NCBI RefSeq assembly: GCF_004364175.1
Contig: NZ_SNZW01000015.1
Span: 258,326 to 322,325 of the forward strand
Direction of reading: 5' to 3'
Length of the DNA: 64,000 nucleotides
Origin: Maribacter caenipelagi
GTDB lineage: Bacteria; Bacteroidota; Bacteroidia; Flavobacteriales; Flavobacteriaceae
Below are positions 1 to 64,000 of this stretch, in pieces. Below the pieces are notes generated by a model. The model was not told the origin of the DNA. It did not search any database and worked only from the letters and a program-made list of their open reading frames with translations. Every line of letters starts with the position of its first letter. The stretch's first letter is position 1. Made by a program: the position numbers and the translations under genes.

Positions 1-1
1 T

Positions 2-775
<774 letters not shown>

Positions 776-809
776 TTATAAAATGGGTAATCTTTTAGAA
801 TTGAAAATT

Positions 810-2048
810 ATGAGAAAAAGTGCTTTAATGGTTTTTATGGTTTTAGTAGCTTACTTAACTAATGCCCAAAATTCCAACAACTTTAAAAATGTGAAATACA
901 AAAATCTCTTCCAAGAGTATGGGTATAAAAAGAAAGACATTAATAAAAAATTGTCAAAAGCCTATTATGATGTTTTTGAAGGCCCAAATCGTGTGTATTT
1001 TCAAGTTGGGGATTCTATGGCCTATGTTTCAGATGTTAAAAATAAAGATGTTAGAACCGAAGGCATGTCTTATGGTATGATGATTGCCGTTCAGTTGGAA
1101 AAAAAAGATGTTTTTGACAAATTATGGCGTTTTTCCAAAACTTACTTGCAACATCAAAGTGGCCCAAGAGAGGGGTATTTTGCATGGAGTTTCAACCCGG
1201 AAACCATGAAGCAAAATTCACCTGGTTCTGCATCTGATGGCGAATTTTATTATGTAACAAGCTTGTTATTTGCATCCAATAAATGGGGAAATAAAACTGG
1301 CATTGATTATTACAAAGAAGCCAAAGGAATTTTAGATGCCATGTGGAGTAAAGATGGTGCGGGTAATATATACAACCTCATCAACACAGAGCATAAACAA
1401 ATAACTTTTGTGCCAGAAGGCAACAATTATAACTGGACAGACCCCTCTTATCATTTACCCGCCTTTTATGAAATATGGGCTGCTTATGCCAAAGATGGGC
1501 ATGAAGAATTTTATATGGCTTGTGCAGATACCTCACGCGTTTTTTTACACAGAGCAACACACCCAGTAACAGGTCTTAATTCTGACTATACCGAATTTAG
1601 TGGCGAACCGCACCCTACACGTTGGATGCCACCAGGTTTTCGCTACGATTCTTGGCGTGTTCCAATGAATATAGCTATGGATTATGTTTGGACAGGTAAG
1701 GATGCAGAATGGAAAAAAGACTATGCAACCCGTTTTCAAAATTTCTTAAGATCAAAAGGATTAGACACTTATGACGACCAGTTTAATTTAGATGGCACCA
1801 AACCAGATTTTATACTTCAAGCAGGTCCAGAAAAAAAACTTAGACATTCTATTGGCCTAGTTTCTACCGCTGCAACAACAGCACTAATAAAAAACGATAA
1901 AGGCAGTAAGGACTTTATTGATGCCATTTGGAATGCTAAATTAGAACCTTATGAAGATGGTTATTTTGATCCATATTATGACGGATTGCTCTATCTATTT
2001 AGTCTAATGCACTTGAGTGGAAATTATCAAATAATTACGCCCAATTAA
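810..2048 (+). CDS. Glycoside hydrolase family 8, exo-oligoxylanase-like, exported
   Basis: GH8 inverting glycosidase. It resembles reducing-end xylose-releasing exo-oligoxylanase (Rex, EC 3.2.1.156) more than endoglucanase of the same family. Visible family marks are RTEGMSYGMM, which carries the general-acid Glu, the ASDGEF block, and the aromatic-rich alpha/alpha-barrel repeats. The frame is open from an ATG at 783, but the ATG at 810 gives a clean signal peptide (MRKSALMVFMVLVAYLTNAQ), so I prefer 810. About 412 residues after that choice, normal for the family. It likely works in the periplasm on xylo-oligosaccharides deacylated by the flanking esterases, and would give free xylose for the oxidative genes downstream. 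The family call is firm; the Rex specificity is inferred. Confidence 0.85.
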   Translation: MRKSALMVFMVLVAYLTNAQNSNNFKNVKYKNLFQEYGYKKKDINKKLSKAYYDVFEGPNRVYFQVGDSMAYVSDVKNKDVRTEGMSYGMMIAVQLEKKDVFDKLWRFSKTYLQHQSGPREGYFAWSFNPETMKQNSPGSASDGEFYYVTSLLFASNKWGNKTGIDYYKEAKGILDAMWSKDGAGNIYNLINTEHKQITFVPEGNNYNWTDPSYHLPAFYEIWAAYAKDGHEEFYMACADTSRVFLHRATHPVTGLNSDYTEFSGEPHPTRWMPPGFRYDSWRVPMNIAMDYVWTGKDAEWKKDYATRFQNFLRSKGLDTYDDQFNLDGTKPDFILQAGPEKKLRHSIGLVSTAATTALIKNDKGSKDFIDAIWNAKLEPYEDGYFDPYYDGLLYLFSLMHLSGNYQIITPN

Positions 2049-2057
2049 ATATATAGA

Positions 2058-2426
2058 ATGAAAAAATATGTTTTAACTGCCATAATTAATTTCATATCTC
2101 TTTCTGAAGGTTTTGCGGAAGAAAATGGCGTACCAGCTAAAACAAACATTACTGGACATGAGCACCCAACAATTTTACCCAATTATCGTGTCGATTTTCA
2201 GATAGATGCGTCCAAAGCCAAAAGTTTACAAGTTGTTTTGGGTAGCACATACAATATGTTGATAGCTATAATTCCATTTATAAAAAGGAACTATTCTGTT
2301 CATTTAAATTCTGAAAATTTGTCCATGTTTAAAGAAAAGAAATGTAAAGCCTTTTATAGTTTCCGGTGGCCTTTCTTATATGATTTGCAAACTATATTTA
2401 GCACATTCCCTATAACAATTGTTTAA
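2058..2426 (+). pseudogene. Deletion-scarred CE1 esterase remnant (CBM48-like start plus esterase scraps)
   Basis: An open frame of 122 codons that is not an intact protein. Residues about 27-65 (NITGHEHPTILPNYRVDFQ and on) match the CBM48/E-set linker of the big esterase at 2451-5159. The next part, IIPFIKRNYSVHLNSEN, matches [17 protein letters not shown] of the esterase at 2-775. Then it jumps straight to MFKEKK, which in that gene lies about 90 residues later. The jump removes the nucleophile elbow, and another deletion removes the HGG region. After MFKEKK the DNA still aligns with the GGHTW-coding region of the first gene, but in a shifted frame. This is therefore a dead third copy with at least two deletions and one frameshift. 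The start is still signal-peptide-like. Confidence 0.8.
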
Positions 2427-2444
2427 AAAAATAAGTATAAATAA

Positions 2445-5159
<2,715 letters not shown>

Positions 5160-5228
5160 TAGGCGCAACTTTTAGGTATTTTTAAGAAAGTCATTTTAAA
5201 TACAGGTAATCACAGAAAATAAAAGAAC

Positions 5229-7160
5229 ATGAATCGTATTTCTTATAATTTGAAAGCTGTTTCCATATTACTTATTCTAATTTCAATTTATAGTTGTAAT
5301 ACTACTTCCAGACCAGAATGGGAAGAACGAAATAACGAATTGATAAAGGAATATGGACTCAACGTAAGAGAACTGCCGAACCAACCTTCTACAGGAATAA
5401 ATCCCAACTTGGATGTAGGTACCGCTAAAAACCTTCAACTTTTGGATAGTGTGAAATTATATGATGGTGTCATAGCAAAAATTTTCTGGGGGAAAGAAAA
5501 TTTAGTAAGCATATTAGAATTAGGGCCAAATATTACGATACCTAATGAAAAATTAACCACGGATAGATTTCTCATTGTCATGGAAGGAACTATTAATCTC
5601 AAAAACGAGGATAACAATCTCAAAATGATTTCCAAAAACCGTGAAGAACCGGATGGCACCCATAGCGGAACTCCCAAAATGGATTTTATTTTTCAGAAAA
5701 AAGGAAGCGATAGCGAAATTGTAGTTGGTGACGAAGCAGCTAAGGTCATGGAAGTCTATAATCCTATTAGGTTGGATTATTTAGAAAAAATAGGTATAAC
5801 CGATTTACCATCTGAAATCCAAGAAAGAAGCACCAGCATACAAGCTACCATTGTTCCCAATACCGTTTATGACTTTTATGATATTCAGTTAACCCAAATT
5901 AAAAAAGGTGTATTTACCAGACTTGTTTCCGCAGGAAATATGCAGCTCAGTTTAGTGACGGCAGACCCAAATGCTGAATCCCAAGCACATATTCATCCAG
6001 AGGAACAGATTACTCTTTTGTTAAGGGGAAGCCTAACAGAAACGGTTTTGGATAAAAAGCTAAATCTAGAGCCAAAAGATATTGCATTTGTACCCGGGAA
6101 TATGGTACATGCTAACATTACGGGTGATACAGGCTTTGATGCACTTGAAATTTTTAATCCGATACGTGAAGATTATATGAAGAAGCAGCAAGCTTCACTT
6201 AAGAAATATCACCAAATAATTCCAAAAGATGCTAAACCAAAACTACTAATCGACGGTGCTAAGACAAAACCGAATTTGACCTTTAGTGAAGGACCTAAAT
6301 GGATGAACGGTAAACTATATTTTTCCAACATGTACTTTGACCAGAATTGGAACGCCGACCCAAAGAAAAGCACTATTGTAGCCATGGAAGAAGACGGAAC
6401 ATATACAAATATTATTGAAGGTAAAATGCAGGCGAACGGACTATATCCCTATAAAAATGGGAATTTGCTAGTCTGTGATATGATAGGGCATCGCGTCGTT
6501 GAAATGACCACCTCTGGAGAAGTGGTACGGGTCATTGCGGATTCCTACAATGGAAAACCTATAGACGGTCCAAACGATATCATTACCGATAGCAAAGGCG
6601 GAATTTATTTTACGGATCCGCAGTTTACTATGGAAACTGAAAAATTTCAGCCTGGAAGGGCGGTTTATTACATATCACCTGATAAAAAAGTTATTCGGTT
6701 AGTAGAACCCAACGAATTTGCCATGCCTAACGGAATTTTACTTTCGCCGGACGGCAAAACGCTTTACATTAATAATTGTTATGATGATGAGTCTTGGTAT
6801 CCCATAAATAGCTCCAAGGAAAATTTTGTTTGGGCTTATGACGTAAACGATGATGGTACCATATCCAATGGAAGAAAATTTGCCGAATTACGTTTAACGG
6901 GCAACGTACTTGACCGTAAAGGCAAATCCTCTAGTGCAGACGGAATGGCCATCGATACCATGGGGAATATTTATGTAGCCACTTATTTAGGAGTACAGAT
7001 ATTTGATTCCCAAGGAGACTTTACAGGTATAATCAACCTTCCTTCATTTCCTGTAAGCCTAGGGTTTGGTGGAGAGGATATGAAAACGCTTTACATAGTT
7101 AGTTATGATAAAATTTATGAGATTCCAACCCATATGAAAGGTTACGTAAATTACCTCTAA
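5229..7160 (+). CDS. Lipoprotein fusing two cupins to an SMP-30/gluconolactonase domain
   Basis: A 643-residue protein. The start MNRISYNLKA leads into a hydrophobic stretch and a lipobox ending at Cys23 (SIYSC), so it should be lipid-anchored outside the cytoplasm. Residues about 70-185 and 210-315 are two cupin folds; the second keeps a good metal site (AHIHPEEQ with two His and Glu, then PGNMVHAN). Residues about 335-640 are an SMP-30 six-bladed propeller with the expected metal ligands: Glu354 in SEGPKW, Asn449 in DGPND and Asp571 in SADGMA. SMP-30 enzymes open sugar lactones to aldonic acids. The fusion of cupins and lactonase suggests one protein that handles an oxidised sugar. The role of the cupins (isomerase, oxygenase or binding) is unknown. 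Confidence 0.85.
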   Translation: MNRISYNLKAVSILLILISIYSCNTTSRPEWEERNNELIKEYGLNVRELPNQPSTGINPNLDVGTAKNLQLLDSVKLYDGVIAKIFWGKENLVSILELGPNITIPNEKLTTDRFLIVMEGTINLKNEDNNLKMISKNREEPDGTHSGTPKMDFIFQKKGSDSEIVVGDEAAKVMEVYNPIRLDYLEKIGITDLPSEIQERSTSIQATIVPNTVYDFYDIQLTQIKKGVFTRLVSAGNMQLSLVTADPNAESQAHIHPEEQITLLLRGSLTETVLDKKLNLEPKDIAFVPGNMVHANITGDTGFDALEIFNPIREDYMKKQQASLKKYHQIIPKDAKPKLLIDGAKTKPNLTFSEGPKWMNGKLYFSNMYFDQNWNADPKKSTIVAMEEDGTYTNIIEGKMQANGLYPYKNGNLLVCDMIGHRVVEMTTSGEVVRVIADSYNGKPIDGPNDIITDSKGGIYFTDPQFTMETEKFQPGRAVYYISPDKKVIRLVEPNEFAMPNGILLSPDGKTLYINNCYDDESWYPINSSKENFVWAYDVNDDGTISNGRKFAELRLTGNVLDRKGKSSSADGMAIDTMGNIYVATYLGVQIFDSQGDFTGIINLPSFPVSLGFGGEDMKTLYIVSYDKIYEIPTHMKGYVNYL

Positions 7161-7176
7161 ATATTTTTTTTTGAAA

Positions 7177-7320
7177 ATGTGTATTGTGGTCTTCATCACC
7201 TATGAAATTTTACACTTGGCACTTTTAGTCCTGGGTTATCTATCGGAAGATCAAAAGCGTGATATTTTCTTTAATAACAAAGTACGATTCTTTAATTTGG
7301 ATGCTTCCAAGTTCAAGTGA
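7177..7320 (+). pseudogene. C-terminal scrap of an amidohydrolase-family gene
   Basis: A 47-codon open stretch in the gap between the lactonase fusion and the FAH gene. Its second half reads GYLSEDQKRDIFFNNKVRFF, then NLD, which is the typical last helix of amidohydrolase-2 (TIM-barrel metal-dependent hydrolase) proteins. The first half is hydrophobic and does not match that family, so it is probably out of frame or unrelated. I infer that an amidohydrolase gene once stood here and was deleted except for its tail. It is short, so the assignment rests on one conserved motif. Confidence 0.45.
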
Positions 7321-7342
7321 TTAGCTTATTGTAGTGAGAAAT

Positions 7343-7388
7343 AAGCCCAATTCCATGTTTGTCTAAAAAATAGAGTTGGGCTTTTTAG
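7343..7388 (+). terminator. Probable rho-independent terminator
   Basis: An 8-bp stem (7343-7350 AAGCCCAA with 7376-7383 TTGGGCTT), a 25-nt loop, then a short T-run. It would end + strand transcription from the esterase/lactonase genes before the convergent FAH gene. The loop is long, so strength is uncertain. Confidence 0.5.
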
Positions 7389-7446
7389 TTATTGATATAG
7401 GAATTACGAATTTGTTTGATTTGCATGTTTACACCATAAATATCTC

Positions 7447-8637
7447 CTATTTTACACCCATGCGTTCCAAGGTGTAAGTCACGAATGCATTTATACCAAA
7501 TTCCCATCTAGGAATTTGATTCGTTAAATTCACCCAATTAATTAATCTACCTAGTTTTGGGGAGGAAATAACTACTTCATCGTTAATTTTATGGGTGAAA
7601 CCCATTCCCTCTTCACCCCTGTCCAAGGTTGGTGCAAACATGGTACCACAGAAAAGTACAAACCCATCTGGATATTGATGATTGTCACTCAAAACCTGGT
7701 TTACAAGTTCCTCTGGTGATCTGCTTATTTCACCCATATCACTAGAGTCCTCCAATAAGAATCCATCCTTTCCTTCTATTTTTAGAGATACCTTAGCGGT
7801 TTTTAGATCTTCCATCGAAAACGTCTCATCCAACATTCTATATAAAGGCCCGATGGCACAAGAACCGTTTTGATCTTTTGCCTCTCCTAGGAGCAGGGCA
7901 CTTCTGCCCTCATAATCCCTCAAATTTACATCATTCCCTAAAGTTGCCCCCACAATTTGTCCTTTATTGGTGACTACCAAGACCACTTCAGGTTCAGGGT
8001 TATTCCAACCTGAGTCATGATGTACGCCAACTTCGGCACCAAAACCTACCGCTGAAAATGGTTGGGACTTGGTAAAGACTTCAGCATCAGGACCAATTCC
8101 CACCTCTAAATATTGGGACCAGATTCCCATCTTCTTCAATTCCTCCTTTAACTTCATTGCATGTTCAGATCCCGGCTTAACATTATTAAGACCTTCACCT
8201 ATGGTTGAGGTAATTTCCCCACGTATTTGCTTTGCTAATCTCGCGTCTCCCTTGGCCTTTTCCTCAATGACACGTTCCAACAGGCTTTTGATGAAAGTTA
8301 CACCACAGGCCTTAATCGCTTGGGTATCGTTTGGAGATAGTAAATAAGGTTTATTCTCATCTCTATTTTGAAAAAGTGAATTATCCAGGATTTCATCTAA
8401 TTTTGCTACTTCCGTTATTTTGGAATCCTCTGTATTTAAAACCTTTTTATAATTAGGACTATTAATTAGTTCACCAGTAGATTTAAAATAGTGGGATAGG
8501 TCATAGACCATTCCCATATGCACCCATATTACATGTGGACCCGCTATATTTCGATAAGCTATTTCTTTTGGTATGTGGCATCTTCCTATCCAAGTACCTT
8601 TATTCGCCATTCCTGGGATTATCTGATTTTTTTCCAT
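7447..8637 (-). CDS. Fumarylacetoacetate hydrolase-family sugar-acid dehydratase (XylX/AraD1-like)
   Basis: A 396-residue cytoplasmic protein with no signal peptide. The FAH fold is shown by the C-terminal half: GAEVGVHHDSGWNNPEPEV with metal-binding Glu215 and Glu217, then GNDVNLRDYEG with Asp236. The long form, near 390 residues, and this motif set resemble the 2-keto-3-deoxy-pentonate dehydratases of Weimberg-type pathways (Caulobacter XylX, AraD1 type) rather than true fumarylacetoacetase. It would convert 2-keto-3-deoxy-pentonate to 2,5-dioxovalerate, the substrate of the aldehyde dehydrogenase at 24093. It converges with the lactonase fusion gene. The FAH family call is firm; the substrate is inferred from gene context and could also be a hexonate or deoxyhexonate derivative. 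Confidence 0.8.
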   Translation of the reverse strand: MEKNQIIPGMANKGTWIGRCHIPKEIAYRNIAGPHVIWVHMGMVYDLSHYFKSTGELINSPNYKKVLNTEDSKITEVAKLDEILDNSLFQNRDENKPYLLSPNDTQAIKACGVTFIKSLLERVIEEKAKGDARLAKQIRGEITSTIGEGLNNVKPGSEHAMKLKEELKKMGIWSQYLEVGIGPDAEVFTKSQPFSAVGFGAEVGVHHDSGWNNPEPEVVLVVTNKGQIVGATLGNDVNLRDYEGRSALLLGEAKDQNGSCAIGPLYRMLDETFSMEDLKTAKVSLKIEGKDGFLLEDSSDMGEISRSPEELVNQVLSDNHQYPDGFVLFCGTMFAPTLDRGEEGMGFTHKINDEVVISSPKLGRLINWVNLTNQIPRWEFGINAFVTYTLERMGVK

Positions 8638-8822
8638 GTATTCATTTAATAGTTACTCAATTGCCTAACTTAAATTATATCCGAAGCTATTTCCTCACTA
8701 AGCAAACTTCTTCCTAAAAAGTAATATTGACTATTATCATTATCAATCTTAAAAATATGAAACCATCTTTAAACCGATATAAAAATCAATCATCGCACAT
8801 ATCACAATTACTTTGGCCATTC

Positions 8823-10037
8823 TTATGGTTTTCGAACATCATCACCCATAACGTCGTACCCCCGCCACTTAAATTCTTTGGCTAGACCTGAGGCAGCTGG
8901 CCAAGCAATCTGATGTTGCTCACTTGCTACCCACTTTCTACGATTTTCTTCAGTATCGAAAGATATCTGTATCTGGTAATTGAATGCGGTAGGTTCCGCT
9001 TGAATTTCCTTAGCCAAATCATTCGAAAATAATCGAAGTAATTTTGAGCTAAGATATCCATCTTGCACGACCATGGCGGGCACATAGATTGAATAATACA
9101 TTTTTTCAAAAGCAACTGCGTTTTTCTTGTCCACCACAAAATCCATTTGCAAGGTCATCGCCTTAGGTTTCTCCAAAGGCTTAACGATTAGTCCACTATC
9201 TTTTGATGCCGCAATACCTATGACCAAAATTTCAAGATTATCATTACCTGAACTGGTCCATGAAATTTCCTCTCCTAAACCCGCATAAAAGGAATCGTCT
9301 TTTTTAACTGTGGTAGACTCTGACCCCACAGTTACATCACCGCCTCCATTAATCACATAGTACACTTCTTCAACACCCTCTAATTGTCGCTTTTCAGTAT
9401 TGCTGCCAGAAGGAACAACCAAATGGTCCACATGATGCCAATCTGTTCGGAATACATCTGGTCTTAAAATACGGTTAAATAGAACTCCTTGTCCTTTGTA
9501 AACTTTGTCATTTGGTTTTAGTTGGTTTTTATCCAATCTAGATGCTACAAACGTTGGAATTTCATCCGTCTTAGAACTAACAAGATCATCATTCAAGTCA
9601 AAAGCATCTCCCTGTGCCTTTACTTCACTTACAGCAAAATTCAACCATTTAAGCGGTTTGCTAGAAGTATTATAAATTCCGTGAGAATCACCAAGCTTAC
9701 AGGGAACCAAGGCTGGACCTTTAATTTTCGATGTTCTTCCATTAATGGTAAATTCTGCCTCCCCATCAAGAATAACATACATTTCTTCAATGGTATGGTG
9801 AAAATGATGGCCAATACCCGATTTAGGATGAATTAAACCCGAATGTAAATACAAGAAATTAGTGGCCATATCGTTGCTACCGATAAGCTGTGTAAACCCC
9901 ATTTTACCGGCACCGGCATGTACCCCACTCAATTCACGATATGTAGGAGGGTCATTGTGGACGACCCTATCATTCAAGTTTTGCGCAATGGAGATGCTGC
10001 CCATTAGACAGCACAAAAAACTAAGGATTGGTTTCAT
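8823..10037 (-). CDS. Exported double-cupin protein with C-terminal dimeric alpha/beta-barrel
   Basis: A 404-residue protein with a signal peptide (MKPILSFLCCLMGSISIAQ). The first cupin (about 60-140) keeps a full metal site: HHFHHTIEE with His and Glu ligands, then SHGIYN. The second (about 190-275) has HHVDH and a Glu pair but weaker ligands. The C-terminal part, from about residue 290, looks like an antibiotic-biosynthesis-monooxygenase-like dimeric alpha/beta-barrel. Cupins next to sugar-acid genes are often isomerases or binding proteins; no reaction can be assigned here. It shares strand and neighbourhood with the PQQ dehydrogenase, 61 nt downstream of that gene's stop, and is probably in the same transcription unit. 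The lactonase fusion at 5229 carries similar paired cupins. Confidence 0.7.
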   Translation of the reverse strand: MKPILSFLCCLMGSISIAQNLNDRVVHNDPPTYRELSGVHAGAGKMGFTQLIGSNDMATNFLYLHSGLIHPKSGIGHHFHHTIEEMYVILDGEAEFTINGRTSKIKGPALVPCKLGDSHGIYNTSSKPLKWLNFAVSEVKAQGDAFDLNDDLVSSKTDEIPTFVASRLDKNQLKPNDKVYKGQGVLFNRILRPDVFRTDWHHVDHLVVPSGSNTEKRQLEGVEEVYYVINGGGDVTVGSESTTVKKDDSFYAGLGEEISWTSSGNDNLEILVIGIAASKDSGLIVKPLEKPKAMTLQMDFVVDKKNAVAFEKMYYSIYVPAMVVQDGYLSSKLLRLFSNDLAKEIQAEPTAFNYQIQISFDTEENRRKWVASEQHQIAWPAASGLAKEFKWRGYDVMGDDVRKP

Positions 10038-10098
10038 AATAGTGTACTATATTTTGTTTGATTCAAAAATTATAATTAGGAACTCTTGCTAAAAAAAA

Positions 10099-12351
10099 CT
10101 ACTTCTTATCCGGAATCCCGTATACCACATATCCCTTGGCAATTGCCCCGGGCTTCTTTGAATGGTCGTAACTATCGCTTCTAAAATTGGAAGTGGCATT
10201 GATAACCAAATATTCTTTTCCATTCAAGGTAAACATGCTTGGTTGGGCATTGGTCTCATTGCTCAAGGTAGTCTCCCAGAGGATGCTTCCATCTTCGCTG
10301 TCAAAAGCATAAACCCTTCCACCTTTAGCCGTCGCAAATACGATTCCAGTAGAAGTAATGACCATTCCCTTTCGCTGGGTACCGTTAGGCGCACCTTTGC
10401 TTTCATCTCCCTGTACATAAAGGGAATCTACCCCGATGGGTCGACGCCACTTTATGGAGCCATTGTTAAGGTCATAAGCTAGAATTGAAGACCAAGGCGG
10501 GTCGATAAGACCGGGCCAATCCAAGCCATAATCCGTAGTGTATCTGGCTTTTGGACGCTCAACATCTTCTGGATATTTCTCCATTGGTGCTCCACGTTGT
10601 GCATCAGATGGAATTGCTACCCCTCCCGAAGCTACAACGGGGCCATCTACAGTTGCTACCTCCTGATTGCCGCGTCTAAAATTCCTTCGTTCTGGATCAC
10701 CCCCAAGAAATTGGAACAAGGCTTTTAAAGAAGCTTCATCTACATGGACCAAACCTGGCATTACCCCCTTTCCATTGACAACGGTATTCCTAAATTCAGA
10801 ATAAAACATGTGATGTCCTATGTTTTTTAAGGAAGGGCCTGCCCCACCCTCCATATTTGGACCATGACAGGATATGCATGAAGAATTATAGAGCGATTTT
10901 ACCCTACCCACATCATTTGCCGTTAATTCGGTTTTTGGTGGTTCTACCTTGCTCAGCCGATAGGTGGAAGCATATTCTTGGGTTTGAATGTACATTATCC
11001 CGTTGTAAGGATCTGCCGCGGTGTTCCCGTAATTTGCACCTCCTAAGGCTCCTGGCATTATTAAAGTTTCATATTTATCTGAAGGTGGTACGTACAACCC
11101 AGTTTTAGCAGAATCTAATCGTTGTAACCAATCTTGCCTGAGACTATCCGAAAAGAAAGGATTCAAATTTTCTTTGGTAACCTCGTGTCTTGTAAAACTT
11201 GGTAGTGATGTTATGGGCTGTGTTGGCCAAGATTCTTCCCCTGGCATTTGGCTTTTAGGAAATGGTTTTTCCTCAATGGGAAATAATGATTCACCGGTTA
11301 CACGGTCGAACACAAAAACAAAACCATGTTTGGTAGCGATGGCCACGGCGTCCACTTTTTTACCATCCTTATCTACAGTTAATAATTGAGGCGCCGGTGA
11401 AAGGTCATAATCCCAAAGATCGTGATGAACGGTTTGGTAGTGCCAAATTCTTTCGCCCGTTCGGGCATCTACGGCGACTAGGGAGTTAGCAAACAAATTA
11501 CTTCCCAACCGATCGGCACCGTAATAGTCGTAAGTAGGCGATCCGATGGGCAAATAAGCGATTCCACGTTCGGAATCTACCGAAATTTCACTCCACACAT
11601 TGGCACCGCCAACATATTTGTAAGCATCCTTGGGCCAAGTATCATAGCCGAATTCCCCGGGGTGAGGAATGGTATGAAAGGTCCATTCCAATGTACCCGT
11701 TACCACATTATAAGCCCTTATATGACCTGGTGGAGAAAAATAAGCTTCCCCAGGTGCTGAACCTAATATTAAAAGGTCATCATAGATTACCCCGGGCATC
11801 ATGGATTGAATTCTAGTTACCGATGTAGGGTCACGATCCAATCCTTCCCTAAGGTCAACATATCCCTCTGTTCCAAAATCTAAAATTGATTTACCTGTTT
11901 CAGCATTTATTGCCTGAATGGAATTGTTTAGGGTAAATAGTAGTCTTTTGTCTTTTTTGTCTTCGCTTTCCCAATAGTTGATTCCCCTTCTCGTAATGCC
12001 GGGAAGATCTGTGTGTATCCAAAGCTCTTCCCCAGTCCTGGCATGAATAGCGATTAGGGAACTATTCTTTCCCAATACATACATGGTACTGTCCACAATA
12101 ATTGGGCTAAAAAAATAAAACCGATCATCACCCGATGGATAGCTCCACAGTATTTCCATTTCTGACACGTTGGACTTTGTAATGCCGGGTGACTCAAAGA
12201 ATTTTGATTGGTCCGGGCTACCACCGTAATGGGACCATGTAGTATGTTCTAAACTCTTCTTCGTCCCAGTTTCGCACCCAATCGTTATGCTTGCCATAAC
12301 AATTGTGAGGAGGACTATTCGAAAGAAATAAAACCATTTATTTTTTATCAT
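10099..12351 (-). CDS. PQQ-dependent sugar/alcohol dehydrogenase lipoprotein with inserted cytochrome c domain
   Basis: A 750-residue quinoprotein. The lipobox at ITIGC puts a lipid-bearing Cys at 26. The beta-propeller of the PQQ dehydrogenase family is clear from repeated blade motifs (AIHARTGEELW, AVDARTGERIW, AFDSEDGSILW) and the HHDLWDYDLSPAP block. A cytochrome c module is inserted at about 478-555: CISCH haem site (Cys492, Cys495, His496) and a likely axial Met in GVMPGL. The propeller resumes after it. Such enzymes oxidise sugars or polyols to lactones or ketones outside the cytoplasm and pass electrons through the haem to the respiratory chain. It is the best candidate for the first step of the local sugar-acid route. 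The substrate is not readable from sequence, and PQQ synthesis genes are not in the window. Confidence 0.88.
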   Translation of the reverse strand: MIKNKWFYFFRIVLLTIVMASITIGCETGTKKSLEHTTWSHYGGSPDQSKFFESPGITKSNVSEMEILWSYPSGDDRFYFFSPIIVDSTMYVLGKNSSLIAIHARTGEELWIHTDLPGITRRGINYWESEDKKDKRLLFTLNNSIQAINAETGKSILDFGTEGYVDLREGLDRDPTSVTRIQSMMPGVIYDDLLILGSAPGEAYFSPPGHIRAYNVVTGTLEWTFHTIPHPGEFGYDTWPKDAYKYVGGANVWSEISVDSERGIAYLPIGSPTYDYYGADRLGSNLFANSLVAVDARTGERIWHYQTVHHDLWDYDLSPAPQLLTVDKDGKKVDAVAIATKHGFVFVFDRVTGESLFPIEEKPFPKSQMPGEESWPTQPITSLPSFTRHEVTKENLNPFFSDSLRQDWLQRLDSAKTGLYVPPSDKYETLIMPGALGGANYGNTAADPYNGIMYIQTQEYASTYRLSKVEPPKTELTANDVGRVKSLYNSSCISCHGPNMEGGAGPSLKNIGHHMFYSEFRNTVVNGKGVMPGLVHVDEASLKALFQFLGGDPERRNFRRGNQEVATVDGPVVASGGVAIPSDAQRGAPMEKYPEDVERPKARYTTDYGLDWPGLIDPPWSSILAYDLNNGSIKWRRPIGVDSLYVQGDESKGAPNGTQRKGMVITSTGIVFATAKGGRVYAFDSEDGSILWETTLSNETNAQPSMFTLNGKEYLVINATSNFRSDSYDHSKKPGAIAKGYVVYGIPDKK

Positions 12352-12434
12352 AGCAATGGATAAAATTAATAGGACAACAAGCTAAAAATTCTTTTTATTC
12401 TAGCTCAATATGCTACTATCAAATTAAAATTATT

Positions 12435-13370
12435 TTACCAAGTTCTTTTCTTTAATATTTCCTCAATTTGTTCTTTGGATACTGGAAGGTCATCAATATG
12501 TTCGTTAAGCCATTTGCTGAAATCCTTTTCAATTTCCTCGGCCCAGCGAGTATCAATTTGTCCTGCAGTATAGACACCTTCTTTTATCCGAAGATGACCG
12601 AACATATCACGCAAACGAACAACTTCAGATGTTGTGGCCACTTTCTCAGCCAAATGTGGTGGAATAAAAGTAACCACACCCATTTTACCCAAAACAACAT
12701 CTCCAGGCATTACAGTTACGGTTCTAATTCTAGTAGGTTGATTTATACCTACCAGCATAGTATTCAAATCACCTGGAGGATTATGGTGTGATGCATCGTA
12801 ACTGGTATAAAAGGAAGTAAATCCTCCAATTTCCACCAGTCCTTCAACATCTCTAAGTGCTCCGTCGTATACAATTCCATTACCAGTTTTAGCAAATATT
12901 GCATTACCTACATTATCTCCAATAGTAGGTCCATCCTTATCAGCACCAAATTGATCGGCCACGTAAACATCGCCCTTCACCAAAATATCTACAGGCCAAG
13001 TATTCTGTCCACGCTTTCCTGCTGCTTTTCCACGGTCATCTATGGCTTTCCACACATCTGGACGGCCTGGCATAAATGTTGCCGTAACGGCACGACCTAC
13101 CAAAACGCTATCCGCATTAATCAATTTCCAATCTTCAGCAATTTGATACCGGTATCCTTCATTTTTCATCACGGCCCAGGCCTCCTCAACACTTACAGCT
13201 TTCATCCTTTCTAAAAGTTCATCGGAAACTTTTGGCCTTCCGTCTTCATAACGCTCTCCCGTCCATTGAGGAGTTAAAAAAATAAGTTCTTCCTTACTGA
13301 TCTGTTGCCCCATCAACTGGCTTGCCAGACCGACAAGAACCATTAGGAGCAAATACTTTTTGCGTAACAT
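12435..13370 (-). CDS. RraA-like aldolase-family protein with signal peptide
   Basis: A 311-residue member of the RraA-like / 4-hydroxy-4-methyl-2-oxoglutarate aldolase fold. The core motif GNAIFAKTG, then YDGALRDVEG, keeps the Arg-Asp pair that binds metal-pyruvate in the class II pyruvate aldolases of this family. Unlike the short cytoplasmic RraA proteins it starts with a clear signal peptide (MLRKKYLLLMVLVGLASQLMG) and has longer N- and C-terminal parts. It could cleave or decarboxylate a keto acid outside the cytoplasm. It sits 27 nt after the stop of the dehydratase gene and 83 nt before the PQQ dehydrogenase start, on the same strand. Activity is inferred; binding without catalysis is also possible. 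Confidence 0.75.
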   Translation of the reverse strand: MLRKKYLLLMVLVGLASQLMGQQISKEELIFLTPQWTGERYEDGRPKVSDELLERMKAVSVEEAWAVMKNEGYRYQIAEDWKLINADSVLVGRAVTATFMPGRPDVWKAIDDRGKAAGKRGQNTWPVDILVKGDVYVADQFGADKDGPTIGDNVGNAIFAKTGNGIVYDGALRDVEGLVEIGGFTSFYTSYDASHHNPPGDLNTMLVGINQPTRIRTVTVMPGDVVLGKMGVVTFIPPHLAEKVATTSEVVRLRDMFGHLRIKEGVYTAGQIDTRWAEEIEKDFSKWLNEHIDDLPVSKEQIEEILKKRTW

Positions 13371-13397
13371 AATTGTCTCTATTTAAATTGTTATTAA

Positions 13398-14678
13398 TTA
13401 TTCAAAAAACGGTATACCTTCTGGTGCATATTTTCTCATCGCATCCTCATTGATATCTACTCCAATACCCGGTTTATCTGAAACTTTAACGAAACTATCT
13501 TTAACCCAATCTCCTTCATCATACGTAACTATTTCTTTAAACATTGGATCTGTATGGAAATAGGATTGCCATTCCATTAAATGAAAATTAGGTACCGAGG
13601 CACATACATGTGCACAAGCCATTGCTCCAAGAAACGATGCAACCATGTGAGGTGAGAAAGGTTTATAATATAAATTGGCTAGGTTAGCAATTCTCTGCCC
13701 TTCACCAAGCCCACCACATTTTTGGAGGTCTGGCATTATTATATCTACACCATTATCCAACAATTGTTTAAAACCGTGACCTAAATATACATTTTCACCT
13801 GCCGAGATTGGTGTACTTGTTTCTTCTGTAAGCGTTTTGAAGGCATCAAAATTTTCTGCAGGAATAGGCTCCTCTAACCAAGTAAGGTTTAAATCCTCGA
13901 CTTTCTTTGCAATTGTTTGGGCTGTTACATGATCATAGCGTCCGTGCATATCCACACATAAATCTATTTTTGGTCCGACTGCCTCTCTAACGGCAGCAAG
14001 TTGATCATACATTCTTATAATTTCTCCAGGACTTGCGGTCCAATTATACCTATCATACTTATCAGGATCGCTTGCATAATCTATATCAAATTTAAGTGCA
14101 TTAAAACCCCAGTTTTTAATAGCATCTTTTGCCGCAGTTGCAAAATCATCTGGTGATGGGAAACGAACACGGTACAATGCCGTATCACAATAAACCCTTA
14201 CCTTATCTCTAAATTTGCCTCCAAGTAATTTATATACAGGTAAGTCCAAAGCTTTACCCGCCAAATCCCATAAAGCAGTTTCTATTGCCGAAAGAACGGC
14301 AACGTAAGTACCTGACTGCCCACCACCGAAATGACCTGCACGACGAATATCTTCAAATATTTTATGGACATTAAACGGACTTTGATCTTTTAAAAAAAAT
14401 CCCATTCTTTTGACCAGGTGGTAAGTACCGGGTACGGCATCAACGCCCTCTCCGCAACCATAGATTCCTTGATTGGTGTGTATTTTTACAAACAGGCCGC
14501 TTCCACGACGAATAAATCCACATTTTACATCCGTAATTTTTAAATCCGATGGGGAAGAAAGTTTAGGATTTTCATCTATTGCCGTAACGTATTCGTTACC
14601 ATAAGTACTTGAAACCATTCCTAAACCGGCACTGGCCATCAGCGATTTGGATATAAAAGATCTTCTTGAATTTTTCAT
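13398..14678 (-). CDS. Enolase-superfamily aldonate dehydratase-like protein with Tat signal
   Basis: A 426-residue mandelate racemase/muconate lactonising enzyme family protein. The N-terminus SRRSFISKSLMASAGLGM is a twin-arginine signal, so it should be exported folded, with metal bound. Metal ligands are visible as Asp243 (VDMHG), Glu269 or Glu270 (LEEP) and Glu295 (AGEN). Catalytic candidates are Lys196 (LKFDID), Asp317 (MPDLQKCGG), His344 (SPHM) and Glu369 (MEW). This set fits sugar-acid dehydratases of the superfamily (galactonate, rhamnonate or arabinonate type). It would turn an aldonate made by the PQQ dehydrogenase and lactonase into a 2-keto-3-deoxy acid. A periplasmic location is unusual for this reaction. 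It is followed by the RraA-like gene. Confidence 0.85.
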   Translation of the reverse strand: MKNSRRSFISKSLMASAGLGMVSSTYGNEYVTAIDENPKLSSPSDLKITDVKCGFIRRGSGLFVKIHTNQGIYGCGEGVDAVPGTYHLVKRMGFFLKDQSPFNVHKIFEDIRRAGHFGGGQSGTYVAVLSAIETALWDLAGKALDLPVYKLLGGKFRDKVRVYCDTALYRVRFPSPDDFATAAKDAIKNWGFNALKFDIDYASDPDKYDRYNWTASPGEIIRMYDQLAAVREAVGPKIDLCVDMHGRYDHVTAQTIAKKVEDLNLTWLEEPIPAENFDAFKTLTEETSTPISAGENVYLGHGFKQLLDNGVDIIMPDLQKCGGLGEGQRIANLANLYYKPFSPHMVASFLGAMACAHVCASVPNFHLMEWQSYFHTDPMFKEIVTYDEGDWVKDSFVKVSDKPGIGVDINEDAMRKYAPEGIPFFE

Positions 14679-14720
14679 AAGTTAAAGTGTTTGTTTATAT
14701 ATGTTCTAGTTTTTCAAATT

Positions 14721-15827
14721 TCAATTGTTTAGGACAGATTCTGGGGTTTTCTCTGTAGGTTTCCCATGCCAATAAGAGGCAAGTATAGAGCCTGTTATGT
14801 TCATTAAAGGCCCAAAAACTGCAGGAGCTAAACCCATTGTAGCTATTTTGCCTAGACTGTTGGCAATACCAGAAGCCAGACCCGCATTCTGCATACCAAC
14901 TTCAATCGCAATTGTTCTTGAATCTTCTTCTGACATACGGAAGAGTCTGGCATACCAATATCCCAGTAAATAGCCGAAAAAGTTATGTACAAGTACAAGA
15001 ACCATGAGAATTCCACCTATTTCCAACAGGCTGTCCCTTCCAGCTGCCGTGATAATTGTAATAATAAGTCCAATGGCAAGCATAGAAATTATAGGCATAG
15101 CCTTATCCAACCACTTAACACTATTTCCAAATATTTTATTAAAAACAAGTCCGGCACCGATAGGTATAATTATCATTTTAACGATACTCCACATCATTGC
15201 CAAAACATCAATCTCAATGAATTCTCCAGCAAATATTTTCATCATAAGTGGTGTAAGAAATGGCGCCAATAATGTAGCAATAGAGGTTATAGTTATGGAA
15301 AGGGCCACATTGGCGTTGGCCAAAAAAGCCATAACATTAGATGCCACCCCGCTTGGCGAACAACCAATTAGTACAATACCCGCGGCAATTTCAGGCGGAA
15401 AATTGCTTAACTGTGCCAGGCAGTAACCCACTATGGGCATCACTATCAATTGGGCAGAAACTCCGATAAAAACTCCCTTAGGCGATTGAAATACCGCACC
15501 AAAATCTTTGATGCTCATTGTTGTTCCCATCCCGAACATGATAATCTGTATCAATGGAATGATTAAAACGGTGTATTTGAAATCCCCAAAATTGGTGAAA
15601 TAGGAAGGATAATATAAAGCAGCCGTAACACCAGCAAAAATCATGATTGTAAATAGTAGTCCCTTCATTTTTTCATAGCCATTGAAACCAAAAGCCAATA
15701 AACCAAAGAAACCAAGAATAAAAAGTCCGGCTTTGTCTATGTTCCCTGTAACTATCATACCGATAATAACTAGAAACAAAAGGCTAGCCAAGCCTAACGA
15801 AATTGAATAAATATTTAATTTTCCCAA
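14721..15827 (-). CDS. Bile acid:sodium symporter (BASS) family transporter
   Basis: A 368-residue integral membrane protein with about ten hydrophobic segments. Two BASS-family sodium-site motifs stand out: GCSPSGVASNVMAF and EVGMQNAGLASG. Family members move organic anions with sodium: bile acids, pyruvate or other keto acids. Its position, 42 nt before the exported dehydratase in transcription order, makes it the obvious candidate to import the keto acid formed outside for the cytoplasmic FAH enzyme and dioxovalerate dehydrogenase. Substrate is inferred from context only. Confidence 0.82.
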   Translation of the reverse strand: MGKLNIYSISLGLASLLFLVIIGMIVTGNIDKAGLFILGFFGLLAFGFNGYEKMKGLLFTIMIFAGVTAALYYPSYFTNFGDFKYTVLIIPLIQIIMFGMGTTMSIKDFGAVFQSPKGVFIGVSAQLIVMPIVGYCLAQLSNFPPEIAAGIVLIGCSPSGVASNVMAFLANANVALSITITSIATLLAPFLTPLMMKIFAGEFIEIDVLAMMWSIVKMIIIPIGAGLVFNKIFGNSVKWLDKAMPIISMLAIGLIITIITAAGRDSLLEIGGILMVLVLVHNFFGYLLGYWYARLFRMSEEDSRTIAIEVGMQNAGLASGIANSLGKIATMGLAPAVFGPLMNITGSILASYWHGKPTEKTPESVLNN

Positions 15828-15838
15828 GAGTAAAAGTG

Positions 15839-16291
15839 TTATAGTTTAAATGCCTGTCTTGCCAATAATTTCCAATCACCATTATCTTTTTGAAATATTA
15901 AAAGACACCCAATGTTCACCTTGGCTGGCGTACCGTTGTTAGTGCCTTCCCCTTTAAAAATATGGCGTACAATAGCTACGTCTTCGGCTATGGTGATTGT
16001 TTGATCTACAGGTATAATTGAAGAAAATTGAAAAGCACCGTTCAAGACTCCATCAACGTATTCAGATTTGTTTTCAATCTTACCGCTAGAGTGACCATAG
16101 CTCAATTTTTCAAAAGTCAAATCCTCAAGTACATCTTTGTTTTTTGCTACCATTGCAGTATATATTTTGGTAACCGTACTTTCAACTTTAGCTATTTTAT
16201 TATTACTATTTTGAGCCATTAAATTTGTTGAACTGCATGCAACAGAAACTAATAAAAGGTATAATGACATGCATATCAATATCTTCCTCAT
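15839..16291 (-). CDS. Exported NTF2/SnoaL-like (DUF4440-type) small protein
   Basis: The frame is open from an ATG at 16405, but the ATG at 16291 starts a good signal sequence (MRKILICMSLYLLLVSVAC) and is preferred. The mature part of about 125 residues has the cone-shaped NTF2-like pattern: a first helix, the strand DLTFEKLSYGHSSG, and a C-terminal strand pair ending WKLLARQAFKL. Such proteins often bind or turn over small ligands, and some sit in sugar-acid operons without known activity. It is 11 nt upstream of the BASS transporter gene on the same strand, so they are probably co-transcribed. No catalytic residues can be named. Confidence 0.65.
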   Translation of the reverse strand: MRKILICMSLYLLLVSVACSSTNLMAQNSNNKIAKVESTVTKIYTAMVAKNKDVLEDLTFEKLSYGHSSGKIENKSEYVDGVLNGAFQFSSIIPVDQTITIAEDVAIVRHIFKGEGTNNGTPAKVNIGCLLIFQKDNGDWKLLARQAFKL

Positions 16292-16363
16292 CTTTAAACT
16301 ACTATTTATATTACCCATACAAGATGTTTTTATAATTTTTCTTCTTAAAACAAGTAAGGCGGT

Positions 16364-16390
16364 GAACTCCCTTTTTTTTTTGGGGAGTTC
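16364..16390. repeat. 8-bp inverted repeat with a T-rich loop
   Basis: GAACTCCC (16364-16371) pairs with GGGAGTTC (16383-16390) around an almost pure T loop. In the - strand transcript the loop is A-rich. It lies between SusD and the NTF2-like gene and may be an mRNA structure that separates or processes the two units. It is not a classic terminator because no T-run follows the stem in the - direction. Confidence 0.4.
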
Positions 16391-16560
16391 TCCGACCAAA
16401 CTCAAACTAACTCAAACTACTAACTCAGTTTTTTCATTCAAATCAGAATTTCTATTTTTTAATTTGCTTCAAGCTCGCCAAGCTTTTTCGCTGGATCAAA
16501 ATCAGTTTAGGGGTGCTTATCCCTTTTTCATAAGAAACTAACAAACAATTCACCTGAAAA

Positions 16561-18123
16561 TTAATTATCCCAAAAAACCCTTGAAATTAGATTATCTCCT
16601 CCTATCGCGCTAACTGCAGCGATATAGCTATCAGAATTTGCCGATCCTTCTCTATCAGGATATGTCATTCTGTGTACAAAACCATCCCCATCATTTGCCA
16701 ATAGGTTATCGTTGAAATCGTTTCTTTCCAAGTCTGGGAATCCACTTCTTCTAACATTTGCGAATGCTTCGGTTCCATTACGGTAATTTGCCAACCAATA
16801 TTGAGTATTTATAAGTTCCAAAGCATTTGAAGCATCATAGACCACTTCTGGTTCGGCCAAATAAGCGTCTACTTCAGCCGTAGGTATCGGTGCAGTATTA
16901 GGATACAATGTGTAAATATTCATATTCGCCCTTACTCCGTTCTCATATAAAGTTTCAGGGTCACCGGATATCCAACCCCTAAAAGCGGCTTCGGCCAATA
17001 ATAAAGAGGTTTGCCCATAGGTGACATAAAATGCTGGTGCCGCAGGAGATGCTGCTGCGAAAATGTTAACCTGACTGTAATCAAGACCTGTTCCTTTTGG
17101 CCCTCTGTACCCAAGGGATGTGTCTGATAATTGCAAATCGGAAACACCAACTGGAACGCCAAATTGGTCATCCAAATCCGTATTTGGATTTGTTTCGTTT
17201 GCTACTGCCCCTGGATCTTCAAATTTGGCAATCATATACTTACCCCTTGGATCATTGGTTTCCTTTAATTGATTTACCAATGGTTCGGCAACATAATTAA
17301 AGAAAGAGAAATCTCGGAGCTGATTATTATCTCCCCAGGTATAGACGTTCCCATCATATTTGACAAATGCATTGTCATCGTTAGAAGTCATCACGCCTCC
17401 TGCAAAAGCTTCAGAAGCAATAGACGCCGCTCTACTGGGTTCTATTTTTGAATAGCGCATACCTAATCTCAATAATAAAGAGTTTCCAAGCTTTCTCCAT
17501 TTTTCAACCTGTGCCGAAGCCGAATTAGTAGGTTGACTACCATTGCTTCCATAAAAAAGATCATCTGAAACAAATTCGCCACTTGAATTCAATCCTGACA
17601 AACCACCGGTAATTTCATTATAAAGATCCTCATAGATTGCTTCATCATCAGTATATGCCGGAAAATAAATAATATCACTAACAGCTTTACCTGCTTCAAA
17701 ATAAGGTACATCTGCATAATTATCTACCAACCCCATAAATACTTGGGCCTTCCAAATACGAATCATACTTAGTAAGTTGACACGGTCGGTATCCTCTCCG
17801 AGCAAATTAGTAGCCTGTACCAGGTTTCGTATTACAGATGGGTATGAATCATTCCATTTGGGATTGTTTACACCGTCAATATCCTCGTTAAAATTAAAAC
17901 CAAGGGTTGCTCCTTGATTATACGGATTTACGAAGTGCTGTACAATGGTATGTTCCGCTGCCCAAGTTCCTAAATGGCTTCTTTGAGCTCCGGCAAATAA
18001 AAGTGCGGCATCTACTTCGTTAACCGCGTAGGGATTAGTGTTCACTTCCACAAACTCATCGTCGCACCCTTGAAAAATAAGGCAGACTAAAACTATGGAT
18101 AATATAAATTGTATCGTTTTCAT
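16561..18123 (-). CDS. SusD/RagB-family outer-membrane glycan-binding lipoprotein
   Basis: The frame is open from 18267, but the start at 18123 gives MKTIQFILSIVLVCLIF and a lipobox Cys (FQGC) and leaves only 4 nt after the SusC stop. I choose that start (521 residues). The protein is of the SusD-like-2 type: an NTNP block after the lipid anchor, TPR-like helices, and the C-terminal motif WLANYRNGTEAFANVRRSG. It caps the SusC channel and binds oligosaccharide at the surface. It belongs to the sigma-FecR-SusC-SusD unit. Given the GH8 and esterase genes nearby, xylo-oligosaccharide is the likely ligand, but this is inference. Confidence 0.88.
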   Translation of the reverse strand: MKTIQFILSIVLVCLIFQGCDDEFVEVNTNPYAVNEVDAALLFAGAQRSHLGTWAAEHTIVQHFVNPYNQGATLGFNFNEDIDGVNNPKWNDSYPSVIRNLVQATNLLGEDTDRVNLLSMIRIWKAQVFMGLVDNYADVPYFEAGKAVSDIIYFPAYTDDEAIYEDLYNEITGGLSGLNSSGEFVSDDLFYGSNGSQPTNSASAQVEKWRKLGNSLLLRLGMRYSKIEPSRAASIASEAFAGGVMTSNDDNAFVKYDGNVYTWGDNNQLRDFSFFNYVAEPLVNQLKETNDPRGKYMIAKFEDPGAVANETNPNTDLDDQFGVPVGVSDLQLSDTSLGYRGPKGTGLDYSQVNIFAAASPAAPAFYVTYGQTSLLLAEAAFRGWISGDPETLYENGVRANMNIYTLYPNTAPIPTAEVDAYLAEPEVVYDASNALELINTQYWLANYRNGTEAFANVRRSGFPDLERNDFNDNLLANDGDGFVHRMTYPDREGSANSDSYIAAVSAIGGDNLISRVFWDN

Positions 18124-18127
18124 GGTT

Positions 18128-21100
18128 CTAGAATTTAACATTAAGACTAAAATTAAAATTACGGGTGGTTGGCAGTGCTGAATTTTCATAACCGGCCCTA
18201 AAATCACCAGAGGACTGAATAGCTTCAGGATCAAGTCCAGGAATATCCTTATAAAGAATAGCAACATTTCTACAAGAAGCAGCTATGGTCAATCCCTTTA
18301 TAAACTTCATATCTGCCATATTGCTAACAATATTCGTAAGGTCGTAGGATAATGAAATACTTCTCAACTTTATAAAATCAGATTTAAATGTAAATGGATC
18401 TCCAATTTGAAGATTACGGTAATCTGCATAAAAGGATTGTAAATTGCTTACCGCCGTAGTATTTGTTTGTCCATTACTTTCATATACACTATTTGGTACA
18501 ATTACACCGTTCTCTCCCTCTCTTCGACCTTCAAGTGAAAACTGGGAATGCCCTTGCCTTGTCATATTCAAATGTGTAGATGATAACATTGTTCCACCAA
18601 ACCTATAATCGATCAAAAAACTAAAATTCAGATTTTTATAGGAAAAATTATTATTCCATCCCCCTATGTGTTTAGGTATGGAGCTACCTACCGGTAAAAA
18701 TCCATTTGTGTTTTCAGCTCCGGGCGTATCGCCGTTTGTAGCCAATAATCTACCATCATCATTGACCAAAATCTGACCACTTTCATTTCTTCTATAAGTT
18801 CTGGTATATAATTGGTTCATTGGTAATCCCTCGGTATATCTTAGTTCCCCAAGGAATTCGTTTCCGGTCCCATTAAAGAAAATCAATAAAAGTGTACCAC
18901 TATCGTTCCCAACATCCAATACTTCAGTCGAAAGGTAAGCGTTGTTCCAAGTACTTGTCCACCTGAAATCATCGGTTTGTATTGGCACGACTTCTATCAA
19001 AGTTTCCAATCCGCTATTCCTTAACGATCCTAAGTTTTGCTTTGAATTATCATATCCAGATGCATTGGATAAGGTTACATCCAGCACTTGGTCAGTGGTA
19101 ACCTTATCAAAAGCAGCTATATCTAGGCGAAGGCGACTTTTAAACATCCGCATTTCCAAACCAATTTCTTTCTCCGTTACTGTAAAGGGTTGTAAAAATG
19201 GATTTGGAGCGAAGCTGCCTGAAACACCGGCAGTTGTCTGACCATTAAAAGGTGGATTCAAGGTATAGTTTAGAACACCCTCATACGTACCAACACCATT
19301 TGCACTACCTACCTCGGCCCAAGAACCTCTTAGTTTACCGTAATCTAACCAATTGCGTTCTTCAAATAATTCTGAGAAAATGAAACTACCGGATACTGAG
19401 GGGTAGAATACACTATTGTTTTCAGGATTAAGCACTGAGAACCAATCCTGTCTTCCCGTAAAATTCAAGTACATTAAATTATCGTAACCAAATTCGGCTA
19501 AACCGTATAATGAATTAATTCTGAATGTACTAAACTGGTAAGGTTGAAAACCGGCTTGATCAGTTTCAAAACTTGTACCATTCGTGATAGAATATAGGTC
19601 AGGGACAACAAACAGTCTTGAATATTGGGCATTTCTTTGAAATTGTGAACGCCAAGTGTTACCTCCGAAACTTGCATCAACAGAAAACTTTCCAAGTTCT
19701 TTGTTTGCACCTAGTAGGAAATCAGCATTTACATCACGGGTTTGGGTCTGTTGAATATCATAACGACCTCTATAAAATCCTGTATCGCCTTCTAAGGTAG
19801 TTGTAGCTCCAGCTCCATTAAGCTCATTCCATTCCGTAAAATTGGTTGCATAGTCATAGTTATAGCGTCCTTGAAGATAGAGCCAATCTGTAAATTGATA
19901 CCTTAAAGTAGCCGTGCCCAATAGACGGTTTCTATTATCATTAAAGAATTGATTTTTTTGCAATTGGTAATAGGGATTGTTTATGGTTCCTAAAAATCCA
20001 TTGGTACGAAGTTCTGCATCGGTAACAGGATCAATGGCACTTTGTTGATACGCCTCTACAGGAGTAGAGATAGCCAATCTATTAAAAAAACCTACGGCAC
20101 CGGGACCTTGTGTACCAATCTGTGGTGGATTTATATTCTCCTCATTGGTATAATTAACGTTTAAAAGCATATTCAACTTCTCTGTTACGTTATAGTTTAT
20201 ACCTACATTAAATATACGTTTCTTATATTCATTTGACGGTTGAATTCCCTCAGCTGAAGTATTCGCAAATGAAGCACGGAAACTTCCTTTTTCATTTCCT
20301 CCTGAAAACCCAACGGTATTGGTTAGGTTTGTTCCTGTTCTAAGGAAATCATAGAGTTGATACGGGTTAGGAGAATAAGGTCTAGACACACCGTCAAAGT
20401 TTACAGTGGGTGCTCCATCAAATCGTTCTCCAAAACTAAACTGCCCTGTACCTTGGGCCTCTCCCTGTGTCTGTGGTCGCATTCCACCAGTTCCTTGCCC
20501 ATACTCGGCCTGTCTTATTTCATCCAAAAAATTCAACGCATGTGAGGTAGTAATACTTGATGTAAAATCAACGCCAATACCTTGGTTTAAACTACCTGTT
20601 TTTGTTGTTATAATTACCGCACCATTAGCTGCCCTAGCACCATAAATAGCCGCGGCAGTAGCACCCTTAAGTACGGTCATACTTTCAATATCGTCTGGAT
20701 TTAGATTCTGTAGGTTATCCCCAAGATCCCTTGAATTATCACGCCCATTGGCACCTCTAGCACCTTGGTCTATGGGAAGACCGTTGATTACAAATAATGG
20801 TGAATTACTTGCACCTGCAAAAGCGGATTGACCACGCAAACGAATTTGAACACTGGCACCAGCACCTGCTGATGGAGGGCTAATGTTTAAGCCCGCAACC
20901 TTACCTTGCAAAGACTCCATAGCGTTTACTGTTCTGGTTTTGGTAAGCTCTTCGGTATCAACCGAGGTCACTGCATACCCTAATTTTTTGGCATCTCTTT
21001 TAATTCCTAGACCAGTTACGACCACTTCGTCCAAGCTTTGCATATCTTCTGCCATAGTGACATCCATAACACTGGATTGGCCGGTTGATAACTCTTTTCT

Positions 21101-21691
21101 AGCAAAACCAATGGAACTAAAAATTAAAATGGCATTAGGCTGTGTAAGGGTAATTGAGTATTCACCATCAAAATTCGTTGCAACACCATTTGAAGTTCCC
21201 TTTTCCACAACAGACACTCCTGGAATAGGCTGCCCATTAACATCGGATACCTTACCCGAAATACTTTGTTGAACACTAACAGTAGTTGTTTCCTTATTTT
21301 GTTTTTTTGGTAATTTATTGTTTAGAACTTTTGATTTCGGTTTTAATACAATTTGATTTCCCTTAAAAATAAAATCAATGTTCGAATCATTAAAAAGCAC
21401 TGAAAGGATTTCGTCTAAAGCTGTGTTTTTCACATTTATGGACACCAATTTTGATGTGTCTATCTTTTTGACATCATAGAGAAACTTAAAGTCAGTTGCG
21501 ACTTCAATTTCTTCCATCACCTTAATAGTTTGTACATTTTCCAAATTAAGGGTCATTTTCGTTTTTTGCGAAAATGAACTCGCTTGGATTGAAAAGAAAG
21601 TCGTAATCAAAAGTATGGTTAAGAGTTTGGTTCTTAAACCAATGTTCATTGTATTGGATATTTTGGTCCCAATGGATCTATTATTTTTCAT
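18128..21691 (-). CDS. SusC/RagA-family TonB-dependent transporter with STN signalling domain
   Basis: A 1187-residue outer-membrane transporter. After the signal peptide comes an STN domain (about 45-125, LNLENVQTIKVMEEIEVATD onward) that contacts an anti-sigma factor. Next are a carboxypeptidase-regulatory-like domain (about 143-225, SGKVSDVNGQPIPGVSV), then a plug with DEVVVTG and GKVAGLNI, and a 22-strand barrel of SusC type ending in FSLNVKF. The STN domain ties it to the FecR and ECF sigma genes directly upstream, so substrate binding should signal to transcription. It is followed after 4 nt by SusD. A second Met at residue 15 is a possible alternative start. The transported glycan is not readable from sequence. 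Confidence 0.93.
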   Translation of the reverse strand: MKNNRSIGTKISNTMNIGLRTKLLTILLITTFFSIQASSFSQKTKMTLNLENVQTIKVMEEIEVATDFKFLYDVKKIDTSKLVSINVKNTALDEILSVLFNDSNIDFIFKGNQIVLKPKSKVLNNKLPKKQNKETTTVSVQQSISGKVSDVNGQPIPGVSVVEKGTSNGVATNFDGEYSITLTQPNAILIFSSIGFARKELSTGQSSVMDVTMAEDMQSLDEVVVTGLGIKRDAKKLGYAVTSVDTEELTKTRTVNAMESLQGKVAGLNISPPSAGAGASVQIRLRGQSAFAGASNSPLFVINGLPIDQGARGANGRDNSRDLGDNLQNLNPDDIESMTVLKGATAAAIYGARAANGAVIITTKTGSLNQGIGVDFTSSITTSHALNFLDEIRQAEYGQGTGGMRPQTQGEAQGTGQFSFGERFDGAPTVNFDGVSRPYSPNPYQLYDFLRTGTNLTNTVGFSGGNEKGSFRASFANTSAEGIQPSNEYKKRIFNVGINYNVTEKLNMLLNVNYTNEENINPPQIGTQGPGAVGFFNRLAISTPVEAYQQSAIDPVTDAELRTNGFLGTINNPYYQLQKNQFFNDNRNRLLGTATLRYQFTDWLYLQGRYNYDYATNFTEWNELNGAGATTTLEGDTGFYRGRYDIQQTQTRDVNADFLLGANKELGKFSVDASFGGNTWRSQFQRNAQYSRLFVVPDLYSITNGTSFETDQAGFQPYQFSTFRINSLYGLAEFGYDNLMYLNFTGRQDWFSVLNPENNSVFYPSVSGSFIFSELFEERNWLDYGKLRGSWAEVGSANGVGTYEGVLNYTLNPPFNGQTTAGVSGSFAPNPFLQPFTVTEKEIGLEMRMFKSRLRLDIAAFDKVTTDQVLDVTLSNASGYDNSKQNLGSLRNSGLETLIEVVPIQTDDFRWTSTWNNAYLSTEVLDVGNDSGTLLLIFFNGTGNEFLGELRYTEGLPMNQLYTRTYRRNESGQILVNDDGRLLATNGDTPGAENTNGFLPVGSSIPKHIGGWNNNFSYKNLNFSFLIDYRFGGTMLSSTHLNMTRQGHSQFSLEGRREGENGVIVPNSVYESNGQTNTTAVSNLQSFYADYRNLQIGDPFTFKSDFIKLRSISLSYDLTNIVSNMADMKFIKGLTIAASCRNVAILYKDIPGLDPEAIQSSGDFRAGYENSALPTTRNFNFSLNVKF

Positions 21692-21785
21692 ATCATAAGT
21701 TGATTATTGGTTATGTTTTTTTGTTGTTCCCTAAAACCGAGTACGTTTTATATGGGCATTCGTAAGCTTTTTTTGTTTCATAGGC

Positions 21786-22973
21786 CTATTTTTTATCATT
21801 GTTTAGTTGTTTGTATATATGTATACTATCTCCAATTATTTCATATTCAAATGATGTTTCAATCTTGAAGGTCTCCAATACTTCCCGCATGGTTTCAGTT
21901 TCAAATGTTGCCGTAAAAAATCTTTCATTTAAAGCTTCGTAATCATTATTGATTTTTACATTATAATGACGTTGTAATCGTTGTATTATATTTGAGAACT
22001 TCATTTTCTTCATAGCCAACTTACCTTCTATCCAACCTGTATACAATTCGGTATTTACTTTATTTACTACCATTTGTTTGTAGGTTGTATTCCAATCTGC
22101 CTTGTAACCTGGTGAAAGCAAAGTGGAATCATCCTCATTATAAGTCTCCCCTGCTTCGTAAAGCCGAACAGAACCTTCAACTAAAACTGTAATTTGATTT
22201 GTATCTTCTGGGTAAGAAGTAACATTGAATTTAGTTCCCAACACCCGAACATCCATCTTTCCGGTTGTTACGATAAAAGGGCTATGCTCATTTTTACGAA
22301 CATCGAAAAAAGCTTCACCAATAAGGGAAACCTCCCTATTTTTTCCCTTTATAAATTTTACAGGATATTTTAAAGAAGAGCCTGAGTTAAGATTAACCGC
22401 AGTTCCATCTGAAAGCACGATCTTAAAAGTTTTACCGTTTGGAACACGAACAGTATTATACTCTAACTCAAAATCATCATCTTCTACAACTTGATTGAGT
22501 GAGTAGTCAACAACTCCGTCATCTTTTCTACCTAGAATATTTCCATTATCAGCTACAATACTATATTCTCCTTGTTGGCTGAGCACCTGTATTTCACCAT
22601 TTCCCCTTTCTAAAATAACTGCCGTAGGATCTATTTGCGTTTCAATTACATTTTGAGTATTTAATGACTTGTAAATAAAAAAGCACCCTATTAAACTGAC
22701 AAAAACTGCAGCATAACGGAATAAACTATTATATAAAAATCTATTGTTTTTAGTAGGTCTATTTTTTTGAATCTCAGTTGATATTAATTTCCAAGCTTCT
22801 TGCGGATTAATATCTTTGCTATTTGGAAGTAAGACGTTATTTCGATGTAACTCTTTAAGCCGCTTATAGGTTAAAAAATTTTCGTCATTTTCGGACAACC
22901 ACTTTTTGAAAAGAATTTCTTCTTCTCTACTTAATTGTTCACGTAACTTTTTAAGGATAATTTCTGCTATCAA
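21786..22973 (-). CDS. FecR-family anti-sigma factor
   Basis: A 395-residue single-pass inner-membrane protein. An N-terminal cytoplasmic helical region (SREEEILFKKWLSENDENF) binds the sigma factor. A membrane segment follows at about 88-106 (AVFVSLIGCFFIY). The periplasmic FecR domain has VPNGKTFKIVLSDGT and GEAFFDVRKNEHSPF, and a C-terminal STN-like part (FSNIIQRLQRHYNVKI). It should hold the ECF sigma factor until the STN domain of the SusC transporter signals ligand. It lies between the sigma and SusC genes, 94 nt before SusC. Confidence 0.9.
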   Translation of the reverse strand: MIAEIILKKLREQLSREEEILFKKWLSENDENFLTYKRLKELHRNNVLLPNSKDINPQEAWKLISTEIQKNRPTKNNRFLYNSLFRYAAVFVSLIGCFFIYKSLNTQNVIETQIDPTAVILERGNGEIQVLSQQGEYSIVADNGNILGRKDDGVVDYSLNQVVEDDDFELEYNTVRVPNGKTFKIVLSDGTAVNLNSGSSLKYPVKFIKGKNREVSLIGEAFFDVRKNEHSPFIVTTGKMDVRVLGTKFNVTSYPEDTNQITVLVEGSVRLYEAGETYNEDDSTLLSPGYKADWNTTYKQMVVNKVNTELYTGWIEGKLAMKKMKFSNIIQRLQRHYNVKINNDYEALNERFFTATFETETMREVLETFKIETSFEYEIIGDSIHIYKQLNNDKK

Positions 22974-22989
22974 CTTGGTCTTATTTAAA

Positions 22990-23010
22990 TAAGAGGTAAA
23001 CTCCCTCTTA
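22990..23010 (-). repeat. Hairpin in the sigma-fecR intergenic transcript
   Basis: TAAGAGG and CCTCTTA form a perfect 7-bp stem with a 7-nt loop, 17 nt before the fecR start in the - strand transcript. It has no T-run, so it is more likely an mRNA stability or translation element, perhaps setting the sigma to anti-sigma ratio. Function is inferred. Confidence 0.4.
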
Positions 23011-23087
23011 CTTATAAGACCCTTTAAAAAACAAAACGGGTAGCGAATATGTGAATTATTTTAATATTATTTTATCAAAATGATATT

Positions 23088-23591
23088 TTATAGCATCCAT
23101 AAATACACATCCCTTAAATTTAATCGTAAAATTTTGAATGTCTTTTTTAGGTGGTATTTTACAGTATTAACCGTAATACCCATTATTTCGGCCGCATTTT
23201 CATATTTAATACCTTCTAAAACACAAAGCTCAAACACCTTCCTATTCTGATCAGGCAGGGCATCGATTTCCCTAAATAAAGTTTGTGATATTTCTGAGCG
23301 AATCAATTCATGCTCATAAGATGGAACTTCACTTGAATAATTCTCAATTGAAAAAGTTCGTTGCTTCTTTTTGATTCTTTTTAAACTTTCGTTTCGAATT
23401 GAAGTATTTATATAACTTTTAAGATCCTTAATAGGTTCATTACATTCTTTTTGTAAAAGTTTAATAAATATACTTTGTACAACATCTTTCGAATCGTCCA
23501 AATCACCAACATAACTAAAGGACAATAAACACCACTCCTGATAATGTTTCAGAAACATTTGTTCAAGAACTAATGCATTAATTATTGCCAT
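23088..23591 (-). CDS. ECF RNA polymerase sigma factor (FecI-like)
   Basis: A 167-residue sigma-70 family protein with region 2 (VGDLDDSKDVVQSIFIKLLQ) and region 4 (LPDQNRKVFELCVLEGIKYENAAEIMGITVNTVKYH split over a helix-turn-helix). Size and order fit the Bacteroidetes ECF group that is paired with FecR and STN-bearing SusC. It should turn on the SusC-SusD unit, and perhaps the sugar-acid genes, when the transporter is occupied. First gene of the unit; fecR follows 114 nt after the stop. Confidence 0.9.
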   Translation of the reverse strand: MAIINALVLEQMFLKHYQEWCLLSFSYVGDLDDSKDVVQSIFIKLLQKECNEPIKDLKSYINTSIRNESLKRIKKKQRTFSIENYSSEVPSYEHELIRSEISQTLFREIDALPDQNRKVFELCVLEGIKYENAAEIMGITVNTVKYHLKKTFKILRLNLRDVYLWML

Positions 23592-24092
23592 TTTACTATA
23601 TAAGATGTTAAAATTTTACTGTAAACTTAATATTAAATTATATTTGTTAAGATTAAATAATTGTATATTTCACACTTAATATGCTGGCAATATATTAATT
23701 TGTTATTATTTCTACAATAAAAAAATGGATTTAACATATTTGAACTATAATAAACCCAATTGTAATATGCTACTAATCCAAAGAGTATATATAGAATAAT
23801 ATATTCGATAAGACACTATATAATAAATTACAGATAAAATTGAACTTTTAGAAAAGTGTCTTTTTTCTAATAAGAGTATCAGTAATAACACGTTTGATAA
23901 ATTGGAAAACGAGATAAATTTTTAAATCAAAATGTTGAATGTGAAGAGTAAAATAAATTAACCTTTTAAAGAATATATTTTTTAGTATAGTGGGGATGAA
24001 TTAAAGTCAGATATTTAAACTAATTCGGTTTAGTCAAAACTAAATCGATTCGAGGACTTAGATTAATGTAAATCTTAAAAATAAAACTATCA
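23592..24092. other. AT-rich divergent promoter region, no gene
   Basis: About 500 nt between the sigma gene (- strand) and the dioxovalerate dehydrogenase (+ strand). No coding stretch was recognised. It must carry both promoters. Near the right end is a dyad (24025-24048) described separately. Confidence 0.6.
24025..24048. promoter_or_regulatory. Candidate operator dyad upstream of dioxovalerate dehydrogenase
   Basis: TCGGTTTAGT, a CAAA spacer and ACTAAATCGA form an inverted repeat with one mismatch, ending 44 nt before the start codon. The shape fits a LacI- or GntR-type dimer site. No regulator for it is evident in the sigma/SusCD half of the window. Confidence 0.45.
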
Positions 24093-25658
24093 ATGGCAAA
24101 AGCGATTAATACTGAACAAAATTACATAGCAGGAAATTGGGTCAAAGGAAAGGGTAAAGAATTCTGGTCCTATAATCCAGCTACGGCAGAAAAAGGCAAA
24201 GTTTATATTGAAGGTGATCAAGAACAGGTTAATACAGCAGTAGAACAGGCAGCTATAGCATTTGAAACAGTTAAGAAAAAGAGTACCGCTGAAAGGGCCA
24301 CTTTACTGGAATCCATGGCAGAAGAGTTAGAGGCTTTGGGAGATGAACTCATAAAAGTTTGTGATATGGAAACCGGATTGGGTGAAGCACGACTTACAGG
24401 AGAACGTGCAAGAACTTGTGGACAACTCCGTGCCTTTTCCGCTTTGGTAAAACAAGGTCATTGGCAACAGGCAAGAATCGATACGGCCATACCTGACCGA
24501 AAACCACTTCCAAAGCCAGATATTAGGCGTATTTTTAGGCCCATGGGAACTATTGCCGTTTTTTCGGCTTCAAATTTTCCGTTAGCTTTCTCAACATTGG
24601 GAGGTGATACCGCATCTGCAATTGCCGCAGGTAATTGTGTTGTTGTGAAGGCACATCCTAGCCATCCAGGTACTTCCAAGCTATGTGCGGAGGCAATGCA
24701 AAGAGCAATTCTGAAAAACAACTATCCTCCAGAAATGTTTTCAATGGTACAGGGAGTTTCCCCAGAAGTAAGTCAAGCCTTGGTTCAACATCCACAATTA
24801 AAAGCGGTCGGTTTTACAGGAAGTACTCATGTGGGTAGGATCTTATTCGATTTAGGAGCATCTAGACCAAATCCAATACCTGTGTTCGCAGAAATGGGAA
24901 GCACAAATCCAATGATTATTCTACCTTTGGCTATTGCAAATAACGGAGTTGAAATTGCAAAAGGTCTAGCAAATTCCATAACCCTTGGAACGGGTCAATT
25001 TTGCACCAAACCAGGCCTGATATTAATCCTGAAAGATAAAAATAGCCCTGAGTTTGTTGGTAATCTAAAAAATGCTCTAGAATCAATTTCTATCGGTCAT
25101 TTTTTGAACGCTAGAATCCATAGTAGTTTTCAAAAAGATGTGGCAAAAACAGCTACTGTTGCTGGTATAGAAATGGTTTCAACTAAAGATGAAGGTGGAA
25201 AACTATTTGAAATCGATGCCGAGCATTTTTTACAATCCCCTAATCTAGAGGATGAAATCTTTGGGCCTGTCGCTATCTTGATTAATTGTGATACCATAAA
25301 TCAATTAAATAAAATAGTTGAAACTTTTGGTGGTCATTTAACGGGAACAATTTTTGCTGATGGTGATTCGGAGCTTTCCTCTGTTAAAGACTCATTAGAA
25401 GATAAAGTTGGCAGATTAATTTTTAATGGATATCCTACCGGTGTAGAGGTTTGCCCTTCTATGCATCATGGAGGGCCTTATCCATCTTCTACTTTTCCTG
25501 CAACCACTTCTGTGGGAACAGCTGCCATTGAACGATTTTGTACTGTAAAGTGTTATCAAAATATTCCTGAAGAACTTTTGCCTATAGCATTACAAAATAA
25601 AAATCTGGATAGGATTTTACGAATGGTTAATGGAGTTTATACTACCGAGGATATTTAA
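24093..25658 (+). CDS. 2,5-dioxovalerate (alpha-ketoglutarate semialdehyde) dehydrogenase
   Basis: A 521-residue aldehyde dehydrogenase of the KGSADH class. The catalytic Cys304 is in GTGQFCTKPG and the general base Glu267 in FAEMGSTNP, both in the form typical of this class rather than the usual ELGGK. The cofactor part shows SASNFPLAFSTLGGD and GFTGSTHVGR. It oxidises 2,5-dioxovalerate to 2-oxoglutarate with NAD(P), the last step of Weimberg-type pentose and of hexarate routes. No signal peptide, so cytoplasmic. It stands alone, divergent from the sigma gene, with its own dyad. It pairs functionally with the FAH-family dehydratase at 7447. Confidence 0.9.
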   Translation: MAKAINTEQNYIAGNWVKGKGKEFWSYNPATAEKGKVYIEGDQEQVNTAVEQAAIAFETVKKKSTAERATLLESMAEELEALGDELIKVCDMETGLGEARLTGERARTCGQLRAFSALVKQGHWQQARIDTAIPDRKPLPKPDIRRIFRPMGTIAVFSASNFPLAFSTLGGDTASAIAAGNCVVVKAHPSHPGTSKLCAEAMQRAILKNNYPPEMFSMVQGVSPEVSQALVQHPQLKAVGFTGSTHVGRILFDLGASRPNPIPVFAEMGSTNPMIILPLAIANNGVEIAKGLANSITLGTGQFCTKPGLILILKDKNSPEFVGNLKNALESISIGHFLNARIHSSFQKDVAKTATVAGIEMVSTKDEGGKLFEIDAEHFLQSPNLEDEIFGPVAILINCDTINQLNKIVETFGGHLTGTIFADGDSELSSVKDSLEDKVGRLIFNGYPTGVEVCPSMHHGGPYPSSTFPATTSVGTAAIERFCTVKCYQNIPEELLPIALQNKNLDRILRMVNGVYTTEDI

Positions 25659-26333
25659 AATCTTAAATAAAAAGCATGAAAATGAAATATAATAATATTA
25701 CTTAGATTTTGATATATTGGAAGAGGATATATTGCTGAAAACATAGCATAAAAAAACGTGAAAGGTCCACATAATATGAACAAAAAAAAAGAATAGTTTA
25801 TGATTTTCCCTATTATTTCAAATTAACCAGCGAACCTAATATAATCGGAATTTAATTGATTCATTAATAATGACGCTTATTTAATAACTGAGTTAGGATC
25901 AGTGAAAGATTTTCGTAAAATTCCATATGCCATCAAAGAAACTATAATAAATCATTTTTTGTTTGCTCCTAATATTACCAAGGCAGAATTAGCTTGCGTT
26001 GTAACATTTATTTGATACTTTATTAAAGGGTTGTTAGCGAGTACAAAGTAAAAGACCATGCATGACTGACCATTGAGCTTAGGCAAGAAATTGCATTTTT
26101 AATTGATGAAAGTTTGCATAATCTTAAACCTTGCCCCTGGATCGACACCAAGAATTAAAAAGCGAAATATTCGTTCTTAATAAATTTAAATCCGCACTGG
26201 TACCTAGCATAAAGTGATGCTTGATTGTCCTTAATTCTGAAAAAATCTGCCCAGAAGAGAATACTTAATATTGAAAATGACTTCATGATTTCGTCATCTA
26301 GTTAACCTTTATTTGGTAAACGCATTTGGCGTT

Positions 26334-26351
26334 TTAACAAATCGGTCAACA
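26334..26351 (-). repeat. Inverted copy of the island-boundary repeat
   Basis: The reverse complement reads TGTTGACCGATTTGTTAA and is identical to the first 18 bases of the copy at 41278. It faces the direct copy at 26545 across the tRNA-Pro relic. Confidence 0.8.
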
Positions 26352-26426
26352 CTTTTACAGTTTTAAATTTGTTGACATTTCAATTGGGATTAAATGATTT
26401 GTATTGATAACCCTAAAAACAAAAAC

Positions 26427-26448
26427 CTTATAATCAATTGATTATAAG
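26427..26448. terminator. Perfect 22-bp palindrome, relic of a tRNA terminator
   Basis: The sequence is fully self-complementary, preceded on the + strand by an A-rich run that is a T-run on the - strand. Its core (ATAATCAATTGATTAT) parallels the terminator behind the intact tRNA-Pro at 41354-41383. It lies just beyond the tRNA relic in the same order and orientation. Confidence 0.6.
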
Positions 26449-26475
26449 ATTTTAAATGTTAACAAAATATAAAAG

Positions 26476-26503
26476 TCGAGGTGTTAGGATTACAACCTAA
26501 CCC
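26476..26503 (-). pseudogene. Degraded 3' fragment of a tRNA-Pro gene
   Basis: About 19 of 28 bases match the T-arm and acceptor end of the intact tRNA-Pro at 41396. On the - strand the T-stem still pairs (TTAGG with CCTAA around TTGTAAT) though the bases differ from GCAGG/CCTGC, and the acceptor end CACCTCGA is nearly CACCCCGA. The anticodon half is missing. The neighbouring palindrome and A-rich tract also follow the intact locus. Probable attachment-site duplicate or remnant of a second tRNA copy. Confidence 0.6.
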
Positions 26504-26544
26504 TTTAATTAATTATCTATCAGTTAAAAATTCGAATACTTAAC

Positions 26545-26564
26545 TGTTGACCGATTTGTTGACG
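26545..26564 (+). repeat. 20-bp boundary repeat, left copy
   Basis: TGTTGACCGATTTGTTGACG. It differs at one base from the copy at 41278-41297. The two direct copies enclose 14.7 kb containing the rhamnose genes. Confidence 0.8.
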
Positions 26565-26875
26565 GTGTTTTAAATGAACTTTAAAGTAATATGACTTACT
26601 TTCTGATTTATAAAATGTGTTATTCTAACAACCTGCAATACGAATAAATATCATTTGATTGAGTCTTGGCGCTAGATATGTGTTCAATAAACCTTCACAA
26701 TTAAATAAATATATTTGACCATAATTCCTTGATTCTTTCCAAAATTCCAAGTTAACCACCAATAATTAATATCGCTAAAATTTTATGTTTAAAGGTGTAG
26801 TCTAGAAAATCATATAAAATTGTATAAAACTGTCCCATATTCTTTACCCTCTTTTACTACAACATCATGCTATGC

Positions 26876-28288
26876 TTATTCCAATTTTTTTTGAGAATAT
26901 TTACTGAATACCAAGAACAATACCCCACATAACAACCATGCAGGTAAGGTTACAAACGATAGGAACACATTAAACTCAACCGAAATAAAGTAGAATAATC
27001 CAAAACTGATACCCCAAGCAAACAGAACGGATTTATTGAATTTAATATGTGCTAATTGTGCATAATTTTGAATGATTCCTGCTTGTTTATGAAAAAAATG
27101 TTCGAACACGATTACGGCACCCACGGGGGCCAGAATGAATCCGTATAACGCAACGAAATCCAATAACTTCATAGCAAAAGCGGGAAAGAGTCCGGCTATG
27201 GTCGCAATGGAACCCGCCAAAATGGTGACCCAAAAGGTGGAGGTTTTTGGCATTACGGCCTGGAATGCGAGTCCGGCCCTATAAATGGTAGGGTTAGCAG
27301 TGGTCCATCCAGCCAAGACCACGGCGATGATTCCAAAAATACCTATTGCGTTATACGCCAACGGTCCCGGTGCCACAGTAGGTGCTTGACCCTGTGTCAA
27401 TATGGCTTGAGCTTCAGGGGATTGTATGTAAACGGCATACAACAATGCTGCTGCAATCCATGCCATATAGTGGCCCACATACATACCCGCAGCGGTGGTC
27501 CACCCAGAGCTTGACTTTTTGGCAAAACGAAAAACTGAGAGGTCAGACATACCAACATGCATCGCGGCATTGGCGAACCATGACCAAAAGAACACATGCC
27601 AAAAGGTGTATTTTATCTGTCCAGGAAAAGGCTCTTTGCCTTCACCCCAAATATTCCAAAAATCCTTAAAACTACCTACTCCCAATTGTTGTAAGGCAAC
27701 AATACCACAGGCCACAAAGGCTAGAATAATTACGGGAGACATCCAGTTCGCTGCTTTGGAAACGGTATCATAACCTTTGGAAGCAATCAACGAAATTACC
27801 GCACCGATGACCAAAACAATAATGACCCAAGTAGCTCCGTTGGGCATAGTGTCCGTTAGTTTGGGCATTTCCATATCGAAAGGTATTCCCACTGCTGTTG
27901 CAGATACGGTAATCATCGCTCCGGCCAAGAAGCAAAACAGGATTCCGTTTGCCAAATTGTAGCCGATAACCAGTTTCTTACCACAAATTTTCTCTAATTG
28001 ATAATACAGGGTAAGTCTTTTTTTAACCGCAATTTCAGAAGTCAAGAACCGCCAACTTAAAACAGCCATCAGGTTTCCCAATAGTAATCCGATAATCAAA
28101 TCAAAAGCGCTAACACCCGTAGTCAAAAACAATGGTCCTATTACAAATTCAGTACCCGCAGCATGTTCACCGGCATACATTCCGAGAAAGCTTTTCCAAC
28201 TTTTAAGTTTGGATTGCGGAACCGGTTGTCTTTCAAATTCGCCCCTGGCGATTTCCTCTATTTCTTCTTCTATATTGAATTGACTCAT
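26876..28288 (-). CDS. NCS1-type permease, candidate rhamnose-pathway transporter
   Basis: A 470-residue membrane protein with about twelve hydrophobic segments. The N-terminal half has GMYAGEHAAGTEFVIGPLFLTTG and GLLLGNLMAVLSWRFLTSEIAVKKRLTLYY, typical of nucleobase:cation symporter-1 (cytosine permease) proteins. Family members carry cytosine, allantoin, hydantoins and thiamine, not sugars as a rule. Here it is the last gene of a rhamnose operon, 19 nt after the LldD gene, and no other sugar importer is in the unit. I infer transport of rhamnose or of an acid product such as lactate. The family call is good; the substrate is open. Confidence 0.75.
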   Translation of the reverse strand: MSQFNIEEEIEEIARGEFERQPVPQSKLKSWKSFLGMYAGEHAAGTEFVIGPLFLTTGVSAFDLIIGLLLGNLMAVLSWRFLTSEIAVKKRLTLYYQLEKICGKKLVIGYNLANGILFCFLAGAMITVSATAVGIPFDMEMPKLTDTMPNGATWVIIVLVIGAVISLIASKGYDTVSKAANWMSPVIILAFVACGIVALQQLGVGSFKDFWNIWGEGKEPFPGQIKYTFWHVFFWSWFANAAMHVGMSDLSVFRFAKKSSSGWTTAAGMYVGHYMAWIAAALLYAVYIQSPEAQAILTQGQAPTVAPGPLAYNAIGIFGIIAVVLAGWTTANPTIYRAGLAFQAVMPKTSTFWVTILAGSIATIAGLFPAFAMKLLDFVALYGFILAPVGAVIVFEHFFHKQAGIIQNYAQLAHIKFNKSVLFAWGISFGLFYFISVEFNVFLSFVTLPAWLLCGVLFLVFSKYSQKKLE

Positions 28289-28307
28289 TAGGTTTGTTTA
28301 GTGTTGG

Positions 28308-29459
28308 TTATTTTTCTATTAAGTATTTAGGTAAATCTTCCACACGTTCACAGCAAAGTTGGTCCATTACCTGTTTAAATTGTGTTTTTAACATGCCAAT
28401 GGTATGGTCTCCTCCTTTATTCCCTAAGGCTCCTGTTCCATAAACGAAAGAGCGTCCCATAAAAGTAAATTTGGCACCTCTGGCCATAGCGCGAGCAATG
28501 TCTGGGCCTGAGCGTAGGCCACTGTCCATCATAATCTCTATCTGGTCGCTATATTTTGTGGCAATTTCTACTAAGGAATTAATGGTAGATTGTGCAGCAT
28601 CCAACTGTCTGCCACCATGGTTGGAAACAATGATACCATCAAAGCCCATACGTATTGCATCTTGAGTATCCTGCTCAGAAGCTACACCTTTCAAAACCAA
28701 CTTCCCCTTCCATCGATCACGGATCGGTTTTATTTTTTCTTCATTCAACCGGCCTGAAAAAGTTTTATCCATAAATGCTCCTAGTTGCTTTAAGTTCAAT
28801 CCTTCCGGAGTATATGGCTTTAACGTTTCAAAAGTGGGTTGTCCATATTTTAGAGTATTATAGGCCCAGGTTGGTTTTCTTAGAATTTGAAGGATATTGG
28901 CCAGCGTCATTTTCGGTGGCAGCGCTAGTCCATTCTTAAAATCGCGTGGTCTATAGCCAAAGGTTGGTACATCACAAAGCAATACAAGAACTGGGCATCC
29001 CGCTGCTTCGGCGCGGTCGATGATACTATCGCGAATGGCATCGTCTATTGGATTATATAATTGAAACCATGCATTACCTTCGGTCAGTTCACTGGCTTTT
29101 TCAATATCCATCGTAGTCACTGTACTAAGGATAAATGGAATGTTATGGCTGTACGCCGCCTTTGCTAATATGGCGGGCGTGTTAGGCCACATCAATCCCT
29201 GAAGACCAACCGGAGCAATACCAAAAGGCGCATCGAATTCCATTCCCATTATTTTGGTTTTTATGGAACTTGTACCGTGATTTCTTAAATATCGTGGTTG
29301 CAATTGTACTTTCCGTATCTCAGATGTATTACGGGCCAGGCTTACATCTTCATTACAACCACCATCTAAATATTCAAATGCAAACTTGGGAATCCTTAAC
29401 TTTGCCTTTGTCCTTAAATCGTCAACTGAAGGATAATCTGAATCAAAACTCATCGCCAT
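28308..29459 (-). CDS. lldD: FMN-dependent L-lactate dehydrogenase / alpha-hydroxy-acid oxidase
   Basis: A 383-residue FMN enzyme of the LldD/glycolate oxidase family. Marks are YLDGG near residue 31, the FMN-binding GIAPVGLQGL, and the active-site SNHGGRQLD with catalytic His and Arg. It oxidises L-lactate to pyruvate. In this operon it makes sense behind the aldolase/SDR fusion: rhamnulose-1-phosphate gives DHAP and L-lactaldehyde, the SDR half oxidises lactaldehyde to L-lactate, and this enzyme takes it to pyruvate. It lies 9 nt after the kinase gene. Family firm; lactate as substrate is supported by context. Confidence 0.85.
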   Translation of the reverse strand: MAMSFDSDYPSVDDLRTKAKLRIPKFAFEYLDGGCNEDVSLARNTSEIRKVQLQPRYLRNHGTSSIKTKIMGMEFDAPFGIAPVGLQGLMWPNTPAILAKAAYSHNIPFILSTVTTMDIEKASELTEGNAWFQLYNPIDDAIRDSIIDRAEAAGCPVLVLLCDVPTFGYRPRDFKNGLALPPKMTLANILQILRKPTWAYNTLKYGQPTFETLKPYTPEGLNLKQLGAFMDKTFSGRLNEEKIKPIRDRWKGKLVLKGVASEQDTQDAIRMGFDGIIVSNHGGRQLDAAQSTINSLVEIATKYSDQIEIMMDSGLRSGPDIARAMARGAKFTFMGRSFVYGTGALGNKGGDHTIGMLKTQFKQVMDQLCCERVEDLPKYLIEK

Positions 29460-29468
29460 AACTGCTGT

Positions 29469-30839
29469 TTATTTTAAAATGAACGGAACGTGTTTTTTTA
29501 AACAATAATTTTTCTTTAAGAACTTGGAATTCAACTTAGTGTCCGATATCGCAATGGCTGCTCCCAATGCCGAACCTAAGGAAGAATCCGTTGTACGTAG
29601 TTCCATATTCCGAAGGTAGTGCGAAACCAATTTTATATACACATCGTTATCGCTAAAACCACCGTCGATATATAGTTTTTCAATAACATCGTTTCCAACC
29701 GCTATTTTAATACTTTCTACTTGTAGCATCACGAGTTCTATCATCAAATGATGGTACGCGTGCTCAAAAGAGTCGTAGGTTATTTTGGAGGCCTCGGGCA
29801 TATTCTTGGTTTTGATGCCCATCCACCTGAACATGGGTACAAAATCCTTGATGATCTCGAAATAGGTATCGTAGCAGAACTTAACGGACTTGTGAAGTTC
29901 GGGGTCCACCTTAAAATGCTCGGTCAATTGCTTTACTTGTTCCGAATATTCCTCCCCTAAAAATAGCCGGGCGGATTTTACCGGTTTCCCGTTGATGCGC
30001 ATGTAGTTGATACAGTCATTGGCAACATCTTCCTCAGTCAATAATTTTTCTGAAAACGGGTTCAAAGCAATACTCCAAGTGCCGGTGGAAACCAAGAGAA
30101 ATTTCTTCTTGATACTTCGACTATAGGGCAATAATGAAGCAGAACTGTCATGGATCCCTACCCCAACTTTAATACGTTTCCCGTTATAGTTCATAGTAAT
30201 GCCGGTCTCAGTAGAAACAAGGGGTGGTAAAATTTTATGTAAACCTTCGGCATAGATCCAATCATGGTAATCCTTTTTCTTAAAATCCCACATGGCCGTG
30301 TGGCAACCGATGCTGGTATATTCGCTAATCGGGATTTCCGTGAAAATATAACTGATGTATTGAGGAAGGTGTAGGGAATATTTAATTTTCTTAAAAGTTT
30401 CCGGTTTTGAATGTTTTAGCCAATATAATTGCATTCCAGAATTGAGCATGCCATCAAGGGAGGATCCCGTTTCTACACAAAATTTTTCTTCAGGTCCGTA
30501 TTTTTGAAAAAATGAAGCTTTTAGCTCAGGGGAAATGTGTTTGGTGTAATTATAAAGTGGGGCAACCACTTCCCCATTTTCATCCACATGTACTAAACTG
30601 GCACCGTAAGTTGAGAAATTGACGGCGGTTATATTATATTTTTCAGATTTTAAAATCCGGTCAAAGACACTTTTTAGCCAATCTTGGAGCGATTTTAAAT
30701 CTTCTGTTGGATGCCCATCTTCATCCGCTATCGTTTCAAAAGTGCTGTACTCCCGGTACACCTCTTGATAATCGGTGTCAAAAAGGAAAAACTTTTTATT
30801 GGTCTTACCAATGTCAAAAATAGCGGTCACTTTTTTCAT
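29469..30839 (-). CDS. FGGY-family carbohydrate kinase, likely L-rhamnulokinase
   Basis: A 456-residue sugar kinase. The first phosphate motif FDIGKTNKKFFLFD, the GIHDSSASLLPY block, STGTWSI and the second-domain adenosine motif YIDGGFSDND define the FGGY family. It is 10 nt after the rhamnose isomerase gene and precedes lldD by 9 nt. In this setting it should phosphorylate L-rhamnulose to rhamnulose-1-phosphate, the substrate of the aldolase half of the fusion at 32192. Sequence alone would also allow fuculokinase or xylulokinase-like roles. Confidence 0.85.
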   Translation of the reverse strand: MKKVTAIFDIGKTNKKFFLFDTDYQEVYREYSTFETIADEDGHPTEDLKSLQDWLKSVFDRILKSEKYNITAVNFSTYGASLVHVDENGEVVAPLYNYTKHISPELKASFFQKYGPEEKFCVETGSSLDGMLNSGMQLYWLKHSKPETFKKIKYSLHLPQYISYIFTEIPISEYTSIGCHTAMWDFKKKDYHDWIYAEGLHKILPPLVSTETGITMNYNGKRIKVGVGIHDSSASLLPYSRSIKKKFLLVSTGTWSIALNPFSEKLLTEEDVANDCINYMRINGKPVKSARLFLGEEYSEQVKQLTEHFKVDPELHKSVKFCYDTYFEIIKDFVPMFRWMGIKTKNMPEASKITYDSFEHAYHHLMIELVMLQVESIKIAVGNDVIEKLYIDGGFSDNDVYIKLVSHYLRNMELRTTDSSLGSALGAAIAISDTKLNSKFLKKNYCLKKHVPFILK

Positions 30840-30849
30840 AGGGACGCTA

Positions 30850-32187
30850 TTACAGTCCGGTGGCTACGGAATTCATACCTCTCTCTTTTATCAAGCCGGC
30901 ACGTACACTTAGGTTGCGGTACGTTTTTAAAGGGTCTATGGCTCCGCCATTTAACGCACGGGCTTGTGCCAATAAAGGTCTAACGTCCGTTCTGTAGGCG
31001 TTCTGTAAAATCTCTTGGCATAGGGTCACATCGTTTCTAGATTGTGCCGCTTGCAGTTCTACCTGGTCCACCAATAAAGCTTTTGCGTATGCCTCTTGAA
31101 TGGCTTCCAGTGATTGTAATAAATCTTCCAAGGGATCCTTAATGTTATGACTGGCATCAATCATCCAAGCCAGATCAGGATTTTGTGGATTATTTTCCAT
31201 ACCATATACCAATTCATTGAAAATCAAGAAAAGCGCATAAGGTTTTACACTACCCACGGTACTGTCATCATCACCATATTTACTATCGTTAAAATGAAAA
31301 CCTCCCAGTTTACCTTTTAGCATCAGTGTAGAAACTATCTGCTCGATATTGGTATTGGGCAAATGGTGCCCTAAATCAACCAGAGTAAATGCTTTTTCCC
31401 CGCACGCGTTCGCCAACATAAAGGAAGTACCCCAATCCTGAATTACGGTACTGTAAAAATTAGGCTCGTAAGGTTTGTATTCAATAAACATTTTCCAATC
31501 TTTCGGCAATTCGGAATAGATACTTTTTAAACTGTTCTCGGTATGGGTCAAGGCCGACTGAAAATTACGCTGCCCGGCAAAATTGGCACCGTCCGCCAAC
31601 CAAATGGTCAGACTTTTGGAGCCTAGTTTTTCACCAATTTTGATGACATCGATATTGTGTTGTATGGCTTGGTTTCGTGCTGCAGCGTTCAAGTTAGATA
31701 AGGAACCGAAACGGTAACTTTCCTTCGCATCTTTTTGGTCCTGAAACGTATTTGAATTCACCGCGTCAAAAACGAGTCCATTGGCTTTGGCCAAATCTTT
31801 GATGGCATTGTAATCCTGCGGGATATCCCACGGGATATGAAGCGATACTGCCCCGGCCGTTTTGGTGAGGGCATGAAGGTTTCCAATATCCTCAATCTTT
31901 TGCTCTAAAGAAGCAGGTTCCCCAAAATAAGAATACCGACCAAAACGGGTACCACCTGCACCTAGGGCCCAACTGGGAATGGCCACCTGGAAAGCCGCCA
32001 ATTTTCTAAGTATTGCGTTTACGTCCTTATCCTGATGGTCCAGTTGGTCGGATAAAAAATTGAATCTGCCTCGAAGACCGTCCTCTTGCTTTTTATTCTC
32101 TGTTGCTATTTGATCTTTATCTAACTGCATAGGATATTCTTTAAAAATAGACCTGTTTCCACTAAGGTATAACAAGTCTTCACTCAA
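30850..32187 (-). CDS. rhaI: L-rhamnose isomerase (RhaI type)
   Basis: A 445-residue TIM-barrel sugar isomerase of the Pseudomonas/rhizobial RhaI type, not the E. coli RhaA type. Metal and substrate residues are visible in FIEYKPYEP, DLGHHLPNTN and GFHFNDSKYGDDD; SLHIPWD lies in an early strand. It converts L-rhamnose to L-rhamnulose. The gene begins 4 nt after the stop of the aldolase/SDR fusion, which points to translational coupling. Confidence 0.88.
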   Translation of the reverse strand: MSEDLLYLSGNRSIFKEYPMQLDKDQIATENKKQEDGLRGRFNFLSDQLDHQDKDVNAILRKLAAFQVAIPSWALGAGGTRFGRYSYFGEPASLEQKIEDIGNLHALTKTAGAVSLHIPWDIPQDYNAIKDLAKANGLVFDAVNSNTFQDQKDAKESYRFGSLSNLNAAARNQAIQHNIDVIKIGEKLGSKSLTIWLADGANFAGQRNFQSALTHTENSLKSIYSELPKDWKMFIEYKPYEPNFYSTVIQDWGTSFMLANACGEKAFTLVDLGHHLPNTNIEQIVSTLMLKGKLGGFHFNDSKYGDDDSTVGSVKPYALFLIFNELVYGMENNPQNPDLAWMIDASHNIKDPLEDLLQSLEAIQEAYAKALLVDQVELQAAQSRNDVTLCQEILQNAYRTDVRPLLAQARALNGGAIDPLKTYRNLSVRAGLIKERGMNSVATGL

Positions 32188-32191
32188 TTAA

Positions 32192-34288
32192 CTATCTTAC
32201 AAAAGCGTTGGCCATACCGCCGTCCACATTGATGATGTTTCCGGTAGATTTATCCAAGACGCCCACTAAAGCGAACACGCCATTGGCGATATCTTCAGGA
32301 TAGATGATTTCGTTTAAAAGGTTTCTTTTGGCATAGTGCGCAGGAAGTTCATCTACGGTAATGCCATAAGCTTTGGCACGACCTTCGGCCCAGTCACCTT
32401 CCCAAATCTTACTACCAACGATAACACCATCCGGATTTACCGTATTTACACGAATATGGTCCCCGCCCAGTTCAGCCGCCAATAAACGGGTCATATGCTG
32501 CTGCGCCGCTTTTGCGGTACCATAGGCTATATTGTTAGGTCCAGAAACCAATCCGTTCTTACTAGCGATATGGATGATATCTCCACCTAAATCTTGTTTA
32601 CGCATAATTTCCACGGCTTGTTTTGCCAAGTCAAATTGACCTTTTACCAATACGTTCTGTAAAATGTCCCAGTCTTTTTCGGTGGTATCTTCTAAGGGTT
32701 TTGATATGGCCAAGCCGGCACTGTGCACTATAATATCGACCCCGCCAAAATACAGGCATGCTTTTTTATAGGCCGATGCGATGGATTCACTTTTGGTAAC
32801 GTCACATAGGGCATAACTGGTCGTATCACCTGGGTAGGTGGCCAATGCTTCTTTTAGTCTGTCTTCCGAAATATCCGTCAATACAACATTAGCCCCTTCT
32901 GCAGCCAATTTATCGGCTATCGCTTTACCTATACCTCCGCCCGCTCCAGTGACCAGGGCCACTTTTCTGGACAGCGGTTTTTCTTTTGGCATGCGTTGTA
33001 GTTTTGCCTCTTCCAAAAGCCAATATTCAATATCAAAGGCTTCTTGTCTTGGCAGGGAGGTATATTCCGTCATGGCCTCCGCACCGCGCATGACATTGAT
33101 AGCGTTAACGTAAAATTCATTGGCAACACGAGATGTCTGCTTATTTTTTGCAAAGCTGAACATACCCGCACCCGGGTAAATTATAATCACCGGATTAGCA
33201 TCACGAACAGCAGGACTATTCGCTTTTTTGCACGTATTATAATAATCAAGATATTCTTTACGATACTGGGCAAATGCCGGTTCTAACTTTTCTTTTACCT
33301 TAGATACATCTGTCAAATCTTCATTGGCATCTAATTGTAACACTAAAGGCTGTATTTTAGTACGTAGGAAATGATCAGGACATGATGTGCCCATAGGGGC
33401 CAAACGCTCTAAATCATTACTATTTATATATTCTAGTACTACATCACTATCATTAAAATGGCCTATCATTCTTACTTCAGAAGAGCAGAGTCCTCTTAGC
33501 ATTGGCATTAACTGCGCAGCTTTTTCTAACCTTTCTTCTTTTGGTAGACTGTTTATCTTTTGTCCCCCAAATACACTGCCTTTTTCCTTTATTTTTTTCT
33601 CGATATATTCCGAAGCCATTTCAATGACCTCCAAACTGTTAATATAGGATTCGTAAGAGGTATCGCCCCAGGTAAATAAACCATGACTACCCAATACGAT
33701 ACCACGAATACCCGGATTATCATTTAAACATTTCTCCAGCTGAAGCCCAAGGTCAAAACCAGGTCGCTGCCAAGGCACCCAGCCCATGGTATCTCCCCAA
33801 ATTTCTTTGGTGACCTTTTCACTGTCCTTTGCCGCTGCAACGGCAATTAAAGCATCAGGATGTAAATGATCAATATGCTTAAAAGGCAGCAAACCGTGTA
33901 ATGGTGTATCGATGGATGGCGCCTTACTGTCCAAATCATAGATGCAATGGTTGAAAAGACCCACCATACGGTCTTCGTCTTCCAATCCGCCATATACATT
34001 CTTAAGATTTCGTAAACGTTCCGTGTAAAGACCTGCAATCCCGGCCTTGGTCAAGGTACCTATGTCACCACCGGAACCTTTGATCCACATTACTTCCACT
34101 TCTTCATTGGTCAACGGGTCTTTTTCGATGGTCTTGCAGCTCGTGTTGCCACCACCATAATTGGTAATTCTTAAGTCTGCTCCAAGAATGTTGGAACGGT
34201 ATAAAAATAGGGCTACTTGATCATCTCCCAATTCGGCAGCCTTCTGTTCATCCCATAGGTAATCTACATATTTAAAGGTCTTTTGCAT
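32192..34288 (-). CDS. rhaD: Bifunctional rhamnulose-1-phosphate aldolase / lactaldehyde dehydrogenase (SDR)
   Basis: The frame is open from 34345, but a perfect -7 box lies at 34321-34328 and a regulator-like site upstream. The ATG at 34288 (MQKTFKYVDYLWDEQ) is therefore the start, giving 698 residues. The N-terminal half (about 1-430) is a class II aldolase with GGGNTSCK, GSGGDIGTL, HPDALIAVAAA and SHGLFTWG. The C-terminal part (about 437-698) is a short-chain dehydrogenase with VTGAGGGIGKAIAD, SAGLA and the YGTAK catalytic pair. The aldolase cleaves rhamnulose-1-phosphate to DHAP and L-lactaldehyde; the SDR then acts on lactaldehyde, most likely to lactate given LldD in the operon. First gene of a five-gene operon. 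Confidence 0.9.
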   Translation of the reverse strand: MQKTFKYVDYLWDEQKAAELGDDQVALFLYRSNILGADLRITNYGGGNTSCKTIEKDPLTNEEVEVMWIKGSGGDIGTLTKAGIAGLYTERLRNLKNVYGGLEDEDRMVGLFNHCIYDLDSKAPSIDTPLHGLLPFKHIDHLHPDALIAVAAAKDSEKVTKEIWGDTMGWVPWQRPGFDLGLQLEKCLNDNPGIRGIVLGSHGLFTWGDTSYESYINSLEVIEMASEYIEKKIKEKGSVFGGQKINSLPKEERLEKAAQLMPMLRGLCSSEVRMIGHFNDSDVVLEYINSNDLERLAPMGTSCPDHFLRTKIQPLVLQLDANEDLTDVSKVKEKLEPAFAQYRKEYLDYYNTCKKANSPAVRDANPVIIIYPGAGMFSFAKNKQTSRVANEFYVNAINVMRGAEAMTEYTSLPRQEAFDIEYWLLEEAKLQRMPKEKPLSRKVALVTGAGGGIGKAIADKLAAEGANVVLTDISEDRLKEALATYPGDTTSYALCDVTKSESIASAYKKACLYFGGVDIIVHSAGLAISKPLEDTTEKDWDILQNVLVKGQFDLAKQAVEIMRKQDLGGDIIHIASKNGLVSGPNNIAYGTAKAAQQHMTRLLAAELGGDHIRVNTVNPDGVIVGSKIWEGDWAEGRAKAYGITVDELPAHYAKRNLLNEIIYPEDIANGVFALVGVLDKSTGNIINVDGGMANAFVR

Positions 34289-34320
34289 TTTTGGTCTTCT
34301 TAGATATATTTTTATGATAC

Positions 34321-34328
34321 CAAAGATA
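34321..34328 (-). promoter_or_regulatory. -7 box of the rhamnose operon
   Basis: On the - strand it reads TATCTTTG, a perfect Bacteroidetes TAnnTTTG. It is 32 nt before the chosen rhaD start. No TTG is seen at the -33 position; the 18-bp element at 34348 lies there instead. Confidence 0.75.
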
Positions 34329-34347
34329 GGAAGCGAAGTTATCATAA

Positions 34348-34365
34348 CTATCCTGTACTGTTCTG
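34348..34365 (-). promoter_or_regulatory. Candidate regulator site of the rhamnose operon
   Basis: On the - strand CAGAACAGTACAGGATAG. It matches 15 of 18 bases with the element before the GH78 gene and ends 19 nt before the -7 box, the same distance as there. The likely binder is the GntR-type regulator encoded just upstream. Confidence 0.7.
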
Positions 34366-34408
34366 TACTAGATACTTTGGAGTTTCAGAACTAAAAATAT
34401 TTTATTCC

Positions 34409-35431
34409 CTACAATGATTTTCTGACAATAGTGTAAAACGGATTTTCAATCTGTTTTTTTTCGTTCTTTAGGATAAGTTTAGCGGCATGTTTTCCCAACT
34501 GCTCAAAGTCTGTTGAAATTACGGTTATTCCATCCAATAGTATTCCTTTGATAGCCGTTTCATTGTAAGAAATTATTCCCACATCATTGCCTAATTGAAA
34601 TTTTGTTGATCTTATTTTCTTTATCAATAAAATAAGATCATTCTCCATTAAGTTTATGTAAGCTGTATTTTTTTCAATGTATTCCGATTCTATGGTATCA
34701 ATAATTTCAAAATCGTAGGCATATTCTAAGCAGAATTTTAAAAATCCCTGTTTTATTTCAATAGGGTGGTATGTCTTTTCACGAAACAATAATTTAATCT
34801 TTTTATATTTTTTCAATAAGTGATTTAATTCAACAAGTGCAGTATATATATTCCGTTCAAAATCTTGGTATACACTTGCTATATTTTTATTCAAAGCCAA
34901 ATACTGCTTATCAAGTATTAAAAGTTTTTCTAAAGGAATATTATCCTTAATAAAATTCTCTAAATCATCACCCCCTTCTTCAAAATGGCATATAATAACA
35001 TAATGGGTATAGTCTCTTTCTTTTGTGGATTGGATTAAACTCTTGAATTGCCTATAGTTGTTTTCATAAATAAAAAAATCTATGGTGGCATTATTCCCTA
35101 ATTCTTTTGAAAATGCATCATAAATCAACTTTTTATGGGCGCTTAATTTGTTGAATAATAGAAATACTTTGGCTTGCAATTCCTCATTGTCTTTTTTTAT
35201 GTAATACCCTTTGCCGGGTATGGATTGTATGATATTTAATTTTTTTAAATGGTCATAGGCACGAACCACTGTGTCCCTAGAAATATCAAACTCAATTAAA
35301 AGTTCATTTACAGAGGGCAATTTGTCGTTCAGTTTTACATCACCCTTCTCCAAGGCTGTACGTATAGAATTAACAATTTGTCTATACTTGGGAATAATTG
35401 AACTTTCGTTTATTTCTATAAATTTCAACAT
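34409..35431 (-). CDS. GntR-family regulator with LacI-like ligand-binding domain
   Basis: A 340-residue regulator. Residues 1-75 are a GntR winged helix (PKYRQIVNSIRTALEKGDVK, LPSVNELLIEFDISRDTVVR, GKGYYI). The remainder is a type 1 periplasmic-binding-protein fold as in LacI or AraR (IIDTIESEY, NDVGIISYNETAIKGILLDGITVISTD split over strands, GKHAAKLIL). This build is used in Bacteroidetes for sugar-responsive control. It lies between the rhamnose operon and the divergent GH78 gene and faces the two matched 18-bp elements, so it likely binds both and senses rhamnose or a derivative. Whether it represses or activates cannot be decided from sequence. Confidence 0.87.
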   Translation of the reverse strand: MLKFIEINESSIIPKYRQIVNSIRTALEKGDVKLNDKLPSVNELLIEFDISRDTVVRAYDHLKKLNIIQSIPGKGYYIKKDNEELQAKVFLLFNKLSAHKKLIYDAFSKELGNNATIDFFIYENNYRQFKSLIQSTKERDYTHYVIICHFEEGGDDLENFIKDNIPLEKLLILDKQYLALNKNIASVYQDFERNIYTALVELNHLLKKYKKIKLLFREKTYHPIEIKQGFLKFCLEYAYDFEIIDTIESEYIEKNTAYINLMENDLILLIKKIRSTKFQLGNDVGIISYNETAIKGILLDGITVISTDFEQLGKHAAKLILKNEKKQIENPFYTIVRKSL

Positions 35432-35501
35432 GAACTCATTTTTAGGGAAAGATACTTTTTAGTGCAATAATTTAACTAAGATTAATGAATGAATAGCTAT
35501 A

Positions 35502-35519
35502 CATAACAGTACGGAATAG
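35502..35519 (+). promoter_or_regulatory. Candidate regulator site of the GH78 gene
   Basis: CATAACAGTACGGAATAG. It matches the rhamnose-operon element at 15 of 18 positions, has the same orientation relative to transcription and the same 19-nt distance to the -7 box. Confidence 0.7.
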
Positions 35520-35538
35520 CCTTTATTTAGAATATAGG

Positions 35539-35546
35539 TACATTTG
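35539..35546 (+). promoter_or_regulatory. -7 box of the GH78 gene
   Basis: TACATTTG, a perfect TAnnTTTG, 62 nt before the start codon. No TTTG is seen at the -33 position. Confidence 0.7.
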
Positions 35547-35608
35547 AAAGATACCTAAAGTTCACAAGTTATTTCGTTATAAATTCAAATACTAAAGTAA
35601 CCTTTACT

Positions 35609-38600
35609 ATGAAAATAAATGCTTTTTATGTTTTTCTTTCCTTATTCTCCATACTTAGTGCTAGGACGCAGACTCCGCTACAAGTGCTAACTACAGAATA
35701 TCTGGAAACGCCATTGGGAATCGATATTAAGACTCCTCGATTTAGCTGGCAAATGGAGACTAATCCAAGTAAGATTGGGCAATTTCAGACTGCGTATCAA
35801 ATTTTGGTTTTTAATGAGTCCAATATTCAAGTTTGGGATTCAGGTAAAATAGTGAGCGGAAATGCTTTAGCCATTTCCTATGATGGTCAGGAATTGGAAC
35901 CTCAAACCCGCTATACTTGGGAAGTAAAAGTTTGGGATGAGGAAGGAAAGATAAGTACCAAAAGGTCTTGGTTTGAAACTGGATTATTAGATGCGAATCC
36001 CAATTCTAAACAATGGAACAGTGCTCAATGGATTGGTGGGGGCGATGCCGATATGGTGTTGAACTCCCAATATTTATCCGTTTATAAAATGGAATATTCG
36101 CTACAACTGGACTCAAAGTCTAAAAGTACTAGAGCCTCTTTTGTTTTTGGAGCCAATGATGTTCGCTTAATGGACAAGAATAAGAATATTCAAGGTGTTG
36201 CCAACGGGCGAGATGAAAACTATGTTCGTTTTGAACTCGATATCGCAAAGGTTGATGGCTCTGAAAATGGTTTGGCCCAATTTAATGTATTTCGATTGGG
36301 CTATGATTCGGAAGACAGTAGTACCGTTCCGTTTAGGTCTTTCAAAGTGCCATTGGAACTCATCAATAATCAAAACAAGTTTGATGAGCATACCTTTTAT
36401 ACCGACTGTAACTTTGGTCTTTTCGAAGTTTTTCTTGATGGGAGGGCCAAAAAGAACAAAATTTCTGGCGATGATGATAGTACACCTCCACCAAGGGGAA
36501 ATCCCGGTTTTAATTTAAATCCGGTAGGCAAAGGGAACAACTATATTAGTTTTCCGATGGTGGCGGATATCGGATTTTATGTGGATAAGGGTCAGAAAGC
36601 CATTTTTTCCGATGTAAAAATCAAGAATTTCAGAAAACCTTCCAATGTTCTTTTTCAAGAAGACTTGCAGAGTGATGCGTACGATGGAATTTTTCAATCT
36701 AAAACAACATCCATTTCAAATTTCAATATAACCAATAATGGATATGAAATATCGGCCGAGAAAGAGCCAATCTTTGTGATAGCTGACCCTAGTAGAAATG
36801 CAGCTCCTGTACTACGCACAGAATTTTCATGCGAAGAAAAAAAGATTTCGAAAGCACGTATTTATGTGACCGCCCGCGGTATTTACGAACTGTATTTAAA
36901 TGGTAAACGGGTAGGTGAAGACTATTTTAATCCGGGACTCACACAGTATAATAAAACGCAGATGTACCAGACCTATGATGTCACGAATGAAATTACATCA
37001 GGTGGCGAGAATACTTTTGGGGCAATCTTGAGTGAAGGTTGGTGGAGTGGCAATATTACCTACAGCGGTGAAAATTGGAATTATTTCGGGGATCGGCAAT
37101 CGCTATTGGCCGAACTGGTGATTACCTATGATGATGGTGCAGAACAAGTGGTTACTACCAATGACAAAGAATGGAAATTGTTTGCTGATGGTCCTATTCG
37201 TTATGGTAGTTTCTTTCAAGGAGAGGTATATGATGCCCAGAAAGAGGCCGAAATCACGGGATGGTCAAGCATTGGTTTTAAAGATGAAAACTGGAAATCT
37301 GCCATTTCTGTTTCCTTGGAGGGAACCACATATCAAACCAAAGACTTCAATTATGAGGAATTACAGTTAATTGGACAGATAGGAGAGAACCCCAGTATTG
37401 TAAAGAAATTGACGCCTGTAAATGTGGAAGAGGTGCGCCCAGGTGTTTTTGTATATGATATGAACCAAAACATGGTTGGTTTTCCAGAAATACAATTGCC
37501 TCCAGGTCAAGCGGGCGATACGATTACCCTGCGTTATGCGGAGGTAAAATATCCAGATTTATCGGAATACGAAAAAAATACAGGGATGGTCATGCTCGAG
37601 AATATACGAGCGGCCTTGACCCAAGATATGTATATAAGAAAGGGAGGAGAAGAAATTATACGGCCTAGATTTACCTTTCATGGTTATCGCTTTTTGGAAA
37701 TCACAGGAATCAATGAGCCATTGCCCTTGGAAAATGTAAAAGGATTAGTGGTCAGTTCCATTAAAGAGTTGGCATCGTCATACGAAACTTCTAATGAATT
37801 GGTCAATAAATTATGGGAAAACATTACTTGGTCGCTAAGGGGTAATTTTTTATCAATTCCTACGGATACACCCGCACGAAATGAGCGTATGGGATGGAGT
37901 GGGGATATCAATGTATTTTCGGAAGCAGCTACCTATTTGGCGGATATAGAACCCTTTTTGGACCGACACCTTTTGGCTATGCGTGATATACAAAGGAAAG
38001 ATGGCCGTTTTACCGATGTAGCTCCGGTTGGTGGTGGATTTGGAGGTACGCTTTGGGGAAGTGCCGGGATAATAATTGCTTGGGAATTATACCAACAATA
38101 TGATGATTTGACCGTGCTAGAAGAACATTATGAGGCTATGAAACAATATGTTGAGTTTCTGAATTCAAAAATTGATTCGGAATCCGGAATTCTAAATGAA
38201 GGACCGTTAGGGGACTGGTTGAGTCCAGAAGGTTTTAAGAATGAGGATACCATGCTGTGGGCGGTTTACCATTTGCGGGATTTGGAGATTCTGACTCATA
38301 CCGCTGAACTCTTGAATAAACCTGAAGATGCCGAAAATTTTAGAAAACAATATCAAGAGCGCAAGGCTTTTTTAAATAGTGCTTATATCGATTCAGCAAC
38401 CGGCAAGACCCTACATTTGGGAAATCAAAGTACCCGTTTTGGACCACCTTTACCTGAGGAAATGTATAAAAAAGCTGGTGATTTTGTGGACACCCAGGCA
38501 TCTTACGCCATTCCGTTAAATTTTAATGTCCTCGATGAAAAGAACAAGGAAAAAGTGGTCAACAATCTAGTAACTACCATTAAGCGCACAAATATGGATG

Positions 38601-39229
38601 AGCTTGGGGTAGAACGCCCTGCCTATTCCTTAATGACGGGCTTTATTGGAACGGCTTCCCTGAATCATGCCTTATCGGAAAACGGAAAGGATGAAATGGC
38701 TTATAAATTACTACAACAGACCACCTATCCGTCATGGTTGTATTCCGTGAAAAATGGCGCTACCACCATTTGGGAGCGCCTGAATTCCTATACCGTTGAA
38801 GATGGTTTTGGAGGAAACAATAGTATGAACTCCTTTAATCACTATTCCTTTGGAGCAGTTGCCGCGTGGATGTATAATTATTCCTTGGGTATTCAGCGCG
38901 ATCCTGAGCATCCGGGATTCAAGCATTTTGTATTGGAACCCACACCAGATCCCACTAAGGAAATGAAATTTGCTAAAGGCTATTATGACAGTATGTATGG
39001 CCGTATAGCCAGTAAGTGGAATTGGGTCGATGATGGTTGGATATACTCGGTAACCGTTCCGGCAAATACGACGGCTACTTTGAAATTAAATACCGATGAT
39101 GTAAAAAAGATTATGGTTGACGACAAGAAACTAAAAAAAGCAAAAGGCGTTTCTTGGATTAACAATGAAGCAGATAAGATTAACTTAGAGTTAGTATCTG
39201 GGAGGTATAGTTTTAGAATCAGGAACTAA
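35609..39229 (+). CDS. GH78 alpha-L-rhamnosidase, exported
   Basis: A 1206-residue glycosidase with a signal peptide (about 1-20). The N-terminal beta-sandwich is of the family form (TEYLETPLGIDIKTPRFSW, TRYTWEVKVWD). An extra sandwich of about 200 residues (roughly 145-345) follows, then the Bac_rhamnosid_N lectin-like domain (ARIYVTARGIYELYLNGKRV), then the alpha/alpha-barrel. The general acid is Glu759 in DTPARNERMGWSGD and the likely base Glu1056 in TTIWERLNSY. It inverts terminal alpha-L-rhamnose from glycans or glycosides and would feed the divergent rhamnose operon. Export by the general pathway; no type IX tail was seen. Controlled through the shared 18-bp element. Confidence 0.93.
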   Translation: MKINAFYVFLSLFSILSARTQTPLQVLTTEYLETPLGIDIKTPRFSWQMETNPSKIGQFQTAYQILVFNESNIQVWDSGKIVSGNALAISYDGQELEPQTRYTWEVKVWDEEGKISTKRSWFETGLLDANPNSKQWNSAQWIGGGDADMVLNSQYLSVYKMEYSLQLDSKSKSTRASFVFGANDVRLMDKNKNIQGVANGRDENYVRFELDIAKVDGSENGLAQFNVFRLGYDSEDSSTVPFRSFKVPLELINNQNKFDEHTFYTDCNFGLFEVFLDGRAKKNKISGDDDSTPPPRGNPGFNLNPVGKGNNYISFPMVADIGFYVDKGQKAIFSDVKIKNFRKPSNVLFQEDLQSDAYDGIFQSKTTSISNFNITNNGYEISAEKEPIFVIADPSRNAAPVLRTEFSCEEKKISKARIYVTARGIYELYLNGKRVGEDYFNPGLTQYNKTQMYQTYDVTNEITSGGENTFGAILSEGWWSGNITYSGENWNYFGDRQSLLAELVITYDDGAEQVVTTNDKEWKLFADGPIRYGSFFQGEVYDAQKEAEITGWSSIGFKDENWKSAISVSLEGTTYQTKDFNYEELQLIGQIGENPSIVKKLTPVNVEEVRPGVFVYDMNQNMVGFPEIQLPPGQAGDTITLRYAEVKYPDLSEYEKNTGMVMLENIRAALTQDMYIRKGGEEIIRPRFTFHGYRFLEITGINEPLPLENVKGLVVSSIKELASSYETSNELVNKLWENITWSLRGNFLSIPTDTPARNERMGWSGDINVFSEAATYLADIEPFLDRHLLAMRDIQRKDGRFTDVAPVGGGFGGTLWGSAGIIIAWELYQQYDDLTVLEEHYEAMKQYVEFLNSKIDSESGILNEGPLGDWLSPEGFKNEDTMLWAVYHLRDLEILTHTAELLNKPEDAENFRKQYQERKAFLNSAYIDSATGKTLHLGNQSTRFGPPLPEEMYKKAGDFVDTQASYAIPLNFNVLDEKNKEKVVNNLVTTIKRTNMDELGVERPAYSLMTGFIGTASLNHALSENGKDEMAYKLLQQTTYPSWLYSVKNGATTIWERLNSYTVEDGFGGNNSMNSFNHYSFGAVAAWMYNYSLGIQRDPEHPGFKHFVLEPTPDPTKEMKFAKGYYDSMYGRIASKWNWVDDGWIYSVTVPANTTATLKLNTDDVKKIMVDDKKLKKAKGVSWINNEADKINLELVSGRYSFRIRN

Positions 39230-39305
39230 GTCTATTTTAAATTATAAAAAAATCAATACCTTCTTTATCTAAAATTTCAATATCTGTTATTCAAGAGTAT
39301 ACTTA

Positions 39306-39653
39306 ATGTTCTTTTTTGTTTTGGTTTCAGCCATGACCTGTTTCCCACAGGACGGGCTTGAAGAATTAAAATCCATTGTGAAACCACGTATGCGGGTCAT
39401 TATTGATAATGATCTGGGTGGTGATCCAGATGGTTTGTTTCAGCTTACCCATCATATAGTATCGCCTTCTGTTGAAATTAGGGGTATTGTGGCTTCACAT
39501 ATGTACGAACAGGGTTTTGTTGGTTCAGGAACCTCTGAATACGCCAAGGAACAGGCGATGAAAATTCTACAACTTCTACAACTTGAAAATTCGATTCATG
39601 TTTATGCCGATAAAAACAAAAGCCTGGAAGATGTAGAAACTACAAAAGTATAG
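39306..39653 (+). pseudogene. N-terminal fragment of a nucleoside hydrolase-like (DUF1593-type) gene
   Basis: A 115-codon frame that starts in a signal-like hydrophobic stretch. It then shows RVIIDNDLGGDPDGLFQLTH, the Asp-rich metal site of inosine-uridine hydrolase-like proteins, and SVEIRGIVASHM. The family is about 300 or more residues long; here it stops after NKSLEDVETTKV. The DNA directly after the stop encodes an unrelated AraC tail, so a deletion seems to have joined the two genes. Confidence 0.7.
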
Positions 39654-39655
39654 CA

Positions 39656-39919
39656 CTCCAACTGTGGGTTACTTTGCGGATCGCTTGCACTTTTCGCCCA
39701 ACTATTTTGGAGATTTGGTAAAAAAAGGAAACTGGAAAATCGGCCCAAGAGTACATTCAGAATAAGCTGATAGAAGTTGCTAAGGAACGCATATTTGATC
39801 CATCAAAATCTTTAAGTGAGATAGCATATGAATTAGGGTTTAAATATCCACAACATTTCACAAGGCTCTTTAAACAACGGCTAGGGCATTCGCCTAGTGA
39901 ATTTCGAAATTTGAACTAG
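39656..39919 (+). pseudogene. AraC-family DNA-binding domain remnant, 5' truncated and frameshifted
   Basis: The first frame gives TPTVGYFADRLHFSPNYFG, then DLVKK. After a homopolymer A-run near 39720 the match continues in another frame: ETGKSAQEYIQNKL, then LSEIAYELGFKYPQHFTRLF and LGHSPSEFR, ending in a stop at 39917-39919. This is the complete C-terminal helix-turn-helix pair of AraC regulators, lacking its sensor domain and start codon. Confidence 0.8.
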
Positions 39920-40179
39920 AACCGAAGTTGTGTATAAATCAGTTTATCTTTCAAAGGCGATAATTTCCCTTGGTGTAGTAGCCTTTTCATAAAGGGATAC
40001 AATCTATAAATACTTACTTTTTATGTGTCATTGCCTAAGGCATAACTGAAACAAAGTTTTTGAAAATTGTACTATTCAATCCATTGACATCCCCTAAGTT
40101 GTCAGTTTCAGCAAATAAATTATAGTCTTCACTTAGTAGTTCATAAATTTTTACAAGATACCTTTTTGCCATTGCTCAA

Positions 40180-40647
40180 TTAGTTTTTCCAATTGAGTAA
40201 TTGGTTGATATGGTGGTTTATTTGTTCTATTTGTTTGGCCTCTGTTTTTTTTGAAGTGATATCATTTATTATTTCATCTTGATCATCTTTATTTAATGAT
40301 TTGAACGAGTCCAGTAGGCCTGCATCTTCAAAACATTTAAGAATTTGCGAATTCTTATTAATTCTATCATGTGTATGTAGATATAGCGTAACCGTAACTT
40401 TATCCCCACCAGTCTTACCTATTTCCTTTCTGATTTTTTGGTTTATTGAAATCATTTTGTCCTCTTCTTTCCTTGGTGCCAAATTCATTTCTTTCAACTC
40501 GTAATCATCAATCAATCCAGATACTTTTAGCGAACCCCAAGCTCCATCTATTTCGGCTGTATTGGGAATGACAAGATGGTACGTCCAAGCTCCGTTTCCA
40601 CTTTTATAAATTAATTCAAGCTCTTGATTATCAATAATTTTCTTCAT
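40180..40647 (-). CDS. DUF1905 / YdeI-like small protein
   Basis: Start chosen at 40647 (MKKIIDNQELELIYK), since the upstream Met at 40683 adds an unlikely extension; about 155 residues. The N-terminal part matches the DUF1905 beta-barrel (GNGAWTYHLVIP, GSLKVSGLIDDYEL, GDKVTVTLYLH). The C-terminal helices match the YdeI/OmdA-type domain (CFEDAGLLDSFKSLNKDDQDE). Function is unknown in most bacteria; some YdeI proteins are linked to resistance to cationic peptides. It is isolated, with no operon partner. Confidence 0.65.
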   Translation of the reverse strand: MKKIIDNQELELIYKSGNGAWTYHLVIPNTAEIDGAWGSLKVSGLIDDYELKEMNLAPRKEEDKMISINQKIRKEIGKTGGDKVTVTLYLHTHDRINKNSQILKCFEDAGLLDSFKSLNKDDQDEIINDITSKKTEAKQIEQINHHINQLLNWKN

Positions 40648-40944
40648 TATTTTATTTCTACATTTTAGTATTACGGGTAACAATTGACTAAACTATCCAA
40701 TTTACAATATTTTATTTTGTTGATAATTTAATTTATAGATACTCTCGTTTTAAATGACAAAGTATTATTTCATAAGTATTATAGTCATGCTTAATATTAT
40801 ATATTAATTCTTAAAGTCTTCTCTAGTTAAACCATTCCTTAGCAAATTCCCACTCCATTCCGCTGCTCTCCATTTCGGGATATAAGCTTCGTCCCAATTC
40901 GTCTTGGACACAATCCCCGCTTTAAACTTTCCATTACGCTAACT

Positions 40945-40977
40945 CTTCCCGTCCCGATAGCTATCGGGACTGGGAAG
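40945..40977. repeat. REP-like palindrome
   Basis: The centre GTCCCGATAGCTATCGGGAC is a perfect 20-bp palindrome, extended by CTTCCC and GGGAAG with one extra base. It can form a long hairpin on either strand. From memory, very similar CCCGATAGCTATCGGG cores are frequent between genes in this family of bacteria. Confidence 0.75.
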
Positions 40978-41277
40978 GAATGCTTCATTACAAGCCAAAA
41001 CCGTGAATTAAGTCCGCTTAAACTGAAATTGATATGTGGTATTTTGTTCCACTTCAAGGTATTTCACCCAGGACCCGGAACGATTACCGCCACTAAAACA
41101 GTTTTTTAGGTGAGTTGACAACTATGGAGTATTAATAACAGTGTTATTCAATCTTGAAATAAACTCACACAATAAAATAATAACGAACAAAATATTTAAT
41201 GGTTCAAACCCTGGTTCCCTTATGAACTGAACAACAAAGGACCCTGTTTATATTAGGTTAAAATGATAAAGGGAATT

Positions 41278-41297
41278 TGTTGACCGATTTGTTAACG
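41278..41297 (+). repeat. 20-bp boundary repeat, right copy
   Basis: TGTTGACCGATTTGTTAACG. One base differs from the copy at 26545. It lies 57 nt beyond the terminator of the intact tRNA-Pro. Confidence 0.8.
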
Positions 41298-41345
41298 TAT
41301 TAAGGTGATTTTAGAGTAAAAAAGTAAATTTTAAAAAAGTTCTTT

Positions 41346-41383
41346 AAAAACAAAACCCTGATAATCAAATGATTATCAGGGTT
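41346..41383 (-). terminator. Terminator of the tRNA-Ser/tRNA-Pro unit
   Basis: An inverted repeat (41354-41383) centred on TGATAATCAAATGATTATCA, followed on the - strand by a T-rich run (the A-rich tract at 41346-41355). It is placed 13 nt after the end of tRNA-Pro. Confidence 0.8.
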
Positions 41384-41395
41384 AAAATGTTAAAG

Positions 41396-41470
41396 TCGGG
41401 GTGGCAGGATTCGAACCTGCGACCTCCGCGTCCCAAACGCGGCGCGATAACCGGGCTACGCTACACCCCG
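41396..41470 (-). tRNA. tRNA-Pro (UGG)
   Basis: A 75-nt cloverleaf: acceptor CGGGGTG with CACCCCG and discriminator A, D-arm, anticodon stem CCGCG/CGCGG around the loop TTTGGGA (anticodon TGG), and T-arm GCAGG/CCTGC with TTCGAAT. No encoded CCA. It lies 39 nt after tRNA-Ser on the same strand and before a strong terminator. Confidence 0.95.
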
Positions 41471-41509
41471 AATTGGTTATCAAAAAATATGTCTCTCAAC
41501 ACATTGTTG

Positions 41510-41598
41510 CGGAGAGACAGGGATTCGAACCCTGGGTAAGTGTTTCCACCTACGACGATTTAGCAAACCGTTCCTTTCGGCCACTCAGGCACCTCTCC
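41510..41598 (-). tRNA. tRNA-Ser (GCU)
   Basis: An 89-nt class II tRNA: acceptor GGAGAGG with TCTCTCC and discriminator G, anticodon loop TTGCTAA (anticodon GCT), a long variable arm, and T-arm CAGGG/CCCTG around TTCGAAT. First gene of the small tRNA unit. Confidence 0.93.
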
Positions 41599-41709
41599 AG
41601 TAATTCTTCAATGAACTGTTGCTCTAAATAGCGGATGCAAATGTATAAGTATAACTCGTTTTACGCAACTATTTTTAATGTTTTTTTTTAATAAAAAAAT
41701 ACCCCCCTG

Positions 41710-43746
41710 TTACTCAGGATATTCCACACGCAAATGATAGATATTTATTAGCTTTTGCTTGAAAATTTTCTTGATTTTTTCAATTTCCTTGAACGTAATG
41801 TCTGCATTCAAAAATTGATTTGCCTTCATTTGACCCGAAATTATCTTATCAACAAACTCATCGATGATTAAAAAAGTAGGATTCTTTAAACTTTTTGATG
41901 CAGCCTCTACCGAATCTGCCATCATTAAAATTGCTGTTTCTTTAGAAAATGGCAACGGACCTGGATATCTAAAATCTTCTTCGTTAACATCTTCTTCCAA
42001 TTCTTTCTGCTTTTTGTAAAAATAAAACACCAAAGTTGTGCCGTGATGCGAACGTATAAAATCTATAATTCGATCGGGTATATTATTTTTTCTAGCTATT
42101 TCAATTCCCTTTATTACATGATCAATAATAATTCGTGCGCTGTCTTTAGGACTCAGCTCGTCATGTGGATTTACATTAGTAACCTGATTTTCGGTAAAAT
42201 AAGTAGGCTCGTTCATTTTACCAATATCATGATACAAAGCCCCTACCCTGACCAACATTGCATTCGCCCCAATTTCATTGGCTGCCGCCTCAGCTAAATT
42301 AGCTACTTGTAACGAATGATGAAATGTACCCGGAGCCTTATTAGATAATTCTTTTAAAAGCTTAGAATTGGTATCTGAAAGCTCCAATAAAGAAACATCA
42401 GAAACCAACCCGAAGAGTTTTTCATATATATAAATTAATGGCTGAACGAATAGTGTAATCATTCCATTCAAAAGAAAAAGTCCTAATGTATTCCATTCAA
42501 TATCGCTTAAATCTCCTTCGTGTATGGTATGGAAGGCTAAATAACCTATAATATAAATAAGCGTTATTTGCCCTACACTCACAAAAAGATTCGCTCTTTT
42601 GTATAGCTCAGATACAGTAAGTATGGTCACTATACCTGTAATTATCTGCAAGAATATATACTCAAAACTATTCGGTACTACAAAGCCCAAAATCAATATA
42701 GTAAGTACGTGCACAAATAAGCCCAGCCTGGCATCAAAAAATGTCTTTAAAATTAAAGGCAGAATACACAACGGCACTACAAACACCAATTGGTCATTAT
42801 ATTTTATTACCATGGTGGTTATAAAAACCATCAAAAGAATATTGAAAAATATAAAGGTTACCTTGACATTGTTATCATATACCGTTCTCCTATATTTTTT
42901 CAAAAATAAGAACAGCATAATAAGTACTAAAGCTACGAGAACTGTGTAACCTATTAATATGTAATAATAGTTATTGGCAGTCCACAATTCTGATTCATAT
43001 TCAGACTTTAGCGACTCTAAAATCTTTAGATTTTCAGCTTCTACAACTTCGCCTTTAGCAATTATTAATCGCCCTTGATCAACTGTACCCCTTGTATATG
43101 ATAATTTTGATAATGCCTCATTTCTAGCTTTTTGAGTAAGATTGTTATCAAAACTGACATTAGGGGCTATAATATCGAAAAACAAGGCTTGTGTATCTTT
43201 CTCAAAAGCCGATAAGTTATTTTCAGCTAGAACTTTACGAACCAGATTGTTAATTTCATTTACTCTAAAAAAATCAGAAACTCTTACTTTTCTCGCTTCA
43301 TTATCCTTAACTAAATAAATAAAATTACGTTGAACTTGCTTACCATTATTTTGCAAAATCCCCTTAGCATAGACAGAATCTAACACCAATTTTGAGAAAT
43401 ATTTTAATCTTGTTTTCTGATTTTCCCTAAGTGCGGTTCCACCCCATTTATCTTCAAACTTCTGCTCAAATTCTGTTGCAACTTTAGCCACCTCAGCCTG
43501 ATCATATCTGTAGTATGGTAATTGATTACTTTCAATTACTTGTTTTTCTTTGGCTATTTCAGCATCGGTTTTTTGAATAGAAAAATCAAAAGGAGCATAT
43601 AAATTTTCAAATTGCCAAGGCTTCCCTTTCTGAAACTCATATTTGAATTTACCTCCCTTAGGCAAGAAAAACACAATAAACGCAACCGCCACTACATAGA
43701 GTATATATTTGAAAATGAGGGATTGCTGTTTGTAAAGATTATCCAA
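41710..43746 (-). CDS. pgpH: 7TM-HD phosphohydrolase, PgpH-type cyclic-di-AMP phosphodiesterase
   Basis: A 678-residue inner-membrane enzyme. One N-terminal membrane helix (about 14-28) is followed by a large external 7TMR-HDED domain (to about 265), then seven membrane helices (about 270-450), then a cytoplasmic HD domain. Its marks are FHHSLQVANLAEAAANEIG, YHDIGKMN and IRSHHGTTLV. Proteins of this build hydrolyse cyclic-di-AMP. It is a single gene, divergent from the thiolase. The architecture is full length and all HD metal ligands appear present. Confidence 0.88.
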   Translation of the reverse strand: MDNLYKQQSLIFKYILYVVAVAFIVFFLPKGGKFKYEFQKGKPWQFENLYAPFDFSIQKTDAEIAKEKQVIESNQLPYYRYDQAEVAKVATEFEQKFEDKWGGTALRENQKTRLKYFSKLVLDSVYAKGILQNNGKQVQRNFIYLVKDNEARKVRVSDFFRVNEINNLVRKVLAENNLSAFEKDTQALFFDIIAPNVSFDNNLTQKARNEALSKLSYTRGTVDQGRLIIAKGEVVEAENLKILESLKSEYESELWTANNYYYILIGYTVLVALVLIMLFLFLKKYRRTVYDNNVKVTFIFFNILLMVFITTMVIKYNDQLVFVVPLCILPLILKTFFDARLGLFVHVLTILILGFVVPNSFEYIFLQIITGIVTILTVSELYKRANLFVSVGQITLIYIIGYLAFHTIHEGDLSDIEWNTLGLFLLNGMITLFVQPLIYIYEKLFGLVSDVSLLELSDTNSKLLKELSNKAPGTFHHSLQVANLAEAAANEIGANAMLVRVGALYHDIGKMNEPTYFTENQVTNVNPHDELSPKDSARIIIDHVIKGIEIARKNNIPDRIIDFIRSHHGTTLVFYFYKKQKELEEDVNEEDFRYPGPLPFSKETAILMMADSVEAASKSLKNPTFLIIDEFVDKIISGQMKANQFLNADITFKEIEKIKKIFKQKLINIYHLRVEYPE

Positions 43747-43867
43747 AAGAAAATTGTATTAGGTTTATCAAAAATAGAAAATAATAAACTGATAACTAGT
43801 AATTGAAACGATATCCCTTGGGTTGCTATAGAATTTAGTAATTTCGTGTATTCAAATAATAAAAAAC

Positions 43868-45043
43868 ATGAAAGAAGTCGTTATCGTATCAGCCGTAAGA
43901 ACTCCAATAGGAAGTTTTATGGGCGGATTATCAACAGTTCCAGCTCCGAAATTAGGAGCAATTGCTATTGAAGGCGCATTAAAAAAAATCAACCTTTCTC
44001 CTACACTTGTAGATGAAGTTATAATGGGAAATGTAGTGCAAGCCGGTACCGGTCAAGCACCTGCAAGACAAGCTGCCATCTTTGCCGGCATCCCTAATAC
44101 TGTACCGTGTACAACCATAAATAAAGTTTGTGCTTCAGGTATGAAAGCAGTAATGCAGGGTGCGCAAGCTATTGCCTTAGGCGATGCAGACATTGTTGTT
44201 GCTGGTGGAATGGAAAATATGAGCTTAATACCTCATTATGTTCACATGAGAACAGGTACTAAATTCGGACCAACTACATTAGTTGACGGAATGCAAAAAG
44301 ACGGTTTAGTTGATGCATATGATGAAAATGCCATGGGTGTTTGTGCCGATGCATGTGCTACTAAATATGAATTTAGCAGAGAAGATCAAGATGCCTATGC
44401 TATTCAATCTTATAAAAGATCTGCTGATGCTTGGGATAATGGAAAATTTGACAATGAAGTGATTCCTGTAGCTGTACCACAAAGACGTGGAGAACCTAAA
44501 ATGGTTACCAAAGATGAAGAATTCAGTAATGTATTTATAGATAAGATTCCGAATTTAAGACCGGCATTTTCAAAAGACGGAACAGTTACTGCTGCCAATG
44601 CCTCAACTATTAATGATGGTGCTGCGGCATTAGTTTTAATGAGTAGAGAAAAAGCAGAAGAGCTGAATCTAAAACCTTTAGCCGTAATAAAAAGTTATGC
44701 TGATGCAGCTCATGAACCTGAATGGTTTACCACTGCCCCAGGAAAAGCGCTACCGAAAGCCCTAGCTAAATCCAATTTGAAATTAGAAGAAATTGATTTT
44801 TTCGAATTTAACGAAGCATTTTCTGTAGTAGGTCTCGCGAATATGAAAATATTAGGTTTAAATGATAAAAATGTCAATGTAAACGGTGGTGCTGTTTCTT
44901 TAGGACACCCATTAGGATGCTCTGGTGCACGTATTCTTATTACTTTACTAAATGTATTGGAACAAAATAACGCCAAGTTAGGTGCTGCTGCAATTTGTAA
45001 TGGCGGTGGCGGTGCCTCGGCAATAATTATTGAAAAGGTTTAA
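43868..45043 (+). CDS. Acetyl-CoA C-acyltransferase (thiolase)
   Basis: A 391-residue thiolase. The nucleophile Cys88 is in NKVCASGMKA, the catalytic His in the GHPLGCSGAR block, and the second Cys in ICNGGGGASA; FNEAFS is also conserved. It condenses or cleaves acetyl-CoA and acyl-CoA in fatty-acid or ketone-body metabolism, in the cytoplasm. Length and motifs favour acetoacetyl-CoA thiolase, but beta-ketoadipyl or longer-chain use cannot be excluded. The NlpC-like gene follows after 17 nt. Confidence 0.9.
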   Translation: MKEVVIVSAVRTPIGSFMGGLSTVPAPKLGAIAIEGALKKINLSPTLVDEVIMGNVVQAGTGQAPARQAAIFAGIPNTVPCTTINKVCASGMKAVMQGAQAIALGDADIVVAGGMENMSLIPHYVHMRTGTKFGPTTLVDGMQKDGLVDAYDENAMGVCADACATKYEFSREDQDAYAIQSYKRSADAWDNGKFDNEVIPVAVPQRRGEPKMVTKDEEFSNVFIDKIPNLRPAFSKDGTVTAANASTINDGAAALVLMSREKAEELNLKPLAVIKSYADAAHEPEWFTTAPGKALPKALAKSNLKLEEIDFFEFNEAFSVVGLANMKILGLNDKNVNVNGGAVSLGHPLGCSGARILITLLNVLEQNNAKLGAAAICNGGGGASAIIIEKV

Positions 45044-45060
45044 GCGGATAAAAAAATTGC

Positions 45061-45813
45061 ATGCAATACGGTATTTGTCAGTTAAGCATTATTCCTGTTA
45101 GAAGTACGCCAGATGAAGTAGCTGAACTAGTTACACAACTTCTATTTGGGGAGCACTTTAAGATTTTAGAATGTAGAAAAAATTGGTCTAGAATAAAAAC
45201 CATTTTCGACAAGTTTGAAGGCTGGATAATGAATAGTCAACTATTTTTTATACCTGAAGATGAGTTTAATGTCATTCAGGCGAATAAAAATCGGAGCTAT
45301 GTTTCTGAGTTAATATCGTATGTTGAAGATGCTAATCAAATACTCACCCCTATTCTTATAGGATCTTGCATTACCAACACACCGTCGTTGTCGGTTAATT
45401 TTGAAGGCAAAGTTTTAAATGACACACAACCTAAAGAGAATTTAGTTAAGACTTCATTGCTCTATTTAAATTCTCCAGAACTGAGAGGAGGTAAATCTCC
45501 TTTCGGTATCGATAGTGCCGGATTTGCTCAAATGGTTTATAAAATTAATGGATATAACCTTTTGCGAACTGCACAAGACCAATCTAGTCAAGGTACCGCC
45601 CTTAGTTTTGTAGAGGAAAGTGAAGCTGGTGATTTAGCCTTTTTTGACAATGCCAATGGCGAAATTGATCATGTCGGGATTATTATGGAAAACAACTATG
45701 TTATTCATGTAATGGGTAAAGTTAGAATCGATCGCTTAGATCATACCGGTATTTTTAATAACGACCTTAGAACTTATACCCATCAATTACGGGTCATTAA
45801 AAAAGTAGTATAA
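45061..45813 (+). CDS. NlpC/P60-like protein with the catalytic Cys replaced
   Basis: A 250-residue protein with two SH3b-like regions (about 1-120) and a C-terminal NlpC/P60 fold (about 128-250). The family nucleophile motif is DCSGF; here it reads DSAGF with Ser152 in place of Cys. His204 (DHVGI) and His216 are kept. The WGG that normally precedes the motif is also changed. NlpC/P60 enzymes cut peptidoglycan stem peptides; this one may only bind, or may use serine. The reading frame is otherwise intact and ends at a strong terminator. No signal peptide was seen. Confidence 0.8.
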   Translation: MQYGICQLSIIPVRSTPDEVAELVTQLLFGEHFKILECRKNWSRIKTIFDKFEGWIMNSQLFFIPEDEFNVIQANKNRSYVSELISYVEDANQILTPILIGSCITNTPSLSVNFEGKVLNDTQPKENLVKTSLLYLNSPELRGGKSPFGIDSAGFAQMVYKINGYNLLRTAQDQSSQGTALSFVEESEAGDLAFFDNANGEIDHVGIIMENNYVIHVMGKVRIDRLDHTGIFNNDLRTYTHQLRVIKKVV

Positions 45814-45839
45814 AAAAAGGCCCTGATCAGGGCCTTTTA
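45811..45839. terminator. Bidirectional terminator
   Basis: A perfect palindrome at 45817-45836 (AAGGCCCTGATCAGGGCCTT) with A-run and T-run on its two sides. It ends both the NlpC-like gene and the convergent TPR gene. Confidence 0.9.
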
Positions 45840-45860
45840 TTTTATTGGTGAGATTACAAA

Positions 45861-47123
45861 TTACTCGCCTAACATCTTCTTCATTTTCGTGAAGTTTTCA
45901 GTATCTCCCATTGCTCCATAAATGTTCTTCAGCTGAGTCATGATATTTTCGTTCTCAGGATTGTTTTTCAACGCCTCTTCTAAAATATCAGCACCTTGCT
46001 TGAACAAACCATCTTTTTTCTCTTTAAGCTCATCATATTTTGCGATGTCAGCTCTAGAGTTACCCAATGAGTTCATTTCATCAATTAATGCATTACCTTC
46101 ATTAACGTAAGTGGTGGATAGGTTTAAATAAGCATTAGTGTATTTAGGATCTAGCTCGATTGCTTTCTGGTAAGATACACGTGCATCTTCAAAATTCTCT
46201 TGCTCCATACTTATTACACCAACATTATAATGTAAATCTGGATTATCAGGAGCCAATGCGATTGCCTGAGCCATTAATTCTTTAAACTTATCTTTATTTC
46301 CTTGATTGAAATATAGGTTAGCTTCATTTAGAATTAGGTTTACATCTTCTGGATCATTTTTTCTAGCCGCTTGATAAGCTTCTAAAGCTTTTTCATCTTG
46401 ACCTAATTGAGTATAAATCAAAGCTGTATTCTTAACAATCTCAGCTTTTTTAGACGGAGTTTTCTCATCTACAGGATTTGAGTATGTACCTGATTTTACC
46501 ATAAGATCACGTTGAACCTTATCCATCTCTTCAACTTCACCAGAAGCTGCGTTCGTAGCTTTGTAAATTACCGCACTACCATCATAACCTACCTCTTGTA
46601 GCTTATTATAGTAATCTAATGCCATTTCATAATGACCACCGTTTACGGCACTACCTGCAGCATAGTATAGGTAAGAAGTATCTTTTGGACTAAGCGTGTA
46701 GCTCATGTATAATTTCTCTGCCGCTTCTTTAAATTTACTATTGCCGTTATCACTAACAGCAGAGTTCACAAGATCAGCAGTTAAAGCTGCCATATACTGT
46801 TTTGTTTCCGCAGTATATTTTTGCTTACCTGAAGCTTCTTCTAATTCTATAACTTTTTTGAAAGAAGTTGCAGATTTTTCAAATGCTTCATTATTTCCTT
46901 TTTTAGCTAAATCACTATAAATCTTACCTCTAGTGAAATAATATTGTGCTTGCATCTTCTCATCTGCAGCAGCAATAGTACCAGATGCAGCCTCAAGTGC
47001 CGTTTGTGCCGTAGCGGCATCACCTGATTTTAAAGCCTTTTCAGCAGCTTTTATTTCATTTTTTTGAGCAATACCGACCATAGTAAATGATAGCGCCGCT
47101 ACAAGTAATAATCTATTCTTCAT
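45861..47123 (-). CDS. Exported tetratricopeptide-repeat protein
   Basis: A 420-residue protein with a signal peptide (MKNRLLLVAALSFTMVGIAQ). It has several TPR units; clear ones are at about 240-275 (AEIVKNTALIYTQLGQDEKA) and about 295-345 (PDLHYNVGVISMEQENFEDA, then AYLNLSTTYVNEG). TPRs bind proteins; the partner is unknown. It is 41 nt after the gyrA stop on the same strand and may share its transcript. The composition is rich in Ala, Glu and Lys, as usual for periplasmic TPR proteins. Confidence 0.85.
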   Translation of the reverse strand: MKNRLLLVAALSFTMVGIAQKNEIKAAEKALKSGDAATAQTALEAASGTIAAADEKMQAQYYFTRGKIYSDLAKKGNNEAFEKSATSFKKVIELEEASGKQKYTAETKQYMAALTADLVNSAVSDNGNSKFKEAAEKLYMSYTLSPKDTSYLYYAAGSAVNGGHYEMALDYYNKLQEVGYDGSAVIYKATNAASGEVEEMDKVQRDLMVKSGTYSNPVDEKTPSKKAEIVKNTALIYTQLGQDEKALEAYQAARKNDPEDVNLILNEANLYFNQGNKDKFKELMAQAIALAPDNPDLHYNVGVISMEQENFEDARVSYQKAIELDPKYTNAYLNLSTTYVNEGNALIDEMNSLGNSRADIAKYDELKEKKDGLFKQGADILEEALKNNPENENIMTQLKNIYGAMGDTENFTKMKKMLGE

Positions 47124-47164
47124 CTTTAATTATATTAATTATTAGTGTTTAAAATTTTTGATAC

Positions 47165-49723
47165 TTAATCTTCGGTTTCAGAATTATCAGTCTCTGTTCC
47201 TTCTTCAGATTCAGAATTATCAATCTCCGTGCCATTTTCAGCATCTACCTCAATATCAAGTATTTCTGATTCCTCCAAATCATCTTCATCTTTCATAACC
47301 TTTGCAACTGCCGCAATAGAGTCATTACCTTTAATGTTTATCAATCTAACACCTTGTGTCGCCCTACCCATTACACGTAAATCTTCTACGCTCATACGTA
47401 TTGCAATACCAGATTTATTAATAATCATTAAATCATCAGAATCTGTAACGTTTTTAATAGCTACCAGCCCACCAGTTTTATCGGTCACACTAATAGTTTT
47501 AACTCCTTTACCACCTCTATTTGTTACTCTGTAATCTTCGATACTTGAACGCTTGCCATAACCTTTTTCAGAAACAACCAATATTTCATCTTCAAAGTTA
47601 TGAACCGATACCATTCCGATTACCTCATCGTCATCATTTGCCAAAGTAATACCACGAACACCAGAAGCATTTCTACCCATTGGTCTTGTCTTACTTTCTT
47701 CAAAACGAATCGCTTTACCAGATTTAAGTCCTAAGAAAATTTCACTTGAACCAGTAGTTAATTTAGCTTCCAACAACTCATCACCTTCACGAACGGTAAT
47801 GGCATTAATTCCATTTTGACGTGGTCTTGAATATTGTTCTAAAGATGTTTTCTTAACAACACCCTTCTTAGTTGCCATAATTACATAGTGAGCATTGATA
47901 TATTCTTCATCTTTTAAATCTTGTGTACAGATGAATGCCTTTACACTATCATCTTGTTCAATATTTATTAGATTCTGTATAGCCCTACCTTTTGATGTTC
48001 TGCTTCCTTCAGGAATTTCGAATACACGCATCCAGAAACATTTTCCTTTTTGTGTAAAGAACAACATATATTGGTGATTGGTACCAACAAACAAATGTTC
48101 TAAGAAATCTTCATTTCTTGTAGATGATGCTTTTTGACCAACACCGCCTCTATTTTGTGTTTTGTATTCTGTTAACGGAGTTCTTTTAATATAACCAGCA
48201 TGAGAAATTGTAATTACAACTTGCTCATCTGGTATCATGTCTTCCATACTAAGATCACCACCTGCAATATTGATTACAGATCTTCTCTCGTCACCATATT
48301 TATCTTTAATCTCAAGAAGCTCATCTTTTATGATTTGCATTCTTCGCTCCTTTTTCTCAAGAATATCTTTTAAATCAGCAATAAGAAGCATAATCTCATC
48401 ATACTCGGTTCTAAGCTTGTCTTGCTCTAAACCAGTAAGTTGACGCAATCGCATTTCTACAATTGCCTTAGCTTGAATTTCACTTAATTTAAAGCGTTCA
48501 ATTAAGTTTGCTCTTGCCTCATCGGCATTTTTAGAAGCTCTTATTATAGCAATTACCTCATCTATATTATCTGATGCAATAATTAATCCTTCTAATATGT
48601 GCGCACGATCTTCAGCTTTCTTTAGTTCAAACTGCGTTCGTCTAACGACTACTTCATGCCTATGCTCAACGAAATAGTGAATCATTTCCTTCACATTCAA
48701 TAACTGAGGCCTACCATTAACCAAGGCAATGTTATTAACACTAAATGAAGTTTGTAATGCCGTATACTTGAACAGCATATTCAAAACGATATTAGGGATA
48801 GCATCTCTCTTTAAGATGTAAACAATACGCATACCGTTACGATCCGATTCATCTCTAATATTGGAAATACCCTCTATTTTCTTATCATTTACAAGATCAG
48901 CAGTCTTCTTTATCATATCTGCCTTGTTCACCTGATAAGGGATTTCATGAACAACGATACACTCTCTACCTTGAACCTCTTCAAAAGTTGCTTTAGCACG
49001 CATTTTTACACGCCCTCTTCCTGTATGAAAAGCTTCTTTTACACCATCATAGCCGTAGATTATACCTCCCGTCGGAAAATCTGGCGCTTTAATATGTGTA
49101 ATTAACTCATCTATTTCAATGTCATTATTATCGATATAGGCAACTGTACCATCAATAACTTCAGATAAATTGTGTGGTGGCATATTAGTTGCCATACCCA
49201 CAGCAATACCAGATGCACCGTTTACCAATAAACTAGGCACTCTTGTAGGTAGCACTGTCGGCTCTTTCAAAGAATCATCAAAGTTTAATTGATAATCTAC
49301 AGTTTCCTTTTCGATATCGATTAGCATATCATCTGCAATCTTACGCATACGGGCTTCCGTATAACGCATTGCTGCAGGGCTATCACCATCTATAGATCCA
49401 AAGTTACCTTGACCATCTACTAGCATATATCGCAAACTCCACTCTTGAGCCATACGAACCATAGCATCATATACCGAAGTATCACCGTGTGGGTGATACT
49501 TACCTAATACTTCCCCTACGATACGCGCAGATTTTTTATGAGAGCTATTACTTCTAACTCCTAATTCATGCATTCCAAAAAGAACTCTTCTGTGTACGGG
49601 TTTTAATCCATCCCTGACATCTGGCAGGGCTCGTGACACAATGACCGACATTGAATAATCAATGTAAGCAGATTTCATTTCATCTTCAATATTAATGGGA
49701 ATCAATTTTTCACCTTCAGCCAT
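47165..49723 (-). CDS. gyrA: DNA gyrase subunit A
   Basis: An 852-residue breakage-reunion subunit of gyrase. The catalytic Tyr121 is in AAMRYTEAR, and the winged-helix segment [19 protein letters not shown] is plain. The C-terminal pinwheel carries repeated GYxKR and SGKxIR blades ([18 protein letters not shown]) and a gyrase-box-like segment. At the quinolone position equal to E. coli Ser83 there is Thr82, with Asp86 kept. The protein ends in a very acidic tail containing two similar units ([11 protein letters not shown] and [11 protein letters not shown]). Divergent from clpC. Confidence 0.97.
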
Positions 49724-49982
49724 TTTAAAATCTTCTGTTTTTTAATTAGTAAAAAAGCATGCCAATATACTTAAATCCTAGGCGTTTCAAGAATAAGTGG
49801 ATTTAATAATATTATTTTTTATTAACACTTGGCATAGTTATGTTAATTTTCACTTTAAATCAGTATTTCGCCACTATTAAAGCCACATTTAATGGGTTTT
49901 ACAATAACTTTAACGATTATAGGTACGGTATTTGCCATTGATTGAATCATATTTAGTAATTTTATAGTAGATAATATAGTAT

Positions 49983-52535
49983 ATGGATGATAATTTTTCC
50001 CCAAGAGTAAAGGATGTAATTGCTTATAGCAAGGAGGAAGCATTGCGACTTGGTCACGATTTTATCGGTACCGAGCACCTCATGTTAGGGCTTCTAAGAG
50101 ATGGAAACGGGAAGGCTATAAGCATTTTAGATGCTTTAGAAGTTGATTTGGAACACCTACGTAGAAAAGTAGAAATACTTAGCCCTTCTAACCCTAACGC
50201 TAGTGGCGTACAAAAAGATAAAAAGAACTTGCACTTGACAAGGCAGGCAGAACGTGCCTTAAAAACAACTTTTTTAGAAGCTAAACTTTTTCAAAGTTCT
50301 TCTATAAATACCGCGCACCTTTTACTTTGTATCCTTAGAAATGAAAACGACCCTACTACCAAGCTTTTACATAAATTAAAAGTGGATTATGATGGCGTCA
50401 AGGAACAGTTTAAATTTATGATTACAAGTGACGACGATATGGTAGACGGCCCAACGGCCGAATCTTTCCCTAGTGATTCAGATGACACAAATGAAGGAAA
50501 GGAAAGCACATTTGGTGCTTCTTCTAGCCAGAAAGGTGCAAAAAAATCTAAAACTCCGGTGTTAGATAATTTTGGTAGAGACCTTACTCAAATGGCAGAA
50601 GAAAATAAACTAGACCCTGTCGTTGGTAGAGAAAAAGAAATAGAAAGGGTTTCTCAAATTCTTAGTAGAAGAAAAAAGAACAACCCATTACTTATAGGTG
50701 AACCAGGTGTTGGTAAAAGTGCCATTGCAGAAGGTCTTGCTTTACGTATAATTGATAAAAAAGTTTCTAGAATTCTATATAACAAAAGAGTTGTTACCCT
50801 TGACCTTGCTTCTTTAGTTGCCGGCACAAAATACCGTGGACAGTTCGAAGAGCGAATGAAGGCCGTAATGAACGAGTTAGAAAAGAATGATGATGTCATT
50901 TTATTCATTGATGAAATTCACACTATTGTAGGTGCAGGTGGAGCTACCGGAAGTTTAGATGCTTCTAACATGTTCAAACCAGCATTGGCTAGAGGTGAAA
51001 TTCAATGTATTGGCGCTACTACTTTAGATGAATACAGACAATACATCGAAAAGGACGGTGCTTTAGAAAGACGTTTTCAAAAGGTTATCGTTGAACCAAC
51101 TTCTGTTGACGAGACCATTGAAATACTTCATAACATCAAAAGTAAATATGAAGATCACCATAATGTAACCTATACTGACGAAGCAATTGAAGCTTGTGTT
51201 AAATTGACAAATAGGTACATGACAGATCGTTTTTTACCAGACAAAGCTATTGATGCCCTTGATGAAGCTGGCTCTCGAGTTCACATCGTTAATATGGATG
51301 TTCCAAAACAAATTCTTGAATTGGAAAAGAAATTAGAAGATGTGCGTGAGCTTAAGAACAGTGTTGTTAAGAAACAGAAATACGAAGAAGCCGCGAAATT
51401 ACGTGATGACGAGAAAAGTCTAGAAAAGGAACTTGCCATTGCTCAAGAGCGCTGGGAAGATGATAGCAAGCTTAACAAAGAGACCGTTAGCGAAGATAAT
51501 GTTGCCGATGTAGTTTCTATGATGAGCGGTATTCCTGTAAATAGAATTGCACAAACGGAAAGCAATAAATTAGCTGGATTACCAGAACTAATTAAATCGA
51601 ATGTAATTGGTCAAGATGATGCAGTTGCAAAGGTTTCAAAGGCAATACAACGTAATAGAGCTGGACTTAAAGATCCTAACAAGCCAATTGGTTCGTTTAT
51701 ATTTTTAGGACAAACAGGTGTTGGTAAAACTCAATTGGCTAAAGTTTTAGCCAAAGAACTTTTTGATTCTGAAGACGCACTTATTCGTATAGATATGAGT
51801 GAGTACATGGAGAAGTTTGCTATCTCTAGATTAGTTGGCGCACCTCCAGGATATGTTGGTTACGAAGAAGGTGGTCAATTGACTGAAAAAGTTAGAAGGA
51901 AACCTTATTCTGTAATTCTTTTAGATGAAGTTGAAAAGGCACATCCAGATGTATTCAATATGCTTTTACAGGTATTGGACGATGGCTTCCTTACAGATAG
52001 TCTTGGTCGCAAAATCGATTTTAGAAATACCATTATAATAATGACTTCTAATATTGGTGCACGACAATTAAAAGACTTTGGACAAGGTGTCGGGTTCGGT
52101 ACTTCTGCCAAAAAGTCACAAGAAGACTCTCATCAAAAAGGTGTTATCGAAAATGCTTTGAAGAAAGCCTTTGCTCCTGAATTTTTAAATAGAATTGATG
52201 ACGTAATTGTTTTCAACGCTTTAGAAAGAGAAGACATACATAAGATTATAGATATTGAATTGGCTAAGTTGTTCAAAAGAATCAAGGATATAGGTTATCA
52301 CTTGAACCTTACTGATGAAGCTAAAGATTATATCGCAGAGAAAGGCTTTGACAAACAATACGGAGCCAGACCGCTAAAAAGAGCTATTCAAAAGTATATA
52401 GAAGATGCCCTGGCGGAAGAAATAGTAAATTCTAAACTTAAAGAGGGAGATAGCATTTATATCGATCTTGACAAGAAAAGTGAAGAATTGACCATTAAAA
52501 TTGAAAAAGCAGAGGAAGAATCGCCTAAAACATAG
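49983..52535 (+). CDS. clpC: ATP-dependent Clp protease ATPase subunit ClpC
   Basis: An 850-residue Hsp100 unfoldase. Two Clp-N repeats lie at about 1-145. AAA-1 carries Walker A GEPGVGKS near residue 240 and Walker B VILFIDEIH. A UVR-like coiled middle segment (about 455-500, KQKYEEAAKLRDDE) is the mark of ClpC against ClpA or ClpB. AAA-2 has Walker A GQTGVGKT near residue 580 and a C-terminal D2-small domain. It feeds proteins to ClpP, which is not in the window. Divergent from gyrA and ended by a strong terminator. Confidence 0.95.
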   Translation: MDDNFSPRVKDVIAYSKEEALRLGHDFIGTEHLMLGLLRDGNGKAISILDALEVDLEHLRRKVEILSPSNPNASGVQKDKKNLHLTRQAERALKTTFLEAKLFQSSSINTAHLLLCILRNENDPTTKLLHKLKVDYDGVKEQFKFMITSDDDMVDGPTAESFPSDSDDTNEGKESTFGASSSQKGAKKSKTPVLDNFGRDLTQMAEENKLDPVVGREKEIERVSQILSRRKKNNPLLIGEPGVGKSAIAEGLALRIIDKKVSRILYNKRVVTLDLASLVAGTKYRGQFEERMKAVMNELEKNDDVILFIDEIHTIVGAGGATGSLDASNMFKPALARGEIQCIGATTLDEYRQYIEKDGALERRFQKVIVEPTSVDETIEILHNIKSKYEDHHNVTYTDEAIEACVKLTNRYMTDRFLPDKAIDALDEAGSRVHIVNMDVPKQILELEKKLEDVRELKNSVVKKQKYEEAAKLRDDEKSLEKELAIAQERWEDDSKLNKETVSEDNVADVVSMMSGIPVNRIAQTESNKLAGLPELIKSNVIGQDDAVAKVSKAIQRNRAGLKDPNKPIGSFIFLGQTGVGKTQLAKVLAKELFDSEDALIRIDMSEYMEKFAISRLVGAPPGYVGYEEGGQLTEKVRRKPYSVILLDEVEKAHPDVFNMLLQVLDDGFLTDSLGRKIDFRNTIIIMTSNIGARQLKDFGQGVGFGTSAKKSQEDSHQKGVIENALKKAFAPEFLNRIDDVIVFNALEREDIHKIIDIELAKLFKRIKDIGYHLNLTDEAKDYIAEKGFDKQYGARPLKRAIQKYIEDALAEEIVNSKLKEGDSIYIDLDKKSEELTIKIEKAEEESPKT

Positions 52536-52560
52536 GTATTCACACTTTACTAGCATATAA

Positions 52561-52589
52561 AAAAGGAGCCCTATGTAGGGCTCCTTTTT
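52561..52589 (+). terminator. Terminator after clpC
   Basis: A 12-bp perfect stem (52561-52572 with 52577-52588), 4-nt loop ATGT, and a run of T. Clear rho-independent form. Confidence 0.9.
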
Positions 52590-52742
52590 CGTACAATTCA
52601 TTTTTAATTGTAAGAATACAAATACACTGTATAGTAGGTACGCGCAGTATGAACGATATTTTCGCGTTTAAACTAAAAATTTACCTAGAGAAAGTAGTTC
52701 CTTATACTTTCGCTTTAGACACACTATATTAATACGAATAGA

Positions 52743-53141
52743 ATGAAGATTGGATCTACCAAGAAGAAGGTAATTGTAAGGGAATACGAATTAGAAACAG
52801 GAAAAATTCAAGTATATGATAACTACATGGTATCCATCTTTGATGAGGGCGCTACGCTTACGCTAGAAAGAGCATATCAAATTATTGGTATATCTGAAAT
52901 TCACTTTAGAGATAAAAACTTTGGTTTTATAAGTCTACGAAAACATTCATTTGCTATCGACCCAACCATTTACAACTATCTTAAACAATTAGACAACCTT
53001 AAAGCTTTTGCTATTGTTTCTGTCAAAGAAATTGACATGCATAACTTTAAGATTGAAAAACTGTTTTATAAAAAACCAATGAAATTTTTCATTGAATTTG
53101 ATAACGCCTTAAAATGGGTAAAAAGGCGAGTTAACTCTTAA
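52743..53141 (+). CDS. Conserved hypothetical protein, 132 residues
   Basis: Not recognised. Soluble, no signal peptide or membrane helix. It is rich in Lys, Ile and Phe, starts MKIGSTKKKVIVREYELETG and ends in basic residues (WVKRRVNS). It reads as a real gene: good length, ATG start, no overlap, and a terminator-bounded space before it. It converges with nnrDE, with 7 nt between stops. No function can be offered. Confidence 0.6.
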   Translation: MKIGSTKKKVIVREYELETGKIQVYDNYMVSIFDEGATLTLERAYQIIGISEIHFRDKNFGFISLRKHSFAIDPTIYNYLKQLDNLKAFAIVSVKEIDMHNFKIEKLFYKKPMKFFIEFDNALKWVKRRVNS

Positions 53142-53148
53142 AAGAAAA

Positions 53149-54696
53149 TCAACTTGGTTGATTTTCTTCTTCAACCACAGGTTGTTCGGGCATTTTAAAC
53201 AAATCTAAATACGCACCAGCTATATTATCAATTAGATGAGATGCTGTTAAAGATTGAAAACCTGTAGATTCCACTGCAATATCACCAGCTCTACCATGCA
53301 AGTAGACTCCAAATATTGCCGCATCTAAAGCAGGGTAACCCTGAGCCCTAAGACCTGTAATTACACCTGTTAAGACATCACCACTTCCTGCAGTAGCCAT
53401 ACCAGGATTACCTGTTGTATTTACATAACCTTTTCCATTCTGCACTATTATAGTGTGCGCACCTTTGATCACTACAATACACTTATGCTTTTTTGAAAAC
53501 TTTTTAACTTTAGCTAGTTTATCAAAGTCGTCTTCCCATTTGCCTATCAATCTTTCTAACTCTTTTGGATGCGGTGTTAAAATAGAATCTTCTGGCAAAT
53601 TCTTTAATAACTCTTTATTAAGAGAAAGAATATTAAGCGCATCTGCATCAAGTACCAATGGCAGCTTATTGGTTTTTAAAAAACTAGATAAAGCCTTAAC
53701 GGTTGCCTCACTTGTTCCTATTCCAACTCCTACTCCAATAACCGTTGGTTCTATTTCTATATTTATATCTGTAAGTTCATTTTCATCGGCATCTGTTAAG
53801 ACCATAATTTCTGGTAATGAAGATTGCAAAATGTTATACCCTATTTTTGGCACATAAGACGTTACCAAACCGCTACCTGAATACAATGCTGCTTTAGACG
53901 ATAGACATACTGATCCCATCTTACCATAACTACCTCCAATAATTAATGAATGGCCGTAAGTTCCCTTATGCCCATATTTTTCACGAGGCTTATACATTGT
54001 AAGAACTTCATTCTTTCCTATTAATTCATAATCTGTTTCTGTAACTCTTAAATATTCTGGATCTAGTCCGATATCTAAAACTTCCCACTGTTCTATATAC
54101 TTTCCTGTTTCTGGTAAGAAAAATACCAGTTTCGGAGTCTGAAAACTTAATACAAAATTAGATTTTACAATAGCTTCAAAATCTTCGGGACCTTGATCCG
54201 TAAACAGACCTGAAGGTATATCAATAGAAAGTATAAAAGCCTGAGAATTATTTAAATGTTGAATAACCTTAACCACCCATGCATCAGGAGACCTATTTAA
54301 TCCTATTCCGAAAATTCCGTCTACAATAATATCTTCCCTACCAATTTCTGGCAGTTCATCATCAGAATTCATAAAGTGTGGCCAAACCTTGCGATCTTTT
54401 AATCTATCTAAATTTATTAGAAAATCTTTTGAACGCTTCTCACTGTAATTTATAACATACACTTCAACATTATAACCGTGATCGACAAGGTGTCTGGCAA
54501 GAGCAATACCATCTCCCCCATTATTTCCAATACCACAGAATAAATGTATTTTTACCGGAGCACCTTGCATACGCAAATGCATCCAATTAAAGAGCTGTAA
54601 AGCTGCGCGTTCCATCAATTCATTGCTTCCTATTTCTTCTTTTTTAATAGAAATCTGATCTGCTTTATAAATCTGTTTTGCACTATATAATTTCAT
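53149..54696 (-). CDS. nnr: Bifunctional NAD(P)H-hydrate epimerase / ADP-dependent hydrate dehydratase
   Basis: A 515-residue repair enzyme. The N-terminal half (about 1-215) is the YjeF-N epimerase (CGIGNNGGDGIALARHL, GIFGIGLNR, SIDIPSGLFTD). The C-terminal half (about 235-500) is the ribokinase-like dehydratase (GTYGHSLIIGGSYGKMGS, VLDADALN, TPHPKELERL, NPGMATAGSGDVLTG). Together they restore hydrated NADH and NADPH. Both active parts look complete. Single gene, divergent from the thr operon. Confidence 0.94.
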   Translation of the reverse strand: MKLYSAKQIYKADQISIKKEEIGSNELMERAALQLFNWMHLRMQGAPVKIHLFCGIGNNGGDGIALARHLVDHGYNVEVYVINYSEKRSKDFLINLDRLKDRKVWPHFMNSDDELPEIGREDIIVDGIFGIGLNRSPDAWVVKVIQHLNNSQAFILSIDIPSGLFTDQGPEDFEAIVKSNFVLSFQTPKLVFFLPETGKYIEQWEVLDIGLDPEYLRVTETDYELIGKNEVLTMYKPREKYGHKGTYGHSLIIGGSYGKMGSVCLSSKAALYSGSGLVTSYVPKIGYNILQSSLPEIMVLTDADENELTDINIEIEPTVIGVGVGIGTSEATVKALSSFLKTNKLPLVLDADALNILSLNKELLKNLPEDSILTPHPKELERLIGKWEDDFDKLAKVKKFSKKHKCIVVIKGAHTIIVQNGKGYVNTTGNPGMATAGSGDVLTGVITGLRAQGYPALDAAIFGVYLHGRAGDIAVESTGFQSLTASHLIDNIAGAYLDLFKMPEQPVVEEENQPS

Positions 54697-54751
54697 TCTT
54701 TATTTTTTTTACATCTAAAAAGTAACGATTCCGTAAAAAATTGTGGAATCA

Positions 54752-54782
54752 TTTGTTTAGGATATCAAATGTACTACTTTTG
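54752..54782 (+). promoter_or_regulatory. Promoter of the thr operon
   Basis: -33 element TTTG at 54752-54755, 19 nt, then TACTTTTG at 54775-54782, a full Bacteroidetes promoter. It places the transcript start a few bases before the leader peptide ATG at 54803. Confidence 0.75.
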
Positions 54783-54802
54783 ATTTTCAACCATTAGTAT
54801 TT

Positions 54803-54895
54803 ATGGACTGCTATAAAACAGACATAACATTCGATTTCACTACAGCTACTATTACTTATGGTACAACAACTGCATGGTTCACCCTTAGGGGTTAA
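54803..54895 (+). CDS. thrL: Thr-rich leader peptide of the thr operon (candidate attenuator)
   Basis: A 30-codon frame between the promoter and thrA: ten Thr and two Ile codons, with runs such as TTATIT and TTT, then AWFTLRG and stop. Thr and Ile are the amino acids sensed by thr attenuators. Its start lies about 20 nt after a perfect -7 box and the stop is 69 nt before thrA. A small hairpin (ACCC-TTAG-GGGT) overlaps the stop. I did not find a clear T-run terminator before thrA, so control may act on translation or on a structure I cannot fold by eye. Confidence 0.7.
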   Translation: MDCYKTDITFDFTTATITYGTTTAWFTLRG

Positions 54896-54964
54896 AAACT
54901 ATATTTCTCCGTACCCGTGTTTAATTACACCATATCTTAAATTACAAAGTCAATATTTCATATC

Positions 54965-57406
54965 ATGAAAGTTCTAAAATTTGGTGGTTCATCTGTAGCC
55001 AAACCCGAAAATATAATTAAAATTAAAAATATAATCTCTAAGTACAACGACCCTATAATTTTGGTTGTTTCTGCTTTAGGAGGTGTAACGGATCTATTAT
55101 TAGAAGCTGGATCATTAGCTTCTACACAAGATCAATCTTACAAAGAAATTCTTAGCACATTAGAAGAAAGACACCTTTCTACCGTTAAAGAATTAATACC
55201 TGTAACGGCACAAAGCAAAGTACTTAGCAAAGTTAAGAGTGAATTCAATGTATTGGAAACTCTATTGGAAGGTGCTTATTTTATCGGAGAGATCACTCCG
55301 AAGTTATCAGATAAAATAGTAAGCTACGGCGAACTTCTTTCTTCTTACATTATTAGCGAATACCTTATTAGTGAAAAACTTGACGCCGAGTTTAAAGATA
55401 GTAGAGAGCTAATAATTACACATAAGCTTAACGGCAAGAATGTGGTTAATTTCGCAAAAACCAATGCTAACTGCGTAGATTTTTTTAAGACTTTAAACAA
55501 GAAGGTAATCGTATGCCCGGGGTTTATAGCTACTAGCGAAGAAGGTGTATCTACTACTTTAGGAAGAGGTGGTTCTGATTACACAGCCGCAATTTATGCT
55601 GCTGCTATTGATGCAGATATTTTAGAGATATGGACAGATGTTAGTGGTATGTACACTGCCAACCCAAAAATGGTGAAGCAAGCAAAAGCAATTCCACATA
55701 TCTCATATGAGGAAGCTATGGAGCTTTCTCATTTCGGTGCTAAAGTACTCTACCCGCCTACTATACAACCAGTGTTATCGAAAGGGATTTCTATCGTAAT
55801 CAAGAACACTTTTAGCCCTGATGAAGCTGGAACTTTAATTACAAAATCTAAAAACGAAAAAGGAAAGACAGTTCGTGGTATAAGCCATATTGGTAATATT
55901 TCCCTATTGTCTCTAGAAGGACCGGGAATGGTAGGTATACCAGGTATTTCAAAACGCTTTTTCGAAGTGCTCTCTCAAGCAGATATTAGCGTGGTATTAA
56001 TTACACAAGCGTCCTCTGAGCATTCTATCTGCGTTGGTATTTCTGCCGATGATGTTGAAAAGGCAGTAAATATTGTTAATGAAGCTTTTGAATATGAAAT
56101 TGAAAGAGGTCGTATAAAAGAAGTGATTCCTGAAAAAGATTTGGCAATTGTAGCCCTAGTTGGTGATAACATGAAAAGTCATCAAGGATTGAGCGGTAAA
56201 ATGTTCAGTACTCTTGGTAAAAACAATGTCAATATTAGAGTGATTGCTCAAGGTGCGTCTGAAAGAAACATTTCTTGTATTATAGATGAAAAAGATGTAA
56301 AAAAAGCCCTTAACGCTTTACACGAAGAGTTTTTTGAGGAAAACATCAAACAATTAAACCTATTTGTAATGGGTGTTGGTAATGTTGGTGCAAAGTTTCT
56401 TGAGCAAATTAAAGAGCAACGTAAATTCTTGAAAGAGAATTTAAAATTGAACATTCGGGTCATCGGAATGTCAAATTCTAGGACCATGCTTTTTGATGAA
56501 AAAGGGATAGATTTAAATGACTGGTCAACAAAACTTGCGGCAGGTGAAAAAGCCGATAAAGTTAAATTTTTAGAATTAGTAAATAGTCTAAACTATAGAA
56601 ATAGCATCTTTGTTGATAATACAGCAAGTGAAGAGGTTTCTAAAACCTACAGCGAATATTTAGGTAATAGTATTTCTGTGGTAACCTGTAACAAAATTGC
56701 GTGTTCTTCTGCCTTTGAGAATTATTCTCATCTAAAATCTCTAGCAAGAACATATAACGCTCCTTTCTTATTCGAAACTAACGTTGGCGCAGGTCTACCG
56801 ATTATTGACACTTTAAAACATCTTATTGCATCTGGAGATAAAATCCTAAAAATTCAGGCTGTTCTGTCAGGAAGTTTAAACTTTGTTTTTAATAATTTCA
56901 ATGATAAAACCACCTTTCACGATGTGGTAAAACAAGCTCAGGAAGAGGGATACACAGAACCTGATCCAAAAATTGATTTAAGCGGAGTTGATGTAATGCG
57001 TAAAATATTAATTTTGGCTCGTGAAAGTGGAAATCAATTAGAAATTAGTGATATAACAAATAACCCATTTTTACCTGAAGAGAGTTTAAACACCGATAAT
57101 AATGAAGACTTCTTTGCCTCTTTAATAAAGCATGAATCTCATTTTCAGTCTTTATATACTAGAGCAAAAAATGCAGATAGTAAACTAAAGTATGTTGCTC
57201 AATTTGATAATGGTAAAGCAAGTGTAGGTTTACAAGAAATACCTAAAGGACACGATTTTTACAACCTAGAGGGCAGCGATAATATCGTACTTTTTTACAC
57301 TGAAAGATATCCAAATCAACCAATGATTATCAAAGGTGCCGGTGCCGGTGCTGCAGTTACAGCATCTGGTATATTTGCAGATATTATACGAATTGGTAAT
57401 TTCTAA
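54965..57406 (+). CDS. thrA: Bifunctional aspartokinase / homoserine dehydrogenase
   Basis: An 813-residue fusion. Residues about 1-290 are aspartokinase (KFGGSSVAKPENI, TLGRGGSDYTAA). ACT domains lie at about 310-460. The rest is homoserine dehydrogenase (FVMGVGNVGAKFLEQI, NKIACSSAFENY, ETNVGAGLPIIDTLKHL, GSLNFVFN, EEGYTEPDPKIDLSG). It gives both the first and third steps from aspartate to threonine and is likely feedback-inhibited through the ACT pair. First structural gene of thrABC; thrB follows after 23 nt. Confidence 0.96.
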   Translation: MKVLKFGGSSVAKPENIIKIKNIISKYNDPIILVVSALGGVTDLLLEAGSLASTQDQSYKEILSTLEERHLSTVKELIPVTAQSKVLSKVKSEFNVLETLLEGAYFIGEITPKLSDKIVSYGELLSSYIISEYLISEKLDAEFKDSRELIITHKLNGKNVVNFAKTNANCVDFFKTLNKKVIVCPGFIATSEEGVSTTLGRGGSDYTAAIYAAAIDADILEIWTDVSGMYTANPKMVKQAKAIPHISYEEAMELSHFGAKVLYPPTIQPVLSKGISIVIKNTFSPDEAGTLITKSKNEKGKTVRGISHIGNISLLSLEGPGMVGIPGISKRFFEVLSQADISVVLITQASSEHSICVGISADDVEKAVNIVNEAFEYEIERGRIKEVIPEKDLAIVALVGDNMKSHQGLSGKMFSTLGKNNVNIRVIAQGASERNISCIIDEKDVKKALNALHEEFFEENIKQLNLFVMGVGNVGAKFLEQIKEQRKFLKENLKLNIRVIGMSNSRTMLFDEKGIDLNDWSTKLAAGEKADKVKFLELVNSLNYRNSIFVDNTASEEVSKTYSEYLGNSISVVTCNKIACSSAFENYSHLKSLARTYNAPFLFETNVGAGLPIIDTLKHLIASGDKILKIQAVLSGSLNFVFNNFNDKTTFHDVVKQAQEEGYTEPDPKIDLSGVDVMRKILILARESGNQLEISDITNNPFLPEESLNTDNNEDFFASLIKHESHFQSLYTRAKNADSKLKYVAQFDNGKASVGLQEIPKGHDFYNLEGSDNIVLFYTERYPNQPMIIKGAGAGAAVTASGIFADIIRIGNF

Positions 57407-57429
57407 ATTTCATAACAAGAGTATTCATT

Positions 57430-58356
57430 ATGAGCCAAAACGAAATTAAAGTTTTTTGTCCCGCTACGGTTGCAAACATTTCATGCGGATTTGATGTTCT
57501 AGGCGTTGCCCTTGATTCTGTCGGTGATGAAATGGTGGTTAGAAAAGTTTCCCAAAAGGGTATTAGAATTACCAAACTAACAGGACAAGATCTACCTAAA
57601 GAAACCTTGAACAATGTTGCGGGTGTTGCCGGTAATGCCTTTCTATTGGCATCTGATTATGATGGTGGATTCGAAATTGAAATCAATAAAAAAATAAAAC
57701 CTGGAAGTGGTATCGGTAGTAGCGCTGCAAGTTCTGCTGGTGCTGTTTGGGCAATGAACCATCTATTGGGTAGCCCGTTCAGTAAAACAGAATTAGTGAA
57801 TTTTGCCATGGAAGGTGAACGTTTGGCAAGTGATGTTGCCCATGCCGATAATGTGGCCCCTGCCCTATTCGGAGGCTTTACTCTTGTGCGTAGCTATAGT
57901 CCGTTAGACGTAATTGCAATCCCATCTCCCACAGAATTATATGTTACTATTATACATCCGCAGATAGAAATAAAAACATCAGATTCTAGAAAGATTTTGA
58001 AAACCACTATCTCTATGGAAACTGGAATTAAACAATGGGGAAATGTAGGTGGCTTGGTTGCCGGCTTATTTAAAGAAGATTACGACTTAATCGGTCGCTC
58101 ATTAGAAGACCATATTGTAGAGCCTATACGTTCTATATTGATTCCCGGTTTTGACGAAGTTAAAAAGGTTTCTCTTGAAGCTGGTGCATTAGGATCAGGT
58201 ATATCAGGATCAGGACCATCAATCTTCGCATTTAGTAAAGGGAGCGAAACAGCTATAAAAGTCGGTAATGCAATGAAAACAGTTTATGATAAAATCGGCA
58301 TAGCTTACGAAATACATGTTTCAAAAATTAATATGGAAGGCGTTAAACTTTTATAA
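57430..58356 (+). CDS. thrB: Homoserine kinase
   Basis: A 308-residue GHMP kinase. The N-terminal PATVANISCGFDVLG and the phosphate loop KPGSGIGSSAASSAGA are typical, and a C-terminal GSGISGSGPSIFAFS completes the fold. It phosphorylates homoserine with ATP. Between thrA and thrC on the same strand. Confidence 0.96.
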   Translation: MSQNEIKVFCPATVANISCGFDVLGVALDSVGDEMVVRKVSQKGIRITKLTGQDLPKETLNNVAGVAGNAFLLASDYDGGFEIEINKKIKPGSGIGSSAASSAGAVWAMNHLLGSPFSKTELVNFAMEGERLASDVAHADNVAPALFGGFTLVRSYSPLDVIAIPSPTELYVTIIHPQIEIKTSDSRKILKTTISMETGIKQWGNVGGLVAGLFKEDYDLIGRSLEDHIVEPIRSILIPGFDEVKKVSLEAGALGSGISGSGPSIFAFSKGSETAIKVGNAMKTVYDKIGIAYEIHVSKINMEGVKLL

Positions 58357-58397
58357 GTTCAACAGCATTACATTTATAACATTTAAAAATATTCAGC

Positions 58398-59693
58398 TTG
58401 AAATTCTATAGTTTAAATAATACAGCACCCGAAGTTTCTTTTGATACTGCCGTTGTCAATGGTATTGCACCTGATAAAGGTTTGTATTTTCCAGAAGAAA
58501 TTAATCCGTTACCAAGTTCTTTTTTTGAGAATATAGATACTTTGTCTAATGAAGAAATTGCATTTACGGCAATACAGCAATTTGTATCGGGTATTGTTCC
58601 TGATGATGTCTTGAAGGATATTTTAAAAGAGGTGTTGGACTTTGATTTTCCGGTAGTTGAAATCACTCCCAATATAGGAACTCTAGAGCTTTTTCATGGT
58701 CCGACCATGGCATTTAAAGATGTTGGCGCTCGTTTTATGGCACAATGCTTAGGCTATTTCTCAAGGTCTACAAAAAATGAAGTTACGGTACTTGTAGCTA
58801 CTTCTGGTGATACAGGTGGTGCCGTTGCTAATGGCTTTTTAGGTGTTTCAGGTGTGAACGTAGTTATACTATACCCTAACGGAAAAGTAAGCGATATTCA
58901 AGAAAGACAGTTAACTACTCTAGGTAAAAATATTACCGCTCTAGAAGTTGATGGTACTTTTGACGATTGCCAGGCTATGGTAAAGAATGCCTTTTTAGAC
59001 AAAGAACTTCTGGAACATATGAAATTGACTTCGGCAAATTCTATTAATGTTGCTCGTTGGTTACCACAGTTATTTTATTTTTTGTTTGCCTATAAACAAG
59101 CGAAACCCAAAGGTAAAGAAATTGTATTCTCTGTTCCTTCCGGTAATTTCGGTAATATATGTGCAGGCTTAGTTGCACAACGATTAGGCATGCCTGTAAA
59201 GCACTTTATAGCCTCTACAAACGTGAACGATACTGTACCGCAGTTTATGCTAACAAAAGAGTATACCCCTAAACCATCAACAGCTACGATTTCTAATGCA
59301 ATGGATGTTGGTGATCCTAGTAATTTTATAAGAATAAGACATTTGTTTCAAGACGATTTTGAAGTACTAAAAGAGAACCTTTCCTCCTATCCTTTTGATG
59401 ATAATCAAACAAAGGATGCCTTAAAGGAAATTTACAATATAAACGGATATATTGCTGATCCTCATGGTGCTGTAGGTTACTTGGGATTAAAGAAATATCA
59501 AGAAAAACACCCAAATACTTATGGTATTTTCTTAGAAACTGCCCACCCCGTAAAATTCTTGGATATTGTTGAAGAAACGCTTAATGTAAAATTAGAAATC
59601 CCCTCTCAAATTCAAAAAGTAATGGGTAAAAGTAAAAAATCAATCAAGATTTCAACCTATAGCGGACTTAAAGATTTTCTATTGAAATCTTAG
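58398..59693 (+). CDS. thrC: Threonine synthase
   Basis: A 431-residue PLP enzyme. It has the N-terminal thrC block (FSLN-like start MKFYSLNNTAPEVSFDTAV, GLYFPEE), the PLP lysine in HGPTMAFKDVGARF, ATSGDTGGAVA and the phosphate loop PSGNFGNICAG. It turns phosphohomoserine into threonine. Last gene of the thr operon, 41 nt after thrB. Confidence 0.96.
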   Translation: MKFYSLNNTAPEVSFDTAVVNGIAPDKGLYFPEEINPLPSSFFENIDTLSNEEIAFTAIQQFVSGIVPDDVLKDILKEVLDFDFPVVEITPNIGTLELFHGPTMAFKDVGARFMAQCLGYFSRSTKNEVTVLVATSGDTGGAVANGFLGVSGVNVVILYPNGKVSDIQERQLTTLGKNITALEVDGTFDDCQAMVKNAFLDKELLEHMKLTSANSINVARWLPQLFYFLFAYKQAKPKGKEIVFSVPSGNFGNICAGLVAQRLGMPVKHFIASTNVNDTVPQFMLTKEYTPKPSTATISNAMDVGDPSNFIRIRHLFQDDFEVLKENLSSYPFDDNQTKDALKEIYNINGYIADPHGAVGYLGLKKYQEKHPNTYGIFLETAHPVKFLDIVEETLNVKLEIPSQIQKVMGKSKKSIKISTYSGLKDFLLKS

Positions 59694-59762
59694 TCCTCAA
59701 GTAATGGCTACAATATTTTCCTAATTCGGGGTTTAGCCACATTTGCTTCTATTTATTTTCGA

Positions 59763-59770
59763 TAAATTTG
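59763..59770 (+). promoter_or_regulatory. -7 box of gcvT
   Basis: TAAATTTG, perfect TAnnTTTG, 22 nt before the start codon. A TTTG lies 17 nt upstream (59742-59745), slightly closer than the usual 19. Confidence 0.55.
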
Positions 59771-59792
59771 TATCGCCAATAAATATAAAAAG

Positions 59793-60878
59793 ATGAAAAA
59801 TACTGCGCTTACCACAACTCACGAATCTCTTGGTGCCAAAATGGTTCCATTTGCCGGTTATAATATGCCCGTTTCTTATGAAGGTGTTAATGCCGAACAT
59901 GAAACTGTACGAAAAGGTGTGGGAGTTTTTGATGTATCGCATATGGGCGAGTTTTTAATCTCTGGCCCTACAGCATTAGATTTAATTCAAAAAGTATCAT
60001 CTAACGATGCGACGAAACTGACTATTGGCAGAGCACAATACAGTTGTTTACCAAATGAAACTGGTGGTATTGTTGACGACCTTATCATTTACAAAATTAA
60101 AGAAGAACAATATTTATTAGTGGTGAACGCTTCGAATATTGAAAAAGACTGGAATCATATTTCATCTTACAACGATGAATTTAATGCAGATATGAAAAAC
60201 ATATCTGAAGGGTATTCACTTTTAGCTATTCAAGGTCCTAAGGCTGTTGAAGCTATGCAATCTTTAACTTCTGTCAATTTAGCCGATATAAAATTTTATC
60301 ACTTTGAAGTTGCCGATTTTGCAGGTATAGAAAATGTAATTATTTCTGCAACAGGATATACTGGATCTGGCGGATTTGAAATTTACTGTAAGAACGACGA
60401 GGTAAAACAAATATGGGACAAGGTTTTTGAAGCGGGAGCAGATTTCGGAATTAAACCAATCGGATTGGCAGCGAGAGATACCTTACGTTTAGAAATGGGA
60501 TACTGTCTTTACGGTAATGATATCGACGACAACACCTCTCCGATTGAAGCTGGATTAGGATGGGTGACAAAATTTAATAAGGATTTTGTCAACTCTGCAG
60601 CATTAGAAAAAGAGAAACAACAAGGACCAGAGCGCAAATTGGTTGCTTTTGAACTAGATGCACGTGGTATACCTAGACATGGTTATGATATTGTTGATGG
60701 TAATGGCAAAACAATAGGCGTTGTAACTTCAGGTACTATGTCACCTTCAATAGGTACTGGTATCGGCTTAGGTTATGTTCCACCAATTTTTTCAGATTTA
60801 GGTAGTAAAATCAACATTCAAATTCGAAAAAATGCGGTTCCTGCAAGTGTAGTTAAATTACCTTTTTACAAAAAATAA
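59793..60878 (+). CDS. gcvT: Aminomethyltransferase (glycine cleavage T protein)
   Basis: A 361-residue folate-dependent enzyme. Clear marks are [63 protein letters not shown] and [11 protein letters not shown]. It takes the aminomethyl group from the H protein and makes methylene-tetrahydrofolate and ammonia. The stop is immediately followed by the ATG of the glutaminase gene, so the two are coupled. GcvH and GcvP are not in the window. Confidence 0.95.
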
Positions 60879-61793
60879 ATGATAGATTTTCAACATATTC
60901 TTACCTCAATTAATGAAGCGGCATCTAATGAAAAAGATAAAGGTAAGATTGCAGATTATATACCTGAATTAGCAAAAGTTAATGTTGACAATTTTGGAAT
61001 ACATCTTATAGATATTCAACAAAATAATTTTTCTGCCGGAAAATCTGATGAAAAATTTTCGATTCAAAGTATCTCAAAGGTCTTATCGCTTTCTATGGCC
61101 TTAGGACTCATTGGAGAAAAAGTTTGGAAACGTGTCGATGTTGAACCTTCTGGAGATCCTTTCAATCATTTGTCTCTTTTAGAATTAGAAAACGGAATTC
61201 CGAGAAATCCGTTAATAAATCCTGGTGCAATTGTAATTGCCGATATTCTAGTTTCTAAATTAGAACATCCGAAGGAAGAATTTTTATCCTACGTTCAAAA
61301 TATTGCAAATGACGATACTATAGCATATGATTTAGGTGTAGCAAAATCTGAAAAACGGACAGGATTTCGAAATTTTGCAGCTGCCAACCTATTAAAATCA
61401 TACGGCAATCTAAATAATGATGTTGATATCGTTCTAGATTTTTATTTTCATCAATGTTCACTTGCTATGAACTGTGTTCAATTAACGAACACTTTTTTCA
61501 TGTTCATGAACAATGGAAAGTGCAGAAGAAATAATACGTTGTTGACCATATCACAAGTAAAACGTATTAATGCCATAATGTTGACTTGCGGCTTTTATGA
61601 CGAAGCAGGTGAGTTTGCTTTTGAAGTCGGTCTTCCTGGTAAAAGTGGAGTTGGTGGCGGTATTGTTGCATTTCTACCAAATAAATTCTGTGTGGCTACT
61701 TGGTCTCCCGGACTCAACCCCAAAGGAAATTCTAAATTAGGAATGCTTGCTTTAGAAAAATTAACCACAGAAACTGAACTTTCTATTTTTTGA
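60879..61793 (+). CDS. glsA: Glutaminase
   Basis: A 304-residue serine-dependent beta-lactamase-fold glutaminase. It has the FSIQSISKVLSLSMAL motif with the Ser-x-x-Lys catalytic pair, NPLINPGAIVI, and the C-terminal GLPGKSGVGGGIVA and ATWSPGLNPKGNS. It splits glutamine to glutamate and ammonia. Full length for the family. The start abuts gcvT and the stop overlaps the next gene. Confidence 0.94.
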   Translation: MIDFQHILTSINEAASNEKDKGKIADYIPELAKVNVDNFGIHLIDIQQNNFSAGKSDEKFSIQSISKVLSLSMALGLIGEKVWKRVDVEPSGDPFNHLSLLELENGIPRNPLINPGAIVIADILVSKLEHPKEEFLSYVQNIANDDTIAYDLGVAKSEKRTGFRNFAAANLLKSYGNLNNDVDIVLDFYFHQCSLAMNCVQLTNTFFMFMNNGKCRRNNTLLTISQVKRINAIMLTCGFYDEAGEFAFEVGLPGKSGVGGGIVAFLPNKFCVATWSPGLNPKGNSKLGMLALEKLTTETELSIF

Positions 61794-62617
61794 AATTAGA
61801 CACAAAAAAAATATTGATTCTTGGCGGCAGCGGTTTCATAGGTAATGCGATTTACAAAGAGCTTTGTAATTACTTCGATACCTATGGCACCTATTGTCAT
61901 GCCGCAAATTCCTTCTCCTCTAATAAACAATTTGTACATTATAATTTAGAGGAAGATGATATTGTTGAAGTTTTAGAAACCGTTAAGCCACAAGTTATAG
62001 TTTCTGCCTTAAGAGGAAATTTTGCTGCTTTGGTAATCGCCCACAATCATATTGCCGAATACATTTCTAAAGAAGATTGTAAAATATACTTTATATCATC
62101 TGCCAATGTTTTTGATGCGTACAGTAAATATCCATCTTACGAAATGGACAAGACCTTATCTGAGAGTGTTTATGGCAGACTAAAAATAAAAATTGAAAAT
62201 ATGCTGCTTAGGTTGCCGAAAGATAAAATGGCTATCTTAAGAGTGCCTATGGTATTTGGCAATAGCTCCCCTAGAGTTAAGGATATGAAAAAGGCTATTA
62301 TAGCAAATGAACCTGTAGAAGTATTTCCTAATTTGATATTAAATGTCGCTAATGATGATAAGCTTACTCAGCAAATTCATTACCTTATCAATAGAAATAA
62401 AACAGGTATTTACCATTTAGGGAGCAATGACCTAACGCATCATGAAGATTTTATAAAAGAAGTTTTAGAACGTGTAGGTAATTTTAATCCCATTATAAAA
62501 AGGGTATATACCACTAATGAAGACAGGTATTTGGCAGTCTTACCAAAGACTAATAAATTACCTAAAAATTTACAGTTTACTTTTCAAGATATTATTGACC
62601 ATCATGTTTTAAATTAG
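61790..62617 (+). CDS. NAD-dependent epimerase/reductase (RmlD/extended SDR-like)
   Basis: A 275-residue Rossmann protein: ILILGGSGFIGNAIYKEL is the NAD loop, and ISSANVFDAY and ILRVPMVFGNSSPRV are typical of extended SDRs such as dTDP-4-dehydrorhamnose reductase. The start is a TTG that overlaps the stop of the glutaminase gene by 4 nt; no ATG lies before the nucleotide-binding loop, so the TTG is needed. The usual YxxxK is represented by YGRLKIK. The substrate is unknown. Co-transcribed with gcvT and glsA. Confidence 0.75.
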   Translation: MKLDTKKILILGGSGFIGNAIYKELCNYFDTYGTYCHAANSFSSNKQFVHYNLEEDDIVEVLETVKPQVIVSALRGNFAALVIAHNHIAEYISKEDCKIYFISSANVFDAYSKYPSYEMDKTLSESVYGRLKIKIENMLLRLPKDKMAILRVPMVFGNSSPRVKDMKKAIIANEPVEVFPNLILNVANDDKLTQQIHYLINRNKTGIYHLGSNDLTHHEDFIKEVLERVGNFNPIIKRVYTTNEDRYLAVLPKTNKLPKNLQFTFQDIIDHHVLN

Positions 62618-62625
62618 TAACAATT

Positions 62626-62925
62626 ATGAAAGAAATGGAAAAATTTACTGACCAGCAAATAGCGGACTATTTGGGTCAACTTGACGGATGGGAGTATGTG
62701 GATGGCGCCATAGAAACCACATTTGAATTTAAGAATTTCAAAGAAGCCTTTTCTGTAATGACTCGTATTGCTTTTGAATGTGAAGCACAAGGTCATCACC
62801 CAGATTGGAGTAATGTTTATAATACCTTAAATATTCGCCTAAACACACATGACGCTAATGGTGTTACCGAAAAAGATTTTGTTCTAGCCAGAACTATCGA
62901 AGACATAATAGAAAGTGAATTTTAA
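62626..62925 (+). CDS. Pterin-4a-carbinolamine dehydratase (PCD/DCoH family)
   Basis: A 99-residue single-domain protein with the family motif EAQGHHPDWSNVYNTLNIRL, including the catalytic His pair, and THDANGVTEKDF. It dehydrates 4a-hydroxy-tetrahydrobiopterin in aromatic amino-acid hydroxylation, or has a molybdopterin-linked role in bacteria lacking the hydroxylase. A second Met at residue 4 is a possible start. It follows the epimerase after 8 nt. Confidence 0.9.
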   Translation: MKEMEKFTDQQIADYLGQLDGWEYVDGAIETTFEFKNFKEAFSVMTRIAFECEAQGHHPDWSNVYNTLNIRLNTHDANGVTEKDFVLARTIEDIIESEF

Positions 62926-63001
62926 TAATCGATACTAATTACAGATAAAAAGGTTAATAAGGAAATTCGATTTAATGATTTCTGAACATTGCCTGTTTTT
63001 G

Positions 63002-63009
63002 TACATTTG
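63002..63009 (+). promoter_or_regulatory. -7 box of the YebC gene
   Basis: TACATTTG, perfect TAnnTTTG, 16 nt before the start codon. No good -33 at the normal distance. Confidence 0.55.
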
Positions 63010-63025
63010 TTTAAAATAATTTACC

Positions 63026-63736
63026 ATGGGAAGAGCTTTTGAATTTAGAAAAGCACGTAAAATGAAAAGATGGTCTGCAATGTCCAAAGCCTTTACACGC
63101 ATAGGCAAAGATATTGTAATGGCTGTAAAAGAAGGTGGGCCAGATCCAGATTCTAATTCAAGATTAAGAGCAGTCATACAGAATGCCAAGTCGGTCAACA
63201 TGCCAAAAGACAATGTTGAACGTGCTATAAAAAGAGCAAGTGATAAAAGCCTTGGTGATTATAAAGAAGTATTATTTGAAGGATACGCACCTCACGGAAT
63301 CGCTGTATTGGTAGAAACTGCTACAGATAATAACACACGAACGGTTGCCAATGTTAGAAGTTACTTTAATAAGTGTAATGGCAACTTAGGCACTTCCGGC
63401 TCTGTTGAGTTTATGTTTGACCACACCTGTAATTTTAGAATACCTGCGGATGGTATTGACCCTGAAGAACTAGAATTAGAATTGATAGATTTTGGTGCAG
63501 AAGAAGTATTCGTTGATGATGACGGTATTTTAATTTATGGACCATTCGAAAGTTTCGGTGCCTTACAAAAAGAATTAGAAAATAGGGAACTTGAAATATT
63601 ATCATCAGGTTTTGAAAGAATACCTCAAGTAACCAAAGCACTTAACGAAGAAGAAGCTGCCGATGTAGAAAAGCTTCTAGAAAAATTAGAAGAGGATGAT
63701 GATGTACAGAACGTTTATCACTCTATGGAGGAATAA
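63026..63736 (+). CDS. yebC: YebC/PmpR-family protein
   Basis: A 236-residue member of the YebC/PmpR family. The start MGRAFEFRKARKMKRWSAMS differs a little from the usual AGHSKW opening but is the known Bacteroidetes variant. Family blocks are FTRIGKDIVMAVKEGGPDPDSN, RAVIQNAKSVNMPKDNVERA and FEGYAPHGIAVLVE. Family members bind DNA as regulators, and newer work links them to relief of ribosome stalling. Single gene between its own -7 box and a terminator. Confidence 0.93.
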   Translation: MGRAFEFRKARKMKRWSAMSKAFTRIGKDIVMAVKEGGPDPDSNSRLRAVIQNAKSVNMPKDNVERAIKRASDKSLGDYKEVLFEGYAPHGIAVLVETATDNNTRTVANVRSYFNKCNGNLGTSGSVEFMFDHTCNFRIPADGIDPEELELELIDFGAEEVFVDDDGILIYGPFESFGALQKELENRELEILSSGFERIPQVTKALNEEEAADVEKLLEKLEEDDDVQNVYHSMEE

Positions 63737-63751
63737 CTAACTAGTTAATTT

Positions 63752-63783
63752 AAAAAAAAGCCACCTATATAGGTGGCTTTTTC
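63752..63783. terminator. Bidirectional terminator after yebC
   Basis: A palindromic 24-nt stem (63757-63780) with core AGCCACCTATATAGGTGGCT, flanked by an A-run and a T-run. It serves yebC and the convergent partial gene at the window edge. Confidence 0.9.
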
Positions 63784-63868
63784 AATTTGTTGAAATTCAA
63801 ATTACATGTTCTCTGACAATTTTAGGTATACTAATCAAATACACCATTTTGCATATAGGAATAAATAC

Positions 63869-64000
63869 TTATTTACCTAAAATCTTCAAGATATCTTTAC
63901 CATAATCAGATGACATATGAATAAAATACATACCTACTGGTAATTCATTAACATATAGCTTTATTTCATTTTCACCTTCTTTTAGATCATATCTTCCAAA
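63869..64000 (-). CDS. C-terminal type IX secretion signal domain of a protein cut by the window edge
   Basis: The last 43 codons of a - strand gene: FGRYDLKEGENEIKLYVNEL, then PVGMYFIHM, a Gly turn, and the ending LKILGK, stop at 63869-63871. This is the pattern of the T9SS type A sorting domain (strand, LPxGxYF, Lys-rich end). The cargo domain lies outside the window. It shows that the organism exports proteins by the type IX system. Confidence 0.75.
   Translation of the reverse strand, partial: FGRYDLKEGENEIKLYVNELPVGMYFIHMSSDYGKDILKILGK

Follow-up and report, generated by a model that had tools for sequence, protein, structure and literature searches.

The recurring unit in the gene set described here is an exported pair, a Tat galactonate-dehydratase-like enzyme and an RraA-family protein with a signal peptide, and not the Weimberg pathway. 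As the best explanation we propose that this pair is the core of a periplasmic dehydratase-aldolase module, in which dehydration and retro-aldol cleavage would both occur outside and a BASS carrier would import a small acid; we give this reading about an even chance.

The genes lie in a window of 64,000 nucleotides from the marine bacterium Maribacter caenipelagi (Table 1). An earlier note had described a sugar-acid oxidation route divided between periplasm and cytoplasm, and all open reading frames that it named were found where it placed them, with the export features it described. The run also holds an exported two-domain cupin protein and an exported DUF4440 protein, both missing from that list, which occur in 10/68 and 18/68 of the compared loci, respectively. 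The sigma, FecR and SusC (and SusD) genes were recovered by Pfam, and probably link the gene set to an outer-membrane ligand. GH8 and esterase genes adjoin the set, in xylan-degrading surroundings. Signal peptides, lipoboxes and Tat motifs were judged from the sequence and with simple scripts.

Table 1. Genes of the run, with proposed roles and family or structure matches.
Product	Position	Strand	Matches
Cupin + SMP-30/gluconolactonase (SGL) lipoprotein, proposed aldonolactonase	5229..7160	+	Cupin_2, SGL 132.5 bits
Cytosolic FAH-family protein, proposed 2-keto-3-deoxy-pentonate dehydratase	7447..8637	-	FAA_hydrolase 34 bits; 9kkt, 2q18
Exported two-domain cupin protein	8823..10037	-	Cupin_2, two stretches
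PQQ-type dehydrogenase lipoprotein with a c-type haem domain as insert, candidate periplasmic oxidase of aldoses or aldehydes	10099..12351	-	Pfam PQQ + Cytochrome_CBB3
RraA-family protein with signal peptide, candidate class II 2-keto-3-deoxy-acid aldolase	12435..13370	-	PF03737 50.7 bits
Tat-exported enolase-superfamily acid-sugar dehydratase, DgoD-like active site	13398..14678	-	Pfam MR_MLE
BASS/PanS-type anion:Na+ symporter, proposed small-acid importer	14721..15827	-	SBF 135.1 bits
Exported DUF4440/SnoaL-like protein; true start probably within ORF	15839..16405	-	PF14534
SusD-like_2 lipoprotein; true start probably within ORF	16561..18267	-	PF12771 222.1 bits
SusC-like TonB-dependent transporter with STN domain	18128..21691	-	Plug, CarbopepD_reg_2, STN
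FecR-type anti-sigma factor	21786..22973	-	FecR, FecR_C
ECF-type sigma factor	23088..23591	-	Sigma70_r2, Sigma70_r4_2
Cytosolic aldehyde dehydrogenase, proposed alpha-ketoglutaric semialdehyde dehydrogenase (KGSADH)	24093..25658	+	Aldedh

The exported dehydratase-RraA pair

Locus counts refer to 68 dehydratase loci, which include MAGs and of which 47 have full 10-kb flanks and 21 shortened ones; L102-L105, distant or fragmentary, were excluded beforehand. RraA is present in 65 of the 68, and a close copy (at least 57% identity) in 64, with a median gap of 46.5 bp to the dehydratase. RraA is missing from L060, L076 and L085, the contig of L060 starting 123 bp ahead of the dehydratase match, and the RraA of L095 is 51% identical and on the opposite strand. 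The neighbourhood is more than chance, and the exported RraA, which the earlier note had listed without a role, is a conserved partner of the dehydratase. It could be argued that the neighbours merely share a hemicellulose regulon, with dehydratase and RraA serving unrelated reactions, as the adjoining cytosolic genes differ by clade. However, the two genes lie on the same strand less than 300 bp apart in 63/68 loci (63/64 measured), and in a sample of 345 Bacteroidota genomes (raw counts, kinship ignored) 9 have a close dehydratase orthologue and the very same 9 have RraA with 62% identity or more, whichever of the two genes is taken as the starting point. We regard the shared-regulon explanation as highly improbable. 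Of the 71 RraA copies with this dehydratase, and no other, as neighbour, 70 are grouped by a single split of the RraA tree (support 1.0).

Dehydration outside the cytoplasm, as first suggested in the earlier note, is supported by the twin-arginine motif of the dehydratase (SRRSFIS), retained as RR in 72/73 close orthologues, and by TatC encoded in the genome; the 73rd orthologue is an ORF whose start portion sits in a different frame. The closest NCBIfam model is galactonate dehydratase, at 233.7 bits under its cut-off of 311, and on its sequence the enzyme is filed as DgoD-like only. Residues D243, H245, E269, E295, D317, H344 and E369 align with D183, H185, E209, E235, D258, H285 and E310 of E. 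coli DgoD. By alignment the full DgoD-type set is thus found, which we take to be the metal ligands (D-E-E), the D-x-H and the H-D dyad, and the seven residues are unvarying in all close orthologues having the column. Aldarate dehydratases are marked by K-x-K; here K196-F-D198 stands at that site and K-x-K is absent. The DgoD-type residues would suit aldonates as substrate.

The N-terminus of the RraA protein resembles a signal peptide, and a crude test finds a hydrophobic h-region in 63/68 copies of at least 290 aa. A D-X20-R-D motif at residues 152-174 is found in 70/70 close copies; its absence from 24/33 more distant copies in the loci weighs against the aldolase reading. The motif aligns with that of the solved HMG/CHA pyruvate aldolase 3noj, a remote similarity (profile E 3e-9), and the score against the family model TIGR02798 is 31.7 bits, under the cut-off of 304.5. 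We propose that the protein works like an HMG/CHA class II pyruvate aldolase, without filing it as one. Given this motif and the pairing with the dehydratase, the keto acid would be processed further outside. The predicted structure has a mean pLDDT of 87.4. At E <= 1e-10, 7308 of the 8000 candidates scored are RraA homologues; the 120 homologues listed include proteins named only by family, e.g. 'RraA family protein'.

A flavobacterial RraA-family protein that is not an aldolase counts against periplasmic cleavage. FlDet from Flavobacterium sp. UMI-01, which acts on a 2-keto-3-deoxy sugar acid as we propose for the exported RraA, is a dehydratase/decarboxylase specific for KDGR and inactive on KDG, according to PMC8563752. 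The exported RraA might likewise convert an exterior 2-keto-3-deoxy-aldarate, with alpha-ketoglutaric semialdehyde imported and oxidised by the KGSADH candidate of the window. However, FlDet has 237 aa and an N-terminus without signal, and its likely orthologue in this genome is a separate gene, whose product also has 237 aa and no signal, carries R-D-X2-E and lacks D-X20-R-D, so we keep FlDet-like chemistry as a minor rival of small probability. The lack of K-x-K in the dehydratase and the presence of KGSADH in just 6/68 loci also speak against it.

Oxidation and the cytosolic genes

The claim that the oxidation machinery is located outside the cytoplasm is supported. The PQQ-haem protein and the SGL fusion both have a lipobox (...TIGC and ...IYSC, respectively). 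The former combines a PQQ propeller (E 4.8e-152) with a CBB3 cytochrome domain (residues 482-549) in which CxxCH stands at residue 492, and entry of electrons into the chain via this haem is plausible; the latter matches 3e5z, a putative gluconolactonase. D-L/I-W-D-Y-D occurs in 17/17 PQQ-type members checked. Glucose-type PQQ enzymes can also carry D-Y-D at the catalytic Asp, so we claim no lanthanide use. The genome has no PqqE over the cut-off (best match 58.2 bits against 381.35); host-made PQQ was set aside, and the cofactor may have to be scavenged. This should be interpreted with some caution since no control genome passed the PqqE cut-off either, and absence is thus not firmly shown.

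No signal was seen in the FAH-family protein or the aldehyde dehydrogenase. The former has no NCBIfam match at E <= 0.001; its two solved relatives are the FAH-family 9kkt (E 6e-105) and the 2-keto-3-deoxy-D-arabinonate dehydratase KdaD, 2q18 (E 1e-22), with which it aligns over the P-E-P-E...D-V...R-D stretch. The latter matches the solved structures 3v4c and 1eyy, and its best NCBIfam model is 2,5-dioxovalerate dehydrogenase, at 132.9 bits far under the cut-off of 750.

On the split Weimberg reading that follows from the earlier note, the exported dehydratase would yield a 2-keto-3-deoxy-pentonate that BASS imports intact and FAH and KGSADH convert to 2-oxoglutarate; RraA would then be accessory. 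Both cytosolic genes recur beside the pair, with two FAH subfamilies, and in L059 and L063 a small FAH and KGSADH precede FecR/Sus. However, one or both are found in only 9/68 loci (5/47 with full flanks) and neither in the available flanks of 59/68 (42/47), so that the Weimberg set was rejected as a conserved core. The route would also leave the near-constant RraA without a role, and BASS keeps an Asn that the authors of PMC10645422 think disfavours a ketone. Genes that would suit an imported keto-deoxy acid are found as well: L061, L067 and L075 have one of the DHDPS family, and four loci (L038, L039, L043, L031) have a KDG-kinase-like gene with KDPG aldolase. The latter two genes would have no task if the keto acid were split entirely on the outside, and so count against the periplasmic module. 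An IlvD/Edd-family dehydratase is also encoded in the genome, adjoining a GntP-like permease, and shares 69% identity with one beside KGSADH in Parachryseolinea; it could feed FAH/KGSADH directly, so that these could work without the exported dehydratase. Overall, we consider import of the intact keto acid into this route unlikely.

The BASS carrier and other exported front ends

The symporter of the earlier note is retained as an anion carrier in the same run, but the Asn speaks against import of an intact keto acid. Its SBF score is above the cut-off of 24.3 bits, it matches ASBT_NM (3zux, E 3e-69), and against the PanS equivalog it reaches 239.9 bits, under the cut-off of 400. BASS lies near the pair in only 40/68 loci, which weighs against the periplasmic module. 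PMC10645422 reports Thr/Asn for the pantoate carrier and Ser/Gln for plant keto-acid carriers. Among 54 members the Asn is kept in 52 and Leu/Val stands at the Thr site in 51, matching neither signature, and reading the cargo from residues was dropped; lacking Ser/Gln, the residues do not favour pyruvate import.

Other exported front ends are likewise found with exported RraA and BASS, namely another dehydratase with a Tat signal, a set with a Tat DgaE-like ammonia lyase and, in one locus, a Tat UxuA-like dehydratase. RraA is found in 20 of the 345 sample genomes, 18 of them with BASS (kinship ignored); on the other side, of the 20 RraA stretches from the sample, 4 lack a front end and 6 lack BASS. 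The DgaE-like PLP enzyme occurs in 7 sample genomes, 7/7 with RraA and BASS. Four loci (L111, L114, L115, L118) combine a Tat PLP lyase, an exported amidohydrolase, RraA and BASS without either dehydratase, three of them with RidA, and one locus (L113) combines a Tat UxuA-like protein, MRb, RraA and BASS. The products of all exported front ends are expected to be 2-keto-3-deoxy acids. In the cytosolic Dga pathway, as outlined in PMC9529869, the keto-deoxy product of the ammonia lyase passes to the aldolase DgaF, so that RraA would occupy the DgaF slot.

The pair could instead act on glucuronoxylan uronic acids, e.g. (4-O-methyl)glucuronate or the corresponding aldarate, instead of pentonates. 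GH67-like, CE15-like and UxuA-like genes are found in 13/68, 12/68 and 14/68 loci, mainly in Larkinella and Spirosoma, and GH8 and esterases stand beside the set in the window. However, in L040, L041 and L092 the set adjoins genes like those for L-arabinose isomerase and GH51, which point to pentoses (all these -like names were read from sequence, not by family search), as do FAH/KGSADH, and the DgoD-type residues suit aldonates. We find the uronic acid alternative rather improbable.

Proposed periplasmic cleavage and known systems

According to the periplasmic dehydratase-aldolase reading, the PQQ-type lipoprotein with its haem would oxidise hemicellulose sugars on the outer side of the inner membrane, and the SGL lipoprotein would open the resulting lactones. 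The Tat MR/MLE enzyme would dehydrate the aldonate to a 2-keto-3-deoxy acid, which RraA would split into pyruvate and a short aldehyde, in the case of a C5 acid glycolaldehyde. BASS would import a small acid, either pyruvate or the oxidation product of the aldehyde. Sugar acids entering uncut would be handled in the cytosol by the FAH protein and KGSADH, as a branch running in parallel. The RraA reaction, the sugar and the BASS cargo are those we infer from the gene set. More broadly, and with somewhat less than even confidence, we suggest a Bacteroidota extracytoplasmic non-phosphorylative Entner-Doudoroff-type pathway in which RraA and BASS are the shared back end while the exported front ends can be exchanged, namely two Tat enolase-superfamily dehydratases, the Tat UxuA-like enzyme and the Tat DgaE-like enzyme with RidA and deacetylase. 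Cleavage of the C-C bond would then occur in the periplasm and only small acids would cross the inner membrane.

Sugar-acid dehydration and cleavage pathways normally run inside the cell. If our proposal is true, the carbon chain of sugar acids can be cut outside the cytoplasm as well, many proteins that bear just a family name such as 'RraA family protein' gain a function, and there is a reason for Bacteroidota to export dehydratases by Tat. Among the matches listed in literature searches for the pathway and its parts, none described a pathway of exported dehydratase and RraA, and no assay of a member of the set was found.

Oxidation by a PQQ enzyme and dehydration both take place outside in the periplasmic quinate pathway of Acinetobacter, with PQQ quinate dehydrogenase and an exported dehydroquinate dehydratase, but on a cyclitol substrate, with an unrelated dehydratase and no aldolase. 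The Weimberg pathway (D-xylose/L-arabinose to 2-oxoglutarate) has counterparts here for oxidation, lactonase, aldonate dehydratase, 2-keto-3-deoxy-pentonate dehydratase and KGSADH, all as candidates; here, however, the candidate dehydratase is an exported enzyme from the enolase superfamily, RraA, exported too, accompanies it almost constantly, and FAH/KGSADH are optional. Aldonate dehydration followed by retro-aldol cleavage of an unphosphorylated 2-keto-3-deoxy acid resembles the Dahms and non-phosphorylative Entner-Doudoroff pathways, whose versions known to us are cytosolic and use other aldolase families. The HMG/CHA aldolase 3noj of P. putida F1 shares the RraA-like family and the aligned motif, but serves aromatic degradation and is only remotely similar. 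Finally, the DgaABCDEF glucosaminate pathway also joins a PLP ammonia lyase to an aldolase acting on a 2-keto-3-deoxy acid (PMC9529869), but is cytosolic and phosphorylated with another aldolase, whereas here a Tat DgaE-like enzyme stands with a RidA-like protein and RraA.

Gene layout and predicted export of the dehydratase

Within a genome of 4.28 Mb, the minus strand of the window carries, in this order, a sigma factor, FecR, SusC, SusD, an exported DUF4440 protein, the BASS anion symporter, the Tat dehydratase of the enolase superfamily, an exported RraA, the PQQ-haem lipoprotein, an exported cupin and a signal-less FAH-family protein. As far as the cupin, the genes that begin with DUF4440 are separated by 11 to 83 bp, and the FAH gene lies 185 bp further on. 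On the plus strand, this run is flanked on one side by a cupin-SGL lipoprotein, by esterases and by GH8, and on the other by an aldehyde dehydrogenase (putative KGSADH). The features listed in the earlier note are confirmed; the names given to KGSADH and FAH were too strong, since neither protein reached any specific NCBIfam cut-off.

The note rightly recognised the key oddity, dehydration outside the cytoplasm. The twin-arginine pair is kept in 72 of 73 close dehydratase orthologues, and TatC is encoded in the window genome. The lone orthologue without the pair (locus L097) is an ORF with its first part in another frame. Seven residues of E. coli DgoD, a reference taken from the annotated E. 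coli genome, align with dehydratase residues that are invariant, gaps apart, in the 73 close orthologues; we take them to be the metal ligands, the D-x-H histidine, the His-Asp dyad and the late Glu. The galactonate dehydratase model scored the protein below its cut-off. A second Tat dehydratase, MRb, has the twin-arginine pair, the metal ligands and the dyad in 23/23 members, with the D-x-H histidine replaced by Tyr, Phe or Trp. What the note overlooked is the likely second half of the process, cleavage of the sugar acid outside the cytoplasm.

Coordinates of the features discussed
Feature	Location	Strand	Remark
ORF of 122 aa	window 2058-2426	+	amid esterase genes; without Pfam match; by eye like pieces of the adjoining esterase
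FAH	window 7447-8637	-	
PQQ-haem lipoprotein	window 10099-12351	-	
RraA	window 12435-13370	-	
Tat dehydratase	window 13398-14678	-	
BASS	window 14721-15827	-	
Stretch compared with M. flavus	window 15839-18267		
KGSADH	window 24093-25658	+	
L-rhamnose/L-fucose type cluster	window 26876-35431	-	Pfam-less membrane protein, FMN dehydrogenase (L-lactate type), FGGY kinase, RhaA-like isomerase (weak match), class II aldolase-SDR fusion, GntR regulator
Second dehydratase-RraA pair	L094:5661-8509		Maribacter flavus; between SusD and DUF4440
Tat protein, mannonate dehydratase subfamily	L113:7599-8666		
IlvD/Edd dehydratase and GntP-like permease	L135:8351-11404		host genome
Second PQQ-type dehydrogenase	L136:7300-9471		host genome, away from the cluster; 41% identical

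Recurrence of the pair

Of 299 genomes of the family, 14 encode the dehydratase, the host genome included; the two other genomes of the genus that were listed lack it. A contig scan, in which the best matches came from Maribacter and Allomuricauda, gave 72 loci, 68 of which were taken into the counts. RraA is present in 65 of the 68, and in 64 as a close copy (at least 57% identity); 63 of these 64 lie on the same strand less than 300 bp from the dehydratase (median gap 46.5 bp), the exception being L097 with 470 bp. The other neighbours are BASS (40/68), SusC and SusD (33/68 each), MRb (21/68), PQQ (18/68), a UxuA-like gene (14/68), and cupin-SGL and GH67-like genes (13/68 each). KGSADH was found in 6/68, and the FAH orthologue, a small FAH and IlvD in 3/68 each; FAH and/or KGSADH accompany 9/68 (L040, L046, L059, L063, L074, L089, L090, L092, L094) and 5 of the 47 loci with full flanks. 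Three MAG contigs with non-Bacteroidota titles (L085, L090, L095) encode the dehydratase with a twin-arginine start, although misbinning is possible; L090, titled Gammaproteobacteria, also has PQQ, RraA, BASS and the small FAH. Between SusD and DUF4440, Maribacter flavus carries a second pair of Tat dehydratase and RraA, a stretch that has no match longer than 30 bases in the window. In the window genome only two RraA-like genes were found.

Among 345 Bacteroidota genomes the dehydratase (E <= 1e-50) matched in 12, namely nine close orthologues (that of G507 in two pieces) and three at 34-36% identity, RraA (E <= 1e-40) in 20, and BASS (E <= 1e-70) in 24, of which 18 belong to the 20 with RraA. 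A close dehydratase and RraA of at least 62% identity occur in the very same nine genomes. RraA and BASS lie at most 2.1 kb apart in 15 of the 18; in G507 they are split between contigs, and in G479 and G536 they stand apart. Hypergeometric probabilities, which ignore phylogeny, were 5e-23 for RraA-BASS and 6e-18 for dehydratase-RraA. Of the 71 RraA proteins that neighbour this dehydratase alone, 70 fell on the same side of one branch (support 1.0) in a tree built from 119 members, and the five copies between both dehydratases, labelled apart in the tree, grouped with MRb partners.

Apparent exchange of front ends, proposed RraA chemistry and possible BASS cargo

From 30 RraA rows of the Bacteroidota sample 20 stretches were selected by hand, comprising MRb with BASS (6), MRb without BASS (3), a PLP set with BASS (4), this dehydratase with BASS (3), BASS without a front end (1) and neither (3). 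As scanned at one locus, the PLP set consists of a Tat DgaE-family enzyme (TIGR01437, 166.9 bits, below the cut-off of 385.3), a RidA-like protein (67.7 vs 106.25) and an amidohydrolase (NF006689, 436.1, above 371); a crude export pattern was seen in 7/7, 6/6 and 7/9 members, respectively. All seven sample genomes with the DgaE-like protein have RraA and BASS, and in four it lies within 4.3 kb of RraA. At one locus (L063), a single same-strand run contains the two dehydratase-RraA pairs together with the PLP set and one BASS. Another (L113) has two MRb, RraA, BASS and a Tat protein of the mannonate dehydratase subfamily (NF003027, 228.2, above 191; stricter uxuA model, 157.3, below 199.55); UxuA is normally cytosolic. 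Our main argument is that several unrelated makers of a 2-keto-3-deoxy acid accompany the same RraA and BASS, so that RraA would act on such an acid and BASS would carry a product common to all front ends.

Two further lines concern the RraA chemistry. First, D-X20-R-D, reportedly one of two family motifs (the other being G-X20-R-D-X2-E/D), is present in 70/70 close copies examined. Secondly, when 25 exported RraA sequences were combined into a profile, it matched 3noj, an HMG/CHA aldolase structure, with E 3e-9; the D...R-D of 3noj aligned with D152, R173 and D174 of the window RraA. According to PMC5065237, most homologues carry one of two motifs required for metal binding and catalysis and are therefore likely class II pyruvate aldolases. 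Confidence in an aldolase is greatest within the close clade, because only 9/33 more distant copies at the loci have D-X20-R-D.

In BASS, the pantoate-carrier Asn is kept in 52/54 members, and the Thr site is Leu/Val in 51/54. PMC10645422 reports that ASBT_NM is not stabilised by ketopantoate and that, at the two sites, Ser and Gln occur in plant proteins that transport pyruvate, glycolate and keto acids; pyruvate is therefore possible but not favoured, and from these residues a 2-hydroxy acid (glycolate, glycerate or the aldonate itself) would suit equally well. In L031, L038, L039 and L043, BASS has a KDG-kinase-like gene and a KDPG aldolase next to it (in L038 the former scored below its cut-off and the latter over it), and a DHDPS-family gene occurs in L061, L067 and L075, which suggests that part of the keto acid enters the cell without being cleaved. 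As to the sugar, the neighbouring genes vary with the clade: they are of arabinose type in some, and of glucuronoxylan type or from the Weimberg tail in others.

The Weimberg scheme and known pathways

The earlier note had the aldonate oxidised and dehydrated outside and the keto acid imported for FAH and KGSADH. The host genome has an IlvD/Edd-family dehydratase adjacent to a GntP-like permease, 69% identical to the dehydratase beside KGSADH in L074 and 30% to the permease of L089, respectively. Through this pair, an aldonate that is oxidised outside the cytoplasm but dehydrated within it could feed FAH and KGSADH, and the split scheme is thus possible but not forced by the gene set. In the PQQ lipoprotein the haem domain sits between two PQQ-propeller matches, not at an end. 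PQQ may be scavenged, as no PqqE exceeded the cut-off in the window genome, a cut-off that no control genome reached either.

Among known systems, FlDet of Flavobacterium sp. UMI-01 differs from the putative aldolase of the window: this RraA-family enzyme is a KDGR dehydratase/decarboxylase, and other keto acids tested were not used (PMC8563752). The FlDet-like protein of the window genome is a separate gene (L001, G000:C7; 237 aa) without signal, with R-D-X2-E and no D-X20-R-D, and is possibly the KDGR dehydratase/decarboxylase of an alginate pathway. Four loci (L111, L114, L115, L118) have clusters of Tat DgaE-like enzyme, exported amidohydrolase, RraA and BASS, with a RidA-like protein seen in all except L115; they are a possible amino-sugar-acid counterpart. 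According to PMC9529869, the cytosolic Dga pathway uses the aldolase DgaF to cleave what the lyase makes.
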